Source: Paraburkholderia sp. IMGN_8 (lineage in GTDB: Bacteria; Pseudomonadota; Gammaproteobacteria; Burkholderiales; Burkholderiaceae). From it: a stretch of DNA of 64,000 nucleotides. The stretch is from the NCBI RefSeq assembly GCF_038050405.1, contig NZ_CP150901.1, positions 3,410,001 through 3,474,000 of the forward strand. Reading direction: 5' to 3'. The notes under the pieces were generated by a model that was not told where the DNA came from, searched no databases, and saw only the letters and a program-made list of their open reading frames with translations. Within the stretch, counting starts at the first letter, position 1. Each line of letters starts with the position of its first letter. Of the stretch, positions 1 through 64,000 are shown piece by piece. A program made the translations under genes and the position numbers.

Positions 1-329
1 GTGTCGGGCGCCTGCGCCGCGCGCGGCGGAAAATCCGGCGAACCCGCCAGCAGCCGGCCGTCGTCGACGCTCACGCTGTAGAACACCTGATCGTGGTACG
101 GCGACACGAACACTTCGAGCGCGGCGGGCGGCACATCGACACGCAGGAAACCGTCCACCCATTCCACTTCGCCGGCGATCATCCGCGCCGACGAGATCAA
201 CTGATTGTCCTGCACCAGATCCGCGGTACGCCGCGCGTTGTCGTACTCGGCCTTGCCGGTGACGAACACGTACAGCGCGAGCGGCACCAGCAGCCACCAC
301 AGCAGACGCATGCGCAAGCTATTGGTCAT
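1..329 (-). CDS. Sensor histidine kinase, N-terminal fragment (TctE-like)
   Basis: Only the first ~109 residues are present; the gene runs off the left edge. The product starts MTNSLRMRLLWWLLVPLALY, an N-terminal membrane anchor, followed by an extracytoplasmic segment (about residues 30-109) of the kind found at the start of TctE-type sensor kinases (2CSK_N domain). Its ATG lies inside the end of the response-regulator gene (11-base overlap), so the two are translationally coupled. The catalytic kinase part cannot be seen, so the assignment rests on the N terminus and the partner gene. Confidence 0.75.
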   Translation of the reverse strand, partial: MTNSLRMRLLWWLLVPLALYVFVTGKAEYDNARRTADLVQDNQLISSARMIAGEVEWVDGFLRVDVPPAALEVFVSPYHDQVFYSVSVDDGRLLAGSPDFPPRAAQAPD

Positions 330-996
330 CTTCTTTCTTGCGCAGCAGATAACCGAGCCCGCGCAGCGTGACGATCGCCGCCGAACTGCCGTCGAGCTTC
401 TTGCGCAGCCGCGAGATATAGATTTCGACCGCGTCCTCGCTCGGCTCTTCCGCGAGCGTGAAGATCGCGTCCACCAGCGCCGGCTTCGTCACCGTCTTAC
501 CCAGGCGCAGGATCAGCGTTTCAAGCACCGTGCGCTCGCGCGGCGTGACGTTCAGCGGCGCGCCTTTCAGCGTGAACTGGCGCGTGTCGATATCGAACGC
601 GAGATCGCCGCACACCACCTCGCTCGCCTTCGACGGCGTCTGCCGCCGGATCGCCACCTTGATCCGCGCGATCAGTTCGCGCACTTCGAACGGCTTGACC
701 AGGTAGTCGTCCGCACCGGCGCCGAGCAGTTCCACCTTCTCGTCGATGGAGCCGCTCGCGGTCAGGATCAGCACCGGCGTGGCGTCGCCGCGCTGGCGCA
801 GCCGGCGCAGCACGTTCTTGCCCGACAGCTTCGGCAGATTCAGGTCCAGCAGGATCACGTCGTAGCGATTGGTGCGCAGCAGCTGGTCGGCGGCGTCGCC
901 GTCCTGCACGGCGTCGAGCGTGAACGCCTCCTGCTCCAGCATCTTCGCGAGCCAGTGCGCAAGCGTGGGGTTGTCTTCGATAAGCAGCAGCTTCAT
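319..996 (-). CDS. OmpR/PhoB-family response regulator (TctD/QseB-like)
   Basis: A 225-residue DNA-binding response regulator. The receiver domain (residues 1-115) has the acidic pair after MKLLLIEDN, the phospho-acceptor Asp in VILLDLNLPK and the switch Lys in YLVKPFE. A C-terminal winged helix (about 130-222) ends with ISRLRKKLDG and TLRGLGYLL, typical of the OmpR family. The start is set at the ATG giving MKLLLIED; an upstream in-frame extension is possible but unlike the family. It is probably phosphorylated by the overlapping kinase. The divergent neighbour is a nitrate/taurine-type ABC importer, which may be its target; this is inferred from position only. Confidence 0.9.
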   Translation of the reverse strand: MKLLLIEDNPTLAHWLAKMLEQEAFTLDAVQDGDAADQLLRTNRYDVILLDLNLPKLSGKNVLRRLRQRGDATPVLILTASGSIDEKVELLGAGADDYLVKPFEVRELIARIKVAIRRQTPSKASEVVCGDLAFDIDTRQFTLKGAPLNVTPRERTVLETLILRLGKTVTKPALVDAIFTLAEEPSEDAVEIYISRLRKKLDGSSAAIVTLRGLGYLLRKKEDDQ

Positions 997-1277
997 GGCG
1001 GGAACGGCGAAAGTCAGGCCGTCGATTGTGCCGTAAAACAAGGGCTTTGCGCGCGTCCTGCGTGAAATGTGGCACACGTCGGGGCGTTTGCGGCGGCGTT
1101 GCGGCTTTGCTGTTGGGCGGTTGAGGCTCAGTTCCGGCTCAGTTCCGGGTTAACACCCATGATTTGCCGGCAGTGCAGAAAGCTGGCAGAAGGTTTCCGG
1201 TTTCTATAATCCCTGACATTCATCCAGAAAGCGCCGCACCAGCACATCGCGGCGACCAAACCTAAGGAGACTGCTTC

Positions 1278-2300
1278 ATGCGTACCTTGCGCCAGATCGC
1301 CGCTGTGTCAGGTGTTGCGTTCGCCCTCGCCGCCGCTTCGGCCGCCGCTCATGCCGAAAAACTCACGATCATGGTCGGCGGCGCCACCAAGATCATCTAC
1401 CTGCCGGCCAAGTTGACCGAACAGCTCGGCTACTTCAAGGACGAAGGCCTCGACGTCGAAATCCTGTCGCAACCGGCGGGCGTCGATGCAGAAAACGAAC
1501 TGCTCGCGGGCGCGGTGCAAGGCGTGGTGGGCTTCTACGATCACACCATCGACCTGCAAAGCAAGGGCAAGGAAGTCCAGGCGCTGGTGATTTTCGGCCA
1601 GGTGCCGGGCGAAGTCGAAATGGTCTCGACCAAGGCAGCCGAAACGCTCAAGAGCATGGCCGACGTGAAGGGTAAGACGCTCGGCGTGACTGGCCTCGGC
1701 TCCTCCACCAGCTTCCTCACGCAATACCTCGCGCAACGCGCCGGCGTGGCGTCGACGCAATACACGCTGCTGCCGGTCGGTGCGGACAACAGCTTTATCG
1801 CGGCCATCAAGCAGAACCGCATCGACGCCGGCATGACGACCGAACCGACCGTCTCGCAGTTGCTGAAGACCGGCGACGCGAAGGTGCTGGTCGACATGCG
1901 CACGCTCGAAGGCACACGCGCCGCGCTCGGCGGCACCTATCCGGCCTCGAGCTTCTACGTGCAGCGCGCGTGGGCCGAAGCACACAAGGACGACGCGGCA
2001 AAGCTGTCGCACGCGTTCGCGAAGACGCTGAACTTCATCGCAACGCATAGCGCCGACGAGATCGCCGCAAAAATGCCGAAGGACTACTACGGCAGCAACA
2101 AAGACCTTTACGTCGGCGCGCTGAAGGCGTCGCTGCCGATGTTCACGAAGGACGGCAAGATGCCCGCCGACGGTCCCGATACGGTGCTGAAGGTGCTGTC
2201 CGCATTCAATCCTTCGGTCAAGGGTAAGCATATCGACCTCGCCAAGACCTATACCAACGAGTTTGTGTCGTCGGCATCGGTCAAGACTGCGGCGAAGTAA
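1278..2300 (+). CDS. ABC transporter substrate-binding protein, NitT/TauT (SsuA/NMT1-like) family
   Basis: A periplasmic binding protein of 340 residues. A Sec signal peptide (residues 1-26, ending AAAHA) precedes an NMT1/SsuA-type fold with the family's LGYFKDEGLDVE and QNRIDAGM segments. A good ribosome site (AAGGAGA) lies 8 bases before the ATG. It is the first gene of a three-gene importer operon with the ATPase (39-base gap) and permease. Relatives carry sulfonates, nitrate, thiamine precursors or aromatic acids; the ligand cannot be told from sequence. Confidence 0.9.
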   Translation: MRTLRQIAAVSGVAFALAAASAAAHAEKLTIMVGGATKIIYLPAKLTEQLGYFKDEGLDVEILSQPAGVDAENELLAGAVQGVVGFYDHTIDLQSKGKEVQALVIFGQVPGEVEMVSTKAAETLKSMADVKGKTLGVTGLGSSTSFLTQYLAQRAGVASTQYTLLPVGADNSFIAAIKQNRIDAGMTTEPTVSQLLKTGDAKVLVDMRTLEGTRAALGGTYPASSFYVQRAWAEAHKDDAAKLSHAFAKTLNFIATHSADEIAAKMPKDYYGSNKDLYVGALKASLPMFTKDGKMPADGPDTVLKVLSAFNPSVKGKHIDLAKTYTNEFVSSASVKTAAK

Positions 2301-2339
2301 CCCCCTTTCAATATCACGAGAACAGCGAGGCCTCAGCCG

Positions 2340-3134
2340 ATGAATCAACCTATGTCACGCGATACGCCAGCCATCGAGATGCGCAACGTATCGTGCCGTT
2401 TCATTTCTCCGGACGGCAAAGCGACGATCGCGTTGCGCGACTTCAGCATGTCGGTGGCGCGCGGCGAATTCGTCGCCGTTGTCGGCCCGACGGGTTGCGG
2501 CAAATCGACCACGCTCAGCATGATCACCGGCCTCTTGAAGCCGACCACCGGAGAAGTGCGCGTGATGGGCGCGCCGGTGGACGGCATCGATCCGCGCATC
2601 GGCTTTGTGTTCCAGGCCGACGCCGTATTTCCGTGGCGTTCGGTCATCGACAACGTCGCGGCCGGCCCACTGTATCGCGGCCGCTCGAAATCCGCCGCCT
2701 ACGACGAAGCCAACGAATGGCTGCGCCGCGTCGGCCTCGACAAGTTCGGCAAGCACTATCCGCATCAACTGTCGGGTGGTATGCGCAAGCGCGTGGCGCT
2801 GGCGCAGACCTTCATCAACAAGCCGGAAATCCTGCTGATGGACGAGCCCTTCTCGGCGCTCGACATGCAGACCCGCACGTTGATGCAGGACGAACTGCTG
2901 CAATTGTGGGGCGGCGCCGGCTCGGTGGTGTTCGTCACGCACGATCTGGAAGAAGCGATTGCGCTCGCCGACCGTGTGTTCGTGCTGACCGCACGCCCGG
3001 CGACGCTGAAGAAAGTGTACGAAATCGATCTGCCGCGTCCGCGCGTCACGTCGGAGGTTCGCTACGACCCGCGTTTTATCGAAATCTCGCGCGACATCTG
3101 GCACGACCTGCGCGAAGAAGTGCAGATCGGTTAA
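2340..3134 (+). CDS. ABC transporter ATP-binding protein, NitT/TauT (SsuB-like) family
   Basis: A 264-residue nucleotide-binding subunit of the importer. Walker A is GPTGCGKST (about residues 50-58), the signature is LSGGMRKRVALAQ, Walker B is ILLMDEPFSALD and the switch His is in FVTHDLEEA. All catalytic elements are intact. An alternative start 12 bases downstream (MSRDT) is possible. It sits between its binding protein and its permease, 16 bases before the latter. Confidence 0.94.
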   Translation: MNQPMSRDTPAIEMRNVSCRFISPDGKATIALRDFSMSVARGEFVAVVGPTGCGKSTTLSMITGLLKPTTGEVRVMGAPVDGIDPRIGFVFQADAVFPWRSVIDNVAAGPLYRGRSKSAAYDEANEWLRRVGLDKFGKHYPHQLSGGMRKRVALAQTFINKPEILLMDEPFSALDMQTRTLMQDELLQLWGGAGSVVFVTHDLEEAIALADRVFVLTARPATLKKVYEIDLPRPRVTSEVRYDPRFIEISRDIWHDLREEVQIG

Positions 3135-3150
3135 TCAAGGAACGGCAAAC

Positions 3151-4014
3151 ATGTCTACTACCCCTCAACAGGTGATGCCTTCGGGCATCGATCCCGCGTC
3201 GCTCGCGCAAGTCGAACGCGTCGCGCAAAAACGCATCCGTCAACGTCATGCGCTGGTGGTCTCGCTGCGTATTCTCGTGCTCGTGGTTGTGCTCGGCGGC
3301 TGGGAATTGTCAGCACGCCTGAAGTGGATCGATCCGTTCTTCTTCTCGATGCCGACCGCGATTTTCAATCAGATCATCGACTGGTTCGTGAACGGCACAT
3401 CGCAGGGTCCGTTGCTGACGCAGGTTTGGGTCACGCTGGAAGAAACCGGTCTTGGCTTCATCATCGGTTCGGTGGCGGGCATCTTCTGCGGCATCCTGCT
3501 CGGCCGTAACAAGCTGCTGTCCGACGTGTTCAGTCTTTACATCAAGATCGCCAACTCGATTCCGCGTGTGGTGCTCGGCTCGGTGTTCGTGATTGCGCTC
3601 GGTCTTGGGATGGCGTCGAAGGTGGCGCTCGCGGTGGTGATGGTGTTCTTCGTCGTGTTCGCCAACGCGTTTCAGGGCGTGCGCGAAGCGGATCGCTACA
3701 TGATCGCGAATGCACAGATTCTGGGTGCGTCGCGTCGCCAGGTGACGACTTCGGTTGTGATTCCGTCGGCGCTTAGCTGGATTCTGGCAAGCTTGCATGT
3801 GAGCTTCGGCTTTGCACTGGTGGGCGCGGTGGTCGGCGAATTCCTCGGCTCGAAGCAGGGTATCGGTTTGCTGATCTCGACGGCTCAAGGCGCATTCAAC
3901 GCAAGCGGTGTGTTCGCGGCGATGATTGTGTTGGCTGTGGTCGCACTGGCCGCGGATTATCTGTTGACTGCCGTCGAACAGCGGCTGTTGAAGTGGCGGC
4001 CGGCGGTGGTTTAA
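3151..4014 (+). CDS. ABC transporter permease, NitT/TauT (SsuC-like) family
   Basis: An inner-membrane permease of 287 residues with about six predicted helices (first at residues 33-50). The cytoplasmic EAA-type loop NAQILGASRRQVTTSVVIP contacts the ATPase. The long N-terminal cytoplasmic stretch is usual for the family. It is the last gene of the operon and is followed 26 bases later by a strong intrinsic terminator. Confidence 0.93.
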   Translation: MSTTPQQVMPSGIDPASLAQVERVAQKRIRQRHALVVSLRILVLVVVLGGWELSARLKWIDPFFFSMPTAIFNQIIDWFVNGTSQGPLLTQVWVTLEETGLGFIIGSVAGIFCGILLGRNKLLSDVFSLYIKIANSIPRVVLGSVFVIALGLGMASKVALAVVMVFFVVFANAFQGVREADRYMIANAQILGASRRQVTTSVVIPSALSWILASLHVSFGFALVGAVVGEFLGSKQGIGLLISTAQGAFNASGVFAAMIVLAVVALAADYLLTAVEQRLLKWRPAVV

Positions 4015-4040
4015 CTGGATCGTCAGGTTGTAGAGTGACA

Positions 4041-4063
4041 AGGGCGCCGCGGGCGCCCTTTTT
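4041..4063 (+). terminator. Rho-independent terminator after the ABC importer operon
   Basis: A perfect 8-bp GC-rich stem (AGGGCGCC / GGCGCCCT) with a 3-base loop is followed directly by a run of T. It begins 26 bases past the permease stop codon. Confidence 0.9.
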
Positions 4064-4495
4064 CGTTCTGGTTACAGCGCACGCGAACTATTACCCTCCT
4101 CCTTCCTGGCGTTTTTTCTGCCTTGAGCACACCTCATCCCCACAGCAATCATCGTATAAAAACATCAAATCCGAATCTGCTTATTCTGCATTAAGGATGG
4201 CTGATTAATGCTTAAGTTTCATTGCGACTGGCTCGTCTCATTCTCGTAGTGGAAGCAAACCGGCTCTCTGAGGTCCGTCAAACAACAACGCCACGGCATG
4301 CACCTTTCCATTGCGAAAGGAAGCTCTTCCGGCAACGCACTTCTCTGGTGCGCTGCGCGGAATCGACAATGGAAGCCAGTGACTGTCTCCACTTCGTGTC
4401 TCGTCAGACCGCTCGCTCTTCATCGTGGGCAATCCGGCGAGGTTTTCGCAATGAGGTGTCGCGAGGGCGACGCCAGCAGTCTGAAGGAGATGGAA
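4064..4495. other. Intergenic region without a supported gene
   Basis: About 430 bases between the importer terminator and the small DUF4148 gene. The first half is AT-richer than its surroundings. Open frames here lack ribosome sites and recognisable products. The promoter of the downstream gene presumably lies here, but I cannot place it with confidence. Confidence 0.5.
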
Positions 4496-4756
4496 ATGAA
4501 GAAGGCTTTGATTATCGCAGGCGGACTACTTTGCGCACTTTCATGGCAAGCGCGTGCCCAAGACGCCAGCACGGAGACAACCGCGCAAGCCCCGCAGGCA
4601 GTTGTCGACTCCGTCGGCGGGCAGCCTGCAACCACCACGATGTCGGGCGGTCCCGCACAGGGGCTGACGCGGGCGCAGGTTTACCAGCAACTTCAGGAAT
4701 CGCAGCGAAGTGGTGAAGCTGCTCGAATGCAGGAGCTTTTCAAGGGAGGCAATTGA
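4496..4756 (+). CDS. Small exported DUF4148-family protein
   Basis: An 86-residue protein with a clear Sec signal peptide (MKKALIIAGGLLCALSWQARA) and a C-terminal DUF4148-type helix, LTRAQVYQQLQESQRSG. The family is common in Burkholderiales and has no known function; members are predicted periplasmic. The start was chosen because AAGGAG is well spaced for this ATG and too close to another ATG six bases upstream. A second family member lies at 8439-8756. Confidence 0.8.
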   Translation: MKKALIIAGGLLCALSWQARAQDASTETTAQAPQAVVDSVGGQPATTTMSGGPAQGLTRAQVYQQLQESQRSGEAARMQELFKGGN

Positions 4757-5265
4757 GCTGGCAGGCTGATTTCTCGACGCCACTGCTCGAGGTAAAACGC
4801 CGCTTCGCTTGCTACGGCATGAGACCAACGCGGCGTCTACTCGATAGGCGCCAACTTTTTTGCATGCGACTGCTTCTGCGTGGTCCCTTTCCCTCCAATG
4901 TCTCCCGCCACCGAACTTCTGAGCGGCAGCCGTTGCCCAGTGGCCAACACAATTCGAGCTTCGATATCGCCGCAAAGCCCCCGCATCCCCACCGGGCAAC
5001 GATTGACGCGCGATGGCACGGACGATGCATAACAGCTGCCACTCAAGTCGTGCACTTACCCACTCCGGTTGAATCGAGGTGCGTCATGTCGAGTATTCAG
5101 GGGCAACGTCGGGCCATGAACTAGCAAGGTCGCCCGCTCTCCCGCGTCAGCGGCACGCGCCGCCATATCAACAGCCATTCGGGAGGACTCGTCCCGGTTG
5201 GACTGCGCACGGCCGGATGGATCGGCCGCTGCCCGAAGGAACTCTGGCCGTATATCCTGCCGTGG
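4757..5265. other. Intergenic region, no convincing gene
   Basis: About 500 bases between the DUF4148 gene and the TPR gene. Open frames on both strands are short and have no coding look. The last ~140 bases stay open in frame with the TPR protein and encode hydrophobic residues just before its annotated GTG, so the true N terminus of that protein may lie here. Confidence 0.5.
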
Positions 5266-6549
5266 GTGTGCGCGCTGCTGGCCGTCGCGTTTTTCAGTCT
5301 CGTGGTGCGCGGCGTGCTCACGCGACAGTTGCTGGTGCCGCCGGTCGAAACGCCGCATTCGTTAGTGGAGCGCGGCTATACCTCCAACTTTCTCGCCGAG
5401 CGAATCATGTCCGCGATGCGGGAGATTGGCCAGGACGCCGAGTCGATTCCACACGACACGATGATAGACAACGACACGCAACCCGATATCCAGATCCCCG
5501 GTCAGGACGTGTCCTATGCGTCGACGGTCCGCTTCATCAAAGGTGTCGTCAAGCGCCCCGACGTTGTCGTTCATGTCGGCATCACCAAGGTGGGCGATAG
5601 CGCGGATTCCTACGTTGCGCACGTGCAGATCGAGGGCGGTCCATTCAATGCCCGCGAGAGTACAGTGCCGTTCGTCGGGCGCGACATGGAAAAATTCGTG
5701 AGCAACATCGCCATCCAGGCCATGCGGCTCGCCGAGCCGAATGTACTCGCCAGCCACCTTTACTCCGAAGTCCATAAGACCAAGTGTTCGCTGGCGCAAT
5801 GCAATTATCGCGAGGTCGTCGATATATATGACGAGGTGCTTGCGCTGCCTGCCTCCGAGCAAGGCGAATGGGCGCTGGCCGGTAAGGCGTGGCTGCTCGC
5901 CAATCAAGGGCTGTCGAAACAGGCGGAACAACAAAGCCGTGAAGCGCTGACCGTGTACAAGGATTCGGCGGTTTTGCTGGCAACCCTCGGGATCGCGCTC
6001 GAACAGCAGCACCGAATCGACGACGCGCTCGACGCACTCCAGGCCGGCGCGCGCGAGGAATCGAAAACGGCTGAAAACCTGCGTCTTCTCGGCGATGTGC
6101 TTCTGCACGCGAAGCATTATCCGGAAGCACTCGATGCCTTCAGAAAAGCGGCAAATATGAGGCCTGACTCGGTAGACAATCTGCACGATTGGGGCGAGGC
6201 GCTCGTGGCTGTCGGGCGCTACGACGAAGCGATCGACAAGCTCTCTCGTGCGGTGGCGCTGCGTCCTGACCTCGCGCCTTCGTACGCCGAATGGGGCCGG
6301 GCGCTCGATCGTAAGGGCGATCTGTCTGGCGCCGGGCGCAAATTTGCGCGGGCGTCGGAACTCGACGCGGGTGGCTTGTCGGCGCGTGAAATCCAGATGG
6401 CTCGGCTCAGTAAGGCGTTTCAGGACGCCGACGGTCCCGGCACGCCCGTTCCCGACGTAAAGGCCAGACCCGTTTCGAATTCGCCCGCGGCACTTCAGGT
6501 TCAAGCCGCACAAAGCGATGCCGGATGGATCGCGACGAAGATCGGTTGA
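5266..6549 (+). CDS. Membrane-anchored TPR-repeat protein
   Basis: A 427-residue protein. The first ~20 residues (CALLAVAFFSLVVRGVL) are a membrane anchor. A ~160-residue region of unknown type follows. Tetratricopeptide repeats fill about residues 190-375, for example AENLRLLGDVLLHAKHYPEA and AEWGRALDRKGDLSGA. The product probably acts as a periplasmic or membrane scaffold; no partner is evident. The GTG start is uncertain: the frame is open back to about position 5125, but no ATG, GTG or TTG with a good ribosome site exists there. A phosphoesterase gene follows 145 bases downstream. Confidence 0.75.
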   Translation: MCALLAVAFFSLVVRGVLTRQLLVPPVETPHSLVERGYTSNFLAERIMSAMREIGQDAESIPHDTMIDNDTQPDIQIPGQDVSYASTVRFIKGVVKRPDVVVHVGITKVGDSADSYVAHVQIEGGPFNARESTVPFVGRDMEKFVSNIAIQAMRLAEPNVLASHLYSEVHKTKCSLAQCNYREVVDIYDEVLALPASEQGEWALAGKAWLLANQGLSKQAEQQSREALTVYKDSAVLLATLGIALEQQHRIDDALDALQAGAREESKTAENLRLLGDVLLHAKHYPEALDAFRKAANMRPDSVDNLHDWGEALVAVGRYDEAIDKLSRAVALRPDLAPSYAEWGRALDRKGDLSGAGRKFARASELDAGGLSAREIQMARLSKAFQDADGPGTPVPDVKARPVSNSPAALQVQAAQSDAGWIATKIG

Positions 6550-6694
6550 TCTCAAAGGCATCTCATGTTGCTTTGTCACTAAGACTCTTCCGCAGCGGCG
6601 CGTTTTGCGCTACGTTTGCAACGCTGGCAGTCTCAAACGATCAAGCTCGAACGGTAGTGCGCACACTGAATCCATCCAATCCCCTGCTGGAGCG

Positions 6695-8260
6695 ATGAAT
6701 ATGAGTGACGTCCACAACGGCGAAGCGGCGGCAAGCGAGGTCAATACAACGGGCGCTGCACAGAAGGATCACATCGAACATGTGGTTCTGCTGCTGATGG
6801 AAAACCACTCGTTCGATCAGATGCTCGGATGTCTGGACAAAGTGCACAAGGGGCTGGACGGTATCCAGAACGCATCGTCGAAATCGAACGACGACGGCAA
6901 GGGCCACACGTTTTACCCCCGTGCGACCAGCGAGCGGCAGATGAAGCTCGATCCCAATCACGGACACGCGGCCGTGTTAAAGCAACTCCAGGGCGACAAT
7001 GGCGGCTTCGTTCAATCCTTTGCAACGGACTACCCAAAAAGCAGCCTCGCCGCGCGGCAAGACGTCATGGGCTACTATCCGCTCAACTTTCTACCGGCGT
7101 TGCACACATTAGGCGCGCAATTCACCGTTTGCGACAGATGGTTCTCGTCATTGCCCGGCCCGACCTGGCCGAACCGGTATTTCGCGCTGACGGGCACATC
7201 GATGGGTCAGGTCGAGATGCCCTCGGGACTCGACGCACTGGATCCGAAGTGGTACACCGAGCAAACCCAGGACACGATTTTTGACCGCCTGAACGACGCG
7301 AAGAAAACGTGGAAGGTTTACTTCTACGATTTCCCCGCATCGCTGCTGTTGAAAAATCAGAGGCGCCCCGAAAACCTTGCGAACTACCACTTCTTCAACG
7401 CGTTCTTCGAGGACGCAGCCGGCCCCGAGAATGAGTTTCCGGCGTTTGTTCTGATCGAGCCGAAATACTTCGGCGAAGCACAAAACGACGACCATCCGCC
7501 GCATAACATCATGAAAGCGGAAAAGCTGATCGCCGATACCTACAATGCACTGCGCTCCAATCAAGCCTTGTGGGAGCGCACACTGTTAGTCGTGCTGTAC
7601 GACGAGCATGGCGGTTTCTTCGACCACGTGCCGCCACCGTCCAATGCGCTCGCGCCCGACGAGCACGTCGGCGCATTCGATTTCACCCTGCTCGGCGTGC
7701 GCGTGCCCGCCGTTCTGATTTCACCGTGGTGCGATCCCGGTGTGTGTCACGCGCAATTCGATCATTCAAGCCTGCTGAAGTATCTCACTGACAAGTGGGC
7801 GCTCGGACCGCTCGGCAAACGCGTGCAGGCCGCGGCGAGCGCTGGGCGGGCGATCCGGTCCAGAGGCGTTGCCCGGACAGATACGCCACCGTTTATCCGC
7901 GTCACCAATCAGTCGCTGATTCCTGAGCACGTGGACCTCGAACGGAAGTCTTCTAATGGCAATCAGCACGGGCTCAATCATTTCGCCGATCACCTGCACG
8001 CCGAACTCGATTTGCTGGCCGCGGGCCTGGTGGAGTCGGCCGCGCAACTCGCTCGTAAGGATACTGTCTGGGTACGGATGAAGAGCGCACTCGGCTCCGC
8101 GATGGTGGGTTTCGGGCAGTGGCTGAGCAAAGACTTTTATGAAGCTCAAAGTGACCGGGAAAAGCGCACCGGCCAGGCATTTACGCGTTTGAGGCAATCC
8201 GCAAGCAATGCCGCACATGTGCAGGCCGCCGTCGACACAGTGACGCCGCCAGGCCGTTAG
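6695..8260 (+). CDS. Phospholipase C / acid phosphatase-type phosphoesterase (PF04185-like)
   Basis: A 521-residue phosphoesterase of the phospholipase C/AcpA family. The N-terminal metal-site motif LLMENHSFDQMLG contains the Glu-Asn pair, GPTWPNRYFALTG is the central signature and LYDEHGGFFDHVPPP supplies the second metal-binding Asp-Glu-His set. No signal peptide is visible, unlike secreted family members. The N terminus (MNMSDVHNGEAAAS) is polar, so the enzyme may be cytosolic or exported another way. Starts at 6695 or 6701 are both possible. The C-terminal ~100 residues are helical and unassigned. The substrate is unknown. Confidence 0.88.
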   Translation: MNMSDVHNGEAAASEVNTTGAAQKDHIEHVVLLLMENHSFDQMLGCLDKVHKGLDGIQNASSKSNDDGKGHTFYPRATSERQMKLDPNHGHAAVLKQLQGDNGGFVQSFATDYPKSSLAARQDVMGYYPLNFLPALHTLGAQFTVCDRWFSSLPGPTWPNRYFALTGTSMGQVEMPSGLDALDPKWYTEQTQDTIFDRLNDAKKTWKVYFYDFPASLLLKNQRRPENLANYHFFNAFFEDAAGPENEFPAFVLIEPKYFGEAQNDDHPPHNIMKAEKLIADTYNALRSNQALWERTLLVVLYDEHGGFFDHVPPPSNALAPDEHVGAFDFTLLGVRVPAVLISPWCDPGVCHAQFDHSSLLKYLTDKWALGPLGKRVQAAASAGRAIRSRGVARTDTPPFIRVTNQSLIPEHVDLERKSSNGNQHGLNHFADHLHAELDLLAAGLVESAAQLARKDTVWVRMKSALGSAMVGFGQWLSKDFYEAQSDREKRTGQAFTRLRQSASNAAHVQAAVDTVTPPGR

Positions 8261-8438
8261 CAGCGCTGCAGTGGTCCCCAGCAGAGCGCCAAGTTCCCCG
8301 CTTTTATCTCAAATCTCGCAACAAACCTTACCTGAAGTAGCGATTACTCCGGCCAGGTCGCAAATCTACAATGCAATCACTGACTACGAACAAGAACGCT
8401 CGTAGCGAAGATAAAGACCGAACTGGAGGTAGTTCATC

Positions 8439-8756
8439 ATGAAATCGCTCATTCAAGCCGTTGTTATAGCCGCTGTGCTCGCCGCACCTGTTGCCTCGTT
8501 TGCGCAGTCCAACCAGCCGGAGACCCGCGCACAAGTGCGCGCCGAACTGGTTCAACTCGAGAAGGCCGGCTACCAGCCGGGCCGCTCGGATCCGTATTAC
8601 CCGGCCGACATCCAGGCTGCGCAAGCCCGTGTCGCCGCACAAAACGACACCGCGCAGCCGGCAGGAAGCAGTTATGGCGGTGTTGCCGGAGGCTCGTCGC
8701 AGTCCGGACATCCGGTACCCGCTAACGGCTCGAAGTCGGTCTACTTCGGCAACTAA
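8439..8756 (+). CDS. Exported DUF4148-family protein
   Basis: A 105-residue protein with a signal peptide (residues 1-22, ending ASFAQS) and the canonical DUF4148 segment TRAQVRAELVQLEKAGYQPG, followed by a Gly/Ser-rich tail ending SVYFGN. A strong ribosome site (TGGAGG) precedes the ATG. Function is unknown and periplasmic location is predicted. It is a paralogue of the shorter protein at 4496-4756. Confidence 0.9.
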   Translation: MKSLIQAVVIAAVLAAPVASFAQSNQPETRAQVRAELVQLEKAGYQPGRSDPYYPADIQAAQARVAAQNDTAQPAGSSYGGVAGGSSQSGHPVPANGSKSVYFGN

Positions 8757-8837
8757 ACAGTCAGCGGCACGAACCGCTGGCGCCACGCCGACCGGCTGTC
8801 GAGCGCGCAAAACAACTGCGCACCCTGCTTCAAAACG

Positions 8838-8877
8838 AACTGGCCCGCGATCGAGCATCCCCGATCGCGGGCCAGTT
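8838..8877. repeat. Perfect 16-bp inverted repeat (stem-loop)
   Basis: Arms at 8838-8853 and 8862-8877 are exact complements with an 8-base loop. The structure lies between the DUF4148 gene and the convergent small gene at 8990-9238. No T-run follows, so it may be a Rho-independent-like or bidirectional terminator, or a protein site. Confidence 0.8.
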
Positions 8878-8989
8878 CCGTATTCGTTACCTCCGTCATC
8901 GGGCTCCCGATGACTTCGCCCGGACCTTCACGGTCTGGGCGCTTTTTCTTCGTCGTTATCTGTGCCCGGGGCAGCACGCTCCGCGATAA

Positions 8990-9238
8990 TCAATCGCGCG
9001 CGATCAGATCGCCGACGCGCCCGCGGCCGGTAACAAGACAGCTCGACAGGAAATTTTCACCTTGGCTGCTGGATCCAACCTCGCCGAAACCTTTTTTCAA
9101 CGCGTCCAATTTGACCAGCTCCGCGCCTTGCGAGCAGGTTATTGTCCCCATTTCTCCTGCTTGCGCGCGCATCAACGCTCTATCCGCCATCAGATAGCCA
9201 AGCAGCAATACCACGGCAATATTGAACACTTGTCTCAT
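8990..9238 (-). CDS. Small membrane-anchored or secreted hypothetical protein
   Basis: An 82-residue protein starting MRQVFNIAVVLLLGYLMADR, a signal peptide or anchor, followed by a ~60-residue domain with two cysteines (ITCSQG and LSSCLV) that could form a disulfide. The start is supported by a GAGGAGA site. I do not recognise the family. It stands alone, convergent with the DUF4148 gene. Confidence 0.65.
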   Translation of the reverse strand: MRQVFNIAVVLLLGYLMADRALMRAQAGEMGTITCSQGAELVKLDALKKGFGEVGSSSQGENFLSSCLVTGRGRVGDLIARD

Positions 9239-9415
9239 GGTTCGTCTCCTCTTTTGAAGAGCCTAACGCGAACCATCGATGCAGGATGTTAGGGGTTTCC
9301 CGATTGGCCGGTGTTAAATGATGCGGATTAAATACGCGCCTTCGCGGTTGAAAGCCTCGCTTGCCATGACAGCCTTGAAGTGGCGGTGCAGCGAGGCCCG
9401 CTCACACCGCCGCGT

Positions 9416-10540
9416 TCATCTGCCAAGATTCGCGAGGAATCGAGACACCTTGGCCAATCCCGCTTCGAGCACATTCCGGTTATTCGCGTAGCCGATGCGC
9501 ACATAGCCTTCCATGTCGAGCGCGCTGCCAGGCGTGAACATCGCCCCGGTTTGCTCGATAAGCGCCGTGCAGAAATCGCGCGACGACATCGGCAAATCGT
9601 ATTTCAACAAAGCCGTGGTGCCGGATTTCGGCTTGATGTACGAAATTGCCGGTTCCTTTGCGACCCAGGCGTCGACGATCGCCAGATTGGCTCGCACGAT
9701 GTCGTGATTGCGCGCGAGGATTGCAGCGCGGTGTTCGAGCGCGATGGACGCGAAGTGATCGTCGATCATGCCCACGCTGATCGTGTTGTAGTCGCGATGA
9801 ATCGCGACCGCGTGGATCAGTTCTTCTGGACCGGCGATCCAGCCGAGCCGCAGCCCCGCCAGCGAATAGGTCTTGGACATGCTTCCGGTGCTGACGCCGC
9901 GCTCGTAGACGTCCGCGATCGATGCGGTGTAGCCGTTACCGTGCTGATCGGTGCCGCGATAAACCTCGTCGCACAGCACGTATGCGCCGCACGATCGCGC
10001 GATCTCACCCACCTCGCGAAGGAAGTTCTCATCCATCAACGATCCGGTCGGATTGTTAGGATTGTTGATCGCTATCAGCCTGGTTTTGTCGTTGACGAGG
10101 CTTCGCAGTTCGGCGAGATCCGGCAGGAACGCATTTTCCTCGCGTAGCTTGAGAATGCGTACGTCCGCGCCATAGCTCTCGGGAATCGAATAGTGTTGCT
10201 GGTACGTAGGCAGCACGGAGATCACCGTGTCGCCGGGTTCGACTAGCGTCTCGTACACCAGCGCATTGCCTCCGATCGCGCCATGCGTGACGATCACGTT
10301 GGCCGGCGTCTGGCGTTCGTACATTGCCGAGATCGCCTCTCGCAAACGCGCGGAGCCCTCGATTGCGCCGTAGGTGAGCTTAAGCGTACGCAATTCGTCC
10401 AGAATGCAGTCCTGCTTGCCCGTAAGGGTCAGCAACTGATCGACCGTCAGCGATTCCACGCAGGTTTCCGCGAGGTTGTAAGTGCACTGGTTCTCATAGA
10501 GGTCCATCCAGCGCTCGACGCCGAATTCCTTGATCTTCAT
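9416..10540 (-). CDS. PLP-dependent aminotransferase, class I/II
   Basis: A 374-residue fold-type I aminotransferase. The substrate-loop motif NNPNNPTG, the PLP-contacting YVLCDEVYRG and the Schiff-base lysine in SMSKTYSLAGLRLGW are all present. It is the last gene of a leftward group with the FAD dehydrogenase 45 bases upstream and the basic-amino-acid binding protein, suggesting it works on the amino acid made or consumed there. The exact substrate is not known. Confidence 0.88.
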   Translation of the reverse strand: MKIKEFGVERWMDLYENQCTYNLAETCVESLTVDQLLTLTGKQDCILDELRTLKLTYGAIEGSARLREAISAMYERQTPANVIVTHGAIGGNALVYETLVEPGDTVISVLPTYQQHYSIPESYGADVRILKLREENAFLPDLAELRSLVNDKTRLIAINNPNNPTGSLMDENFLREVGEIARSCGAYVLCDEVYRGTDQHGNGYTASIADVYERGVSTGSMSKTYSLAGLRLGWIAGPEELIHAVAIHRDYNTISVGMIDDHFASIALEHRAAILARNHDIVRANLAIVDAWVAKEPAISYIKPKSGTTALLKYDLPMSSRDFCTALIEQTGAMFTPGSALDMEGYVRIGYANNRNVLEAGLAKVSRFLANLGR

Positions 10541-10585
10541 TTCACTCTCCTTATTTTTCGAATCGCGACGACGTGCCCGGCCAGC

Positions 10586-11827
10586 CTAACGGAAGCGCTC
10601 CGGACGAAACGGACGCACATCGGCGAACGGCGTAGCGCCCGTCATCATTTCCGCTAGCAGGCGCCCTGTGACGGGCCCGAGCGTCAAGCCATGATGGTTA
10701 TGTCCAAACGAAAACCAGAGACCGCGATGACGAGGCGCAGGTCCGATCACGGGTCGCATATCGGGCGTGCACGGACGCAGCCCGAGCCATGGTTTGTCAT
10801 CGAGACGATCCCCGAGACCGAATGCCGGCCTGGCAATACGTTCCGCGCGCTCGAGTTGAATAGCAGTGGGCGCCGCAGCGCGTGCGGCAATCTCGACGCC
10901 CGTGGTGAGACGCAAGCGGCCTTGCATCGGGGCGATCACGTAGCCTTCTTCTGTATCGACCACCGGCACCGACAGAATCGTTTGCATGGGCTGGTAGTGC
11001 ATGTGATATCCGCGTTTCGCACGCAGCGGAATGCGATAGCCGAGCGGCGCGAACACCGTGTCCGACCACGGTCCGAGCGCGACTACCACTTCTTTTGCGC
11101 TGATTTTTCCGGCGCTAGTCTGAACGGTCCAGGCATCGCCTCCGGCGCTCAAAGTGGACGCATCGCCGGTCAGCAGCGTACCGCCGCCGTCTTCGAACAG
11201 ACGCGCATAGCCCTTCGTCAGTGCGCCCGGATCGGAGATGCTCTTCGGGTCCTGCCAATGCAGCGCGCCACAAAAGCCTTGCCCAATGCCAGGTTCTTGC
11301 GCATGGAGCGCCGCCGCATCGAGCGAGGCGACGTGCAGGCCGTGCTGGCGCGCGGAGGTTTTGGCGGCCGCCGCCTGATGGTCGAATTCGGCCTGGGTGC
11401 GAAACGCTTCGATCCATCCGCCGTCGTGCACAATGCCACCAAGACCGGCGCGCTCGATCAGCGCATCGTGTTCGGCGACGCTTTGCCGGATCAGCGGCAG
11501 CATGTCGCGCGCGGCCATCGCGAGGCGCTCCGGTGACGACTCCCACCAGAAGCGCCCGAGCCATGACGCGAACGCGGGCAGTGCCCGGTAGTCCCAATAG
11601 AGGTCGGTCGACTGATTGCGCGCGTAGCGCAGCAGCGTGCCGAGACTGCGCGGAAAACCATAAGGCACGATCGACGAACACTCGATCAAGCCCGCGTTGC
11701 CGAAGCTGGTTTCCTCACCGGGGCCGCGCCGGTCGACCAGCGCGACGCGACGTCCGCGATCCTGCAAATGCAGCGCGGACGACACGCCGACAATGCCGGC
11801 GCCCAGTACGATTACATCGAAATCCAT
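10586..11827 (-). CDS. FAD-dependent D-amino-acid dehydrogenase (DadA/DauA-like)
   Basis: A 413-residue DAO-superfamily flavoprotein. The N-terminal dinucleotide-binding motif is VIVLGAGIVGVSSALHL. GNAGLIECSSIVPYG and the C-terminal WFSFGHNHHGLTLGPVTGRL are typical of D-amino-acid dehydrogenases of the DadA group, which oxidatively deaminate D-amino acids to 2-oxo acids and pass electrons to the respiratory chain. The neighbours (ornithine-cyclodeaminase-family enzyme and YheO-type regulator) match the dauBAR arrangement for D-arginine, so D-Arg or another basic D-amino acid is the best guess. Confidence 0.87.
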   Translation of the reverse strand: MDFDVIVLGAGIVGVSSALHLQDRGRRVALVDRRGPGEETSFGNAGLIECSSIVPYGFPRSLGTLLRYARNQSTDLYWDYRALPAFASWLGRFWWESSPERLAMAARDMLPLIRQSVAEHDALIERAGLGGIVHDGGWIEAFRTQAEFDHQAAAAKTSARQHGLHVASLDAAALHAQEPGIGQGFCGALHWQDPKSISDPGALTKGYARLFEDGGGTLLTGDASTLSAGGDAWTVQTSAGKISAKEVVVALGPWSDTVFAPLGYRIPLRAKRGYHMHYQPMQTILSVPVVDTEEGYVIAPMQGRLRLTTGVEIAARAAAPTAIQLERAERIARPAFGLGDRLDDKPWLGLRPCTPDMRPVIGPAPRHRGLWFSFGHNHHGLTLGPVTGRLLAEMMTGATPFADVRPFRPERFR

Positions 11828-11893
11828 AGACTCGCTCTGTTATCCGCACCGGCTCGCGCGGTTCGGATCTGTGGGCTCCGGCCTGGGAGCCGG

Positions 11894-12682
11894 TTACTTC
11901 GCAATGATGTCGCGCTTGAAGTACTTCATCGACAGATTGCTCAGCGTGCCGTCCTTCTTCAGCGCGTCGAGCGCGGCGTTGATCTTGCCGCCCAGCGCCT
12001 TGTCGCCCTTGCGCATGCCGAAGCCGGTGCCTTCGCCGAGCGTGGCCGGATCTTTGAGCGGCTCGCCGACGATCACATAGTCGTGGCCGGCCGGCTTGTC
12101 CAGAAACCCGTCCTGCGCAGTCTGCGCTTCCTGAACCGCCGCATCCAGACGTCCTGCGACCAGGTCCGCATAGACCTGATCCTGGTCCTGATACGACACG
12201 ATCTTTACGCCTGCATTCTCCCAGTGCTGCTTGAGGAAATCTTCCTGCGACGACGCCTGCAGGACCCCGACGCGCTTGCCCTGAAGACTCTTTGCATCGG
12301 GCAACAGCGTGGAGCCGCGCTTCGCGATCATCACGATCGGCACGACATAGATCGGCGGCGTGAAATCGATGCTCTGCTTACGCTTGGCGGTGATGTTCAT
12401 CGCCGAATTGATGGCGTCGAATTTGCGCGCCTGCAACGCGGGAATCAGACCGTCGAACGAGTTTTCCACCCACACGCACTTCACGCCCATCTTCGCGCAG
12501 ACGGCATTGCCGACGTCGATGTCGAATCCCTGCAACTGGCCGGTCGGAGACTTGCTTTCGAACGGCGGATAGGCGGCCTCGATGCCGAAACGCAAGCTGC
12601 CTGCGGTTTCGGCGTTGACCGGGCCGGCCACGCTGACTAACGCGGCAGCGAGGCAGAGTGAAAGCGAAATCTTGAGATTCAT
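11894..12682 (-). CDS. Periplasmic basic-amino-acid binding protein (HisJ/ArtJ-like)
   Basis: A 262-residue solute-binding protein with a signal peptide (residues 1-24, ending PVNA) and the family motifs FGIEAAYPPFESKSP, GFDIDVGNAVC and LIPALQARKFDA. Relatives bind Lys, Arg, Orn or His. No permease or ATPase gene is beside it, so it must share a transporter encoded elsewhere. It is divergent from the ornithine-cyclodeaminase-family gene, and the 229-base gap holds two matching dyads. Confidence 0.9.
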   Translation of the reverse strand: MNLKISLSLCLAAALVSVAGPVNAETAGSLRFGIEAAYPPFESKSPTGQLQGFDIDVGNAVCAKMGVKCVWVENSFDGLIPALQARKFDAINSAMNITAKRKQSIDFTPPIYVVPIVMIAKRGSTLLPDAKSLQGKRVGVLQASSQEDFLKQHWENAGVKIVSYQDQDQVYADLVAGRLDAAVQEAQTAQDGFLDKPAGHDYVIVGEPLKDPATLGEGTGFGMRKGDKALGGKINAALDALKKDGTLSNLSMKYFKRDIIAK

Positions 12683-12794
12683 GATGGTTCCGGGCCTGAT
12701 GAGTATCGCTAGAAATGGGGGTCAGGTGAAACAGCCATGAAACCGTGCCAACTCCAATGGCATGGACCGTGTTTCATCACTGTTCTGGAACACA

Positions 12795-12855
12795 AGTCTA
12801 TTCTGGACTCAGACAATTGCAAGCATTTTTCAAAAATAATAGTCCAGACTGGACT
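12795..12855. promoter_or_regulatory. Paired dyad operators between divergent D-amino-acid genes
   Basis: A perfect 7-1-7 palindrome, AGTCCAG-A-CTGGACT, lies at 12841-12855. An imperfect copy (AGTCTAT-T-CTGGACT) lies at 12795-12809, centred 46 bases away. Both sit in the divergent intergenic region, where a regulator of both transcripts would bind. The YheO/DauR-type gene at 13980 is the obvious candidate; that link is inference. Confidence 0.6.
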
Positions 12856-12911
12856 TTGAATTTAGAATTGCGTCACCGCCGGAAACCGGCAACGACTTGG
12901 AGAGCAGGCAA

Positions 12912-13883
12912 ATGAGCAATCGCGAAACGACAACCCCGTTGATCGTCCAGGAGGACGCCGTGCGCAACGCTCTGCCAGAACTGGATGTGCGCCGTGCGCT
13001 GACGCAGATGTTTCGCGCGCTCGGCAACGAAGATGCGGTCCAGCCGCCGCAAAGCCTGACGCTGTTTCCCGCCCATGCGGGCGACTTCATCACGTACCTC
13101 GGCGCCATCGCCGACGCCAAGGTATTCGGCGCGAAGTTGTCGCCGTACATCGTGACAGGTTCGAAGCCGATCATCACGGCATGGACGGCGTTGATGTCCA
13201 TGGAGACCGGCCAGCCGCTCATGTGGTGCGATGCCGGCCTGCTCACCATCGAACGCACTGCCGGCGCGACGGCGCTCGCGGTCGAACACCTTGCGGCAGC
13301 CGGTGCGCGCCGGCTCGCGATCGTCGGCGCCGGGGCGCTCGGACAGGCGCACCTGCGCCATATCGCGCCGTTGCGGCCCTGGGATGCCATTCAGGTGTTC
13401 GCGCCCGGACTCCGCGGCAACGAGGCGAAACGCTCGGTGATCGCCGCGCTGGATGCGCGTGTGACGATCAGCACCACACTCGAGGACTGCGTGCGTGACG
13501 CCGATGTCGTGGCGTTGTGCACCTCATCGGGCACGCCCGTGTTGTCTGAAGGCATGCTGGGAAAACCAGCGTTGATCACGTCGATCAGCACGAACGCCGC
13601 GAATGCACATGAGATCCCGCCTGCCTGGCTGACGGAGATGGACGTATATTGCGACTACCGGCGCACCACGCCGGCCAGTGCGGGTGAAATGAAGCTGGCG
13701 GCTGAGCTGCACGGATGGTCGCCGCAAAGCGTAGTGGCTGACCTGCCCGACCTGGTCTGCGGCAAGGCCGATAGACCGTCTTACCGTAAGCATGTCTTTT
13801 TCCGCTCGATCGGCCTCGGACTGGAGGACGTGGCGATCGCCTACGAGTTGTTGCGGCATCTGACCTCGAGAATCGCCGCATAG
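12912..13883 (+). CDS. Ornithine cyclodeaminase/mu-crystallin family dehydrogenase (DauB-like)
   Basis: A 323-residue enzyme with a Rossmann motif, AIVGAGALGQAHLRH (about residues 137-151), and the N-terminal VRRALTQMFRALG of the OCD/mu-crystallin family. Members include ornithine cyclodeaminase, alanine dehydrogenase and the arginine dehydrogenase DauB, which turns the 2-oxo acid made by DauA into L-arginine. The neighbours favour the last role. The ATG at 12912 follows AGCAGG; a TTG 15 bases upstream is an alternative. Confidence 0.85.
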   Translation: MSNRETTTPLIVQEDAVRNALPELDVRRALTQMFRALGNEDAVQPPQSLTLFPAHAGDFITYLGAIADAKVFGAKLSPYIVTGSKPIITAWTALMSMETGQPLMWCDAGLLTIERTAGATALAVEHLAAAGARRLAIVGAGALGQAHLRHIAPLRPWDAIQVFAPGLRGNEAKRSVIAALDARVTISTTLEDCVRDADVVALCTSSGTPVLSEGMLGKPALITSISTNAANAHEIPPAWLTEMDVYCDYRRTTPASAGEMKLAAELHGWSPQSVVADLPDLVCGKADRPSYRKHVFFRSIGLGLEDVAIAYELLRHLTSRIAA

Positions 13884-13979
13884 ACGCCGTGGCAAAATAG
13901 TACGGACCACAAGGATTGACGGCGGCGTGAACAACCCCATGTCAGACATCGCCGCTACCTGAAAACTGCACCTATCTCC

Positions 13980-14624
13980 ATGCGAAAGACAAAAATCACA
14001 CCGGCTCGCCGGCTTCTGCTCGAGCGATATAGCCGCGTTGCCGACGGTATCGCGTTGCTCTTTTTCCCGTACGTGGAGATCGTCATTCACGACCTTCACA
14101 GCCAGACTGTCGCGTACATCGCGAATAATCTGTCGAAGCGCGAGTTGGGTGATGAATCAGCACTGGAAGAAATCGATCACGTAGCGCCGCCGGGCACGAT
14201 CGGTCCATACGAGAAGATCAATTGGGACGGCCGGCGCATGCGTTGCGTCAGCACGGTACTGTTCGACGATGCCGGCGTCGCCTGCGGCGTGATGTGCATC
14301 AACTACAACATCGCCGTCTTCGATGAAGTGAAACACGTCATCGACCTTGTCGTTTCGGGCGCGGGCGTCGTGAAGCAGCCCGAGGAACTGTTCAAGGACG
14401 ACTGGCAGGAACGCATCAACACATTCCTTCACGCATGGCTTCAGGAACGCCAGTTGGCCCTGAATTCATTGACTCGCGACCATCGGCGCGAACTCGTCGC
14501 GGCGCTGTGGGCAGAGGGCGCCTTCAAAGGAAAGAGCGCGGCGAACTACGTTGCAAATGTTCTGGGGATGGGCCGCGCGACGGTGTATCAGCACATCAGG
14601 GATCTGCGGGACGCGGCGGAGTAG
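13980..14624 (+). CDS. YheO/DauR-family transcriptional regulator
   Basis: A 214-residue regulator with a YheO-type PAS-like sensor (about residues 15-130; contains LFFPYVEIVIHDL and MCINYNIAVFDEV) and a C-terminal helix-turn-helix ending SAANYVANVLGMGRATVYQH. DauR, which represses D-arginine catabolism in Pseudomonas, has this architecture. It lies 96 bases after the dehydrogenase gene, in the same direction, and probably binds the paired dyads at 12795-12855. Confidence 0.85.
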   Translation: MRKTKITPARRLLLERYSRVADGIALLFFPYVEIVIHDLHSQTVAYIANNLSKRELGDESALEEIDHVAPPGTIGPYEKINWDGRRMRCVSTVLFDDAGVACGVMCINYNIAVFDEVKHVIDLVVSGAGVVKQPEELFKDDWQERINTFLHAWLQERQLALNSLTRDHRRELVAALWAEGAFKGKSAANYVANVLGMGRATVYQHIRDLRDAAE

Positions 14625-14672
14625 CATTCACGCCGCCTCAAGGCAATTCTCGTGGCATAGGTAAATGTAGCG

Positions 14673-15725
14673 TCAGTCTCCGAGCCGTACTTCGATTTTC
14701 TCGATCCGCCGCTCGACCGACCTGCGCACAAGTGCATTCGACGTGACCAGCAGCATTGAAGACGCGATGATCTTGTACACGTCGTTGCGCCGCACTTTGG
14801 AGACCTTGGCCGGATCGAGCCAGGCATCGTTATCCACCAGCAACAGCAGCGTGTCGAGGCCGATCAGCACCGGCCACAAACATGCAAGGCGCAAGCGCAC
14901 GGAAAACGCGGGAATCGCGAGCGTGTATTCCAGGGCTTCGCGGAAGTGATCCAGCGTCTTGCGCACGAGCTCCACCATCAGAGGCCGCGCGCGAACCGAA
15001 TTGCCCGGCAGCAAAAGGTCTTGCGCACTCAAGCCGAATCGATCCAGCATCGTGCTGGGAAGATAACAGCGGCCGATTCGCAAGTCTTTGCCGCAGTCGC
15101 GCAGAACGTTGGTCATCTGCAGCGCTTTGCCGAAGCGCACGCCCCGGCGCGTCATCGTCTCGGGCCGCTCCTTCAGTGTGCCGGGCATATGCGCGTAGGT
15201 CATCGTGGTCCAGAATTCGCCGACGCATCCCGCCACCAGATAGGTATACCGGTCGAGCGCTTCATATTCCCGAAGCGCGACGATCTGTCCGGAACGCTCA
15301 TCGGGAAAAGTTCGAAGATCGAATTCCATGCCCTCGGTCAGCGTCGAAACGATCTCGCGCACGGCCTTCCGGTCGGACTCGCTCAGTTGCGACAACACCT
15401 CCAGCGCGGGTCCGAGCGATTCGAGCAACACCTTTTCATCCGACTGGATCTGCTGACCCGCCACTTCGGCCGCCATTCGCCGGATCGACGCGCCGTCGTC
15501 CGCGGTGCCGTTGACCTGGTCGCGCAGCGACAACAGCAACGCGAGGCGTTGCTCCGGCGAGACCAGCGACGTGTCCGCAATCGTGTCCGCTGCGCGCGCC
15601 AACAGGTACGCGAGGCCGATCGGATCGCGCATCCCGGCGGGCAGCACGCGCAGGGTGAGGTAAAAGGAGCGTGAAACGCCTTTCAGGAGCGGGCCGAGAA
15701 GAAAGGCCCGGGTCGGATTCGGCAT
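14673..15725 (-). CDS. Squalene/phytoene synthase family protein
   Basis: A 350-residue all-helical trans-isoprenyl diphosphate synthase. The first Asp-rich motif is in ARAADTIADTS and the second in TNVLRDCGKDL, followed by RCYLP, so both Mg-diphosphate sites look intact. Such enzymes condense two farnesyl diphosphates (hopanoid/squalene route) or two GGPP. No other hopanoid or carotenoid gene is in the window. The ATG giving MPNPTRAF is preferred over a TTG 27 bases upstream that has no ribosome site. Confidence 0.87.
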   Translation of the reverse strand: MPNPTRAFLLGPLLKGVSRSFYLTLRVLPAGMRDPIGLAYLLARAADTIADTSLVSPEQRLALLLSLRDQVNGTADDGASIRRMAAEVAGQQIQSDEKVLLESLGPALEVLSQLSESDRKAVREIVSTLTEGMEFDLRTFPDERSGQIVALREYEALDRYTYLVAGCVGEFWTTMTYAHMPGTLKERPETMTRRGVRFGKALQMTNVLRDCGKDLRIGRCYLPSTMLDRFGLSAQDLLLPGNSVRARPLMVELVRKTLDHFREALEYTLAIPAFSVRLRLACLWPVLIGLDTLLLLVDNDAWLDPAKVSKVRRNDVYKIIASSMLLVTSNALVRRSVERRIEKIEVRLGD

Positions 15726-15857
15726 GGATGGGATCAGGTCAGTATTGGGCAAAAATCAGGCGCTGCCGAATTGTATACGGCGTAACGCTTCTGCTGTGCA
15801 GCGCGGACTTCTCGAGCTCCGCGCTACCGACCTTCCGCACGCTGAGCGCTTAGACGC

Positions 15858-16736
15858 TCATGCGTTCAGCCCCAGCAAACCGATCGCGTTCTGCTTCAGA
15901 ATCAGAGGCTGCACCTCTTCCCTGAAACCGGCCTGCCTGAAATCCTCGAGCCAGCGGTCCGGCTGGATCAGCGGGAAATCCGAGCCGAATAGCATCTTTC
16001 GTTTCAGCAAGGTGTTGGCGTGCCGGATCAACTCGGGCGAAAAATACTTCGGCGACCAGCCGGACAGATCGATATAGACATTCGGTTTATGCAATGCGAT
16101 CGATAACGCCTGTTCCTGCCACGGCCACGACGGATGCGCGATCACGATGTGCATATCGGGGAAATCCGCCGCCACGTCGTCGAGATAAATCGGCTCCGAA
16201 TACTTCAGGCGAAGACCTCCGCCGCCTCGCATGCCCGAGCCCATGCCGGAATGTCCGCTATGAAACACCGCCGTCAGCCGGTATTCGGCGATGAGCTCGT
16301 ACAGTGGGTAAGCGAGCCGGTCATTGGCGAAGAACGCCTGCATCGTCGGATGAAACTTGAAGCCGCGCACGCCGTATTCCTCCACCAGCTTGCGCGCTTC
16401 CCGAACGCCCATCTTGCCTTTGTGCGGATCGATACTCGCGAACGCGATCATGACGTCGCTGTTCTTCTGGGCGAATTCGGCGATCTCCTCGTTGGGAATA
16501 CGCCGGCGCCCAAGGTTCGCTTCGCAATCGACGGTGAACATCACGAAGCCGATATTGCGCTCGCGATAATGCTCGATAGTCTCCGGAATCGTCGGCCGTC
16601 GGCCGAGTTTCAGCACTGTGCCGAAGTACTTGTCGGCGGCATCGTCGAATTCCTTCCCGAACAGATCGGGCGGCTGGCAACACGAGACCTCCGCGTGCAC
16701 ATGCGTGTCGATCGCGACAAGTTTGTCGATCTCCAT
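15858..16736 (-). CDS. Amidohydrolase-2 family protein in the ferulate operon
   Basis: A 292-residue TIM-barrel protein of the Amidohydro_2 group, which includes metal-dependent aromatic-acid decarboxylases and lactonases. The HxH metal motif is in AIDTHVHAE (about residue 11), with FHSGHSGMG and VIAHPSWPW further on. It is the fourth gene of ech-vdh-fcs, 34 bases after fcs, so a role in hydroxycinnamate or aromatic side-chain metabolism is likely. The reaction cannot be fixed from sequence. Confidence 0.8.
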   Translation of the reverse strand: MEIDKLVAIDTHVHAEVSCCQPPDLFGKEFDDAADKYFGTVLKLGRRPTIPETIEHYRERNIGFVMFTVDCEANLGRRRIPNEEIAEFAQKNSDVMIAFASIDPHKGKMGVREARKLVEEYGVRGFKFHPTMQAFFANDRLAYPLYELIAEYRLTAVFHSGHSGMGSGMRGGGGLRLKYSEPIYLDDVAADFPDMHIVIAHPSWPWQEQALSIALHKPNVYIDLSGWSPKYFSPELIRHANTLLKRKMLFGSDFPLIQPDRWLEDFRQAGFREEVQPLILKQNAIGLLGLNA

Positions 16737-16770
16737 CTACTGCTCCCCCTGTTTTACCAATCAGCGCGCT

Positions 16771-18684
16771 TTACGTCGCACCGCAAGCGGTCGCGTAAAT
16801 CACTACGGGGTCGCGCTGCGTCGTGTCGTACATCGCTTCGACTAGCGCGGCCCGTTGCGTCAACACCGCGCGCTGATTGATCGAGCCCTTGTCGGTGATT
16901 TCGCCGAGATCGAGCGAAGGCGCGACGTCCATCAGCCGCATGCGCGTTATCGTGGTCGCGCCGCCGGTCGCGCTGCGATTGAGCGTGTCGAGCAGCGCGG
17001 CAAAATGCGCTCGCACGGCCGGCGCGTCGACCACCTCGCGCGCGCTCGCCGAAGCGGGCAGGCCGGCGAGCCGGCGGCAATCGTCGAGTCGCGGGAAAAC
17101 CAGCAGACCTATATCGTCGCGATTCATGCCGGTCACGACCACGTCCTGCACATACGGCGCGCCTTCCGAAATGACCCGAGCGCGCATGGGTCCGACGCTG
17201 ACGAAGGTGCCCGAACTCAGCTTGAAATCCTCGGCGATCCGACCGTCGAACAGAAGTCCGAGTTCCGGCTGCCCGGCATCGACAAAACGCAACGCGTCAC
17301 CGCTGCAAAAATAGCCCTCTTCGTCGAAAGCGTTGTCCAGTTCGGCAGCGCTTGCGCGCCAGTACCCGGCCATCACGTGTGGGCCGCGATAGCGCGCTTC
17401 GAGCTTGTCGCCGACCGGCGCGAGTTTGACCTCGCAGCCGTGCGCGGGCAGCCCGACATAGCCGGCGCGCATGATAGGCCCGGTGGTGAACAGACACGAT
17501 GGCGACGTCTCGGTCATGCCGAGCCCGGCCATGATGCGAATGCGTTCGCCGCAATATTGTTCGGTGACCCGTTCGAGCCTGTCCCACGCCGCTTGCGACA
17601 GCCCCGCGCCCGAGAAGAAATAGACCTTTACACGTGAGAAAAAAGTCTCGCGCAATGGCGCGTCGTGCTCGAGCGCAATGGCCAGTTCCTCCCAACCCTT
17701 TGGCACGTTGAAGTAAATCGTCGGCGCGATTTCACGCAGGTTGCGCAGCGTTTCTTCGAACTTGCCGTTGACCGGCTTGCCGTCGTCGATATACAGCGTG
17801 CCGCCGTTGTAGAGCGCAATGCCCGCATTATGACTGCCGCCGAAGGTGTGATTCCACGGCAACCAGTCGACCAGCACCGGCGGTTCGCTGGCGAATTCGG
17901 GAAACGTTTCGAGCAGCATCTGCTGGTTGCTGCACAGCATCCGGTGCGTAGTCGGCACGGCCTTGGGCAGTTTGGTCGAGCCTGAGGTGAAAAGGAATTT
18001 GGCGATGGCGTCAGGACTGACTGCGGTGTGAACGGCATCGACATTCGCCGGTGTGGTGTTCAACAGGTCACTGAATAGCGTCACGTTGCGGGCCGACTGG
18101 GGCTCCCGCGGCGGAATCACCGCCGCTATTTCGACATCGTCCGGCACCACCGCCTCGATAGCCCTTGCAAACATGTCGTAATCGCTGGCGAACACGAGGC
18201 CCGGCGTCAGCAGTTCGAGCGTATGCCGCAGCTTGCCGAAGTCGCCGGAAGCCAGCGCGTAAGCGGGAGAAATCGCCGCATACGGGATACCGGCCCACAT
18301 CGCGCCGAGCGCCAGTTGCAGATGCTCGAGATCGTTGCCCGATAGAATCGCCACCGGCCGCTCGACCGACAGATCACGCGCAAGCAACGCCTGCCCGATC
18401 GCGCGGGCGCTTCGCAGCGCCTTCGCGTAGCTGAGTCCCACCCACTGACCGTCGCTGCCGCGGCGCGCTGCCAGCCACCGGTCCGGATGCTCACGCGCGC
18501 CGCTCGCGAGCCGGTCGGTCATGCGCTGCGGATGCTCGCCGAGCGGCTCGGCAGCGCGCAAATACCACGTGTCGCCCTTCTGTTGCGCGTGCAACGATGA
18601 AGCACCGATCGTCGTCGCGCGGTAGTGCATCGGCCCGCTGGTATGCGCGCCGGGGGTGCTCGATTGTCTCGGCTCGGAATGCAA
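16771..18684 (-). CDS. fcs: Feruloyl-CoA synthetase
   Basis: A 637-residue acyl-adenylate-forming enzyme that activates ferulate and other hydroxycinnamates with ATP and CoA. The P-loop FLFTSGSTKLPKAVPTTH, the A5-type MAGLGMTETSPSC and the FKLSSGTFVSVGPMRA region near the C terminus match feruloyl-CoA synthetases. The start is TTG at 18684 because AAGGAGA lies at ideal spacing; the next ATG (54 bases downstream) has no such site. It is the third gene of the operon behind ech and vdh. Confidence 0.9.
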   Translation of the reverse strand: MHSEPRQSSTPGAHTSGPMHYRATTIGASSLHAQQKGDTWYLRAAEPLGEHPQRMTDRLASGAREHPDRWLAARRGSDGQWVGLSYAKALRSARAIGQALLARDLSVERPVAILSGNDLEHLQLALGAMWAGIPYAAISPAYALASGDFGKLRHTLELLTPGLVFASDYDMFARAIEAVVPDDVEIAAVIPPREPQSARNVTLFSDLLNTTPANVDAVHTAVSPDAIAKFLFTSGSTKLPKAVPTTHRMLCSNQQMLLETFPEFASEPPVLVDWLPWNHTFGGSHNAGIALYNGGTLYIDDGKPVNGKFEETLRNLREIAPTIYFNVPKGWEELAIALEHDAPLRETFFSRVKVYFFSGAGLSQAAWDRLERVTEQYCGERIRIMAGLGMTETSPSCLFTTGPIMRAGYVGLPAHGCEVKLAPVGDKLEARYRGPHVMAGYWRASAAELDNAFDEEGYFCSGDALRFVDAGQPELGLLFDGRIAEDFKLSSGTFVSVGPMRARVISEGAPYVQDVVVTGMNRDDIGLLVFPRLDDCRRLAGLPASASAREVVDAPAVRAHFAALLDTLNRSATGGATTITRMRLMDVAPSLDLGEITDKGSINQRAVLTQRAALVEAMYDTTQRDPVVIYATACGAT

Positions 18685-18799
18685 AGCCTGTCTCCTTGGA
18701 AAGCTGCCTGCGCGCCGCCTTGCGACGGCGTCGGGCGCTCCGCTCTACGCGGCGGAGCAACCTTCTTTAGTCCATCACTGACGCCCGTGAAGCGGACGA

Positions 18800-20251
18800 T
18801 CAGATGGGATAGTGCCGCGGTCCGGTTTGGATCGTGATCCAGCGCAGGTCGGTGAATTCGGCAATCGACGCCTTGCTGCCGAAACGCCCATAGCCGCTCT
18901 TCTTCACGCCGCCGAACGGCATCTGCGCTTCGTCGTGCACGGTCGGTCCGTTGATGTGGCAAATGCCCGATTCGATGCGTTTCGCGACATTCAGCGCCCG
19001 CGCTACGTCGCGGCTGAACACGGCTGCGGAGAGACCATATTCGCTGTCGTTCGCGACACGAATCGCTTCTTCGTCGCCGTCCACGCGCTGCACCGTCACC
19101 ACCGGGCCGAACGATTCCTCGGCATACAGTTTCATCTCACGCGTCACGCCGTCGACGATCGCCGGCTGCATCACGGCGCCTTCAACCGAGCAGCCGACCG
19201 GCAGCTTCGCGCCCTTCTCATGCGCATCTTCAACGAGCGCCTTGATGCGCCGCGCGGCCGCCGCACTCTCCAGCACGCCGAGCACCGAATCCGCCGCGGC
19301 CGGATCGCCCGCCTTCAAGGTTCGCGCCTTGGCCGCGAGCTTCTCGACCAGCGCATCGGCGATCTTGCGGTCGACGATCACGCGTTCCGTCGACATGCAT
19401 ATCTGCCCCTGGTTGAAGAATGCGCCGAACGCGATGCCGGCCACTGCCGCATCCAGATCGGCATCGTCGAGCACCACCACGGGCGCCTTGCCGCCGAGTT
19501 CGAGCAAGGCCGGCTTCAGATGCTGCGCGGCATGTTGCGCGACGATGCGGCCGACGCGCGTCGAACCGGTGAAGTTGACCCGCCGCACCGCCGGATGGGC
19601 GATCAGACGCTCGACGATCGCAGGGGCATCCGCCGCCGAATGCGTGATGACGTTCACCACGCCGTCGCCGAGACCGGCCTCCTGCAACACACTGCCGATC
19701 AACCGATGCACGCCCGGACAACCCTCCGAGGCCTTGAGCACGACCGTATTGCCACAGGCGAGCGGCATCGCGATCGCCCGCGTGCCGAGGATCACCGGTG
19801 CATTCCATGGCGCCATGCCGAGCACCACGCCGCACGGCTGGCGCACTGCCATCGCGAGACTGCCCGGCACGTCCGACGGAATCACGTCGCCGTCGATCTG
19901 GGTCGTCATGGCAGCGGCCTCGCGCAGCATGTTGGCGGCCAGCATGACGTTGAAGCCGTACCAGTTGGGCATCGCGCCCGTTTCAGCTACGCCGGTTTCG
20001 ATGAACTGGCCCGTGCGGGCGTCCATCAGGTCGGCCGCCGCCAGCAGACGCTTGCGGCGTTCAGTCGGCGCCAAGGCCGACCAGACCGGGAATGCGCGCG
20101 CTGCGGCTTCGACCGCGGCGTCCGCGTCGGCCAACGTCGCGGCCGCCGCGCGCGAGGCGGCCGTGCCGCTCGCGGGATTGATCCGCTCGAAGGTCTTGCC
20201 GTCCGATGCGCCGCGGTTCTCGCCGCCGATCAACAGGGTCACTTCATGCAT
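18800..20251 (-). CDS. vdh: Vanillin (aromatic aldehyde) dehydrogenase
   Basis: A 483-residue NAD(P)-dependent aldehyde dehydrogenase. It has LELGGKAPVVVLDDADL with the catalytic Glu, FNQGQICMSTERV with the nucleophilic Cys, and FTGSTRVGR for the cofactor. Placed directly after the hydratase-lyase gene (69-base gap), it should oxidise vanillin (or 4-hydroxybenzaldehyde) from feruloyl-CoA cleavage to vanillate. Confidence 0.9.
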   Translation of the reverse strand: MHEVTLLIGGENRGASDGKTFERINPASGTAASRAAAATLADADAAVEAAARAFPVWSALAPTERRKRLLAAADLMDARTGQFIETGVAETGAMPNWYGFNVMLAANMLREAAAMTTQIDGDVIPSDVPGSLAMAVRQPCGVVLGMAPWNAPVILGTRAIAMPLACGNTVVLKASEGCPGVHRLIGSVLQEAGLGDGVVNVITHSAADAPAIVERLIAHPAVRRVNFTGSTRVGRIVAQHAAQHLKPALLELGGKAPVVVLDDADLDAAVAGIAFGAFFNQGQICMSTERVIVDRKIADALVEKLAAKARTLKAGDPAAADSVLGVLESAAAARRIKALVEDAHEKGAKLPVGCSVEGAVMQPAIVDGVTREMKLYAEESFGPVVTVQRVDGDEEAIRVANDSEYGLSAAVFSRDVARALNVAKRIESGICHINGPTVHDEAQMPFGGVKKSGYGRFGSKASIAEFTDLRWITIQTGPRHYPI

Positions 20252-20320
20252 GTTTCTCGTCTCCTCGCTTGTCTTCTCTCGCGTGAATCTGCTTGAACGC
20301 GCTTCAGCGTGCGTAATAGA

Positions 20321-21148
20321 TCAACGTTTGTAGGATTGCAGACCCGGCTTGATTGCCTTGTCATCGAGGAACTGCTTCAGGCCCTGCTCCCGGCCACCCT
20401 CGGGGTCGCGTAATTGCGCCTGATCGAGCTTGGCGTACAGGTAGTCTTCGTTCTGATCCCATGTGAGTTCACGGCAACGTTTGAAGCCGTGCTTGGCCGC
20501 GCGCAGCACCACCGGATTTTTATCGAGGAGTTTCGCCGCGAGAACGCGCGTGGCTTCGCGCAACTCGGCGCGCGGCACGCTCTTGTTGACGAGGCCCATT
20601 TGCGCCGCTTCCGGACCCGTGAACGTTTCGCCGGTCATGATGTAGTAAAGCGCCTGACGATGCCCCACGGTGTCGGCCATCGCCTTGCTCACCAGGTTGC
20701 CCGGCGGAATGCCCCAGTTGATCTCCGACAACCCGAACACGGCTTCGTCCGCGGCGATCGCGAGATCGCACGCCACCAAAGGCGAGAATCCGCCACCGAA
20801 GCACCAGCCGTTGACCATCGCGATGGTCGGCTTCGCGTACATGCGCAGCAGTTGCCATTGCCAGCGGCATGCATCGCGGCGAATCTTTTCTTGCAGGATT
20901 TCCGGGCCGGCGTCGACTTCGCGAAAATATTCCTTCAGATCCATGCCGGCGGTCCAGGCATCGCCTTCGCCTGTCAGCACGAGAACCTGCGCTTCGGCAT
21001 CCAGTTCCACTGCTTCAAGGACCTCGATCATTTCCTTGTTCAACGTCGGGCTCATTGCATTGCGTTTCTCGGGACGATTGAACGCCACCCATGCAATGCC
21101 ATCCGCGACATCGACCTTGACGGTTTTCCAGCGGCCTTCATAACTCAT
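20321..21148 (-). CDS. ech: Feruloyl-CoA (hydroxycinnamoyl-CoA) hydratase-lyase
   Basis: A 275-residue crotonase-fold enzyme that hydrates feruloyl-CoA and cleaves it to vanillin and acetyl-CoA. It begins MSYEGRWKTVKVDV and has RPEKRNAMSP, AWTAGMDLKEYF and GGGFSPLVACDLAIA, all characteristic of hydroxycinnamoyl-CoA hydratase-lyases. The ATG at 21148 is preceded by GGAG and gives the family's usual N terminus; a longer frame upstream is disregarded. It is the first gene of the leftward operon, next to a MarR-type operator. Confidence 0.93.
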   Translation of the reverse strand: MSYEGRWKTVKVDVADGIAWVAFNRPEKRNAMSPTLNKEMIEVLEAVELDAEAQVLVLTGEGDAWTAGMDLKEYFREVDAGPEILQEKIRRDACRWQWQLLRMYAKPTIAMVNGWCFGGGFSPLVACDLAIAADEAVFGLSEINWGIPPGNLVSKAMADTVGHRQALYYIMTGETFTGPEAAQMGLVNKSVPRAELREATRVLAAKLLDKNPVVLRAAKHGFKRCRELTWDQNEDYLYAKLDQAQLRDPEGGREQGLKQFLDDKAIKPGLQSYKR

Positions 21149-21200
21149 CTGCATTCTCCGTGAACGTTGGCCGCGACGGCGGCCTGATGAGCGCATTTAA

Positions 21201-21217
21201 TATCAGGTTGCCTGATA
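21201..21217. promoter_or_regulatory. MarR-type operator, copy 1 (ech/marR intergenic)
   Basis: A dyad TATCAG-N5-CTGATA, extending to an 8-bp perfect stem (ATATCAGG / CCTGATAT) with a TTG centre. It lies between the divergent ech and MarR genes. An identical arm pair with the same spacing occurs at 21842-21858, before the uptake genes. Confidence 0.75.
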
Positions 21218-21315
21218 TGTAAAGCGGAATGTCGCGAGCTTGGTGCAAACCCCTATCGGCGAAACCGGCGGGCAAGCGCGCTAAGATGCGGGATAGACCA
21301 AACCTCTTGCGCCCA

Positions 21316-21786
21316 ATGAGCAAAAATCAAAATCCGCTTGCCGAACCCGCTGCTGCGCGTACCCGCCGCGCCAACTTGCGGCTGACCTACGTGATCGGCA
21401 GTCTCGACCGCATTCTGCGGCGCCGCATGACCGAAGCGCTCGCGCCGCTTGGTTTGACGCTCGCACAATTCACCGCGCTTTCCGTCCTCGAAACGAGAGG
21501 GCAGGCGTCCAATGCACAGCTCGCCGAGCGCTCGTTCATCACGCCGCAATCCGCCAATGAAGTGATGAACGCAATGGCGAGCCGCGGCTGGGTGAGCCGC
21601 GAGCCGGATCCGACCCACGGCCGCATCGTGCTGCTGCAACTGACAGATCAGGGGCGCGCCGTGCTGCGCGAGTGCGAGCAGGCCGTGCGCGCGATCGAAC
21701 GGCAGATGATGGAAGGCATCGAGCTCGAAACGGCCGGTGCGGTGCAAAACCACCTCGAAACTTTCGTGCGCAACCTGCGCGGCTGA
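21316..21786 (+). CDS. MarR-family regulator of the ferulate cluster
   Basis: A 156-residue winged-helix regulator. The wHTH region spans LAPLGLTLAQFTALSVLE to SREPDPTHGRIVLLQLTDQG. MarR proteins in hydroxycinnamate clusters usually repress until a CoA thioester binds, and its place divergent from ech suggests that role. The start is uncertain: in-frame ATGs lie at 21229, 21286 and 21316, none with a good ribosome site. The last gives the usual family length. Confidence 0.88.
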   Translation: MSKNQNPLAEPAAARTRRANLRLTYVIGSLDRILRRRMTEALAPLGLTLAQFTALSVLETRGQASNAQLAERSFITPQSANEVMNAMASRGWVSREPDPTHGRIVLLQLTDQGRAVLRECEQAVRAIERQMMEGIELETAGAVQNHLETFVRNLRG

Positions 21787-21841
21787 CATTCCTGCGTTTG
21801 CGAATTGCTAGGTGTTTTCACCGAAGCGATTGAGCTTGTGT

Positions 21842-21858
21842 TATCAGCCTACCTGATA
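21842..21858. promoter_or_regulatory. MarR-type operator, copy 2 (upstream of MFS/porin/tannase)
   Basis: TATCAG-N5-CTGATA, the same arms and spacing as the site at 21201-21217. It lies in the 350-base gap between the MarR gene and the MFS transporter, 279 bases before the latter's start. Apart from this site I see nothing else in the gap. Confidence 0.7.
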
Positions 21859-22136
21859 TTAAATCCAGTCCACGGTGCCGCGTGTGGAGACGCGCTGCAT
21901 CGCTTCGAGGCAAACGGACAGCAACGTGGGCATCAAACCGATGCGCCGCGCGCTGCGGTGTTCGCTGGGCTGTCCACAAGCATCCCATCGTGAGCTCGAT
22001 GGCGATCTGAATCCCGCTTCGCTGAGGCCGCCTGGCTACCAGGCGCCGGGCAAGCACGACCGCCTCTGCGGCGACACTGCATCCCCTGCTTTTCAGCAAC
22101 ACCGGAAAACCACGCATTTTAATAAGGATCACTAAC

Positions 22137-23384
22137 GTGAAAAGAACCGGAACACTAAGCTCGCCAGACGGCCTGCCTGGATCGGCGACATCCGGCCGGA
22201 CAAACGCCGCTGTCACCCTCGGATTGTGCTTTGCGATCGCGCTGCTCGAAGGACTCGACCTGCAATCAGTGGGCGTCGCCGCACCGCGCATGGCGCGCGA
22301 GTTCGGTTTATCGGTCGCGCAAATGGGCCTCGCGTTCAGCGCCGGCACCTTCGGTTTGCTGCCGGGCGCGGTGTTCGGCGGACGGCTCGCAGACCGGATC
22401 GGCCGCAAGCGCGTCCTGGTGATGTCCGCGTGCCTGTTCGGTTTGCTGTCGATCGCGACCGCGTTGGTGAACGACTTTCACACACTGGTGATCGTGCGTG
22501 TGCTGACCGGCGTTGGTCTCGGCGGTGCGTTGCCGAACCTGATCGCCTTGTCGTCGGAGGCGGTCGAGCCACGTTCGCGCAGCACCGCGGTGAGTGTGAT
22601 GTATTGCGGCATTCCGTTCGGCGGCGTGATTGCTTCGGTGATCGGCGTGCTGAGCGCGGGCGATACCGAGTGGCGTCATATCTTCTACGTCGGCGGCGCG
22701 GGGCCGCTGGTGCTGGTGCCGTTGCTGCTCGTGTTCCTCGCGGATTCGAAAGCGTTCACGAAGGCCTCGCATGACGGCCACGCGAAGCCCGCTCCGGTCG
22801 GCGAAATCCTGTTCGGCGGCACGCGCGGCCTGTCGACCGTGCAAATCTGGGTCAGCTACTTCTGCACGCTGATCGTCCTCTACTTCCTGCTCAACTGGCT
22901 GCCGTCGCTGATGGCAGCAAGCGGCCTGACTCGCACGCAAGTCGGCTACGTGCAGATCTTCTTCAACATCGGCGGCGGGATCGGCGCGTTATGCATCGGC
23001 ATGCTGATGGACCGGATGCGCTCGGGCGTCGTCGTCGCGGGCATGTATATCGGCATCATCGCGTCGCTCGCGGCGCTCTCGATGGCGCCCGGATTCGGCG
23101 CGCTCGCAGCCTCCGCGTTCTTCGCGGGAATGTTCGTGATCGGCGGGCAATCGGTGCTGTACGCACTTTCGGCGGCGTTCTATCCAACCGCGATGCGCGG
23201 CACCGGCGTCGGCGCGGCAGTCGCGGTGGGCCGCATCGGCTCGGTGGTCGGGCCGCTTGCGGCGGGTCAATTGCTGGCAATGGGCCGTAGTTCGTCGACG
23301 GTCATCAGCGCGAGCATTCCCGTCACGCTGATCGCAGCCGCCGCCGCATTGCTGCTGTTGCGCCGTCCGCGCGCCGAAGACTGA
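22137..23384 (+). CDS. MFS aromatic-acid:H+ symporter family transporter
   Basis: A 415-residue, 12-helix transporter. It has the AAHS-type N-terminal acidic motif LLEGLDLQSVGVAAPRM and the MFS loop GRLADRIGRKRVLV. Relatives such as PcaK and MhpT import benzoate-type acids. With its place before porin and feruloyl-esterase genes, it likely imports ferulate or a related hydroxycinnamate. The start is GTG with AAGGAT upstream. Confidence 0.88.
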   Translation: MKRTGTLSSPDGLPGSATSGRTNAAVTLGLCFAIALLEGLDLQSVGVAAPRMAREFGLSVAQMGLAFSAGTFGLLPGAVFGGRLADRIGRKRVLVMSACLFGLLSIATALVNDFHTLVIVRVLTGVGLGGALPNLIALSSEAVEPRSRSTAVSVMYCGIPFGGVIASVIGVLSAGDTEWRHIFYVGGAGPLVLVPLLLVFLADSKAFTKASHDGHAKPAPVGEILFGGTRGLSTVQIWVSYFCTLIVLYFLLNWLPSLMAASGLTRTQVGYVQIFFNIGGGIGALCIGMLMDRMRSGVVVAGMYIGIIASLAALSMAPGFGALAASAFFAGMFVIGGQSVLYALSAAFYPTAMRGTGVGAAVAVGRIGSVVGPLAAGQLLAMGRSSSTVISASIPVTLIAAAAALLLLRRPRAED

Positions 23385-23445
23385 TCGGCCACATCAAGAA
23401 CCAACGACAACAACACATTCAATCAACGGTTTGGAGACACCTTTC

Positions 23446-24585
23446 ATGCAAGCATCCGCACGTCTTCTATTTTGCGGCGCGCTGTGCGCCTTCAGCGGCG
23501 CCGCAGCGGCTCAATCGAGCGTGACGCTCTACGGGATCATCGATACCGGCATCGAATATGTATCGCACGCGAACGCCGCCGGCAAAGGCGTTTTCCGCAT
23601 GCCGTCGGTCACCGGCGAACTGCCTTCGCGCTGGGGTTTGCGCGGCAATGAAGATCTCGGCGGCGGCTATAGCGCGATATTCACGCTGGAAAGCGGCTTC
23701 AACGTGCGCGCCGGCGACCTCGGCCAAGGCGGGCGATTGTTCGGGCGCCAGGCATTCGTCGGCGTCAAGAGTCCGTACGGCACGCTCTCGTTCGGACGCC
23801 AGTACACGATGACGTACCTCGCGCTGATGGGCGCGGACCTGATCGGCCCGGACATTTACGGCCTCGGTTCGCTCGACGCCTATGTGCCGAACGCCCGTGC
23901 CGACAACTCAATGACCTACATCGGCACCTATGCCGGCGTGACGCTCGGCGCGAACTATTCGTTCGGCCGCGACTCGGCGGGCACCGGCAACTCGCCAGGC
24001 CAGGGCACCTGCACCGGCTCGGTGGCCGGGCACGCCACCGAGTGCCGCGAGTGGTCCGTGATGCTCAAGTACGACGCACCGATGTTCGGCATTGCCGCGT
24101 CGTATGAAGAACAGCGCGGTGGCAGCACCGCGGCGGCGAATTTCTTCGACGGCGTCGCCCCCACTCCACTCACGAGCGCCGCCGACAAGGACATCCGCAC
24201 GCACGTCAGCGCTTACGCGAATATCGGCCGCGCAAAGATCGGCGCGGGTTGGCTCAATCGCCGCGTCGAACCGCTCTCGGCTGCGATCGCCGATGTCCGC
24301 TCGAATCTCTTCTTCGTCGGCGCTTCGTACTTTGTGACACCCGCTTTCATCGTCGACGGCGAGGTCTATCACATCACCAATAGCGATCACGACACGCGCG
24401 CCACGATGGGCACGCTGCGCACCACCTACCTCCTCAGCAAGCGCACCGCGGTCTACGCGCAGGGCTCGTATCTCGCCAACAGCGCGAAGGCGCGCTACTC
24501 GGTCAGCGCCGGCGGAGGCGGCACGACACCCACAGCAGGCACCGGCCAGACCGGCGTGATGCTCGGCATTCGTCATTCGTTCTAG
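23446..24585 (+). CDS. General porin (OmpC-like, Gram-negative)
   Basis: A 379-residue beta-barrel porin with a signal peptide ending AAAAQ, then SVTLYGIIDTGIEYVS, the standard N-terminal strand of betaproteobacterial porins. It also has RWGLRGNEDLGGGY and LFGRQAFVG, and ends with the assembly signal IRHSF. The ATG follows TTGGAGAC. It lies between the MFS importer and the esterase, so it probably admits their substrate. Confidence 0.93.
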   Translation: MQASARLLFCGALCAFSGAAAAQSSVTLYGIIDTGIEYVSHANAAGKGVFRMPSVTGELPSRWGLRGNEDLGGGYSAIFTLESGFNVRAGDLGQGGRLFGRQAFVGVKSPYGTLSFGRQYTMTYLALMGADLIGPDIYGLGSLDAYVPNARADNSMTYIGTYAGVTLGANYSFGRDSAGTGNSPGQGTCTGSVAGHATECREWSVMLKYDAPMFGIAASYEEQRGGSTAAANFFDGVAPTPLTSAADKDIRTHVSAYANIGRAKIGAGWLNRRVEPLSAAIADVRSNLFFVGASYFVTPAFIVDGEVYHITNSDHDTRATMGTLRTTYLLSKRTAVYAQGSYLANSAKARYSVSAGGGGTTPTAGTGQTGVMLGIRHSF

Positions 24586-24595
24586 GAGACAGCGC

Positions 24596-26326
24596 ATGAA
24601 GTGCACATCCATCGCTCTGGCAGCCGCGGCGGCGCTTACGCTCGCCGCGTGCGGCGGCAACGATGTCAGCGACGGCAATAACACCAGCAGCGTCAGCGCG
24701 CTGCCGCAACTGAATGCGGCCACGCCCGGCGCGCTCGCAGGCAGTTGTGCGGCGCTCGGCTCAAAGCTCACGTTCGCCAACACCGTCTTCACTTCGGTGA
24801 CGGACGTCGCAGCAGGCACGCTCACCGTGGCAGGCAAACCGATCGCCAAACATTGCCTGATCCAGGGCAGCATGAATCAGCGGGTCAGCAGCGTCGACGG
24901 CAAGACTTACGCAATCGGCTTCGAGATGCGCCTGCCGGTTGCATGGAACGGCCGCTTCTTTTATCAGGCCAACGGCGGCCTCGACGGCAATATCGTGACG
25001 GCGACTGGCGTAATCGGCGGCGGCGGCCCGACCGACAACGCCCTCAACATGGGCTTTGCGGTGATCAGTTCGGATGCGGGACACAGCGCGGCGCAGAATC
25101 CGCTCTTCGGCCTCGACCCACAGGCGCGAATCGACTACGGCTACAACGCGGTCGCCACGCTCACGCCGATGGCCAAGCAAGTGATCAAACTCGCTTACGG
25201 CAAGGGACCGGACCGCAGCTACTTCGACGGCTGCTCCAACGGCGGCCGCCATGCGCTGGTGGCCGCGGCGCGTTCGTCGGCGCAATACGACGGCATCATT
25301 GCCGGCGATCCCGGCTTCCATCTGCCTAAGGCGGCGGTTGGAGAAATGTGGAGCGCGCAGCAATTGGCGAAGGTGGCGACCGCCACTACGGCAAACGGCC
25401 TGCCTGACATCAAGACCGGTTTTACGGCCGCCGAACGTCAGATGGTGGCGTCGAGGATATTGGCCAAATGCGACGCACTCGATGGCGTTAGCGACGGTCT
25501 GATCCAGGATATCAAGGCATGCCAGGCAAACTTCAGTCTCGCGGCCGACGTCCCCACCTGCACAGGCAACGTGCGCGACGGAACCTGTCTGACGAGCGCG
25601 CAGAAGGACGCGATCGGCAACGTCTTCTCAGGCGCACGCGATAGCACCGGCAACGCGCTATATGCGAGCTTCCCGTACGATGCCGGTCTCGGCCAGGGCT
25701 GGTCGGCGTGGAAACAGTCAAACTCGATCACACTCGATCCGGCGGCTGCCGCGTTCACGTTCACCACGCCGCCGCAAAGCGCTTCGGTGTTGAGCCAGTT
25801 GTCCGCGTACGCGCTGAACTTCAGCATGGACACGGACGCACCGAAAATCTTCGCCACCGGCGGCGTCTATAGCGAGTCCGCGTGGTCGTTCATGACACCG
25901 CCCGACGAGACCAATCTCAGCGCATTGAAGCAGCGCGGCGCGAAGCTGATCGTGTATCACGGCACGAGCGACCCGGTGTTTTCATCGAACGATACGACCG
26001 ACTGGTATCAGCGGCTCATGGCGGCCAACGGCGGCGACGCGTCGAACTTCGCGCGGCTCTATACGATCGCGGGCATGAACCATTGCTCCGGTGGTCCGAG
26101 CACCGACCAGTTCGACCTGCTCACACCGATGATTGCGTGGGTCGAACAGGGCAAGGCCCCGGACGGCGTGATCGCCACCGCGCGCGATGCGAGCAATGCC
26201 GTCCCGAACGCGGATGTGCCGGCTGACTGGGGCGCGGGACGTACGCGGCCGTTGTGCGCGTATCCGAAAGTGGCTCGGTATAAAGGCGGCGACGTGAATG
26301 CGGCGAGCAGTTTCGTTTGTAGCTGA
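24596..26326 (+). CDS. Tannase/feruloyl esterase family lipoprotein
   Basis: A 576-residue alpha/beta-hydrolase of the tannase/feruloyl esterase family. The N terminus is a lipoprotein signal with lipobox LAAC (Cys at about residue 19). The nucleophile motif is GCSNGGRH and the catalytic His is in GMNHCSGG, with the Cys neighbours that form the family's active-site disulfide. It probably frees ferulate from plant esters outside the cytoplasm, feeding the porin, MFS and fcs pathway. Gap to the porin is 10 bases, so they are co-transcribed. Confidence 0.92.
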   Translation: MKCTSIALAAAAALTLAACGGNDVSDGNNTSSVSALPQLNAATPGALAGSCAALGSKLTFANTVFTSVTDVAAGTLTVAGKPIAKHCLIQGSMNQRVSSVDGKTYAIGFEMRLPVAWNGRFFYQANGGLDGNIVTATGVIGGGGPTDNALNMGFAVISSDAGHSAAQNPLFGLDPQARIDYGYNAVATLTPMAKQVIKLAYGKGPDRSYFDGCSNGGRHALVAAARSSAQYDGIIAGDPGFHLPKAAVGEMWSAQQLAKVATATTANGLPDIKTGFTAAERQMVASRILAKCDALDGVSDGLIQDIKACQANFSLAADVPTCTGNVRDGTCLTSAQKDAIGNVFSGARDSTGNALYASFPYDAGLGQGWSAWKQSNSITLDPAAAAFTFTTPPQSASVLSQLSAYALNFSMDTDAPKIFATGGVYSESAWSFMTPPDETNLSALKQRGAKLIVYHGTSDPVFSSNDTTDWYQRLMAANGGDASNFARLYTIAGMNHCSGGPSTDQFDLLTPMIAWVEQGKAPDGVIATARDASNAVPNADVPADWGAGRTRPLCAYPKVARYKGGDVNAASSFVCS

Positions 26327-26643
26327 GCGTGCTGTAAGCACACCTTCCCCGCGCGCGACTTGCGCTCGAAACGCGCGGGGGGCGCTTCCGGACAGCGGAC
26401 CGCACACGCGCCGATTGCGCCTCGGCCCGTCATGCCGGTGCTACACCTGTGCGTCGCGCTGGACGGCGATTCCGATCGTCCCGTTCAGAACCGTCCGTCC
26501 GGCCGGCGATTCCACCTTGAGACGATCGCGCGATTTGTTGAGCCTTGCCCGCATTCACCGTTTTGCCACTGCGCCCTACAGTGCGTCATCGAGCGCGCAA
26601 AGCCAATACATCGGCGCGCGACGCAACTCTCGGAGGGTCGGTG
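26327..26643. other. Intergenic region with a GC-rich hairpin
   Basis: About 317 bases after the esterase gene. A 9-bp perfect stem (26347-26355 with 26372-26380) lies shortly after the esterase stop codon and probably ends its transcript, though no T-run follows. No gene is visible in the rest. Confidence 0.5.
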
Positions 26644-27654
26644 ATGAACAGCAAGCGTGGTTCAATTCCAGTTGCTTTCTTCAGTATCGCAGTGGGCGCA
26701 TTGGCGTTCGCCAATATGTGGCGCGTCGCAATCAGGGTTTGGCATCTGCCCGCCGGCGCAACGGAAGTGCTGACCGTCGCGGCGCTCGCCGTGTGGCTGG
26801 TCATTCTGCTGGCCTACGCGCATAAGTGGCTGACGCGCGCGGCGGACGCTCGTGCGGAAATGCAGCATCCTGTGCAATCGTCGTTTGCCGCGCTCGGACC
26901 GGTTTCCAGCATGCTCGCGGCGCAGCTCCTGCAACCGTACGCGCACACCGCCGCGCTTGCGCTGTTCGGCGTAGCAGCCGTCGTCCAGCTTGCGCTCGGC
27001 ATCTTTCTGCAAGGACGGCTCTGGCAAGGCGGACGCAAACCGGAACTGATCACGCCGGCCATTTACCTGCCGACCGTGGCGCCGAGCTTCGTCGCGGGCA
27101 CCGCGGCCGCCGCCTTTGGCTTTCATCAGCTCGGCGGGCTGTTCTTCGGCGCCGGCCTGTTGTTGTGGCTCGCAATCGAATCGTTGATCCTGCACCGCGC
27201 CGCCGTACATGAACCGCTGCCGGAAGCCTTGCGTCCGATCCTCGGCGTACAACTCGCGCCGCCGGTGGTGGGCGGTGTGACCTACCTGAGCCTGACCACC
27301 GGCGCACCCGACCTGTTCGCGCTGATCCTGCTCGGTTATGGACTGTACCAGGCGTTGCTGCTGTTGCGTCTGCTGCCGTGGATTCGCCGGCAAGCCTTCG
27401 TGCCGGGTTATTGGGCCTTCAGTTTCGGCGTGGGCGCGTTGCCGACGATGGCCATGCGGATGGTCGAACGCGGCGCAGCAGGGCCGCTTGAATGGGTCGC
27501 ACCGGTTCTCTTCGTCGCCGCGAATCTGATAATCGGCGTGCTGGCGGTAAAGACGCTCGAATTGCTGCTGCGCGGCAAATTGTTTCCCACCGCCCCGGCG
27601 GCCCAAGCTGCTGAGCGGGTAACAGCGGACTCGCGCATCGCACGCGCTAGCTAA
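26644..27654 (+). CDS. TehA/SLAC1-like (TDT family) membrane channel protein
   Basis: A 336-residue integral membrane protein with about ten helices. The opening PVAFFSIAVGALAFANMWR is typical of the tellurite-resistance/dicarboxylate transporter (TDT) family that includes TehA and SLAC1 anion channels. The ATG at 26644 follows GGAGGGT. It stands alone, convergent with the beta-lactamase gene. Substrate is unknown; resistance to tellurite should not be assumed. Confidence 0.85.
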   Translation: MNSKRGSIPVAFFSIAVGALAFANMWRVAIRVWHLPAGATEVLTVAALAVWLVILLAYAHKWLTRAADARAEMQHPVQSSFAALGPVSSMLAAQLLQPYAHTAALALFGVAAVVQLALGIFLQGRLWQGGRKPELITPAIYLPTVAPSFVAGTAAAAFGFHQLGGLFFGAGLLLWLAIESLILHRAAVHEPLPEALRPILGVQLAPPVVGGVTYLSLTTGAPDLFALILLGYGLYQALLLLRLLPWIRRQAFVPGYWAFSFGVGALPTMAMRMVERGAAGPLEWVAPVLFVAANLIIGVLAVKTLELLLRGKLFPTAPAAQAAERVTADSRIARAS

Positions 27655-27661
27655 GCCTGCG

Positions 27662-27696
27662 AATTCTGCGAGAAGCTTAAGGCGTTTCGCAGAATT
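27662..27696. terminator. Stem-loop between convergent genes
   Basis: A perfect 10-bp stem, AATTCTGCGA with TCGCAGAATT, and a 15-base loop, lying between the TehA-like gene and the convergent beta-lactamase. The AT-rich end could serve as a bidirectional terminator. Confidence 0.6.
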
Positions 27697-27731
27697 TCAT
27701 CAATGCAGCGCCATCACGATAAACGAAACCG

Positions 27732-28662
27732 TCAAATCGACGCTGACACCAGTGCCCCCACGCTCGCAATCGCAGCGTTATTGCGCGCCGCCTCGCCACT
27801 CGTTCCGGTGAGATAGACCGACACGAGAACCGGCGCGCGTCCGGCGCGGCCAAAGAATCGCCACATCGTTCGCGGTGCCGTAATCGCCGGTGCCGGTTTT
27901 GTCGCCGACGCGCCAATCCTTCGGCAGCTTCAGGCGAATCCGTTCGCCGCCCGTCTGGTTGGCGACGAGCCATGCCACCAGTTGCTCACGCGATGACGCG
28001 GACAAACGCTCGCCCAGCAAAAGCTCGCGCAGATTGCCGAGCATCGCATTCGGTGTGGTGGTGTCGCGCGGATCGCCGGGAATCGCTTCGTTCAGCGTCG
28101 GCTCGATACGGTCAAGACGCGTGATGCCATCGCCGATGCTGCGGGCGAACGAGGTCAAACCCGTCGGACCGCCGATGCTCGCCAGCAGCAGATTGGCCGC
28201 CGTGTTGTCGCTGCGGGTTATCGCCGCCATGCACAAGTCAGCGACGCTCATGCCCGCGCTGCCGGTCCGCTCACGGGTGTGTTCGCTCGTCACCGGCGAG
28301 TACGGCACAAGGTCGCCCTCGGAGAATACGATGCGCCGCTGCAGATCCTCCTGCCCACGGTCTTTGCGCGTCAGCACGGCTGCCGCCGCCAGCAGCTTGA
28401 ACGTACTGCACATCGGAAAGCGCTCGTCCATCCGCGCGCCGGCATGTAATCCGGAAGCTGTGTCGAGTATTGCAACGCCTAAGCGCCCGCCGGTTTCGGC
28501 TTCGATTTGCGCGAGCCGCTGGCGGATGTCGTCGGCCCTCGCTGAAATGCCTCCTTGCGCGCTCGCTTTCACCACCTTCCCGAATGCCCCAACCGATCCA
28601 AGCGCAACCCCAGCTATCGAAACACCCAGCACTGCGCACGTAAACTTTCGCCTTGCGATCAT
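27732..28662 (-). pseudogene. Class A beta-lactamase with a C-terminal frameshift
   Basis: The frame from 28662 encodes a class A serine beta-lactamase. It has a twin-arginine-like signal (MIARRKFTC), the catalytic STFK, the SDN loop (RSDNTAAN), the Glu166 region RIEPTLNEA and KTGTGDYG. After NDVAILW the frame runs into an unrelated tail and stops at 27778. One base fewer within 27844-27850 would restore GRAPVLVSVYLTGTSG and the expected ending ASVGALVSASI, with stop at 27732. The last strand and helix are therefore lost unless this is a sequencing error. A divergent AmpR-like gene lies 99 bases away. Confidence 0.85.
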
Positions 28663-28761
28663 CGCCGCTCCTTGTGTAAAGCCGCAACTATCGGGTTTTC
28701 GGCGCGCGCTGACAAACGATGATAAGTTAGTCGACTCACAAGAAAATCTTATGCCTCCGCT

Positions 28762-29634
28762 ATGCGTCCGTATCTACCGTTGAACGCGCTGCGCGCCTTC
28801 GAATCGTCCGCGCGCCATCTGAGCTTCACTCGCGCGGCGCTTGAACTGAACGTGACTCAGGCAGCCGTGAGCCAGCAGGTCAGAGCGCTCGAGGAGCGGC
28901 TGGGCAGCGCACTCTTCAAGCGCCTGCCGCGCGGACTGGCGATGACCGACGAAGGCCTCGCGCTGCGTCCGGTACTGACCGATGCGTTCGATCGCATCGA
29001 GGCCGTGCTCAAGCAATTCGAAGGCGGCCACTTTCACGAGGTGTTGACGGTCGGCGTGGTGGGCACGTTCGCGGTCGGCTGGTTGATGCCGCGGCTCAAG
29101 TCGTTTCGCGACGCGCATCCGTTTGTCGAACTGCGGCTTCTCACGAACAACAACCTGGTGGATCTCGCCACCGAAGGCCTCGACTTCGCGATTCGTTTCG
29201 GCGACGGCACGTGGCCCGGTTCGCTCGCCACCCGGCTGCTCGACGCGCCGCTCGCGATCCTGTGCACGGCGGAGATCGCCGCGCGTTTGCGTGCGCCGGC
29301 CGATCTCGCGAATGAAACCTTGCTGCGTTCGTATCGCGCGGACGACTGGATCAACTGGTTCGCCGCCGGCGGCATTCCGCCGCGGCCGATCCGCGGGCCG
29401 GTGTTCGATTCGTCGAGATTAATGGTGGAAGCGGCGATGCAGGGCGCGGGCATCGCGCTGGCGCCTGCGCTGATGTTCGATCACGAGTTGAACACGGGCC
29501 GTCTGGTGCGCCCGTTCGACGTGGAGGTGCATGCCGGCAGCTATTGGCTGACGTGGTTGAAGGCCAGGCCAATGACGCCGGCGATGCTGCTGTTCAGTCA
29601 GTGGATCGTCAAGGAAGCGGCCACGCAAACGTGA
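28762..29634 (+). CDS. LysR-family regulator, AmpR/PenR-like
   Basis: A 290-residue LysR regulator. The N-terminal HTH is in SFTRAALELNVTQAAVSQQVRALE. Like AmpR it has LPLNALRAFESSARHLSFTRAA and GTFAVGWLMPRL. AmpR proteins sense muropeptides and control a divergent beta-lactamase gene; here the target is the frameshifted class A gene. The 99-base gap should hold its operator. Confidence 0.88.
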   Translation: MRPYLPLNALRAFESSARHLSFTRAALELNVTQAAVSQQVRALEERLGSALFKRLPRGLAMTDEGLALRPVLTDAFDRIEAVLKQFEGGHFHEVLTVGVVGTFAVGWLMPRLKSFRDAHPFVELRLLTNNNLVDLATEGLDFAIRFGDGTWPGSLATRLLDAPLAILCTAEIAARLRAPADLANETLLRSYRADDWINWFAAGGIPPRPIRGPVFDSSRLMVEAAMQGAGIALAPALMFDHELNTGRLVRPFDVEVHAGSYWLTWLKARPMTPAMLLFSQWIVKEAATQT

Positions 29635-29636
29635 GA

Positions 29637-29891
29637 CTAGCAAGCCGCCGTACGGCGATGGCCGTTCATTGCGGGCCGCTCCGCTTGCGGCGGGAACACG
29701 TTCCACGAACCGTCGTCGTGACGAAAGAAGAAGATCGACAGCAGTCCGCCTGGGCGTAGTGCCTCCACGCAAACATAGCGCTGATGCTGCATCTTGCTGT
29801 GGCAAAACTGCACGACACGCGCGGGCATCGACGGTGTCGGTGCGAGCCATTTATCGACGGCCCAGTGCAAGGTCTTTTCAGCGGCAACCAT
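29637..29891 (-). CDS. Small hypothetical protein downstream of the LRAT-domain gene
   Basis: An 84-residue protein starting MVAAEKTLHWAVDKWLAP with a strong AAGGAG site. It contains a hydrophobic, aromatic stretch (LLSIFFFRHDDGSWNVF). I do not recognise the family. It follows the LRAT/NC gene by 30 bases and is probably co-transcribed from the candidate sigma-54 promoter at 30468-30484. The longer frame upstream has no matching ribosome site. It ends three bases from the AmpR-like gene's end (convergent). Confidence 0.7.
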   Translation of the reverse strand: MVAAEKTLHWAVDKWLAPTPSMPARVVQFCHSKMQHQRYVCVEALRPGGLLSIFFFRHDDGSWNVFPPQAERPAMNGHRRTAAC

Positions 29892-29921
29892 GATGTTCTC
29901 CTTGAATCTCGTTCCACTCAC

Positions 29922-30425
29922 TCAGGCAGCGTGCGCAGCGATCTGACGACCCTTCGCACCACTTTCGACAAAAGCCTTCACCAGACACAGCAGCGCATGC
30001 ATGCCGGTGCGCGGATGGGTCAGGCAGCAATGCACCTGTTCGCTGCGGCTTTCGCCGAGCAGGCACCACGCGCAGAAGTGCTCGCAGTTATTGGTCAGGA
30101 GCCGATAGTGGTTCTCGCCGAGCCTGGAGCGGGCGCGGCGCACGGCTTCGTCGCCCTGGTAGCGCGCGCAGGGTGTCGTGCGAACCGACAGCGGATGGCC
30201 GGCGGCGAAGCGCGCCAGTTCGACTTCTTCCACAGGACCGCGATGCGCCGAGTTCGCAAAACCGGCGTAATGCACCACCCGGCCGTTGCCGACATAAATG
30301 CCGTGGTGTTCGTAACCGTTGCGTTGCGTCACGAGATGCGCGCCGATCGGCAGGTCGATGGTCGACGTATCGTTGCGGCCTTCGCTGCGCCGTTCGACGT
30401 TCGTCTGAAGAAGGTTGGTGTTCAT
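29922..30425 (-). CDS. LRAT/NC-domain (NlpC/P60-superfamily) protein
   Basis: A 167-residue protein with a lecithin:retinol acyltransferase-like (NC) domain. The catalytic His lies in YEHHGIYVGNGRVVHYAG and the nucleophilic Cys in LLTNNCEHFCAWCLLG, both intact. Bacterial members are poorly characterised thiol hydrolases or acyltransferases of the NlpC/P60 superfamily. No signal peptide is visible, so it is probably cytosolic. Its sigma-54-type promoter and location suggest it belongs to the peptide-export locus, perhaps acting on peptide or membrane lipid. The start at MNTNLLQTN is one of two possibilities. Confidence 0.8.
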   Translation of the reverse strand: MNTNLLQTNVERRSEGRNDTSTIDLPIGAHLVTQRNGYEHHGIYVGNGRVVHYAGFANSAHRGPVEEVELARFAAGHPLSVRTTPCARYQGDEAVRRARSRLGENHYRLLTNNCEHFCAWCLLGESRSEQVHCCLTHPRTGMHALLCLVKAFVESGAKGRQIAAHAA

Positions 30426-30467
30426 GGCTGGCCTCGGTTCAATATCCAACACTGTTGCGAGGTCTTT

Positions 30468-30484
30468 CGCATCATCCGGGCCAT
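30468..30484 (-). promoter_or_regulatory. Candidate sigma-54 promoter for the LRAT-domain gene
   Basis: On the minus strand the sequence reads TGGCCCGGATGATGCGA, with GG and GC separated by exactly 10 bases (-24/-12 geometry). The predicted start of transcription is about 30 bases before the ATG. It diverges from the strong sigma-54 site of the peptide gene at 30866. Confidence 0.6.
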
Positions 30485-30518
30485 GGGCCGCAAAGCCTTT
30501 GTTTACGGGGGAATCGGC

Positions 30519-30542
30519 ATTTTCGAGGGTTCGGAAATCAAG
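30519..30542. promoter_or_regulatory. Shared upstream element, copy 1 (candidate activator site)
   Basis: A 24-base stretch that matches 18 of 24 bases with the element at 43547-43570, beside the other sigma-54-preceded peptide gene. Both contain TTTC-N9-GAAA, an imperfect dyad. It lies between two divergent -24/-12 promoters, about 245 bases before the one at 30786, a usual enhancer distance. The rest of the 440-base gap 30426-30865 shows no gene. Confidence 0.5.
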
Positions 30543-30785
30543 CAGGTGTGCGCCGTCAGCCGACAGATTTCGCGTCGAAGTGTTGGCGCCCGGCGATCAT
30601 TTTCGGTCGTCGATAAACGAGCGGCAGGCCTTGCCAATGTGTTGGGTACAGCACCGGTCTGAGGCCGCCGCTGTTGGCTGCAACCCGACCTCTGCGCGTC
30701 GATCTGAACGTACGGCGCGGGTCCGATCGAACGGAATCGCCGCCCAATCAACGCGTTACGACAAACCGCGCGCGCCAGCCGCAAA

Positions 30786-30802
30786 TTGGCATGCCACTTG
30801 CA
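30786..30802 (+). promoter_or_regulatory. Sigma-54 (-24/-12) promoter of peptide gene 1
   Basis: TTGGCATGCCACTTGCA matches the sigma-54 consensus closely, with GG-N10-GC spacing exact. The expected transcript start is about 53 bases before the peptide ATG at 30866. Confidence 0.85.
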
Positions 30803-30865
30803 CCATCTCGTTCAGCTTCTTTTTTAACCGCGCGCCGCCCCCCGGGAGGCCAACCGGAGATCGAC

Positions 30866-31153
30866 ATGGCTTCAATCACAGTGAATGACCTGACGCTGAA
30901 CCTCGCGCTCGACCGTAAAGCGATGGCGGCGATTCGCGGCGGCGGCGGTGCGCCGTGGGTGTACGGCTGGATTCAGCCCTATGTGCGGGAAACACCTAGC
31001 ATCGGACCGGTCGTCAACCTGTACGAGGTCTCGAACAACTTCTATGCTAACCAGATGATCAACCAGTTCCAGTCGGTCGATGTCCGCAACACCGGCGCGA
31101 ACTCGAACATCAGTGTCTCTCCCGACGCACGCAGCAGAAACGATACGGTGTAG
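30866..31153 (+). CDS. Double-glycine-leader peptide 1 (exported peptide precursor)
   Basis: A 95-residue precursor. The first 26 residues end MAAIRGG and align without gaps with the leaders of the genes at 43169, 49481 and 49828. They show the hydrophobic residues at -4, -7 and -12 and GG at -2/-1 that C39 peptidases recognise. The 69-residue core starts GGAPWVYGWIQPY, is aromatic-rich at first, then Asn-rich (VRNTGANSNISV), and resembles the core of peptide 2. CGGAGAT precedes the ATG, and a sigma-54 promoter lies upstream. The PP2C gene starts five bases after its stop. Role: signal or bacteriocin, unknown. Confidence 0.8.
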   Translation: MASITVNDLTLNLALDRKAMAAIRGGGGAPWVYGWIQPYVRETPSIGPVVNLYEVSNNFYANQMINQFQSVDVRNTGANSNISVSPDARSRNDTV

Positions 31154-31158
31154 ACGTT

Positions 31159-31929
31159 GTGACCTGTGCGAGCCAATTTCGATGGACGTCGTCCGCGCGT
31201 TCCGACGTCGGACGCGTCCGCGAAATCAACGAAGATGCCTGCCTCGACCAGCCCGAACTCGGGCGTTGGGCCGTCGCCGACGGCATGGGCGGGCACGCGG
31301 TCGGCGATCTGGCGAGCCGGCTGGTGATCGATACGTTGAGCAGGCTCCCGCCGCCGGTGGGCATGAAAGCCTTGATCGCCGACGCGCGCGTCCGGCTGCA
31401 AAAGGCCAACCGCCAACTCAGGAACGAAGCGGCGCGCCGCCAAGTGCAGCGAATCGGCAGCACCGTGATCGTGCTGCTCGCGTGCGACCGCTTCTGCGGT
31501 TATCTGTGGGCGGGCGATAGCCGTCTCTATCTGCATCGTGATGGGCAATTGCGGCAACTGACGCGCGACCATAGCCAGATAGAAGAACTCAAATCGCTAG
31601 GCGTCATCACCGACGAACAGGCGCGGCACCATCCGGCTCAGCACATGATTACGCGCGCCGTCGGCGCCACGGACCGGCTCGAACTCGACGACGATGTCAT
31701 CGAAGTCGCGGACGGCGACGTCTTCCTGCTATGCAGCGACGGCCTGAGCAACGAAGTCACCGATGAGGAAATGCTCGCCGTGCTGACCACGGTGGAGTGC
31801 AAGCGCGCCCCCGAAGAACTGGTCGAACTGGCGCTCGCGCGCGGCGGGCGCGACAACATCACCGCCGTGGTGGTGCAGGCCGAGGATCTCAACGCGTCTG
31901 ACAAAACGCTGCTCAACCCGGCGCCTTGA
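31159..31929 (+). CDS. PP2C-type protein serine/threonine phosphatase
   Basis: A 256-residue PPM phosphatase with all metal motifs: VGRVREINEDACL, VADGMGGHAVGD, LLCSDGLSNEV and GGRDNITAVVV. Such stand-alone phosphatases reverse the action of Hanks-type kinases, as PppA does on PpkA in type VI secretion. Here the partner is presumably the kinase at 47052-49202. The GTG start lies five bases after the peptide gene, so both share the sigma-54 promoter. No type VI genes are in the window. Confidence 0.92.
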   Translation: MTCASQFRWTSSARSDVGRVREINEDACLDQPELGRWAVADGMGGHAVGDLASRLVIDTLSRLPPPVGMKALIADARVRLQKANRQLRNEAARRQVQRIGSTVIVLLACDRFCGYLWAGDSRLYLHRDGQLRQLTRDHSQIEELKSLGVITDEQARHHPAQHMITRAVGATDRLELDDDVIEVADGDVFLLCSDGLSNEVTDEEMLAVLTTVECKRAPEELVELALARGGRDNITAVVVQAEDLNASDKTLLNPAP

Positions 31930-31945
31930 TGGCGTGGGTGCGGCG

Positions 31946-33304
31946 TCAACTATCGCTACCCTCTTCTTCACCGTCGTCGTCGGCACCGTTGTTGCCGGGC
32001 GGCGGCGAGTTCCGGTTGCGAAAGTCTTTCGAATGCAAGCCATGCTTCTTCAGCAGCATTTGCAGATGCGAGCGGTTCATGTCGATGCGCCGGGCCAGTT
32101 CGGCGACCGTGCCGCTCACTTCGCGAAGGCCGCGCTCCAGGAACGCTTTTTCCGCATCGTCGCTGGCGGCCCGCTTGGCGTCGCTCAGCGACATCAGATT
32201 CGCCACGCTGATTTGTTCGTGGCCGCCAGCCGTAGTTCCTGCATTGGCAGCCGCCCCGGCCGAACCGGGCGCAGCCGGCCGCATATCCACCGGCAGATGA
32301 TCGATATCCGCCATGTCGCCGGCGAGGCACGACACGCGATACATCACGTTGCGCAGCTCGCGGATATTGCCCGGATAGGCATAGTTGAGCAGAAAGTCGC
32401 GCAGCCGCGGCGTCAATCGCACGGGCCGGCGCTTCAGCGTGCCGGCGGCCTCGTCGCCGAACCATGCAATCAGCAGCGGAATCTCGTCGCGTCTCTCGCG
32501 CAGCGGCGGCAGTGTGACGTGAATCACGCTGAGCCGGTAGAACAGGTCCTCGCGAAACTTGCCCTCCTCGCTCAGTTGCCGCAGATTGCGATTGGTCGCC
32601 GCGACGATGCGCGTATCGACGGCAATCGTTTCGTCGGAGCCCACGCGCTGAATCTCATGCGCCTCCAGCACGCGCAACAGCTTCACCTGGCCGGCCAGCG
32701 GCAACTCGCCGATTTCGTCGAGAAAGATCGTGCCGGTATGCGCGCTTTCGAACTTGCCTTTGCGGTCGCCCGATGCACCGGTGAACGCGCCCTTGCGATG
32801 TCCGAATAATTCCGACTCGAGCAGATTGTCGGGAATCGCGCCGCAGTTGACGGAGATAAACGGCTTGTCCGGCCGCCCGCCGTTCGCGTGAATCACCTTC
32901 GCCATCAGCTCCTTGCCGGTGCCGCTTTCGCCGTCGATCAGCACCGGCAGGTCGGTGGGCGCCGCTTTTTCGGCGATTTCGAGCGATTCGAGCAGACGCG
33001 GATTGTCGCCGAACGTACCCTCGAAAATGAAGCTGCGCTCGAGCAAGGCTCTTCTGCGCGCGCCGCGCGATTGATCGACATGCGCGGGCTCGGCGGCCGT
33101 CGCGGCTTGCACGAAGCGCTCCTTGTGCGAAAGCTGCATCACCTCGTCACGCAGCGAAGTGGCCTGCCTGAGCAGCTTGTCGATGTCGGCGCGCTCAAGC
33201 CGCGACGACCAGCGCAGCGTCGAGCGCAAAATCTCGATCCGCTCGATCAGGCCCGCGTACGAAATCGCCGGGCTGGCCTCTTCAATCTGGTCGAGTATCT
33301 TCAT
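31946..33304 (-). CDS. Sigma-54-dependent transcriptional activator without receiver domain
   Basis: A 452-residue bacterial enhancer-binding protein. An unassigned N-terminal region (1-~110) replaces the usual receiver or PAS domain. The AAA+ core has Walker [10 protein letters not shown], the sigma-54-contacting GAFTGA loop, Walker [13 protein letters not shown] and the R-finger region [19 protein letters not shown] Fis-type HTH ([14 protein letters not shown]) and an acidic tail end it. The ATG overlaps the exporter's stop codon (TGATG), so translation is coupled. It probably drives the -24/-12 promoters in this locus. How it is switched is unknown; phosphorylation by the local kinase is a hypothesis. 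Confidence 0.93.
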
Positions 33305-36300
33305 CACGCGCTCAACTGTTTCTGGACCAGCTGGTAGTACATGCCGCCACGCTGGATCAGTTCATCGTGCCGGCCCTGCTCGACAATCGCACCTTCATAC
33401 AGCACGAGAATCTTGTCCGCGCGCATGATCGTGCTGAGCCGATGCGCGATGATCACCGCGGTTCGGCCCTTCAGAATGTCGTGCATATTGCCGAGGATAT
33501 TGCTTTCCGATTGCGAGTCCAGCGCGGAGGTGGCTTCGTCGAATACCAGCAGACGCGGATCGTGATACAAGGCCCGCGCGATGCACAGGCGCTGAATCTG
33601 CCCGCCGGATAAACCAATGCCGCGTTCGCCGACAATCTGCTCGTAACCGAGCGGCATCTTGCTGATGAACGCGTGCGCGTCGGCCATCTTCGCGACTTCT
33701 TCGATGCGGCGCCGTTCGGGCGCGTCGTCGCCGCTCGCGATGTTCTCGGCAATCGTGCCGGAAAACAGCAGATTGCTCTGCATCACGTAGCCGATCTGTG
33801 CCCGGTAATACGCCTTATCGACCACGCCGAGATCGTAGCCGTCGATGGTCATCTTGCCTTCGGTCGGCGCATAGAAGCCGACCAGCAGTTTGGCGAGCGT
33901 GGTCTTGCCCGAGCCGCTGCGGCCCACAATGGCCACCAGCTCGCCGGGCTTGATGTCAAAGCTGATATTTTCGAGTACATAGGCGGAGTCGTTGTCGCCG
34001 TAGCGGAAATAGACCCCGTTAAGGCTGATTTCACCTTGCAGTTCGGGCAGCATCACGCGCGAGGGCAAATCCTCCGGCTTCTGCTCCGGTTCGATATCGA
34101 GCACGTCGCCGAGCCGCTCCATTGCGACGCCCGCGTCGTTCAACATGCTCCACAAGCCGACCAGCCCCATCAGCGGACCCAGCACACTGCCCATGAACGC
34201 GTTGAACGCAATCAGCTGACCAATCGTCATTTCGCGCGCCAGCACCAGATTCGCGCCGACCCAGAGAATCGCGATCGTGGTCGCGGCGTTCAGCAGCTGG
34301 CTGCCGAGCCCGACGAGAATATTGAATGCATGCGCGCGATACTGAACCTCGAGCGCCTTCGCGTACTTCTTTTCCCAGCGCAGCCGCACCGGCCGTTCGA
34401 TACCCATGCCCTTGACGGTTTCCGCGCCCGCGAGCGCTTCCATCAGAAACGCCTTCGAATCAGTCGAGGCGGTGAATACTTCGCGCGCGTAGTTCTTGAT
34501 CTTCGGCGTGGCCAGTGCCGTCAGCGCCATGATCGGAATGACGAACGCGATCAGCACCAGCGTCATCTTCACGTTGTAGACGAACATGATCGTGAAGTAG
34601 ATGAACACCATCAGCAGATTCAACGCGGTGGTCACGGTGGATTCGGTGAGGAAGGCGCGGATCGTCTGGTTCTCCTGGAAGCGCGCGAAAATGTCGCCGG
34701 TCTTGCGCTTGGCGAAGAACGAGAACGGCAGCGACATCGTGTGCCTGAAGAACTGCGACATCATCGAGAAGTCCATGTTGCGCACCATGAAATTCGCCAG
34801 ATACGCACGAATCGACGACATCAATTGCGAAAACACGCTCGAAATAATCAGGCCGGCAATCAGCAGATGCAGCAGGCTCACGTTCTGATGCACGATCACG
34901 CCGTCGAGAATGTTCTGGATGATCAGCGGCGGAATCACGCCGAGCACCTGAATGACGAAAGTGGCGAGGAACAAGTGCCCAAGAATTTTCTTGTACGGCC
35001 TGAGGTAGCCGACAAAGCGTATCCACGGCGAACGCGAAGCCGACATCTGCAACAGATTCGGGCCACCGGTAAACAGCAGGCAGGTGCCGCTCCAGCCACG
35101 CTCGAAATCTTCAACCGCCATTTTTCTGAAGCCGAGCGCCGGGTCGGCGACCCATACATAGTCCTTCGAGACTCCGTACACCACGACGTAGTGGTAGCCC
35201 TCCCAATGCACGATGAACGGCAGGTCAAAGCCGCGCAACGAGTCGAAGGTGCATTGCACGCCGCGCGCGGTGAAACCGAGCGATTCGCCGGCGCGCGCGA
35301 GGCTGTCGAGGGTTGCGCCCTGAGTCGTGACGTTGGCGAGTTCGCGCAGTTTGCCGAGCGTCATCGGAATGCTGTAGTGACGGCACACCATCGCGAGGCA
35401 CGCGGCGCCGCAATCCATTTCCTCGGCCTGCTCGACCAGCGCAAAGCGCTTGATGACCTTTTCCCCGAACTCGGGCTTGGTCTGCAAATCGAGCATCAGC
35501 GGCAATTTGCGCCGCTGTTCGAGCCGCTTTTGCCGCTGCAGTTCACGGTCGCCGTAACGAATCCGCTCGTCGAGCACTTCGCGCAGCTTCGGATTGCGTT
35601 CGAGGATGAAGTGGACAGTGCGCTCGGGAATCACCAGCAACCGCGTATCGGTCGTTGCCACCACCGAAGCCATCTGTTCCTGGCGCATCAAACACGCTTT
35701 CTCGCCGAAGATTTCGCCCTGGTCTAGCGTAGCGAGCGTGTAGTCATGGCCTTCCTCATGCCGCACGATGCGCACTTGCCCTTGCCGCACCACATAGAGC
35801 CGCCGGTCGTCGCGCCCGTCCTGCTTGAGAATCTCCTTGCCGGCGGCCACGCGTTTTACGCCGACGCTGCGCACATATTCTTCGAGTTCCGCCTTGTTCA
35901 GCTTGCCGCGCAGATCGAACAGCTGCGCGACGAAACCGCCTGCCGAATTGATCGCCACATAGCTCGCGATAAACGCCTGCGCGGCTTGATTACCGGCGAT
36001 CACCGGCTCGATCGCGGCGCGTGGAATGAACAGCAGCTCGGTTTTCGCCGACGCCCGCACCGACGCTTCGTGCACATAGGCACGCAACATCGCGATGTCG
36101 GCGAAGATCTCGCCGGCCTTGCGCACGCCCATGCTGGTTTCCTTGCCGTGTTCCTCGGTGAAAATGCGCACGGAACCGGAACGAACCACGTACAAACCGT
36201 CGGCCGCCTCGCCTGCGGAGCACACCGTTTCGCCGAACGAATAGAAGCGCGCTTGCGCATATTCGGCAAGACGTTCGATCTCGTCGCGCGAAAACGGCGA

Positions 36301-36360
36301 AAGAATCTCCACCGAGGTCAGAAACTCGGCAGCGGACGGCGCGGTCTGGGGTGCATCCAT
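33304..36360 (-). CDS. C39 peptidase-ABC exporter with two N-terminal cNMP-binding-like domains
   Basis: A 1018-residue bacteriocin/peptide exporter. Order: two cyclic-nucleotide-binding-like domains (about 10-125 and 150-265), C39 peptidase (305-440; oxyanion Gln and Cys in EQAEEMDCGAACLAM, His in GYHYVVVYGV, Asp in VADPALG), six-helix membrane domain (455-735) and ATPase (GRSGSGKTT, LSGGQIQRL, LVFDEATSALD). The peptidase should cut double-glycine leaders such as those of the four local peptides. HetC of cyanobacteria has a similar plan. In both cNMP domains the Arg that normally binds phosphate seems replaced (HEASV and QMASV), so a different ligand or none is likely. Confidence 0.95.
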   Translation of the reverse strand: MDAPQTAPSAAEFLTSVEILSPFSRDEIERLAEYAQARFYSFGETVCSAGEAADGLYVVRSGSVRIFTEEHGKETSMGVRKAGEIFADIAMLRAYVHEASVRASAKTELLFIPRAAIEPVIAGNQAAQAFIASYVAINSAGGFVAQLFDLRGKLNKAELEEYVRSVGVKRVAAGKEILKQDGRDDRRLYVVRQGQVRIVRHEEGHDYTLATLDQGEIFGEKACLMRQEQMASVVATTDTRLLVIPERTVHFILERNPKLREVLDERIRYGDRELQRQKRLEQRRKLPLMLDLQTKPEFGEKVIKRFALVEQAEEMDCGAACLAMVCRHYSIPMTLGKLRELANVTTQGATLDSLARAGESLGFTARGVQCTFDSLRGFDLPFIVHWEGYHYVVVYGVSKDYVWVADPALGFRKMAVEDFERGWSGTCLLFTGGPNLLQMSASRSPWIRFVGYLRPYKKILGHLFLATFVIQVLGVIPPLIIQNILDGVIVHQNVSLLHLLIAGLIISSVFSQLMSSIRAYLANFMVRNMDFSMMSQFFRHTMSLPFSFFAKRKTGDIFARFQENQTIRAFLTESTVTTALNLLMVFIYFTIMFVYNVKMTLVLIAFVIPIMALTALATPKIKNYAREVFTASTDSKAFLMEALAGAETVKGMGIERPVRLRWEKKYAKALEVQYRAHAFNILVGLGSQLLNAATTIAILWVGANLVLAREMTIGQLIAFNAFMGSVLGPLMGLVGLWSMLNDAGVAMERLGDVLDIEPEQKPEDLPSRVMLPELQGEISLNGVYFRYGDNDSAYVLENISFDIKPGELVAIVGRSGSGKTTLAKLLVGFYAPTEGKMTIDGYDLGVVDKAYYRAQIGYVMQSNLLFSGTIAENIASGDDAPERRRIEEVAKMADAHAFISKMPLGYEQIVGERGIGLSGGQIQRLCIARALYHDPRLLVFDEATSALDSQSESNILGNMHDILKGRTAVIIAHRLSTIMRADKILVLYEGAIVEQGRHDELIQRGGMYYQLVQKQLSA

Positions 36361-36386
36361 GTGCTTCTCGACCTCGATTCGGCGTC

Positions 36387-36440
36387 GGCGTTGGCGTTGG
36401 CGTTGGCGTTGGCGTTGGCGTTGGCGTTGGCGTTGGCGTT
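36387..36440. repeat. Hexanucleotide tandem repeat (9 x GGCGTT)
   Basis: Nine perfect GGCGTT units, preceded by a GGCGTC variant, fill most of the 90-base gap between the PpiC-like gene and the exporter gene, just upstream of the exporter's ribosome site. Such tracts are prone to slip and could alter the spacing or leader of the exporter message. Confidence 0.95.
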
Positions 36441-36450
36441 GGCCTTTAGG

Positions 36451-37203
36451 TTATCGCGCTTCGATCACATGTTCCTGCGCGCGCGCAATTAGCCAGCTCT
36501 CGCGCAGCAGACGCTTCACTTCAGAGGCGACGTCCGCATCGAGCGTCGCCGGATACTTGGCTGTCACGGCGAAAATCTCGAAGCACGTGCGGTCCGCCGA
36601 CGGAAACGGCCCGAGCAGATCGCCCACCGCCGCGTTGAAAATCTTCGCCTCGATATCCGGCTTCAGCGAACCGCGCAACACCTTGCCGATCACACCGCCG
36701 GCTTCGCGCGTATCGGCGATCGAATGCTCGCGCGCCATGTCGGCGAAGCTGTCCGGATCGTCGTGCAGATAGGAAATCATTTCCTTCGCCTTGCCCTCGC
36801 TGTCGAGCACGATATGGCTCACCTCGATCGCGTCGAACTTCGGCGAATTCAGCGCGAAGTAGTCCTTGATCGCCGCCTCGTTGCCGACTACGTCGAGCAT
36901 CTTTTCCTGATACAGCCCGTCGGTGATGAACGCTTCGAATTCGTCGAGACTCACGTTGAGCACATCGAGGTACTGATTCATGTCCGTCGCGCGATGCAAA
37001 CCGCGCACGCGGCGGAATTGATCGGCGCGCTGCTGGATTTCGTCCGCTGTCACAACGATGCCCTGCTTCTTCGCCGCGTGCACCGTGAGCTTGTCGCGCA
37101 CGATCTGCTCGATCAGGCTCTCGAACTGGCCGGTCAATTTCAGAAGACGAATGAACTCGGCAACGTCCACGACTTCTTCATCGATTCGCACTATCGCGGT
37201 CAT
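36451..37203 (-). CDS. PpiC/SurA-like peptidyl-prolyl isomerase
   Basis: A 250-residue protein. An N-terminal helical SurA-like part (about 1-125, FESLIEQIVRDKLTVHAAKK) is followed by a parvulin-type domain with VSHIVLDSEGKA, SFADMAREHSIADTREAGG and the C-terminal LGPFPSADRTCFEIFAV. No signal peptide is visible, so it may act in the cytoplasm. Parvulin-like genes recur next to HlyD/ABC peptide exporters, where they may help fold or present cargo. The ATG giving MTAIVRIDEE has an AAAGGAG site, 37 bases after the HlyD stop. Confidence 0.85.
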   Translation of the reverse strand: MTAIVRIDEEVVDVAEFIRLLKLTGQFESLIEQIVRDKLTVHAAKKQGIVVTADEIQQRADQFRRVRGLHRATDMNQYLDVLNVSLDEFEAFITDGLYQEKMLDVVGNEAAIKDYFALNSPKFDAIEVSHIVLDSEGKAKEMISYLHDDPDSFADMAREHSIADTREAGGVIGKVLRGSLKPDIEAKIFNAAVGDLLGPFPSADRTCFEIFAVTAKYPATLDADVASEVKRLLRESWLIARAQEHVIEAR

Positions 37204-37240
37204 GTCATCCGCTCCTTTAATTGACGTGTGAGCTGCGTTA

Positions 37241-38614
37241 TCAGCCGGCAACCTGCCTGAACGGGTCCAGTCCGAGGTCGATCAGGCGCCGCTCGCGCAC
37301 CACGATCTCCGCGCTCGCGGTCATGCCATAGCGCAACGGGTAACGGGTGCCGGCGATCTGATAGGACTTGTCTTCGAGCATGACGCGGCCTTCGTACACC
37401 GGCTGCTTGTCCTGCGCGGAAGGTTTGGTCGCCGGCGAAATGTAGACAAGCGTGCCTTTGATCAATCCGTAACGCTGGTAGGGGAACGCACTGAACTTCA
37501 GCTTCACCGGCAAGCCCTCGTGCAGAAACGCACGATCGTGTTCGGCGATCTCGATCTTCAGCACGGGCTGCGCATCCTTCGGCGCGATGCCGCCGAGCGG
37601 CGCGTTCGCCTGGATCTTGTCGCCGCGTTGTGTCGAGGTGACATCGGTGACAACGCCTGAGACCGGCGCGAGAATCAGCAGGAAGTTGTCTTTGTCGATG
37701 TTCTCGAAGCGAATCCGCGCGGCGGCTTCGGCCACGAGGCGCGCGGTTTGCAATTGCAGGCGCACCTTGTCTTCCGCGTCGGTGATATCGCGTACCGCGG
37801 AGTCGTACTGGAGTTGCAGGTCGGTGGTCTGCTGCCCGCTGGTTTCGAGTTGCGCGTTGGCCAGCGCATATTCGTGGCTCAAGCGGAAATCCAGTTCTGC
37901 GAGTTTCGATTGCGCGACGCGGTAGGCGTTGTCCGCTTCCATCGCGGCGGTTCGTTTCTGCTCCACCTGAAGTTCGGCGATGCCGCCGCCGCCCGGCTGT
38001 GCGAACAGGCGCGAGTACCTGTCCAGTTCCTGGCGCGCTGCCTCGCGCGTGCGGCGGGCGTTGTCGAGCACGCTGCGCGCCTGGTCGAGTTCGGCTTTCT
38101 GCCCTTCGGCGAGCTTGGTCGTGCCCTCGGACACGCGGTTTTCGTGCTGACGCGCTTCCACTTCGATCTGCGCCTTCAGCGCGGCTGCCTTACGCTCCAT
38201 CAGCGCCTTCTTCTCGGGGAACTGCTTCCAGTCGCGCTCGGCGTCTTCGAGCTTGAGCTGCGCTTGCAGCGCGTTGCTGGCCGCTTCGATCGCGCCGCGT
38301 GCGTTAAGCCGCGCCAGCACGTCGCCCTTCTGCACCGGCTGCCCTTCGGCGATGTACAGATCGGCGAGTTCGCCGTCGATCGGCGCATAGATGCGGCGCA
38401 CTTCCGAGTCCGGCGACAAAGTCCCTTGCGCGCTGACGATCACATCCGCGCGGCCGACGAACGACCACAGCAGGCCGGCCACCACCAGCCCGGCCATCGC
38501 CCAGATCAGCGCGCGCGCGAGCCGCACCGGTTCGGCGGTCAGGATCGCGATGCCTTCGACGCTGTGGTCCTCCAGCGCCTCCGACAACGGTCTAGGGTGA
38601 CTGTCGCGCTTCAC
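37241..38614 (-). CDS. HlyD-family membrane fusion protein
   Basis: A 457-residue periplasmic adaptor. A cytoplasmic N terminus is followed by one membrane helix (about 32-52) and lipoyl half-motifs (RIYAPIDGELADLYIAEGQ and LAPVSGVVTDV). Between them lies a long coiled coil (110-300), and a beta-barrel region reaches the C-terminal MTASAEIVV. It bridges the exporter to an outer-membrane factor. The GTG start overlaps the FHA gene by 23 bases and has a GGAGG site. Length and layout fit peptide/toxin type I secretion. Confidence 0.93.
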   Translation of the reverse strand: MKRDSHPRPLSEALEDHSVEGIAILTAEPVRLARALIWAMAGLVVAGLLWSFVGRADVIVSAQGTLSPDSEVRRIYAPIDGELADLYIAEGQPVQKGDVLARLNARGAIEAASNALQAQLKLEDAERDWKQFPEKKALMERKAAALKAQIEVEARQHENRVSEGTTKLAEGQKAELDQARSVLDNARRTREAARQELDRYSRLFAQPGGGGIAELQVEQKRTAAMEADNAYRVAQSKLAELDFRLSHEYALANAQLETSGQQTTDLQLQYDSAVRDITDAEDKVRLQLQTARLVAEAAARIRFENIDKDNFLLILAPVSGVVTDVTSTQRGDKIQANAPLGGIAPKDAQPVLKIEIAEHDRAFLHEGLPVKLKFSAFPYQRYGLIKGTLVYISPATKPSAQDKQPVYEGRVMLEDKSYQIAGTRYPLRYGMTASAEIVVRERRLIDLGLDPFRQVAG

Positions 38615-41174
38615 TCTGCTCGCCTCCGATCAACGCCAGCTTCGCCTTCAACAACCCGGGATCCAGCACCATGCGCAGCTCGGTCAGCGAGCGGCGCTGC
38701 AAATTCGCTTCGGCTTCGATATCCGCGAGCAGCCGGTCGAAGTCGGCCGGATGATCCGCCTTCAACTGCGTATAGATGCGCATGCCCTGTTGCGCGGCAG
38801 CCTGCGCATCCGACAACAAACGCGCCTCGCTGCGGAAACCGGCCGAAATCCCCGCTTCGAGCCGTTGCGTGCCGCCGATCGAACCATTCGCGCGGTATTG
38901 CTTCCAGAGACTCTGCGCACGCAGCAACAGACCCTGCGCGCGGGCCAGCGCCTTGTCGTGCAAGGCCGACACGTCCTTCTGGATCGATTGCACGAACCAC
39001 GCATCCGCCGCCGGATCGAGGCTGGCGTAGAACGACAGCAGCCGTTCGTCGTAACCGTTGCCACTCCGGTTTTTTTGCAAGTCGGCGAATTGATCGAGCA
39101 GCGTTTTCTTGTGCGCCAGCTCCGCCGCGAGAACGTCGGACCACGGACCGGCGGGCATCGCCTGCAAACCGGCCAGCGCCTGCTGCGCGTCACCGCGCAG
39201 CCATGCCGCGGTCACGGCGTCATGACGCTGGATCACGTCCGCCGAAGGCAGGCGGCTCGCGGCCAGTTGCTGAAACTGCGCCTGAAACGGCGGCGTGCTG
39301 AAATGCGCGGTCTTCAGCAAAGACAGCAGCGGCGTCAGCTGGCGGCCGAGCGCGGCGTTCAGCACATTCGCGTATTGGCGCAAATCTTCGCGTAGCCGGT
39401 CGAGGCCCGCGAGACGCGGATAACGCTGCGCGTAATCGTCGAACACCGGCGGCAGTGCGTCGGGTTTGTCGCGCGCCAGTTCGGTGCGAATCGTCGCGTT
39501 GAGCCGGTCGATGGCAGCGAGGTACACCGAGTCGTCGCTTTCCAGTTTGCGCAGATGACTCAGCGCCTGCGCATACGGCTCCGCGAACAGGGGCACGTAT
39601 GACGCGATACGGTCGAGCGCGCGCTGGTGATTTTTTGCGTCGTCGTCCCAGCGTTGCAGCAAGCTGTGGATGGTAGCTTCGTCCGCGTACATCCGGATCG
39701 GCGCGTCCACGCCGCCCCGTCCGACCACGAAGCGCTCCAGATCGCCGACCCATTGCAATTCGCCGACCAGCGACGCGGCGTCCGCGTTGTTCGCGCTCAA
39801 CGATTTCATCTCCACGAGCAGCGTGTCCGCCTGTCCGAACTGCGCCTTTTGCAGCGCATTCAGCCAGCCGGGGACCTTCGCCTTCAGCAGCGCTTCGCTC
39901 GCCAGCGTCCTGACCTGCGCATCGGCGGGATGGCGCGTCAGATAGCCGTTCGCCACCGCGATCGCACTCGTGTAGTCGCCGCTCGCCAGTAAGTTTCTCA
40001 ATTCGCGCTCCGACGAACCCCGCATGTAGAGCGTCAGCGCCAGGGCCACCAGCACGGCGGCACCCGCGCCGCCCCACCACGCCACCCGCCGCACAGTCGT
40101 GCGGTCGCCGCCCGCGAAGGCCTTGCGGAGTTCGGCCGCCAGCAGACGCCGACGCTGCTGCCTGCCCTTCGCAGCGCCGGTGTGGCTGGCGCCGTTCGAC
40201 CCATGGGTACCGCTAGCGCCGTTGGTTCCGTTCGCCCCGCCGGTGGCCGTGTCGCGTTTCGCATGCGCCGCCGTGGCTTGCGCCGCCTCGTTGACCTCGT
40301 CTTCGCGTTGTAGTCCCGGGTCGACGCAAAAGATATCGAGGAACGAATGCGCGGCGGCAACGAACGTGGTCTTGTCGGTATCGGCAGCCTCGTCGATGGC
40401 GGGATTCAGAAATAGCTGGGTCACGGTCGGCTCGACTTCAGGGGCTTTTTTCAGCGTCACCCTGTAGACGAAGTGGTCGCCGCCAAATGCAACGAGGTCG
40501 CCGTCGGCAAGCGGCAGCGCCGATTCGTCGAGCCGTTTTCCACCGACAAATGTGCCGTTGGTGCTGCCGAGATCCTCTACGTATAGCTCGCCGCCCCTTA
40601 GAAAGATGTGCGCGTGCCGCCGCGAGATGTAGTTGACCTGATGCGGATAGCGATCCTTGTAGCGCGAGAAGATTTCGTCCGTTTTGCTGACGAGAAACGG
40701 GAACGCCTGCACGTCGATCGGCTGAAGTCCGAGATCGTCGCGCTGCGGCACCAGCAGCAAGCCAGGCGCCGGCGCGGCGCTGGCGGCGGCCACGATACGC
40801 GCGCGCGGCTCGATGCCGACGCGGTAGCAAAGCTCGCCGCCGAAGCACAATTCGTCGCCGGCACGCACGCGGGCAGGGGTCTTTTGCACCGCGATGCCGT
40901 TAACCGTGGTGCCGTTCTTACTGCCGAGGTCGGCGACATAGACGGCGCCGTGCTCCGTGAAAATCCGCGCATGCCGGCGCGACAGACGCGTGATCCGCTC
41001 AGCCGGGTAATCGGTAAACGGCGCCTCGCTGCGCCCGATTGCGAACAGGTTGTCGACGATCCGGATCGCGTCGAGCGCGGGACGCTGCGCGGACACAACC
41101 GGTGACAGCACCACGTCGAACGCGGCGTCCAGGGTCGTGCGCACCTCGGCAATCGGAGCTTCGCCGGCGTTCAT
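38592..41174 (-). CDS. Membrane protein with two FHA domains
   Basis: An 860-residue protein. Two forkhead-associated domains (about 35-115 and 160-255) each keep the phosphothreonine-binding core: ITRLSRRHARI with LGSKNGTTVNG, and YISRRHAHIFL with LGSTNGTFVGG. A Gly/Ser/Asn-rich linker, one transmembrane helix (about 372-392) and a ~460-residue helical C-terminal part follow. FHA proteins link Hanks kinases to secretion machines (Fha1 in type VI). First gene of the FHA-HlyD-PpiC-exporter-activator operon, it probably connects exporter activity to threonine phosphorylation. Confidence 0.92.
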   Translation of the reverse strand: MNAGEAPIAEVRTTLDAAFDVVLSPVVSAQRPALDAIRIVDNLFAIGRSEAPFTDYPAERITRLSRRHARIFTEHGAVYVADLGSKNGTTVNGIAVQKTPARVRAGDELCFGGELCYRVGIEPRARIVAAASAAPAPGLLLVPQRDDLGLQPIDVQAFPFLVSKTDEIFSRYKDRYPHQVNYISRRHAHIFLRGGELYVEDLGSTNGTFVGGKRLDESALPLADGDLVAFGGDHFVYRVTLKKAPEVEPTVTQLFLNPAIDEAADTDKTTFVAAAHSFLDIFCVDPGLQREDEVNEAAQATAAHAKRDTATGGANGTNGASGTHGSNGASHTGAAKGRQQRRRLLAAELRKAFAGGDRTTVRRVAWWGGAGAAVLVALALTLYMRGSSERELRNLLASGDYTSAIAVANGYLTRHPADAQVRTLASEALLKAKVPGWLNALQKAQFGQADTLLVEMKSLSANNADAASLVGELQWVGDLERFVVGRGGVDAPIRMYADEATIHSLLQRWDDDAKNHQRALDRIASYVPLFAEPYAQALSHLRKLESDDSVYLAAIDRLNATIRTELARDKPDALPPVFDDYAQRYPRLAGLDRLREDLRQYANVLNAALGRQLTPLLSLLKTAHFSTPPFQAQFQQLAASRLPSADVIQRHDAVTAAWLRGDAQQALAGLQAMPAGPWSDVLAAELAHKKTLLDQFADLQKNRSGNGYDERLLSFYASLDPAADAWFVQSIQKDVSALHDKALARAQGLLLRAQSLWKQYRANGSIGGTQRLEAGISAGFRSEARLLSDAQAAAQQGMRIYTQLKADHPADFDRLLADIEAEANLQRRSLTELRMVLDPGLLKAKLALIGGEQSEARQSP

Positions 41175-41370
41175 TTTGTCTGGATCACTAAGCGTTTACC
41201 CGCCGCGGCGAGAACGCAATGTAAATGGAGGAATCGGACGACGGCGGCGGATAGATATTGTTCGAACGGGCCGCTCAAACGTCGGCCCTTTAACGATTTT
41301 AAGTCACACATGGCGGGTGTCAATTTTCAGATCGTCGGTAGTAGAGGCAATAAGCGGGCAATAAACGCGC

Positions 41371-41403
41371 GACGTGCAGCCTGAATTCCACACGCTGCAC
41401 GTC
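41371..41403. repeat. 10-bp inverted repeat in the FHA upstream region
   Basis: Perfect arms GACGTGCAGC and GCTGCACGTC separated by 13 bases, 38 bases past the end of the outer-membrane gene and ~200 bases before the FHA start. No T-run follows. It overlaps a weak -24/-12-like match on the minus strand (GG at 41388-41389, GC at 41376-41377). The rest of the 266-base gap shows no gene. Confidence 0.7.
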
Positions 41404-41440
41404 ACGCCGCGGATTAGCTCAGTGTTCATTTACTTGCGCC

Positions 41441-42946
41441 TTATTTGTCCTTGGCTTGCGCTTGCACGTCGACGCTCGGCCAGCCGCCGCCCAACGCTTT
41501 ATAGAGCAGCACCGTGTCGGACAGAATCAACTGATGGTTCGCGAGCAGCGCCTGCTGCGCTTCCAGAAGCGTCCGTTCGGTTTCGAAAACTTCGAGCTGC
41601 GACACCACACCGAGACGCAGTTGCGCCTGGATCTGGTCGGCGACGATTTGCAGGCGCGACACCTGCTCCTTCAATTGCACGCGTTGCTCCTTGTGCGAAT
41701 TCAGATTGACCAGCGCGTTTTCCACTTCCTCGAACGCGCCCATCACGGCGACGCGATACTGCTGTTCGGCCACCGTCGATTGGGCCTGCGTGACCTTCAC
41801 ATGGGCTCGCACGCCGGGATCGAGCAGCGGAATGTTGATACTCGGCATGAAACCGAACGTGAACGATTTCAGCAGGTCGGTCAGCGCGAAACTGGCGGTG
41901 CCGCCGTGACCGGTCAGACTGATGGTCGGCAGTTGCGCGAGCTTGGCTTGGCCGACGAGATCGTAGGATTCCAGCACTCTGAATTCGGCGGCCACCACGT
42001 CGGGGCGCCGCGCGAGCAGTTGCGCCGGCAAACCGTCGGGCACGGAAGGCAGTTGCACGCGTTGCTGCAAATGCCCTTTAGGCAGCTGGAATTCGCCGGC
42101 CGGCACGCCGAGCAGCGTGCATAGCGCGTTGTTCGCGAGATCGCGCGAGCGGCGCAGTTCGAGCAACTGGTTCGTCAAGCGGTTGATCTCGGCTTGCTGA
42201 CGCAACACCTGGGTCTGCGGTATGAGACCGTTGCGGCTCTGGCCGTCGTAGATCGTGAGAATCTGCTTGTTCGTGACGAGCGTTTTCTGCTGCTGGTCGA
42301 TCTGGTCGTCGAATTGCAGGATCTGGAAATAGGTGCTCGATACGTTCGAGACCAGTTCCAGATAGCCGGCTCGCCAATCCGCCTCGGTCGCATGGAACTC
42401 GGCCTTTTGCGCCTGCACGCCCTTCTCCACTTTGCCCCAGATGTCGATGTCCCAGTTCACCTGGGTGGCGACGTTGTACTGTTTGGAGAAAGTCTGGCGT
42501 GTGGTCTTTTCGAAATCGGCGCCTGCGCCGAGATCCATGGTCGGCAATGCGCCTGCTTTCGCCTCGCCGATCTGCGTGCCGGCGACGTCGATACGCGCGG
42601 CCAGCACCTTGATGTCGAAGTTGCCCGCAATCGCTCTCGCGATCAGCGTGTCCAGATAGGGATCGTGGAAGCCTTTCCACCAGTCGGGTTCGATGGTCGC
42701 GGCCGCCAACACCGGCGAGCCCTTCTGATCCGACCATGACGCCTTGGCCGGTGTGTCGGGCCGCTTGTAATCGGGCATGCTGACGTCGACACACGCGCAC
42801 AGCAGCAGTGCGCACGAAGCCGCGGCGCCGAGTCCTCGTATCGCCGCGGCAACGCGCTTCGCACCCGACGGCTGAAATGCCGCGCCGCACTGCGCCAATG
42901 AATTGCAAAAGCGCTGACGGACCGATGAATCAAGCAACGCTGACAC
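41441..42946 (-). CDS. NodT-family outer-membrane efflux lipoprotein (TolC-like)
   Basis: A 501-residue outer-membrane factor. The N terminus has a lipobox-like LLLCACV (Cys near residue 51) after an unusually long leader, so the true start may be further in. Two repeats of the TolC/OEP family follow, including EPDWWKGFHDPYLDTLIARA and NNALCTLLGVPAG. It would complete a type I channel with the HlyD adaptor and C39 exporter. It lies upstream of the FHA operon in the same direction, 266 bases away. Confidence 0.92.
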   Translation of the reverse strand: MSALLDSSVRQRFCNSLAQCGAAFQPSGAKRVAAAIRGLGAAASCALLLCACVDVSMPDYKRPDTPAKASWSDQKGSPVLAAATIEPDWWKGFHDPYLDTLIARAIAGNFDIKVLAARIDVAGTQIGEAKAGALPTMDLGAGADFEKTTRQTFSKQYNVATQVNWDIDIWGKVEKGVQAQKAEFHATEADWRAGYLELVSNVSSTYFQILQFDDQIDQQQKTLVTNKQILTIYDGQSRNGLIPQTQVLRQQAEINRLTNQLLELRRSRDLANNALCTLLGVPAGEFQLPKGHLQQRVQLPSVPDGLPAQLLARRPDVVAAEFRVLESYDLVGQAKLAQLPTISLTGHGGTASFALTDLLKSFTFGFMPSINIPLLDPGVRAHVKVTQAQSTVAEQQYRVAVMGAFEEVENALVNLNSHKEQRVQLKEQVSRLQIVADQIQAQLRLGVVSQLEVFETERTLLEAQQALLANHQLILSDTVLLYKALGGGWPSVDVQAQAKDK

Positions 42947-43129
42947 GATTTTCTCCGATGACGCCGGCTGCGCTGCACGAGGAGAACGCGCTCTTCAAGT
43001 AAAGCATGTCCTGCCCGGCTTCACCATCGAAGCGGTGCAAGAAAGTTGGCGCGGGGATCGTACGGTGCGGGGGTCGTGTGAAAAGAACGATTGAAGGCGA
43101 AATTTTTTGACGAACCGCTGTTGCGCGGC

Positions 43130-43155
43130 CCGCGGAGGCCGGCTAGCCTCCGCGG
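43130..43155 (-). terminator. Terminator-like hairpin after peptide gene 2
   Basis: Perfect 10-bp arms (CCGCGGAGGC / GCCTCCGCGG) with a 6-base loop, 13 bases past the stop codon of the peptide gene. An A/T-rich tract follows about 25 bases further on, so it is not a textbook intrinsic terminator. Confidence 0.6.
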
Positions 43156-43168
43156 CGGCCTGCGCCGA

Positions 43169-43453
43169 TCAGGCGATGTAGATGTTGTTGCTGTTGCTCA
43201 CATGTGGGTTGATCGTGGTGGTGGTGCCAACATCGAACGCTGCGTTGTTGCCGTTCGCGTTCTGAATGTTCATCGTCGTGTTGATCAGTTGGGTGGCGTC
43301 GACCCTCTTGCTGTTGTCCGGTGCATACACCGGCGCGAAGCTGAAGTACCACGACGGCGGATAGTCGTAGCCGAAACCACCGCGCACGGCACGCATGACC
43401 TTGCTGTCGAGTTGTTCGGTGATGGACAGGTCTTTGATCGTCAGCGTGTTCAT
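43169..43453 (-). CDS. Double-glycine-leader peptide 2 (exported peptide precursor)
   Basis: A 94-residue precursor with the same 26-residue leader pattern (MNTLTIKDLS to AVRGG). The 68-residue core begins FGYDYPPSWYFSFAPVY, aromatic-rich like peptide 1, and ends in an Asn/Thr-rich stretch (NPHVSNSNNIYIA); the two cores look homologous. The ATG has a CAGGAGAT site, and a -24/-12 promoter lies about 66 bases upstream of it in transcript terms. The peptide should be cut after GG and exported by the local ABC system. Confidence 0.8.
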   Translation of the reverse strand: MNTLTIKDLSITEQLDSKVMRAVRGGFGYDYPPSWYFSFAPVYAPDNSKRVDATQLINTTMNIQNANGNNAAFDVGTTTTINPHVSNSNNIYIA

Positions 43454-43528
43454 GGTAGATCTCCTGGAAGGGGAACAGCACAGTCTTGCGGTTGGGTTCG
43501 AACAACTTGTCTGCTCGACCGTCACTCA

Positions 43529-43545
43529 CGCATGGGCTGTGCCAG
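43529..43545 (-). promoter_or_regulatory. Sigma-54 (-24/-12) promoter of peptide gene 2
   Basis: On the minus strand CTGGCACAGCCCATGCG, a full TGGCAC -24 box and TGC -12 box with exact GG-N10-GC spacing. The implied leader of ~66 bases is similar to that of peptide gene 1 (~53). Confidence 0.75.
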
Positions 43546-43546
43546 T

Positions 43547-43570
43547 TTTGGTTTCCGATCCTAAGAAAAT
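43547..43570 (-). promoter_or_regulatory. Shared upstream element, copy 2
   Basis: Eighteen of 24 bases match the element at 30519-30542, including TTTC-N9-GAAA. It sits directly beside the -24 box of peptide gene 2. The similarity continues about 25 bases outward, more weakly. Confidence 0.5.
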
Positions 43571-43744
43571 TGCAGAAAGGCCATAGATAAAGGGCTGGCG
43601 GGATACGGTCCCGCTAAGTGCATCGAGATGGCGGTAAAGCGCCGAGCGGGAAATGGTGGATCGCAACCAACAACACGCGCGGCCGTGTTGGCCGGAACGA
43701 GACACTGTGGACGCCACGCCGCGCGGCGATGCCTACGCGCAGCG

Positions 43745-44179
43745 TTACCGCGCGATGACCGTGATCTTCTTCGAGTAAACCGGGGGATTGTGCGGGATAT
43801 GCATGGCGTCGCCCATCAGCAACTGCAAGGTGTGCTTGCCGGGCGCCAGTTGAATCATCGTTTCCGTTTCGCCCGCGCCGAAATGCAGATGGTTGCGGTC
43901 GGATGGAATTTCCTGGTCCATCGGCGGCAGGTCGGTGTCGATCAGAAGGTGGTGGTGTCCGGTGTTCGGATACTTGACGCCTTTGGGCGCCACGCCCATG
44001 AAGCGCAAGCCGAACCACACGCGAAAAGGCTTGTTGGCGGGCACCACCTGACCGTCGTTCGGATACCCGATATATGCATGCGCGCCGGCCGGCGCAGGCG
44101 TCGTGCCGCCCAGGACGAGGTTCGGCGAGGTCAGTGCAGCCAGTGTCACAAGCGCCGCGATCGCGATGTTCCTGTACAT
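43745..44179 (-). CDS. Exported DUF4399 protein (1)
   Basis: A 144-residue periplasmic protein. The signal peptide (1-24) is followed by a single DUF4399 domain with VWFGLRFMGVAPKG, NTGHHHLLIDTDLPP, HLHFGAGETET and HTLQLLMGDAMHIPH. The His clusters hint at metal binding, but the family has no known function. A GGAGAG site precedes the ATG. It lies 53 bases after its paralogue, so the two form a pair. Confidence 0.9.
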   Translation of the reverse strand: MYRNIAIAALVTLAALTSPNLVLGGTTPAPAGAHAYIGYPNDGQVVPANKPFRVWFGLRFMGVAPKGVKYPNTGHHHLLIDTDLPPMDQEIPSDRNHLHFGAGETETMIQLAPGKHTLQLLMGDAMHIPHNPPVYSKKITVIAR

Positions 44180-44232
44180 GAAAGGCTCTCCGTCCTGACG
44201 GACCCGCGTTGAATCAACGGGTCGCGCGAATC

Positions 44233-44718
44233 TTATTGCACGTTGATGGTGATCTTCTTCGAATACACGGGCGGCACGTGCGGCACGTGGTTGTGGTCGC
44301 CGAGAAGGAGCTGCAGCGTGTGCTTACCCGGCGGCAACTCGAGGCGCGCGTCCGTCTCGCCCGCGCCGAAGTGCAGGTGATTGCGGTCCGACGGGATTTC
44401 CTGGTCGAGCGGCGGCAGATCGGTGTCGATCAGCAGATGATGGTGACCGGTGTTGGGAAAAACAACGCCCTTCGGACACACGCCCATGTTGCGCAGCCCC
44501 ATGCGCACCCACAGCTTGCCGCCGTGAATCACCGCGCCGTCCGGCGGCCAGATGATGTACTCCTCGGCGCCCGGCACGGATGCGGTTTGCTCGGCGAGCG
44601 CGGATCCGGACAGCGCCGCGATGCCGAGCAGGGTGAAAAGCGCGGTGCGGAGAACGGAAGACCGCGCGCGCACCCGATGCCGTGTGTTGAGCACGCCCGG
44701 TGTGAAGGTTATTCGCAT
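44233..44718 (-). CDS. Exported DUF4399 protein (2)
   Basis: A 161-residue paralogue of the next gene. The N-terminal signal (to about residue 42, SGSALAEQ) precedes a DUF4399 domain with NTGHHHLLIDTDLPPLDQE and HTLQLLLGDHNHVPH. The start at ATG 44718 fits a GGGAG site that lies inside a stem-loop (44722-44740). Function is unknown; it is predicted to be periplasmic. Confidence 0.88.
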   Translation of the reverse strand: MRITFTPGVLNTRHRVRARSSVLRTALFTLLGIAALSGSALAEQTASVPGAEEYIIWPPDGAVIHGGKLWVRMGLRNMGVCPKGVVFPNTGHHHLLIDTDLPPLDQEIPSDRNHLHFGAGETDARLELPPGKHTLQLLLGDHNHVPHVPPVYSKKITINVQ

Positions 44719-44721
44719 TGC

Positions 44722-44740
44722 CCACTCTCCCAAAGAGTGG
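44722..44740 (-). promoter_or_regulatory. Stem-loop masking the ribosome site of DUF4399 gene 2
   Basis: Perfect 7-bp stem (CCACTCT / AGAGTGG) with a 5-base loop just before the ATG at 44718. The GGGAG ribosome site is split between loop and stem, so translation could depend on melting or a binding factor. Confidence 0.5.
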
Positions 44741-45076
44741 CCCGGGCGCCTTTGTTGCACGAGACGCGGGCCGCGCGCTCCGGCTGGTTTTGCGGGCGCA
44801 CGCGTGGTCGGACGGCCGCGGCATGCAAAGGCCGTGCTGCGTTACTTGGTGATTTAGCTTAGGACGTAACTTGCCAAAAAGAAACGACACGCTCGTTAAC
44901 CTTATGACGACACACGGACGGTTGTGACCCGCAAATCGCGTGCTATCGTTATTTATAGCTTGTCGATGAATGGCCGACAGCAGCGTTGATGCCCCGTGTG
45001 ATGCGCTTCAACAGCCGCTGCCGGCGTCGCGGTCGTCGAATACCTATGTTCTGTCCGGAACAAACAGGATTTGAAT

Positions 45077-47020
45077 ATGTGGCGAATATTCCTGCTGGTG
45101 TGCATGGCCGGGGCAATTCAGGTGCATTGGAGCGGCGCGTATGCCGCAGCGCAGCGTAACGGCGCGGAGGCCGGCGTCGCGGCTGTGACGGCCGACCTGC
45201 CGGACAAAGACCATTCCCGGCGTATCGCGCTCGTAATCGGCAACGGCGCGTATGGCAACGACACAAATCCGCTTCGTGAGAATGCACCACGCGACGCCCA
45301 GGCGTTGCGCGATCAACTGCGCTCGCTCGGCTTCGACGTCATCATGCGTATCGACGCGACACCGCCGCAGATGCAACAGGCCATCGCCGAATTCCGCCAA
45401 CGTCTGCAGGCAGGCGGTGTCGGGCTCTTCTATTTCGCGGGACATGGCATGCAAGCCGGCGGGCAGACGCTGTTGATCCCGGCCGGCATCGACATGCGCT
45501 CACCGGCGCGGCTGATTGGCAAAGGCGTCGACTTGCGCACCGTGTTGCAAGCGATGCGCGCGCCGCGCGCCGATCCGTTGAATCTCGTGATCCTCGATAC
45601 GTGCCTGAACGATCCGTTCGCGGCTCACGCAACGCCCGGCGCGTATGCGCTTCCCGGCAATACGCTGCTTGCTTACGCAACAGCGCCGGGCGGCTTTGCA
45701 GCAGACGGCGTGCGTCATGGCGTCTATACGAGCGCATTGCTGCGTGCCCTTGCCGACGCTCCGTCGCAGAATCTCGCTGGCTTGTTTCAACGCATCGCGG
45801 CAGAGGTTCACAAGGACACCGGTGGTGAGCAAAGCCCATGGATGGTTTCATCGTTGTCCAGGGCTTTTCGTTTGACCGTGTCTTCGTTCGGCTTCGCAGC
45901 CGCGCAGCTCACGGCCGCCACACTCGTTGAACCGGTTGTCAGGTTGCACAGCCGCGGCATCCTGCCGAAGGACAGCAGCGAGCAATACGAAATCACGTTC
46001 TGGAATTCGATCAAGGACAGCAACTACCCGAGCGACTACGAAGCCTATCTGAAGGCCTATCCGAATGGCCGCTTTGCCGCGCTCGCCCATGCGCGCATCG
46101 ACCGGTTGCGCGCCGCCGCGCCAACGAGCGCGCCCGCGCCGGCACCGCAAGCCGCGCGGCCAGCCGCGCCTGCCAGCGCAGCGCCGCCGGAACACCCGCG
46201 CTCGACGGCCACGCCAACACCCGTTGCGCCTACTCCCGCACCTGCAACCGCGCCTATCACCGCGCCGGCAGCCGCGCAAAAACCCGCAGCACGTCCAGCC
46301 AACGCCAACGAGAGCCGCGATTGCGCCACCTGTCCAATCATGATCGCCGTGCCGGCGGGCTCGTTCTCGATGGGTAGCAACACCGACGATCCCTCTGAGA
46401 AACCCGTCCATCACGTAACCATCGGCGCGCCGTTTGCGATCGGCAAATACGCGGTGACAGTCGAACAGTGGAACGCGTGCGCCGACGCCAACGCCTGTCA
46501 AAAGCTAACGCCCGAATCCAATTCCGTAAAGAACGCACCGGCACGCGACCTCAGCTGGGACGACGCGCAGCAGTACGTGAGATGGCTCAGCAAAGTGACC
46601 GGCAAAACGTATCGCTTGCCGACCGAGGCAGAATGGGAATACGCGGACCGCGGCGGCACCACCACGCAATACTGGTGGGGCGATCAGATGCGCAAGGGCA
46701 ACGCCAATTGCAAGGATTGCGGCGAGCCGTGGCACAAGGAAGGCCCCGAGAGCGTCGGCTCGTTCGCGCCGAATCCACTCGGCCTGTACGACATGAACGG
46801 CAGCGTCTGGGAGTGGGTTGGCGATTGCTGGCACAACTCGTACCAGAGCGCACCCACCGACGGCCATGCGTGGGATACGCCAGGCTGCGAGATGCGCGTG
46901 ATTCGCGGTGGCTCGTGGCGCGAAGGCGCGAATTACATGCTCAGCGCGACGCGCTTCAAATACAGCGCGAGCGTGCGCCAGTCGCAGGACGGCTTCAGGG
47001 TCGTCAAGGAACTCAAGTGA
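45077..47020 (+). CDS. Caspase-like (C14) protease fused to an FGE/SUMF1 domain
   Basis: A 647-residue exported protein. After a signal peptide (1-24) comes a caspase-fold domain (about 45-270) with catalytic His in FYFAGHGMQ and Cys in [10 protein letters not shown] linker with [20 protein letters not shown], a long Pro/Ala-rich stretch (about 350-410) and a C-terminal formylglycine-generating-enzyme-like domain (about 415-647; [33 protein letters not shown]) follow. Caspase-FGE fusions are known but functionally obscure. It lies between the DUF4399 pair and the kinase gene. A TTG six bases upstream is an alternative start. Confidence 0.88.
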
Positions 47021-47051
47021 TTCAGGTGCCGCGGATGAACTTGCGCACGAA

Positions 47052-49202
47052 TCAGGGCGCGCGCGGCTTCGTCGTGATCTGCGCAAAATCGGCGACGACG
47101 TGGTCCTGACCGTACTTGCCGGCGATTTGCGCAAGGCGCGTGTCGAGCGCGCGCAGATAGTCGGCGTGCGCTTCGCTCTCCGGCCGCGGCTTGTCGAATA
47201 GCGGCGCCGGCGTAATCAACAACACCACCATCTCCGTTCCGAACGGCTTCGAAATGATCCAGTCGCCCGCGCTGCCGATCGTCGCGGCGTAGCGCGGCGG
47301 CGCCTGATTGTCCTTCGCGCGCGGGCTCGGCACCATATGCACGACGCTGCCGTCGAGCTGGTAGTAGTCGAGGTTCACGTACGAGTCGTAAGCAGGCGTC
47401 GTCACGTCGACGACGAGCGGATCGCCTTCACTCAACTGGCCGCCGGGCGGGCGCACATGCAGCGCCGCGACGTGGCCGGCTTGCCAGTTGCGGGTCCAGT
47501 ACGGAGCGAGCGCTTTGATCGTGTCGCATTTGTCGTCGGCGAGCGGCTCGACTTCGAGCGCGAGCGTGTCGACGCCCGGCAGTGCGGCCAGCGTGTCCTT
47601 CAGATGTGCGGCGCCGTAGCGTTGCGAGACGTAGCCGCGCACCGTCAATGAGTGGTCGTGTGCCGAACCGGCCAGCGCCGAACATGGAACCTGCGCCAGT
47701 ACCGGCGCCACGGCGGCTAACGTAAGCGCCGGCTTGGGCGCGGGCGGGGGTTGCGCGACGGGTGGCGCTGCGGGCGGCCCGGCAGTTGGAGCCGGCTCAG
47801 GCGTGCTCGCCACCGTTGCCGTGGACACAGGCGGTGCCGCCGAAGCCGCCTGATCCGCTAAAGGCTGCGAAGCCGATGTAACCGCCGGCGTCCCGCCTTG
47901 CCGGTCCTGCGACGACCGGAACGCCAACACGCCGACAACCGCCGTGCACAACACAGCCAAACTCGCGAAGCCCACCTTCACCCACATCCCCGACTTCTCG
48001 GCACGCGCTTCGTTATCGAACTCCGCGATGAAGCGCGCCACGCTCGGCATGCGCGTGTTGCGATCGAACGAAAGCGCCGCGCGCAACGCGCGCCATTGTT
48101 TCGTGTCGAGATTGGCGGGCCGCTGCGGTTTGAAATCCGCACTGCGCGCCTGCGTCGCCGACAGTCGATCGAAGGGGTGGTGGCCGGTCAACAGCTCGTA
48201 GGTGATGCAGCCGAGCGCATAGATGTCGTCGCGCGGGTCTGGCTCGAGATGTTCCAGCATTTCCGGACTCGCGTACGCGGGCGTCAACGCGCCGAGGCTG
48301 CCGGGATCGAAGACGGTTGCGTCGGTCTCCTCCTCCGGCCGCTGGAAGACGCGCGCGATGCCGAAGTCGATCACCTTCACTTCCGCGCTGGTCGTCAGGA
48401 ACACGTTGGCGGGTTTGAAATCGCAATGCACGAAGCCGTGTTCGTGCGCATAGGCGAGCGCATTGCACATGCCGCGCACGATCGGCAGCGCGGCGCGCAC
48501 CGGCATGCCTTTGTAGCCGGGCGTGCGCAACAACAGGCTCAACGGCTTGCCGGTCAGATACTCCATCGTCAGGTAGACGATCGGCCCATCGCGGTCGAAG
48601 TCGTACACCGTGATGATGTTGCGATGCGCCAGCACCTGCGCCTTGCGCGCCTCGCGTTGCAGCGCGACGAGCGAGTTCGGGTTGCCGCGGAACTGCAAGT
48701 TGAGCACCTTGATTGCGACATACGGCTTGCGATCCGAAGCTTCGAGCTTGCGCAGATCGAGCGCCTTGTACACCGTGCCCATCCCGCCGACGCCCAGACA
48801 TTCCTCGAGAACGAAGCGGTTATTCAGCGTGTCGCCGGTGCCTTTGACCTGGTCGTGCCCCGAGGGGTTGATCCCGCCTGCCGCGCCTGCGGCGTTCGAT
48901 GAGCTCGAGGCGCTCGCGGAACTCGCAGACGACTCGGACGGAATCTCGATCGCCGTCTGCAGGCCGGTTTCCTCGCCGCCCGCCGCCACGTTGGAGACAC
49001 GCAACTGTTCGATCCGCCGCCGCACTTCCGCGTACAGATCGTCGGGCAGCGGGGTTTTGCGATGTGCGGTGCCAAGCACCTCCAGCAGCTGCGTCGGACC
49101 GAGCCCTTCGGTCGTCAACGTGCTGTCGAGTTGAGCAACGAACTCGTCGCGTGACAGCTCGCCGCTCTGAAAGTCGCGAATCACATGCGCAAGGCTAGCC
49201 AT
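47052..49202 (-). CDS. Transmembrane Hanks-type serine/threonine kinase (PpkA-like)
   Basis: A 716-residue kinase. After a ~130-residue N-terminal region comes the kinase domain (about 135-400): GVGGMGTVYKA loop, VAIKVLN lysine, FVHCDFKPANVF catalytic loop, VIDFGIARVF and YASPEMLEH. One membrane helix (about 415-435), a Pro-rich linker and an extracytoplasmic part with a DUF4384-like domain (GDPLVVDVTTPAYDSYVNLD) follow. In the catalytic loop the usual Arg before Asp is Cys (HCD), a non-RD form. With the PP2C phosphatase and FHA protein it makes a threonine-phosphorylation circuit. Confidence 0.93.
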   Translation of the reverse strand: MASLAHVIRDFQSGELSRDEFVAQLDSTLTTEGLGPTQLLEVLGTAHRKTPLPDDLYAEVRRRIEQLRVSNVAAGGEETGLQTAIEIPSESSASSASASSSSNAAGAAGGINPSGHDQVKGTGDTLNNRFVLEECLGVGGMGTVYKALDLRKLEASDRKPYVAIKVLNLQFRGNPNSLVALQREARKAQVLAHRNIITVYDFDRDGPIVYLTMEYLTGKPLSLLLRTPGYKGMPVRAALPIVRGMCNALAYAHEHGFVHCDFKPANVFLTTSAEVKVIDFGIARVFQRPEEETDATVFDPGSLGALTPAYASPEMLEHLEPDPRDDIYALGCITYELLTGHHPFDRLSATQARSADFKPQRPANLDTKQWRALRAALSFDRNTRMPSVARFIAEFDNEARAEKSGMWVKVGFASLAVLCTAVVGVLAFRSSQDRQGGTPAVTSASQPLADQAASAAPPVSTATVASTPEPAPTAGPPAAPPVAQPPPAPKPALTLAAVAPVLAQVPCSALAGSAHDHSLTVRGYVSQRYGAAHLKDTLAALPGVDTLALEVEPLADDKCDTIKALAPYWTRNWQAGHVAALHVRPPGGQLSEGDPLVVDVTTPAYDSYVNLDYYQLDGSVVHMVPSPRAKDNQAPPRYAATIGSAGDWIISKPFGTEMVVLLITPAPLFDKPRPESEAHADYLRALDTRLAQIAGKYGQDHVVADFAQITTKPRAP

Positions 49203-49480
49203 TTTTGCGAAGTGCCGCCGCTGCCGTTGGACCGGGTCGCATGCGACCGGAGCCAGTCGGGCTAGTAAAAAACCTGTCGTAACCAGTTACATGTGCCGCT
49301 TCGATACTAGCCCCGGACCCACGCTTTCGCAAACCAGGATTGCCCCGCTGCGGGCACGCCATATCGATGTCGCGAGATATCCAACAGCATGCGGCGCCCT
49401 GTTGGGCGCGCGCCATCATCCACGGATCGCGCGCTTCGCCCCGATCATGCCCGTCTTCCGCGTACCCTTGGAGAATCACC

Positions 49481-49627
49481 ATGTCATCCCTCATGATTCG
49501 CGATCTGTCCCGCACCCGCAAGCTCGACCGCCACACGATGCAAGCTGTGGTCGGCGGCACCGTCAGCAGCGTGCCCGGCCTACCGTCGGTGGCAGGCCTT
49601 GGCGGCATCGTCAACGTCAACGTTTGA
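49481..49627 (+). CDS. Double-glycine-leader peptide 3 (short core)
   Basis: A 48-residue precursor. The 26-residue leader (MSSLMIRDLS to AVVGG) aligns without gaps with the other three. The core is only 22 residues, TVSSVPGLPSVAGLGG then IVNVNV, hydrophobic and Gly-rich. TTGGAG precedes the ATG. I see no convincing -24/-12 promoter for it. It is divergent from the kinase gene and 200 bases before peptide 4. Confidence 0.75.
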   Translation: MSSLMIRDLSRTRKLDRHTMQAVVGGTVSSVPGLPSVAGLGGIVNVNV

Positions 49628-49827
49628 CGCCGCGCAGTAGCGAAGGACTGGGGAACTTCCCTACTGCAGATTGTTGGTATGCAACAGGCGGGCCGCAAGC
49701 AGATTTCCTATACTGGTAGGTGCGAGGAGACCTCAGCACACTTTCACGACTCGACCCGGGCGGCCGCCGAACCATCGCTCCATCGAAGCGAACCGGCGGC
49801 CGACTCGTGTTCTTCTCTGGAGCCACC

Positions 49828-50046
49828 ATGGCAAAGCTCGTCATCAAGAACCTCACCGAGAGCGTCGAACTTGACCGCCAGGCCATGGCTGCAATCGTCG
49901 GCGGAGCGCGGATCGGTGCGCGCTTGAGTTTTGCCGCGCAACCGGCGCCAGGCTCACCGCGCGTCGTCGAGTTTCCACCGGGTTTTCCCGCAGCGCACCA
50001 GGCAATCGCCGACATGGCTGTGCCGCGCAAACCGTCGCGCGGCTAG
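49828..50046 (+). CDS. Double-glycine-leader peptide 4 (Pro-rich core)
   Basis: A 72-residue precursor with the shared leader (MAKLVIKNLT to AAIVGG) and a 46-residue core that is Pro/Ala-rich and cationic (ARIGARLSFAAQPAPGSPRV). CTGGAG precedes the ATG. A weak -24/-12-like match lies upstream (GG at 49676-49677, GC at 49688-49689). A terminator-like hairpin follows the stop codon. Confidence 0.75.
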   Translation: MAKLVIKNLTESVELDRQAMAAIVGGARIGARLSFAAQPAPGSPRVVEFPPGFPAAHQAIADMAVPRKPSRG

Positions 50047-50069
50047 ACTCCGGCCCGGACGTTCGCATG

Positions 50070-50098
50070 AACGGCACGCGCTCGACTCGCGTGCCGTT
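50070..50098 (+). terminator. Terminator hairpin after peptide gene 4
   Basis: Perfect 11-bp stem (AACGGCACGCG / CGCGTGCCGTT) with a 7-base loop, 23 bases after the peptide stop, followed by a T-rich stretch. Confidence 0.75.
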
Positions 50099-50541
50099 TG
50101 CGTTTGTTCCGCACCAGATTAAGCATCTGTGCGGCGGCCGCTCCGTCGTCACTATCGACAATGGCGCCCAAGGCCACGTCGACGACGGGGACATCAACAC
50201 CGCCATTTTCGAAGGCCGTATTAAAGGATCCTTCCTGTAGGACGCGCGAGACGCCCGTAATTGGAAACAAACGGCCCCTCCACGCTTTTTTCACGGAGGG
50301 GTCATTGTTTAATAGGCCTATTGAATGTCCGCGTGCGGCGACGATAGCCGCTGCCCCGTCAACTATGATGGTTAAGACGCCACGTGGTCTTATGACGCTC
50401 GCGAACAGCGCATGCTGTTCTTCTTGCAGCGTGCTGGCGCAGAAGCGTCGCAACACGCGTCATACATAAGCGCCGCGCAACGCTTGCGACGATGGCAGCC
50501 CACCACGAGCCGGCATCGCCAATTCACATTGGAGATCCGCA
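50099..50541. other. Intergenic region between the peptide locus and the DUF3303 gene
   Basis: About 440 bases. It holds a 7-bp GC stem (50275-50281 with 50295-50301) around a T-rich loop and a 12-bp perfect palindrome AATAGGCCTATT at 50311-50322. A 57-codon frame (50067-50240) overlaps the hairpin before it and is not believed to be a gene. Confidence 0.5.
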
Positions 50542-50826
50542 ATGAAATTCATCGTGCAATGGAATGGCCTGCCGTCGGCGGAACTGTCCGTGATCGAGCG
50601 CTTCATGAAAACCGGCGGCAAGCCACCGGAAGGCGTCAAATTGCTCGGGCGCTGGCACGCGACCGGCGGCTTGCATGGCGTCGCGATCGTCGAAGCGGAC
50701 GATACGCGCCCGCTCGCGACGATGGCGCTCGAATGGGGCGATCTATTGTCGATGACCATCTCACCGGCAATGACTGACGAAGATCTGGGTGCTGTATTGG
50801 CCGCAGATCAGGCAGCGCGCAAATAA
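50542..50826 (+). CDS. DUF3303-family small protein
   Basis: A 94-residue protein beginning MKFIVQWNGLPSAE with GRWHATGGLHGVAIVEADD, typical of the DUF3303 ferredoxin-like fold. Function is unknown and no signal peptide is seen. TTGGAGAT precedes the ATG. It lies 41 bases before the efflux pump gene and is probably transcribed with it. Confidence 0.8.
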   Translation: MKFIVQWNGLPSAELSVIERFMKTGGKPPEGVKLLGRWHATGGLHGVAIVEADDTRPLATMALEWGDLLSMTISPAMTDEDLGAVLAADQAARK

Positions 50827-50867
50827 ACACACCAATACGTCCGTCTTCACTTGCCGTGGAGGACGTC

Positions 50868-52505
50868 ATGACGCCGGATCAGGCCACGCCGCTTCCCAGC
50901 GGACAGTTGCTGCCGTTTCGCGAATCGCTGCTGGCGATGCTCGGCATTGCGTTCGTCGCGATGCTGGTCGCGCTCGACCAGACCATCGTCGGCACCGCGC
51001 TGCCACGTATCGTCGCGGATCTGAAGGGCTTCGACCTGTACGCGTGGGTCGCGACGTCGTACTTGCTGGCGTCGGTGATCACGATTCCGATCTTCGGCCG
51101 CCTCGGCGATCTGTTCGGCCGCAAACCGTTTCTGATCGCCGCCATCGTGTTGTTCACCTGTGCATCGGTGCTGTGCGGGGTCGCCACCAGCATGCTGTTC
51201 CTTGTGATTGCGCGCGGCGTGCAAGGTATCGGCGGCGGCATTCTGATCGGCACGGTATTCGCCACCGTTGCCGATCTGTTCCCCAATCCGAAGCTGCGAC
51301 TGCGCTGGCTGGTGTTCGTGACGTCCGCGTTCGGCGTGGCCAATATGGTCGGCCCGACGCTCGGCGGCATGCTGACGCAATACAGCGGCTGGCGGCTGGT
51401 GTTCTTCGTCAACGTGCCGGTCGGTCTGGTGTCGCTGCTGTTCGTGCGGCGCTTTCTGCCGCCGCTGCGTCACCTGCGGCGTAGCGGTCCAGTGCGGCTC
51501 GACTGGCTCGGCGCATGTGTACTGGCCGTTACGTTCGGTTCGCTGCAATTGCTGATCGAGTTATTTCCAAGGCAGGGCGTCAGCACGATGACTGTCGTGT
51601 TGAGCATTGTGGCGGCGATCTGCGGGCTGACGCTCTGGTTGTGGGAGCGACGCATCGGCTACCCGATCATTCCAGTGGACATCCTGATGGATCGCAAGCT
51701 CGCCCCGCTCCTGGCGATGTCGGTGCTCGGCGGTTTTGCACTGTTTTCGCTGGTGTTTTACGTGCCGCTGCTGTTTCAGGGCGGCTATGCAATGTCTGCA
51801 CACGATTCGGGCATGCTGATCACGCCGTTGCTGCTCGGCACGACCATCGGCAGCGTCGTGAACAATCGTATCGTCACACGAATCCGTCGCGCGAATGCGA
51901 TCATGTATGCAGGCTTTGCGCTATCGGCGCTCGCGTGTCTGAGCGTGGTCGCGCTCAGGGGCAACGAGCCGCATCTGATCTGGATGTCGTGCATGGGTAT
52001 TAGCGGACTCGGACTCGGTCTGGTGGCGACTAGCCTGACGATCTGTTCACAACAAATCGTCGCGCGCGACCATCTCGGCGCCGCCACGGCGCTGCTGCAA
52101 TCGCTGCGCACGTTCGGCGGCATGCTTGGGACCGTGATGACGGGGGCGTTGCTCGGGCATCTGTACACGCGCGGCGTGCATCGATCGCTGGATTCGTATC
52201 AGGCGACGCAGTGGTTCAAATCGTTCGCCAGTCCGGAGTTGCTGGTGGACCGCGCGGAACAGGCGGCGTTGATCAATCGTCTGGTGAGTGCCGGCCATGC
52301 CGGCGACGCGATGATGAATTCCGCGCGCGACGCGCTGGTGCAGTCGATTCATATCGGCATTCTGGTGGCCGGCGCGGCCGCACTGATGGGTCTATGCCTC
52401 GCGTGGTTCGTGCCGCCCGTGAGGATCACTTATCCGGAAGCTGACCTGCTGACGGACGCGCAGGCGGAAGCGGACGCGTTGCCGGCGAGAAGTAACGCAC
52501 TATAG
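50868..52505 (+). CDS. MFS drug efflux pump, DHA2 (EmrB/QacA) family
   Basis: A 545-residue, 14-helix antiporter. DHA2 motifs include ALDQTIVGTALPRI (helix 1), GRLGDLFGRKPFL (loop 2-3) and the helix-5 region VGPTLGGMLTQYSGWRLVFFVNVPVG. It likely expels drugs or other hydrophobic compounds using the proton gradient. No EmrA-type adaptor or regulator is next to it. The ATG at 50868 has a GGAGG site. Confidence 0.92.
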   Translation: MTPDQATPLPSGQLLPFRESLLAMLGIAFVAMLVALDQTIVGTALPRIVADLKGFDLYAWVATSYLLASVITIPIFGRLGDLFGRKPFLIAAIVLFTCASVLCGVATSMLFLVIARGVQGIGGGILIGTVFATVADLFPNPKLRLRWLVFVTSAFGVANMVGPTLGGMLTQYSGWRLVFFVNVPVGLVSLLFVRRFLPPLRHLRRSGPVRLDWLGACVLAVTFGSLQLLIELFPRQGVSTMTVVLSIVAAICGLTLWLWERRIGYPIIPVDILMDRKLAPLLAMSVLGGFALFSLVFYVPLLFQGGYAMSAHDSGMLITPLLLGTTIGSVVNNRIVTRIRRANAIMYAGFALSALACLSVVALRGNEPHLIWMSCMGISGLGLGLVATSLTICSQQIVARDHLGAATALLQSLRTFGGMLGTVMTGALLGHLYTRGVHRSLDSYQATQWFKSFASPELLVDRAEQAALINRLVSAGHAGDAMMNSARDALVQSIHIGILVAGAAALMGLCLAWFVPPVRITYPEADLLTDAQAEADALPARSNAL

Positions 52506-52532
52506 ATCGGGACGCTGTTGCGGTGCTTATGT

Positions 52533-52685
52533 CTGTGTGCCTGCGGCGTTGGCCTTTCCTTGTTTTGTTATTGGTCTATTAGCGTTCCCCCTGTGCTGTC
52601 TGCCTGCTCGGCGCTTTTTAGCTGTGTGCCTACAGCGTTGGCCTTTCCTTGAATTGATATTGGTTTATTAGCGTTCCCCCTGTGC
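52533..52685 (+). repeat. Direct repeat, two 64-base copies
   Basis: Copies at 52533-52596 and 52622-52685 share TTGGCCTTTCCTTG and ATTAGCGTTCCCCCTGTGC with few differences. A third, inverted copy lies at about 54648-54706, so this sequence forms the outer edge of the larger inverted repeat that follows. Confidence 0.85.
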
Positions 52686-53350
52686 GGGGGAGCACCTACT
52701 TTTCTTTGCCGCCGCAAAGAAAAGTAGGCAAAAGAAAGCGGCTCAAACCGCTAATTTTTAAGCGGGTCCCCCGGCTTGGAGGGGATAGTGGAGCATCTGG
52801 AATCGGTGTTCTCGCACACTCCGCGTAAGTGACAAGGCAGTCATTCTTCCGGCGGCGCTGCGCGCGCCGTAGCGGTACTTCCCAACACCAATAGCAGATT
52901 GGCACCTCCGGCATCATCCTTCCCGCCTCGCACTGCGTGCTCGCCTGAACGGTCTGTCAGGCAAACCAGGGGCTTCGTTTTGGTTTGGTGGAGCCATCGG
53001 CTGCGCCTCGGCGAGGCGTTGAACTGTGGAAGTGCGAGCCACTTCGCTAAACGGAACGCAGTGGTGGAATTGCGGGTCACTGCGCCGAGCCAAACGCAGC
53101 CGCGAGTTACGCTAGCACAGCAAACGCGAGCCATGACGCTTGAACAACCGCAGGCACCGGAAGCGCCCGACGGTTTTATGAAGTACCGCGTCGGCACGCG
53201 CAGCGCCGCCGGAAGTATGACTGCCTTGTCACCAGCGCGGAGTGCGCGAGAACACCGATTCCAGATGCTCCACTACCTCCTCCAAGCCAGGGGACCCGCT
53301 TAAGAATTGGCGGTTTGAGCCGCTTTCTTTGCTTACTTTCTTTGCGGCGG
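52686..53350. repeat. Large imperfect inverted repeat (intergenic repeat element)
   Basis: The segment from about 52700 to 52880 recurs inverted at about 53175-53350. Shared blocks include AAAGCGGCTCAAACCG, GTGGAGCATCTGGAATCG and CTTCCGGCGGCGCTGCGCG. About 300 bases separate the arms and hold no convincing gene. Elements of this kind are, to my knowledge, frequent between Burkholderiales genes. The right arm is interrupted by an insertion sequence at 53351. Confidence 0.8.
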
Positions 53351-54618
53351 TGTATAGACCGGGGACATAGCTGACAGGTGTGCGGGGACATGGTTGACAC
53401 TTCCGGGTATTAAAACGCCCGGTCCCGACCATGCCCTGGAACGCAAGAGACACCATGAGCCTCCGACAGGAATTTGTTCATCTGGCCAGTCAGGACACCC
53501 TGACGATCACCGAGTTGTGCCAGCGCTTCAACATCAGCCGGCAGACCGGCTACAAATGGCTTAAGCGTGGCGAGAACGCGCTGTCAGATCAATCACGGCG
53601 CCCAGCCACCAGCCCCTTGAAGACTCCCGCTGCCATGGAGCAGGAAGTGGTGCGGCTGCGCCAGGCCCATCCGCGCTGGGGCGGGCGCAAGATCAGTCGG
53701 CGCCTGCAGGATCTGGGCTTTGAGGCGGTGCCGCAGCCCAGCACCGTGACCGACATCCTGCACCGGCATAACCTGATCCTGCCGACCGATTCAGCAATGA
53801 GCGAACCGTGGAAGCGCTTTGAACACGAGCAGCCCAACGTACTCTGGCAGATGGATTTCAAGGGTCACTTCGATACCCTCCAGAAGCAGCGTTGCAGCCC
53901 CCTGACGGTGCTGGACGACCACTCGCGTTTCAGCATCCTGCTGCGTGCCTGCGGGCCGACGGACACCTCGACCGTGCAGGCGGGATTACGTGAGGCGTTT
54001 GGGCACTACGGCCTGCCGTTGCGCATCAACACCGATAACGGCTCGCCGTGGGGTTCGCCCAGCAGTCCGGGGCAGCTTACCGAGCTGGCCGTCTGGCTGA
54101 TCCGGCTGGGTATCCGTATCAGCTACAGCCGGCCGTATCACCCGCAGACCAATGGCAAGGATGAGCGGTTTCACCGTACGTTGAAGGCTGAAGTGCTGAA
54201 CGGACGAAGCTTCGCTACGCAGGAGCACGTGCAACAGGAACTGGACCGCTGGCGCACCGTGTATAACTGCGAACGTCCGCACGAGGCGATTGGCATGGAC
54301 ACGCCGGTCAGCCGTTACAAGCCCAGCCCCCGGGCGTATCCATCGATCCTGCAGGAGCCTGAATACGGCCCGGACGACGTGGTGCTACGAGTCAGGTCAG
54401 ATGGCCAGCTACGCTTTAAGGGACGGAAACTTAAGGTCTCGAACGCACTTTATGGACTGCCGGTTGCGGCACGCGCAAAGGTGGGCGAAGACGGCGTATT
54501 TGAATTCTGGTTTGCACATCACCGCATCCTCACCCTTGACCTGAGGAGCGAGAATCACTGACCATAAAGTGTCAACGATGTCTCCGCACGTTTGTCAATC
54601 ATGTCCCCGGTCTATACA
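53351..54618 (+). mobile_element. IS481-family insertion sequence
   Basis: A 1268-bp element bounded by inverted ends TGTATAGACCGGGGACAT and ATGTCCCCGGTCTATACA (18 bp perfect). It is flanked by a 6-bp direct repeat CGGCGG (53345-53350 and 54619-54624) as target duplication. Internal repeats of GGGGACAT and TGACACTT lie near the left end and reappear inverted at the right end. It carries one intact transposase gene and inserted at the centre of a small palindrome in the intergenic repeat, so it may be recent and active. Confidence 0.93.
53431..54561 (+). CDS. IS481-family transposase
   Basis: A 376-residue transposase. An N-terminal HTH (ITELCQRFNISRQTGYKWLK) is followed by a helical linker and an rve-type integrase core with the DDE triad in WQMDFKGHFDT, RINTDNGSPWGS and NGKDERFHRTLK. 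It is intact and full-length. The first ATG (MPWNARD) matches related elements; a second ATG 24 bases later is possible. It fills the IS bounded by perfect ends. Confidence 0.95.
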   Translation: MPWNARDTMSLRQEFVHLASQDTLTITELCQRFNISRQTGYKWLKRGENALSDQSRRPATSPLKTPAAMEQEVVRLRQAHPRWGGRKISRRLQDLGFEAVPQPSTVTDILHRHNLILPTDSAMSEPWKRFEHEQPNVLWQMDFKGHFDTLQKQRCSPLTVLDDHSRFSILLRACGPTDTSTVQAGLREAFGHYGLPLRINTDNGSPWGSPSSPGQLTELAVWLIRLGIRISYSRPYHPQTNGKDERFHRTLKAEVLNGRSFATQEHVQQELDRWRTVYNCERPHEAIGMDTPVSRYKPSPRAYPSILQEPEYGPDDVVLRVRSDGQLRFKGRKLKVSNALYGLPVAARAKVGEDGVFEFWFAHHRILTLDLRSENH

Positions 54619-54624
54619 CGGCGG

Positions 54625-54710
54625 CAAAGAAAGTAAGTGCCTGCCCCGCACAGGGGCGACGCTAATAAACCACTAACAAATCAAGGAAAGGCAACACCGT
54701 AGGCAAACAA
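54625..54710. repeat. Distal part of the inverted repeat beyond the IS
   Basis: Continues the intergenic repeat past the insertion. GCAAAGAAAGTAAG completes the palindrome broken by the IS, and the rest is an inverted copy of the 64-base direct repeat at 52533-52685. It shows that the IS split a pre-existing element. Confidence 0.8.
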
Positions 54711-54865
54711 AAACTTCGCCCCAGCGCCCCCACACGGGCGCCCCTTTCCATATTGCGCGAGCAAACCCACTTGCACTGCAGAAATAGGCGCGTAAAACTA
54801 GACCGGCGATTCCGCGCGAACACCAGATATGCCCGCGCATGCCGCGTACGAGCAAGGAGGGACCG

Positions 54866-55237
54866 ATGGCAAGCAACGAATACACGCTGTCACATCAGGA
54901 CATAGTGAAGGCGGTAATCATTCATCAGGGCATTCATGAAGGCTTCTGGACACTGAACATCAATTTCAATGTCGCCGCCGCGCACGGTCCACAAATGGCG
55001 GACCCTTGTCTCTCGGTAACGATCAAGGGCATCGGCATCATGCGCGCATCCGCCACCGATCCGCTCGCAATCGACGCCGCATTGATCAATCCATCCATGC
55101 CGCCGTCCGACGAGCAGGCCGTGCAAATAACGGCTGCCGTCACCGGCACACACGACAGCAGCATGCAATTCTGCCGGGACGTCTATCGCAATGTCGTCGT
55201 ACAAAGCGCGGCCAAAACGCCCACGCAAACAACCTGA
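54866..55237 (+). CDS. Hypothetical protein
   Basis: A 123-residue soluble protein with an excellent AAGGAGGG ribosome site. It begins MASNEYTLSHQDIVKAVIIH and contains GFWTLNINFNVAAAHGP, which suggests a beta-rich fold. I do not recognise a family. It follows the IS and intergenic repeat and has no operon partner. Its conserved-looking start signals argue that it is real. Confidence 0.7.
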   Translation: MASNEYTLSHQDIVKAVIIHQGIHEGFWTLNINFNVAAAHGPQMADPCLSVTIKGIGIMRASATDPLAIDAALINPSMPPSDEQAVQITAAVTGTHDSSMQFCRDVYRNVVVQSAAKTPTQTT

Positions 55238-55292
55238 GCGTCCTCCGAATGCAGCCGGCGGGCCACGTAAGTAGCTAACGCAGGTCACTCAA

Positions 55293-55559
55293 TCAGCGAA
55301 CCGCCGCCGTCCACGCACCCATGCCGACCAGCAAGCGGCCCATCAAACGATTGACCGCAAGCAGCCGTTTCGGCCGTTGCAGCACCGCGCGCAACCGGCG
55401 CGAAAACACCGCCGTCGACGCCACGCCCAACGCGAACACCAGCGCAAATGTGCTCGCCAGCAGCAGATATTGCTGATTCGCGGACCAGTGCGAATCGTAC
55501 GAAGGCGCACTGATGAACTGCGGGAAAAACGATGAAAAAAACAGCAGTTGCTTTGCCAA
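55293..55559 (-). pseudogene. LysE/RhtB exporter, 5'-truncated remnant
   Basis: The frame encodes only the C-terminal ~88 residues of a LysE-family amino-acid exporter: KQLLFFSSFFPQFIS, YLLLASTFALVFALGVAS and RLMGRLLVGMGAWTAAVR. The N-terminal ~115 residues are absent upstream, where the frame meets a stop near 55630. No other frame supplies the missing part, so this is a deletion rather than a frameshift. The divergent Lrp-type gene is the usual regulator of such exporters. Confidence 0.75.
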
Positions 55560-55922
55560 TGCGCGCGGCCGCTGCGAGCGAATGTCGATAAAGACGGTGT
55601 GCGGACGGTCGTGCCGGCAAGCATTCGGTCAGGAAAATGCGTCCATGCCCGGCGAGCGCGCCTTCCGGCGCGGGTTACGCCGGAAATCGCCCGCGGGCCG
55701 CCTTCCTGTAAAGGCAGCGAGACACCGGATGGCAGCTTGTAGCCGCGCAAGGCCGCGGGCTCGACACCGGCGGCCCGGACGGTTGTCCCGGGCATGAAAG
55801 CACCCTCAAAATATACCCAGTCCCATGCTGGATAGGCTTCTTAAAGCAATAGACCGGAAGGTCGATTGCAGGACGATCTTCTTTTAGAATGGCATTTCTA
55901 CGAACATCCTTCCGTAAATGCA

Positions 55923-56396
55923 ATGGCCACCCGAAATCGTCCACTGGACAACCAGGATCGGAAGATCATGCGCGAATTGCAGAAAAACGCGCGCCTGAGC
56001 AACGCCGAACTTGCCGAGCTGGTCGGCATGTCGACCACCGCATGCTGGAACCGCACGCGTCAATTGGAAACCGAGGGGTACATTCGCGGCTATGTCGCGC
56101 TGCTCGATCAGCAGAAGCTCGGTTTCGCGGACGTGGTGCTGCTCGAAGTCACGCTCGACCGTCACGATGACGACGCCCTCGCCCGCTTCGGCGCCGAACT
56201 GGCGACACTGACCGAAGTGCTGGAGGCCTATCTCGTGTCGGGCGACTACGACTATCTGGTCAAGGTGGCCGTCGACGGCACCGCCGGCTACGAGCGGTTT
56301 TTGCGGGAGAAGCTCTACAAGATCGCCGGCATCCGCCACAGCCGCTCGATGTTCGCGCTGCGATGTATGAAGAGCATCCCGTCCGTGCAGGTGTGA
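55923..56396 (+). CDS. Lrp/AsnC-family transcriptional regulator
   Basis: A 157-residue regulator. The N-terminal HTH (LDNQDRKIMRELQKNARLSN, then AELAELVGMS) is followed by a C-terminal RAM domain (VLEAYLVSGDYDYLVKV) for amino-acid binding and oligomerisation. It is divergent from the LysE remnant, which was probably its target, and may now have lost that local role. The start at 55923 gives the normal family length; the longer frame upstream lacks support. Confidence 0.92.
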   Translation: MATRNRPLDNQDRKIMRELQKNARLSNAELAELVGMSTTACWNRTRQLETEGYIRGYVALLDQQKLGFADVVLLEVTLDRHDDDALARFGAELATLTEVLEAYLVSGDYDYLVKVAVDGTAGYERFLREKLYKIAGIRHSRSMFALRCMKSIPSVQV

Positions 56397-56468
56397 CACA
56401 TCCCGCCGCTGCGCTGACTCAGGCGCCGCGCAACCGCCTCTGGCAAGCGGCCGGCACTGCACCTTCGT

Positions 56469-56487
56469 CTAAATGAGAATCATTTGC
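56469..56487 (+). promoter_or_regulatory. Candidate Fur box upstream of the nitroreductase gene
   Basis: CTAAATGAGAATCATTTGC matches 13 of 19 bases of the Fur consensus, including the uninterrupted AATCATT core. It lies 55 bases before the nitroreductase start in an otherwise GC-rich region. It suggests iron repression of the following three genes. Confidence 0.7.
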
Positions 56488-56541
56488 ATTAAATAATGAA
56501 TTCGATCATCATGGAGCCCGTGCTATCCGCCGGACGAAATA

Positions 56542-57201
56542 ATGATCACGCCAGACGCCTGTTGTCCCGAATCCGAAACTGAAGTTGCCACGCCGCCTGA
56601 GACAACCATCGCACCGGACGCGAAAGCGGTGCTTGAGGTGCTGCTGTCGCGCCAGTCTCACTGGCCGCTCGTCGAGCCGGGTCCGGCCGACGCCGAGCTC
56701 GATCTGATCTTCGACACCGCATTGCGTGCGCCCGACCACGGAAATTTGCGGCCGTGGCGCTTCGTCACGATTCGCGGCGACGCGCGCGGCCAGCTCGGCG
56801 ACGTGCTCGTCGACCTCGCCTGCGCCCGCTCGCCCGGCGAGCCGCGCTCAGCGCATGCGCATCGGCGGCAAAAGGCCTACGCGGCGCCGCTGGTGATCGC
56901 GCTCGGCGTGGCGCTCTCGGCTCATCCGACGGTGCCCGAGAGCGAGCAACTGCTGGCGCTCGGCGCGGCCACGATGAACATGCTGAACGCGATCCATGCG
57001 CTCGGTTACGGCGGCTTCTGGTCCACGGGAGCGGACAGCTACGAAACGCGTCTGCACGACGCACTGGGCTTTGCGCCGAACGAGCGGCTGCTCGGCTTCC
57101 TCTTTGTCGGCACGCCGAAAACACCCGAGCAAAAAACGGCGCGTCCGCCACGCAACGAGCACGTGCGCGAATGGCGCCCGCTTCAGCCGGCACGAACCTG
57201 A
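56542..57201 (+). CDS. Nitroreductase-family flavoprotein (YdjA-like)
   Basis: A 219-residue FMN-dependent oxidoreductase of the nitroreductase superfamily. It shows the FMN-binding RQSHWPL (usually RRS), APDHGNLRPWRFVTI and GYGGFWSTG segments near NMLNAIHALG. The compact size fits the YdjA/TdsD group. A Fur box lies upstream, so it is probably expressed under iron starvation, perhaps reducing an iron chelate or acting in siderophore metabolism; this is inference. Confidence 0.85.
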   Translation: MITPDACCPESETEVATPPETTIAPDAKAVLEVLLSRQSHWPLVEPGPADAELDLIFDTALRAPDHGNLRPWRFVTIRGDARGQLGDVLVDLACARSPGEPRSAHAHRRQKAYAAPLVIALGVALSAHPTVPESEQLLALGAATMNMLNAIHALGYGGFWSTGADSYETRLHDALGFAPNERLLGFLFVGTPKTPEQKTARPPRNEHVREWRPLQPART

Positions 57202-57320
57202 CGCAAGCAAGCGTTGCGTCATCGCCTATCCGTCGCATGCGAACAGCGCTGGCCTGCGACGCGGCACTCATCCAATCAGGCCGGCGCGACTCATTGGACC
57301 GTGTCCATTCAAGAGCATCG

Positions 57321-57800
57321 ATGAACTTCCGCTCTCAATACAGCAGCCGTCCCGAACTGATCGACGATCATCCCATCGACACTACCGACGCCCCCGACCG
57401 CACGGTCCTGAGCGCCGTGCGTACGTGGCTGCGCCCGGCTTGCGAGACGGTGCGCAGCGGCGTGAACTGGCGCGACATCCTGACCGGCGTGGGCTTGCGG
57501 CAAGAGGGCATTGAACACTTCGATCTGCTGATGCGTTCGCTGATGCACGTCTCCTATCGTCCGCTCGACATGCGCTGCCGCTGCGCCAGCGATCTAGGCA
57601 AAGACGAAGCCGTGATTCTGCAAACCATCGCGCTGCTGCAAAAGACCCATAGCGGCGCCGCGTTGTGCATGCTGACCGAATGGCTGCCCGCGCCGGCCGT
57701 TAGCGGGGTGTTGAAGCTGATCCGCTGGTTCGCCATCGATCTGCTCGACGCCGGTCTCGAACTCAACGTGCAAGCGCGCTGCGTCACGTATATGCATTGA
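57321..57800 (+). CDS. Hypothetical protein in the Fur-box group
   Basis: A 159-residue cytosolic protein (MNFRSQYSSRPELIDDH) with no signal peptide or membrane helix. Cysteines occur in RCRCASD, ALCMLTEW and QARCVTYMH. I do not recognise the family. It lies 119 bases after the nitroreductase and 12 bases before the PPTase-like gene, so it is probably co-transcribed with the latter. The longer frame upstream is a shadow of the nitroreductase gene. Confidence 0.65.
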   Translation: MNFRSQYSSRPELIDDHPIDTTDAPDRTVLSAVRTWLRPACETVRSGVNWRDILTGVGLRQEGIEHFDLLMRSLMHVSYRPLDMRCRCASDLGKDEAVILQTIALLQKTHSGAALCMLTEWLPAPAVSGVLKLIRWFAIDLLDAGLELNVQARCVTYMH

Positions 57801-57812
57801 GGACCCAAGCCC

Positions 57813-58643
57813 ATGCCATTGGAATTGGAGCTGGAATTGGCGTCCCCCGCATCGCCGCGCGTGCACGACAACATCGGCTCGCGCGCTGTGCTCGCCGCTC
57901 AGTCTGATCGAGCGGCTCACGCTATCGTCAGTGCGGCCGCGCCCGAATTCGTCACGCACCCGCTGACGCGCCACTATCCGCGGACCGTCGCCGTGCCGCG
58001 CGCGGGCGAGCTGCATCTGTGGCAGTTCCGTTGTGAATGGCTGCCGGTACCGGTGCAGGAAGGCGATAGCTGGCTATCGAAGACAGAACGCGAGCGCGCC
58101 CGGCTGCATCCGAACGCCGCGTTGCGCAAACGCTTCATCAGCGCGCGCGTGGTGGTGCGCTGGATCGTTGCGAATCTGTTCGACTGCGCACCGCGCGCCG
58201 TCGATTTGCAGGACGACGGCAACGAAAAGCTGCGCGCGCGTCATCCTCACGACGGCCGCGGCATCACCATCGAGATCGCCTACGGCGGCATCTGGATCGT
58301 GATCGGCATTGCGTCGGCGACGCTGGGTCTGGGCGTCGCTGTGCCCTCGCCAGGCACAGCGCCCGACGAGACGCCGGACGGTGCACGACGACGTGCGCGC
58401 TATAGCAGCCTGTGCAACGCGTTGCGCTATGCGCCTGTCGATATCGATCTGGATCTGGTGTTGAACGATGCCGCATCGTGCGCATTCGATCTGGCGGAGC
58501 ACGGTCGCTGGCATGTGCTCGATCTGCCGATGGCGGGCAAGATTCGCGCGGCGGTTGCGCTCGCGCAGCCGGTCACGCAAGTGCAGGCGTTTGGCTGGCC
58601 GAAGGCTCTAGCATTTGGCACAGGCACAGGCACAGGCGCGTAG
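57813..58643 (+). CDS. PPTase-like protein with degenerate active site
   Basis: A 276-residue protein whose middle part follows the 4'-phosphopantetheinyl transferase plan: LSKTERERARLHPNAALRKR, FISARVVVRWIVANLF and VDLQDDGNEKLRARHP. But the expected SHS-type and GVDxE metal motifs are replaced (ITIEIAYGG and LGLGVAVPS), and no WxxKEA motif is visible. It is probably catalytically dead or repurposed. The end is a short GTG-repeat tail. A TGAGG site precedes the ATG. An intact PPTase lies convergent 21 bases away. Confidence 0.65.
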   Translation: MPLELELELASPASPRVHDNIGSRAVLAAQSDRAAHAIVSAAAPEFVTHPLTRHYPRTVAVPRAGELHLWQFRCEWLPVPVQEGDSWLSKTERERARLHPNAALRKRFISARVVVRWIVANLFDCAPRAVDLQDDGNEKLRARHPHDGRGITIEIAYGGIWIVIGIASATLGLGVAVPSPGTAPDETPDGARRRARYSSLCNALRYAPVDIDLDLVLNDAASCAFDLAEHGRWHVLDLPMAGKIRAAVALAQPVTQVQAFGWPKALAFGTGTGTGA

Positions 58644-58664
58644 ATGCGCTGGGGCCGCGCTGGT

Positions 58665-59366
58665 TTATTGCGCGACGAATGCTGAGACCGACCACGCCAC
58701 ACATGCGGCATAAGCTTCCGGCGCCCCGATCCAGCGCGCTGCAATATCGCGCATGTCGTCCGGGATGTGATTGCGCAGCGTCACCTGTGCGCTGTCGCGC
58801 GGCAGCACCGTCAGATGCTGCAAACCGCGTGCGATGCCTGCACCGGTTGTTTTAACGAGCGCTTCTTTAGCGACCCAGGCGTCGTAAAACGCGGCGATTT
58901 GCTGCGCAGCGTCCAGGTGCTCGATCCACGCCGCTTCGCTTTCATCGAGCGTCAACGACGCGATCGTGCGCCAATCGAATGTGTCGCTGTGCTGTTCGAT
59001 ATCGACGCCGACACGCCGGCAAGGCGACATCGCGATAAGTCCATGCGCACCCGCATGCGACACGTTGAAATCGAACGCGTCGGAATCGGCGATATGGGGA
59101 CGGCGGTTTGCATCGAGCGTGAAGCGGACGGCGTGCGCCGCGACGCCAAGTTGCTGCGCGAGTTGCGCACGCAGCACCACGCGCACCGTCGCGAAACGAA
59201 GCGCGTCCTCGTGACGGCGAAAAGCTCGGGCTCTGGCGCGCTCGTCATCGCTAAGCGGCGCGAAAGCGGCGTCGTCCAGTGACGCATTGAAAGCGAAATC
59301 GACCCGCCACAACGAAACGTCGGACGGGCCTTCATGCGGTAAGAGAACAGGGTCGACGAAATGCAT
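58665..59366 (-). CDS. 4'-phosphopantetheinyl transferase, Sfp type
   Basis: A 233-residue enzyme that activates carrier proteins with phosphopantetheine from CoA. It has LSDDERARARAFRRHEDALR, FNVSHAGAHGL, RVGVDIEQHSD (Mg-binding Asp and Glu) and WVAKEALVKTTGAG, all intact. Length is typical of Sfp-type enzymes serving siderophore or polyketide synthases. No synthase is in the window. It faces the degenerate PPTase-like gene. Confidence 0.92.
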   Translation of the reverse strand: MHFVDPVLLPHEGPSDVSLWRVDFAFNASLDDAAFAPLSDDERARARAFRRHEDALRFATVRVVLRAQLAQQLGVAAHAVRFTLDANRRPHIADSDAFDFNVSHAGAHGLIAMSPCRRVGVDIEQHSDTFDWRTIASLTLDESEAAWIEHLDAAQQIAAFYDAWVAKEALVKTTGAGIARGLQHLTVLPRDSAQVTLRNHIPDDMRDIAARWIGAPEAYAACVAWSVSAFVAQ

Positions 59367-59448
59367 CGCAGAATTCAGGCGTCACACGCGAGGTCGCAAG
59401 ACAATAGCGCGACTTTACCCGATATGACGTCCAAACCCGTTCGATCTT

Positions 59449-60777
59449 TCAGACACCCCTGGTTTCTTTAGGCACGCCAAGCAGTAAAGCGACACCGCTG
59501 ACGAACAGCAGCGCGGTCAGCAGATACAACGCGTTGTCCATGCTGCCGGTGTGCGTCTTGATCTGACCGATCACCCACGGACTGACAATCCCGCTCGTGA
59601 TACCGATGCTGCTGATCAGTGCAATCCCGGCCGCCGCCGCCGTACCCGACAGATAGCCCGACGGCACGGTCCAGAAAATCGGCAGCGCCGCGAAGATCAG
59701 CACGGCGGCCAGCGACAGAATCGCGAGCATGGCCGGGAAGCTGCTCAGATGCAGCGTCAAGAGCGAAAGCGCGATGCCGCCACCCATCGTGCAAACCGCA
59801 AAATGCCGGCGGCGTTCGCCGCGACGATCCGAGTGGCGCGCAATCAGAATCAGACCCACCGCGCCGACGGCGTTCGGAATCACCGTATAAAGACTGATCG
59901 CCAGCACGTCGTGAATGCCGAAGTCGCGAATCATCAGCGGCATCCAGAAGTTCAGCGTCAGCGACGCGCAGGTCAGCGAGAAATAGATGAACGCGAACAG
60001 ATAGACCCGGGGATTGCGCAGTGCCTGCATGAAAGCACGCGACGAATGCGCGTCCGTTGATGGACGGCGGTCTCCATCGCGTTGCGCGATCAGTTGCGCT
60101 TTCTCGGCAGCGTTGAGCCACTTTGCATGCTGCGGCCCGTCGACCAGATAAAACGCGGCGAGCAGACCCAGCACGATGGCCGGTGCGCCTTCGATCACGA
60201 ACATCCACTGCCAGCCGAATAGCCCCATCACGCCGCCCATGTCGCGCATGATCCAGCCGGACACCAGACCACCGAGCACACCCGCCACCGCGACGCCCGC
60301 GAAGAAAATCGACAGCACCGCCGCGCGCCGCCGCGCCGGAAACCAGTAGGTCAAATACAGCACGATGCCGGGAAAGAAACCCGCTTCGAACACGCCGAGC
60401 ATGAAGCGCAGCAGGTAGAAGTGCGTGGGCTTCGACACCAGCATCATGCCGACCGACGCAATGCCCCACAGCAGCATGATCCGCGTAAAGGTACGGCGTG
60501 CGCCGAAGCGCGCGAGCAACAGATTGCTCGGCACTTCGCACAGCACGTAGCCGATGTAGAAAACCGCTGCGCCGAGACCGTACATTGCGTCGCTGAAACC
60601 GAGGTCGTGCTTCATCTGTAACTGCGCGAAGCCGATATTGATGCGGTCGAGAAACGACACCACGTAGCACAGGAACAGAAACGGAATGATCCGCAGCGAG
60701 ACCTTGCGATACAGCACGTCGTCTTGCACAACGGCAGATGCGCCCGGCTCGAGCGCGGGGACGAAAGATTGGCTCAT
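59449..60777 (-). CDS. MFS transporter, anion:cation symporter (tartrate/phthalate-type) family
   Basis: A 442-residue, 12-helix transporter. Family motifs are FLDRINIGFAQLQMKHDLGFS, CEVPSNLLLARFGARR and ISSIGITSGIVSPWVIGQIK. ACS-family members import organic anions such as tartrate, galactarate or phthalate. It is the last gene of the leftward operon with the FAD monooxygenase, so it may import that enzyme's aromatic substrate. The ATG at 60777 has a GGAGA site. Confidence 0.9.
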   Translation of the reverse strand: MSQSFVPALEPGASAVVQDDVLYRKVSLRIIPFLFLCYVVSFLDRINIGFAQLQMKHDLGFSDAMYGLGAAVFYIGYVLCEVPSNLLLARFGARRTFTRIMLLWGIASVGMMLVSKPTHFYLLRFMLGVFEAGFFPGIVLYLTYWFPARRRAAVLSIFFAGVAVAGVLGGLVSGWIMRDMGGVMGLFGWQWMFVIEGAPAIVLGLLAAFYLVDGPQHAKWLNAAEKAQLIAQRDGDRRPSTDAHSSRAFMQALRNPRVYLFAFIYFSLTCASLTLNFWMPLMIRDFGIHDVLAISLYTVIPNAVGAVGLILIARHSDRRGERRRHFAVCTMGGGIALSLLTLHLSSFPAMLAILSLAAVLIFAALPIFWTVPSGYLSGTAAAAGIALISSIGITSGIVSPWVIGQIKTHTGSMDNALYLLTALLFVSGVALLLGVPKETRGV

Positions 60778-60959
60778 CGGTCTTCTCCAAACGTGAGGGT
60801 CCAACGGACCCGATGGGTCCGGCGTCTGATGCGCCGCGTTTTTTGTTTTCTACTGGAACGGTATGCGGCGGTGTTGGTGCGCCGCGTACCGTGGGGGATT
60901 GCACGTGACGCGAACCGCCACGTGCGTTACTGCGTTTGCTTGTTGCCGGTGTCGCCGGC

Positions 60960-61196
60960 TCAGGCGGCCAGCGGGTGTGCCGCGCCGCCGCGAACCGGGG
61001 TGTCGGCCGCGCCTTCACGGGCGTACCGGATTGCTTCGAGCAACGTCGCGTGATCGCCGATATGGTTGGCGAGCAGCAGAATCAGTTGCGCATTGGCCGA
61101 CTGGCTTTGCGCTTCGTCCAGATCGCGATGCATGTCAATCAGCGCCTCGTAGAAATCGTCTGGGCGGGCGAGATTGGGTTGCGTGTTCAATGTCAT
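60960..61196 (-). CDS. DUF2783 small protein
   Basis: A 78-residue protein, MTLNTQPNLARPDDFYEAL, with LIDMHRDLDEAQSQSANAQL and LLLANHIGDHATLLEAI: the DUF2783 family, small helical proteins often encoded next to FAD-dependent aromatic hydroxylases. Function is unknown. An AGGAGAC site precedes it. It lies 64 bases after the monooxygenase gene. Confidence 0.85.
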   Translation of the reverse strand: MTLNTQPNLARPDDFYEALIDMHRDLDEAQSQSANAQLILLLANHIGDHATLLEAIRYAREGAADTPVRGGAAHPLAA

Positions 61197-61260
61197 GACT
61201 GTCTCCTGCTATTTTTTTGCTGATGCGCTGGCTGTGCCCTACGTGCGACTGACCGCACGT

Positions 61261-62979
61261 TCACGCCGTGCCTTCGACGCACAATGCCCGCTTCAATGCA
61301 CCTTCCACGGCACTCGCATCGAATTGCCGCCAACGCGCGCAGACATGCTGGTCAGGACGAATCAGATAGAACGTGCCGGGCGTCGCGTCGTAACGCGCCG
61401 TTGCAAGGCCTTCGGCGTCGTGCACGACGTTCGCGCCCTGTGCCACCGCGGCCCGCGCATCGCCACTCGTGACTACGACGAGATTCAACGGAATCGGTCC
61501 GGCGCGCAATGTTTCCAACGCAGCCTGCGCCGCTGAATCCACACCTTGCGAGCCGCAGAACAACACGCCGGTGAATTGCTGGCCGAGTTGCCGCAACAGC
61601 CATGCCGGTTGCCCGGCCGCCAGTACCGGCGCATCGACGCACGACGCGCCCGGCACCATCAGACCTTCAAAGCGATCGCTGTCCGCCGTATTCAGCGGAG
61701 AATCACGCAGCACCGCCGGCACCGACAAGCGGCCGCTATTCGCCAACTGCCGTGCAAACGCGTGCTTGCGCGAGAGCTTCAGCACAGCGTCGCGGAACAC
61801 GCGGCTCACGGGGCTCTTCGGCGTGATGAAATCGGTCGAGCGCGTGGAGTTGCGGATGTTTTCGTCGGCGGCGAATTCGCGCTCGCTGGCGTAGGTATCG
61901 AGCAATGCGTCGGACGCTTTGCCTGCGAGCACCATCGCCAGTTTCCATGCGAGATTTTCGGCGTCCTGCACGCCGCTGTTCGCGCCGCGTGCGCCGAATG
62001 GCGACACGCCATGCGCCGAATCGCCCGCGAACAGCACGTTGCCGTGCCGGAAGCTATCCATCCGCAAACACGAAAACGTATAGACGCTGACCCATTCCAG
62101 TTCGAACTTCACGTCAGGCCCAAGCAACGCGCGCACGCGCGGAATCACACGTTCCGGCGTTTTTTCCAGCACAGGATCGGCGTCCCAGCCCAACTGAAAA
62201 TCGATCCGCCACACGTTATCCGGCTGCCGATGCAACAGCACCGATTGATTCGGATGGAACGGCGGATCGAACCAGAACCAGCGCTCGGTCGGGAAGTCCG
62301 CTTCCATTTTCACGTCGGCGATCAGGAAGCGGTCTTTGAACGTGACGCCCTTGCTGTCGAGTCCCATCAGATTGCGAATCGGACTGCGCGAGCCGTCGGC
62401 GGCCACCACATAACGGCCGCGCAACGGATACGGACCGTTGGGCGTATCCACCGTCAGCGTGACGCTTGCGTCCTCGGTGCCCGGCGCGCCGTTCTGCTGC
62501 ACGCCGACAACTTTGCTCTTCCAGCGGATCTCGAGATCAGGCATTTCCTGCACGCGTTCCAGCAGAAAGCCTTCGACGTAGTACTGCTGCAGATTGATGA
62601 ACGCGGGCCGGTGATGGCCCGCTTCCGGCTGCAGATTGAACGTGTACACCAGTTCATCTTTCAGGAACACCTTGCCGACATTCCAGCTGATGCCCTTGTC
62701 CACCATCCGCTGCCCACAGCCGAGCCGGTCGAAGATATCGAGCGAGCGCTTCGAAAAACAGATCGCCCGCGAACCGGTCGACAACGAACAGTCGTCGTCG
62801 ACCAGCACGACCGGCACGCCCTGCTGCGCGATATCGATCGCGGCAGCGAGGCCCACCGGGCCCGCGCCGACCACGATCACGGGATAGGCCGCGTGCTCCG
62901 TGCCGCCTTGTTCGCCTGGTTCGCTCTGTTCCCGGCACGGCTTATAGTCGAACGACAGCGTCTGGTAGTTGATGCTCAT
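61261..62979 (-). CDS. FAD-dependent aromatic monooxygenase (PheA/MhpA-type)
   Basis: A 572-residue group A flavoprotein hydroxylase. The Rossmann motif is VIVVGAGPVGLAAAIDIAQQ (about 33-52), the DG motif is VVAADGSRSPIRN and the GD motif is VLFAGDSAHGVSPFGARG. A thioredoxin-like C-terminal domain (about 430-572) is typical of phenol-hydroxylase-like members. It would hydroxylate an aromatic compound using NAD(P)H and O2. Substrate is unknown; operon partners are the metallo-beta-lactamase-fold protein, DUF2783 and an MFS importer. Confidence 0.92.
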   Translation of the reverse strand: MSINYQTLSFDYKPCREQSEPGEQGGTEHAAYPVIVVGAGPVGLAAAIDIAQQGVPVVLVDDDCSLSTGSRAICFSKRSLDIFDRLGCGQRMVDKGISWNVGKVFLKDELVYTFNLQPEAGHHRPAFINLQQYYVEGFLLERVQEMPDLEIRWKSKVVGVQQNGAPGTEDASVTLTVDTPNGPYPLRGRYVVAADGSRSPIRNLMGLDSKGVTFKDRFLIADVKMEADFPTERWFWFDPPFHPNQSVLLHRQPDNVWRIDFQLGWDADPVLEKTPERVIPRVRALLGPDVKFELEWVSVYTFSCLRMDSFRHGNVLFAGDSAHGVSPFGARGANSGVQDAENLAWKLAMVLAGKASDALLDTYASEREFAADENIRNSTRSTDFITPKSPVSRVFRDAVLKLSRKHAFARQLANSGRLSVPAVLRDSPLNTADSDRFEGLMVPGASCVDAPVLAAGQPAWLLRQLGQQFTGVLFCGSQGVDSAAQAALETLRAGPIPLNLVVVTSGDARAAVAQGANVVHDAEGLATARYDATPGTFYLIRPDQHVCARWRQFDASAVEGALKRALCVEGTA

Positions 62980-63024
62980 CTTGTGTCTCCGTCCATCTCT
63001 GCTCTGCTGTACGCTTTTTTCTTG

Positions 63025-63984
63025 TCAGGCTTGCAGCGCGTCCCACATTTCCTTGTCACGCTGCGCGGTCCAGATGCGCGGATGCGTGATGCCGCTCGCT
63101 TCGTCGAACGCACGCGAGACGTCGAACGGCAGGCAGTGCTCGTAGATGAACACGTGGCCGAACTTCGGGTCCATCGCCTTGCGCGTGTGCGCCATCGCGG
63201 CCTTCAGATCGAGCTTCTGTTCGACTGCTTCGCGGCCCTGTTGCAGCAGCGTGGTGACGAAGTCCTTGGTGTAGTCGAGGCCCTTGTTGACGTCTTCCGG
63301 CGTGGTTAATGCAGGACCGCGGCCCGGCACGAGCTTCCCGGCGTTCAGCGCGCGCAGCGCTTCGAGCGTGGCCGGCCATTGTTCGAGTTGCGCGTCGCCG
63401 CAATAACACGCCGCGTCGTACTCGACCAGGTCGCCGGAGAACAGCACCTTCTGCGACGGCAGCCACACCACCGTGTCGCCCTTCGTATGACCCGCGCCCA
63501 GATGCGCGATGCGCACTTCGAGCTTGCCGAGGAACAGCGTCATTTCCTTTTCGAACACGAGCGTCGGCCAGGTCAGGCCCGGCACCGTTTCGACACCGGC
63601 AAACAGACGCGGGAAGCGTTCGATTTCCGACTTCATGTCCGCTTCGCCGCGCTCGACGATCATCTCGTACGTGCCGCGGCTCGCGATCACCTGCTGCGCG
63701 CCTTCCGCGAAATATGCCGACGCGCCGAGCACGCGCACCGCGTGGTAGTGCGACAGCACGACGTATTTGATCGGCTTGTCAGTGACGCTGCGAATCTTTG
63801 CGATGAGGTCTTGCGCCATGGCCGGCGTGGCGGTGGTGTCGACGATCAGCACGCCGTCGTCGCCGACGATCACGCCCGAGTTCGGATCGCCTTCAGCGGT
63901 GTACGCATAGGCGTTCTCGGACAACTGCGTCCACGTGACTTTTTTGACTTCCAGGTCGGCCTGGGATGCGAATGCCTTTGCCAT
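63025..63984 (-). CDS. Metallo-beta-lactamase-fold hydrolase with altered metal motif
   Basis: A 319-residue MBL-fold protein. It has GVIVGDDGVLIVDTTATPAMA and the later metal ligands in GAGHTKGDTVVWLP and LFSGDLVEYDAACY. The first motif, normally HxHxDH, reads SHYHAVRVLG, lacking the Asp-His pair, so metal binding may be changed to one site or another metal. It is the first gene of the operon (GAGGGAG site), 45 bases before the monooxygenase, and may hydrolyse a pathway intermediate such as a lactone or thioester. Confidence 0.85.
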   Translation of the reverse strand: MAKAFASQADLEVKKVTWTQLSENAYAYTAEGDPNSGVIVGDDGVLIVDTTATPAMAQDLIAKIRSVTDKPIKYVVLSHYHAVRVLGASAYFAEGAQQVIASRGTYEMIVERGEADMKSEIERFPRLFAGVETVPGLTWPTLVFEKEMTLFLGKLEVRIAHLGAGHTKGDTVVWLPSQKVLFSGDLVEYDAACYCGDAQLEQWPATLEALRALNAGKLVPGRGPALTTPEDVNKGLDYTKDFVTTLLQQGREAVEQKLDLKAAMAHTRKAMDPKFGHVFIYEHCLPFDVSRAFDEASGITHPRIWTAQRDKEMWDALQA

Positions 63985-64000
63985 GCTTGTCTCCCTCAAA

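Follow-up and report, generated by a model that had tools for sequence, protein, structure and literature searches.

A conserved locus of soil Burkholderia relatives that looks like an activation, cutting and export system for mostly asparagine-rich peptides

A block of about 15 genes conserved in soil Burkholderia relatives looks like a system that activates, cuts and exports peptides, most of them asparagine-rich, and parts of the block suggest a protein-phosphorylation switch like that of another secretion machine. The sequence evidence supports a multi-cargo peptide export system. In the window, by which we mean the whole stretch of 64,000 nucleotides analysed here, the locus comprises a double-cNMP/C39/ABC exporter with HlyD- and TolC-type partners, a peptidyl-prolyl isomerase (PPIase), a double-FHA membrane protein, a Ser/Thr kinase, a PP2C phosphatase, a sigma54 activator, a caspase-FGE fusion and two DUF4399 proteins (Table 1). 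Among the titles and abstract openings matched in the literature, a scope that mostly excludes subscription journals, none describes this locus.

Table 1. Features of the locus, by position in the window.
Feature	Positions	Strand	Remarks
LRAT-domain (NlpC/P60-like) protein	29922..30452	-	Pfam PF04970 E 3.5e-24; peripheral, adjoins locus
TGTTGG half-sites upstream of pep1	30634..30677 (30640, 30672)	+	tentative activator sites
pep1 sigma54-type -24/-12 element	30787..30802	+	TGGCATGCCACTTGCA; 63 bp before ATG
pep1	30866..31153	+	26-aa GG leader, 69-aa Asn-rich core; most conserved cargo
PP2C Ser/Thr phosphatase	31159..31929	+	Pfam PP2C_2; 5 bp after pep1 stop
sigma54-dependent activator (AAA+)	31946..33307	-	Pfam E 1.7e-69; GAFTGA at residue 173
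exporter, 1018 aa	33304..36360	-	two cNMP-binding domains, peptidase C39, ABC TMD, NBD
PpiC/SurA-type PPIase	36451..37251	-	Pfam PF00639 E 3.9e-10
HlyD-type membrane fusion protein	37241..38614	-	family match
double-FHA membrane protein	38592..41174	-	two FHA domains (Pfam FHA, 2 stretches, E 3.2e-29), TM (364-382), large C-terminal region
TolC-type outer membrane protein	41441..42946	-	Pfam OEP E 2.5e-51
pep2	43169..43453	-	GG leader, 68-aa aromatic/Asn-rich core
pep2 sigma54-type -24/-12 element	43529..43544	-	75 bp before ATG; 3 mismatches in window
palindrome CCAACA-N13-TGTTGG	43667..43691	.	122 bp upstream of pep2 -24 element; candidate activator site
DUF4399 protein a	43745..44179	-	family match
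DUF4399 protein b	44233..44760	-	family match
caspase-like (C14), FGE-sulfatase (SUMF1-like) fusion	45071..47020	+	FAGHG and DTC motifs
Ser/Thr protein kinase	47052..49202	-	kinase (Pfam Pkinase E 8.6e-40), TM, DUF4384-like region
orphan palindrome	49381..49405	.	at place of relatives' second pep2 copy
pep3 remnant	49481..49627	+	complete leader; core cut short at codon 48
pep4	49828..50046	+	GG leader, 46-aa basic, Pro-containing core

Peptides, exporter and spread of the locus

The preliminary description had placed four genes, at 30866, 43169, 49481 and 49828, around a C39-ABC exporter and assigned them a common, gap-free 26-residue double-glycine leader. All four frames are present at these places with the exporter between them, and the leader is as described: Met1, Leu9, Leu15, Asp16, Met20, Ala22, Gly25 and Gly26 are invariant, positions 6 and 23 are Ile or Val, and the residues before Gly-Gly follow the hydrophobic rule (Ile/Val at -4, Met at -7, Leu at -12). 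They fit the hydrophobic groove of LahT, which accommodates leader positions -4, -7 and -12 according to the excerpted text of PMC6363468. The DNA pattern of the leader (hydrophobic-Asp-x3-Met-x-Ala-Ile/Val/Met-x-Gly-Gly) occurs only at these four places on both strands of the 9,114,050-base genome, and the same pattern read backwards as a control has no match in it. In the exporter, the Gln, Cys, His and Asp of the C39 domain align in register with those of PCAT1; the domain is fused to an ABC TMD-NBD, as in peptidase-containing exporters (PCATs), and has a cNMP region before it, as in the HetC type, here in two stretches. Its scores lie below the NCBIfam cut-offs for bacteriocin_ABC (476.5 vs 523.85 bits), type_I_sec_HlyB (617.4 vs 725.55) and NHLM_micro_ABC1 (553 vs 853.3).

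On the minus strand, the pep2 frame begins at ATG 43453; its core then has the 68 residues reported earlier. The pep1 and pep2 cores had been called homologues; their relation is weak (hhalign E 0.01), yet it scores above all 50 column shuffles. Homology between the pep2 and pep3 cores was rejected (score 5.5; the shuffles reach 7.1). Asparagine makes up 14.5-15.4% of the pep1-3 cores against 2.8% of eight larger cluster proteins, and core lengths across relatives range from 39 to 76 residues. Searches of Pfam, NCBIfam and PHROG assigned the peptides to no family, the only two NCBIfam matches being to pep1 at E 0.05 and 0.1, well short of the cut-off.

The gene at 49481 had been read as a separate Gly-hydrophobic cargo with a 22-residue core. 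We reject this reading: the gene is a truncated remnant, so its short core does not represent a cargo class. The 22 copies of pep3 extracted from relatives are 90-102 aa long with an Asn-rich core; they were chosen by core motifs, which biases them towards full length, and 38 of 60 loci yielded none, in some cases because the stretch ends there. The window copy retains codons 1-48, and a tblastn search of window positions 48901-50500 with one full-length relative as query gave nothing better than E 0.36 for the missing part. In the sister locus L038, a stop lies within the pep3 leader. Outside the window, the genome has three further genes with a related leader but another core; they have Leu-Ser and Leu where the window genes have Leu-Asp and Met. 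Probably more than four cargos are encoded in this genome. The multi-cargo part of the earlier claim of a secretion system of unknown purpose stands with a changed set of cargos, and its purpose can be narrowed owing to the regulatory genes in the locus, which that claim had not mentioned.

Two checks proposed with the preliminary description, co-occurrence and purifying selection, both came out in its favour. Among 299 genomes of the family, the exporter is found in 104 and the peptides (pep2 profile) in 107, including all 104 with the exporter (Fisher p 5e-78); the three with a peptide and no exporter are each assemblies of 350-440 contigs. At the class level (369 genomes), the pep2 profile and near-orthologous exporters (at least 69% identity) occur in the same three genomes, and no such peptide was found with that profile for seven remote exporters of 36-38% identity. 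FHA adjoins the exporter in five of six remote loci, and PP2C was found in only one of the six. In L140 and L141 (exporter identity 73 and 69%), no kinase or PP2C was found in the 15.6-20 kb read, and the peptides are on contigs other than the exporter's. The four peptide families tested have a median dN/dS below 0.5; the value is 0.10 for pep1, and for pep4 it is 0.10 in the leader and 0.38 in the core.

The gene set is retained across genera, as judged from 60 loci of the same genus and 20 of other genera. The former come from 60 genomes out of 64 others in which an FHA match had been obtained (G003, G023, G054 and G060 were left out), with L073, L076 and L085 cut by contig ends. In a set of 80 further FHA-matched loci, the match in 67 (L168-L234) covered the FHA region incompletely, and these were set aside as generic FHA proteins; 13 (L155-L167) were retained, of which L163, L165 and L167 have no GG frame in their stretch. 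It should be noted that the leader regex scans also return spurious frames, as in L113, L124 and L126. The pep2 gene is at its expected place in 59 of the 60 loci, often in several copies, and the pep1 core in 51. The peripheral LRAT-domain gene occurs in 7/20 other-genus loci, 7/13 named loci and 1/60 same-genus loci, whose stretches mostly stop short of its position.

Regulatory genes and upstream elements

A kinase, a PppA-like PP2C and an FHA protein are encoded together in the window, and neither a T6SS family nor a T6SS gene cluster was found among the cluster proteins scanned. The closest PDB relative of the PP2C is PppA 6jkv (E 3.2e-64, the next being 5.6e-38), which we take to be a T6SS enzyme. 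The FHA motif residues are invariant in 15 sequences, the transmembrane segment of this protein being called by hydropathy, and the kinase has the catalytic Asp, Lys and DFG, with HCD in place of HRD. The sigma54 activator is present in 60/60 loci, PP2C in 54 and the kinase in 49. Loss of pep1, PP2C or the kinase from relatives whose stretch does not contain them was rejected, since genomes searched whole carry them elsewhere: PP2C in 5/5 (of six without it in the stretch, L090's left out), the kinase in 10/10 (of 11, L076, cut by a contig end, left out) and pep1, beside PP2C, in 5/5 (of nine, with L043, L086, L090 and L091 outside the search). The 5-bp spacing of pep1 and PP2C is also kept in all five genomes in which the two genes now lie apart from the exporter.

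Upstream regions were compared with mononucleotide shuffles, a milder control than dinucleotide shuffles. Scored against what we take to be the sigma54 -24/-12 consensus, the pep1 element has at most one mismatch in 26 of 41 loci (1/205 shuffles) and at most three in all 41 (16/205). For pep2, at most three mismatches are found in 53/55 pep2a regions (14/275 shuffles) and 32/33 pep2b regions (12/165), the pep2b set including one orphan-family gene (L071). The palindrome, with at most two mismatches, is present in 55/55 pep2a (19/275 shuffles) and 32/33 pep2b regions (17/165), and lies 120-123 bp upstream of the element in 48 of the 53 pep2a regions and 26 of the 32 pep2b regions that were scored. 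Its exact word with N8-18 occurs at three places in the genome, two of them in the locus; the reversed control pattern also has three.

The pep1 half-sites form conserved blocks in an alignment of 39 upstream regions, where a gapped palindrome of non-constant spacing is found with at most two mismatches in 36/38 regions against 20/190 mononucleotide shuffles. Upstream of the pep3 remnant, the best sigma54-type element has six mismatches. Two of the three remote peptide genes have a similar element and one does not, and none has an exact TGTTGG half-site in the 400 bp read.

Proposed working and alternative explanations

The explanation that we favour, with somewhat better than even confidence, is a sigma54-switched, phosphorylation-gated type I system that would export peptides cut after Gly26 and work like cyanobacterial EbfG/PteB. 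The activator of the locus would bind the palindrome upstream of pep2, and probably the TGTTGG sites upstream of pep1, and turn on pep2, and pep1 with the adjacent PP2C gene, from their -24/-12 elements; the leaders would then dock on the C39 domain and be cut after Gly26, and the cores would leave through ABC-HlyD-TolC. We consider this activation and export highly probable. Export may further be gated after translation, with the membrane kinase phosphorylating a component, the double-FHA protein reading the phosphothreonine, PP2C resetting the switch and a nucleotide ligand of the two cNMP domains setting exporter activity, so that a peptide exporter would be controlled in the manner of the T6SS threonine-phosphorylation pathway; to this gating we give an even chance. 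Outside the cell, the mostly Asn-rich cores might act jointly as surface or matrix components, perhaps forming fibres as EbfG1-4 do in Synechococcus. This role is proposed tentatively: the likeness of the cores to an EbfG-like functional amyloid or matrix is one of Asn-rich composition only, no Pfam, NCBIfam or PHROG family backs it, and no fold does, since the pep1 and pep2 models from AlphaFold are not reliable (mean pLDDT 35 and 52). Against the favoured explanation we count the different, basic core of pep4, the PP2C that is not always beside the exporter, the findings in L140, L141 and the remote loci given above, the HCD of the kinase, the three mismatches in the window's pep2 element and the upstream regions of the three remote peptide genes.

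Chance similarity of small frames, which would draw on nothing beyond their shortness, has a negligible probability and is already refuted by the conservation data, together with the uniqueness of the leader pattern, peptide-exporter co-occurrence and purifying selection. A class II microcin-like bacteriocin exported by a C39 T1SS would also have a GG leader and several paralogous cargos, and the tandem pep2 copies (up to four, L119) and the weaker constraint on the pep2 and pep4 cores than on their leaders would suit it. The nearly frozen pep1 core and the retention of the gene set across genera argue against antibacterial peptides, as do the window neighbours, where PP2C comes after pep1 and TolC after pep2, with no obvious immunity gene; to our knowledge, a set of kinase, phosphatase, FHA protein and caspase is no hallmark of microcins. 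We regard this explanation as unlikely.

Just as unlikely, in our estimate, are signals or pheromones sensed by kin or by the outer region of the kinase. The TM and DUF4384-like region of that kinase, the strong conservation of pep1 and the cNMP-C39-ABC order shared with HetC (PMC10986499, in excerpt), for which such a role has been proposed, point this way, whereas cores of 39-76 residues in four or five families with multi-copy pep2 exceed, in our judgement, what a signal needs. Less probable still are RiPPs that the PPIase, FGE-like or LRAT proteins would mature ahead of export. FGE and LRAT domains lie in or beside the locus, and the PPIase bears a weak resemblance to TIGR04500 ("putative peptide maturation system protein"). 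Yet its score is 94.9 bits where the cut-off is 180, the cluster proteins scanned include no LanM/LanC, YcaO or radical-SAM family, and cysteine is absent from the pep1 (0/41), pep3 (0/22, window remnant left out) and pep4 (0/19) cores and present in 15/88 pep2 cores.

Taken together, the favoured explanation may be extended to a joint reading that we offer with reserve, as a possibility below even confidence. A T6SS-type kinase-phosphatase-FHA switch would act on a C39 type I exporter that builds an extracellular structure across Burkholderiaceae; the sigma54 activator would turn on the phosphatase together with the most conserved cargo, several peptide families would be co-exported, and the whole would form a secretion-and-assembly system in its own right. 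In other gammaproteobacterial families, versions of it would retain the exporter and FHA, and often also the activator, with a different cargo, as yet unseen. If so, soil- and plant-associated Burkholderiaceae would have a widespread secretion system with identifiable cargo, nucleotide-gated, HetC-like exporters would become testable with known substrates, and the threonine-phosphorylation switch would control a machine besides the T6SS.

Comparison with known systems

In class II microcin systems, as excerpted (PMC9746304, PMC10233263), a GG leader is likewise combined with a C39 T1SS; the present locus differs in its conserved cores, signalling genes and lack of an obvious immunity gene in the window. 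PCAT1, LahT and ComA (PDB 4ry2, 6mpz, 8hf4) share the C39 sequence relation and catalytic residues, whereas the Paraburkholderia locus adds N-terminal cNMP domains and partner proteins.

In EbfG1-4/PteB of Synechococcus elongatus, four small GG-leader proteins use one C39 peptidase transporter whose peptidase Cys is required for efficient secretion and biofilm, and EbfG1-3 are prone to amyloid (excerpts of PMC4997328, PMC9981879). The two are likened by description, not by sequence, in having several GG-leader peptides and a single C39 exporter; in contrast to EbfG/PteB as described there, the present locus, in Burkholderiaceae, has a sigma54 activator, FHA protein, kinase, PP2C, PPIase, caspase-FGE and DUF4399 proteins. 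HetC of Nostoc PCC 7120 is a peptidase-containing ABC exporter of a Gram-negative bacterium with the same domain order; its cNMP domain binds ppGpp, its nucleotide-binding domain is needed for function and its cargo is unknown, as far as the excerpted text of PMC10986499 goes, whereas the Paraburkholderia locus has two cNMP domains and likely cargo that can be identified. The membrane kinase, FHA reader and PppA-related PP2C resemble the T6SS PpkA/PppA/Fha pathway (PMC3953482, in excerpt), with the difference that no T6SS family occurs in the scanned cluster proteins and the machine under control would be a T1SS.

Leader-bearing peptides and their probable exporter

The four small genes for which the preliminary description had proposed a shared double-glycine (GG) leader were all found at their positions with the named leader residues (see the table). 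In the source genome (9.1 Mb, two contigs, the window spanning 3,410,001-3,474,000 on contig 2), the leader pattern has four matches, all within the locus, and the backwards-read control pattern has none. A pep2 profile recovered the same four genes and three more beyond the window, whose cores end in an IPTIQNFGG- or IPTVQNFGG-like stretch. These three belong to one core family (SNYNVAN...QNFGG): two stand in tandem, and a similar copy is some 464 kb distant. In two cases the ATG is preceded at 65 bp by a sigma54-like element; none was found for the remaining gene, which sits roughly 350 bp behind one of these two. This family is linked to the system because two paralogous members sit inside the locus of a relative (L071:19293-19878), and the three genes are likely additional cargo of the same exporter.

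Coordinates of the peptide genes, the exporter and other features of the source genome
Feature	Contig or window	Position	Strand	Remark
pep1	window	30866..31153	+	GG-leader peptide
Exporter	window	33304..36360	-	two cNMP domains, C39, ABC; 1018 aa
pep2	window	43169..43453	-	GG-leader peptide
Palindrome	window	49381-49405		kept
pep3	window	49481..49627	+	leader and 22 further residues, then stop
pep4	window	49828..50046	+	GG-leader peptide
Extra GG-leader gene	contig 2	~3,063,800		pep2 profile; related leader, different core
Extra GG-leader gene	contig 2	~3,527,600		pep2 profile; related leader, different core
Extra GG-leader gene	contig 2	~3,528,000		pep2 profile; related leader, different core
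Second C39-ABC locus (L130)	contig 2	3,843,000-3,857,999		exporter of 710 aa, no cNMP domain
Stand-alone C39 locus (L131)	contig 1	1,052,000-1,066,999		peptidase of 236 aa
Beta-lactamase-family gene (Pfam Beta-lactamase2) and divergent LysR-like frame	window	27778-28662 and 28762-29634		adjoining

Among 299 genomes of the family, the exporter was found in 104 and the peptides in 107, all 104 exporter genomes being peptide-positive (Fisher p = 5e-78); the peptide-only genomes (G309, G341, G413) are each in 350-440 contigs, and both match sets span 8 of 25 genera. At the class level (exporter threshold E <= 1e-180), 10 of 369 genomes gave an exporter match, three of them near-orthologues (100, 73 and 69% identity), and peptides were matched in exactly these three; the pep2 profile found none in the seven genomes with remote exporters (36-38% identity). 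The peptide profile therefore tracks the close exporter type, and the remote exporters have other cargo, or none visible to this profile.

Purifying selection, whose absence from the small frames would have refuted the preliminary description, is evident in the five peptide sets compared, with median dN/dS between 0.10 and 0.49. Simple Nei-Gojobori estimates of each member against one reference gave leader/core medians of 0.10/0.10 for pep1, 0.35/0.49 for pep2a (pep2 at its window position), 0.20/0.33 for pep2b (a second copy in relatives), 0.19/0.31 for pep3, and 0.10/0.38 for pep4.

The claim of four peptides held for pep1, pep2 and pep4, which are intact, and failed for pep3, which is broken by its early stop: the 22 copies extracted from relatives encode 90-102 aa, and no trace of the remaining core was found in window 48901-50500. 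A sister locus (L038) has a stop within the pep3 leader itself. In relatives, the pep2b copy was recovered from 32 of 60 stretches, where it stands between pep3 and the kinase gene; it is absent from the window, in which a palindrome is still present. With pep3 broken and pep2b absent, the intact local cargo of the source genome is therefore pep1, pep2 and pep4.

The cores of pep1, pep2 and pep3 carry few charges and contain 14.5-15.4% Asn, versus 2.8% in eight larger cluster proteins; the pep4 core is basic with 0.6% Asn. Leaderless profile comparisons scored 13.9 for pep1-pep2 (shuffle 9.4) and 14.7 for pep1-pep3 (shuffle 7.5), both above all 50 column shuffles, though at an E of only about 0.01; the pep2-pep3 score did not exceed all 50. 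Neither pep1 nor pep2 yielded a reliable fold in structure modelling.

Upstream elements and the sigma54 activator

In 26 of 41 regions, pep1 is preceded by a -24/-12 element that departs from the consensus at one position or none (1/205 shuffles); its distance to the ATG is 61-72 bp in the eight examples looked at. A weaker conserved element lies about 75 bp before the ATG of pep2a and pep2b (at most three mismatches: 53/55 versus 14/275 shuffles and 32/33 versus 12/165, respectively). There is little or no excess at pep3 (1/23; shuffles 4/115) and pep4 (4/19; shuffles 6/95); the scarcity at pep3 fits its position behind pep2b.

The palindrome CCAACA-N13-TGTTGG (N14 in 12 cases, N10 in one) was found with at most two mismatches in 55/55 pep2a and 32/33 pep2b regions (shuffles 19/275 and 17/165). 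Among scored regions, its distance upstream of the -24 element is 120-123 bp for 48/53 of pep2a and 26/32 of pep2b. The exact word with a spacer of 8-18 occurs at three genomic places, two in the locus, and the reversed control also at three, so the evidence for the palindrome is its conserved position, not the bare word. At pep1, TGTTGG-type half-sites are conserved without a clear arrangement. The locus encodes a sigma54 activator with the GAFTGA motif, for which we infer that the palindrome and half-sites are candidate binding sites.

Composition and conservation of the locus

Pfam assigned a PP2C phosphatase, the sigma54 activator, the exporter (two cNMP, C39, ABC), a PPIase, HlyD, a double-FHA protein, TolC, two DUF4399 proteins, a caspase-FGE protein and a Ser/Thr kinase with a DUF4384-like region, with LRAT adjoining. 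Counts throughout refer to the loci of the respective search. In 60 same-genus stretches (tblastn), the activator, exporter, PPIase, HlyD, FHA and TolC genes were present in all, caspase and DUF4399 in 59, PP2C in 54 and the kinase in 49; pep2 occupied its usual position in 59, and the core of pep1 did so in 51. Whole-genome searches recovered PP2C and pep1, with the 5-bp spacing seen in the window, in 5/5 genomes whose stretch missed both, and the kinase on the locus contig in 10/10 whose stretch lacked it.

Named records bearing the locus are labelled Paraburkholderia, Caballeronia, Trinickia, Cupriavidus and Burkholderia. Another 20 stretches, drawn from 19 genomes outside the genus, carry a complete or partial gene set, many with full-length pep3 and one (L119) with four tandem pep2 copies, the maximum among them. 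In some of them, the kinase-pep2-pep3-pep4 half is remote from the exporter half (e.g., L120/L121, separated by ~110 kb of a single contig) or is found on the opposite side of it (L112-L115). Searching a plasmid collection with the FHA protein gave four records, three from Caballeronia and one from Burkholderia stagnalis.

In L140 and L141 (exporters 73 and 69% identical), the activator, PPIase, HlyD, FHA and TolC are present; neither kinase nor PP2C was found within the stretch read. Six remote stretches (L142-L147; exporters 34-36% identical, tblastn), two of them (L146, L147) from one genus, contain FHA in five, the activator and HlyD in four each, PPIase in three, and PP2C and caspase in one each. 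Because these stretches and L140 and L141 keep such parts, the exporter, FHA protein and activator look like an old unit, and on present data a firm link of the kinase-phosphatase pair to this unit is seen only in Burkholderiaceae. Consecutive TolC-like proteins of ~650 aa then follow in the remote loci, confirmed by Pfam for three in L144, two in L146 and the one tested in each of L142 and L143; an ATP-grasp (RimK-like) protein is present in L142 and L145, and no cargo was recognised in L142-L147.

Elsewhere in the source genome, the L130 exporter is accompanied by HlyD and an 809-aa TolC-type protein, and a regex search found no GG-leader frame in its 15 kb. Near the L131 peptidase lie a weakly barrel-like protein (Pfam match just under the cut-off) and a VpsR/sigma54 regulator, a layout presumably reminiscent of the Fap functional-amyloid operon. 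The beta-lactamase-family gene and putative LysR regulator in the window look like an ordinary pair.

Possible gating and comparison with known systems

The nearest solved PP2C is PppA (6jkv; E 3e-64 versus 6e-38 for the next). In the kinase, Lys, Asp and DFG are retained, but the HRD motif reads HCD. In the FHA protein, one TM is followed by a large region, and its two FHA domains conserve the SRRHA, SR(R/H)HAH and NG residues (15 sequences). In the type VI secretion system (T6SS), a component phosphorylated by PpkA is bound by Fha (PMC3953482). By analogy, PpkA/Fha-like logic may gate the peptide exporter; the locus shares these regulator types with T6SS and is not itself a T6SS. HetC, which has one cNMP domain before C39, binds ppGpp (PMC10986499), so it is plausible that a nucleotide controls the twin cNMP domains.

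Scored against the bacteriocin, HlyB and NHLM exporter families of NCBIfam, the exporter stays under each cut-off. By the features tested, the locus is a PCAT-driven type I system. In layout it resembles EbfG1-4/PteB, with several GG proteins and one C39 exporter; by that analogy, one might guess at a matrix function of the exported cores.
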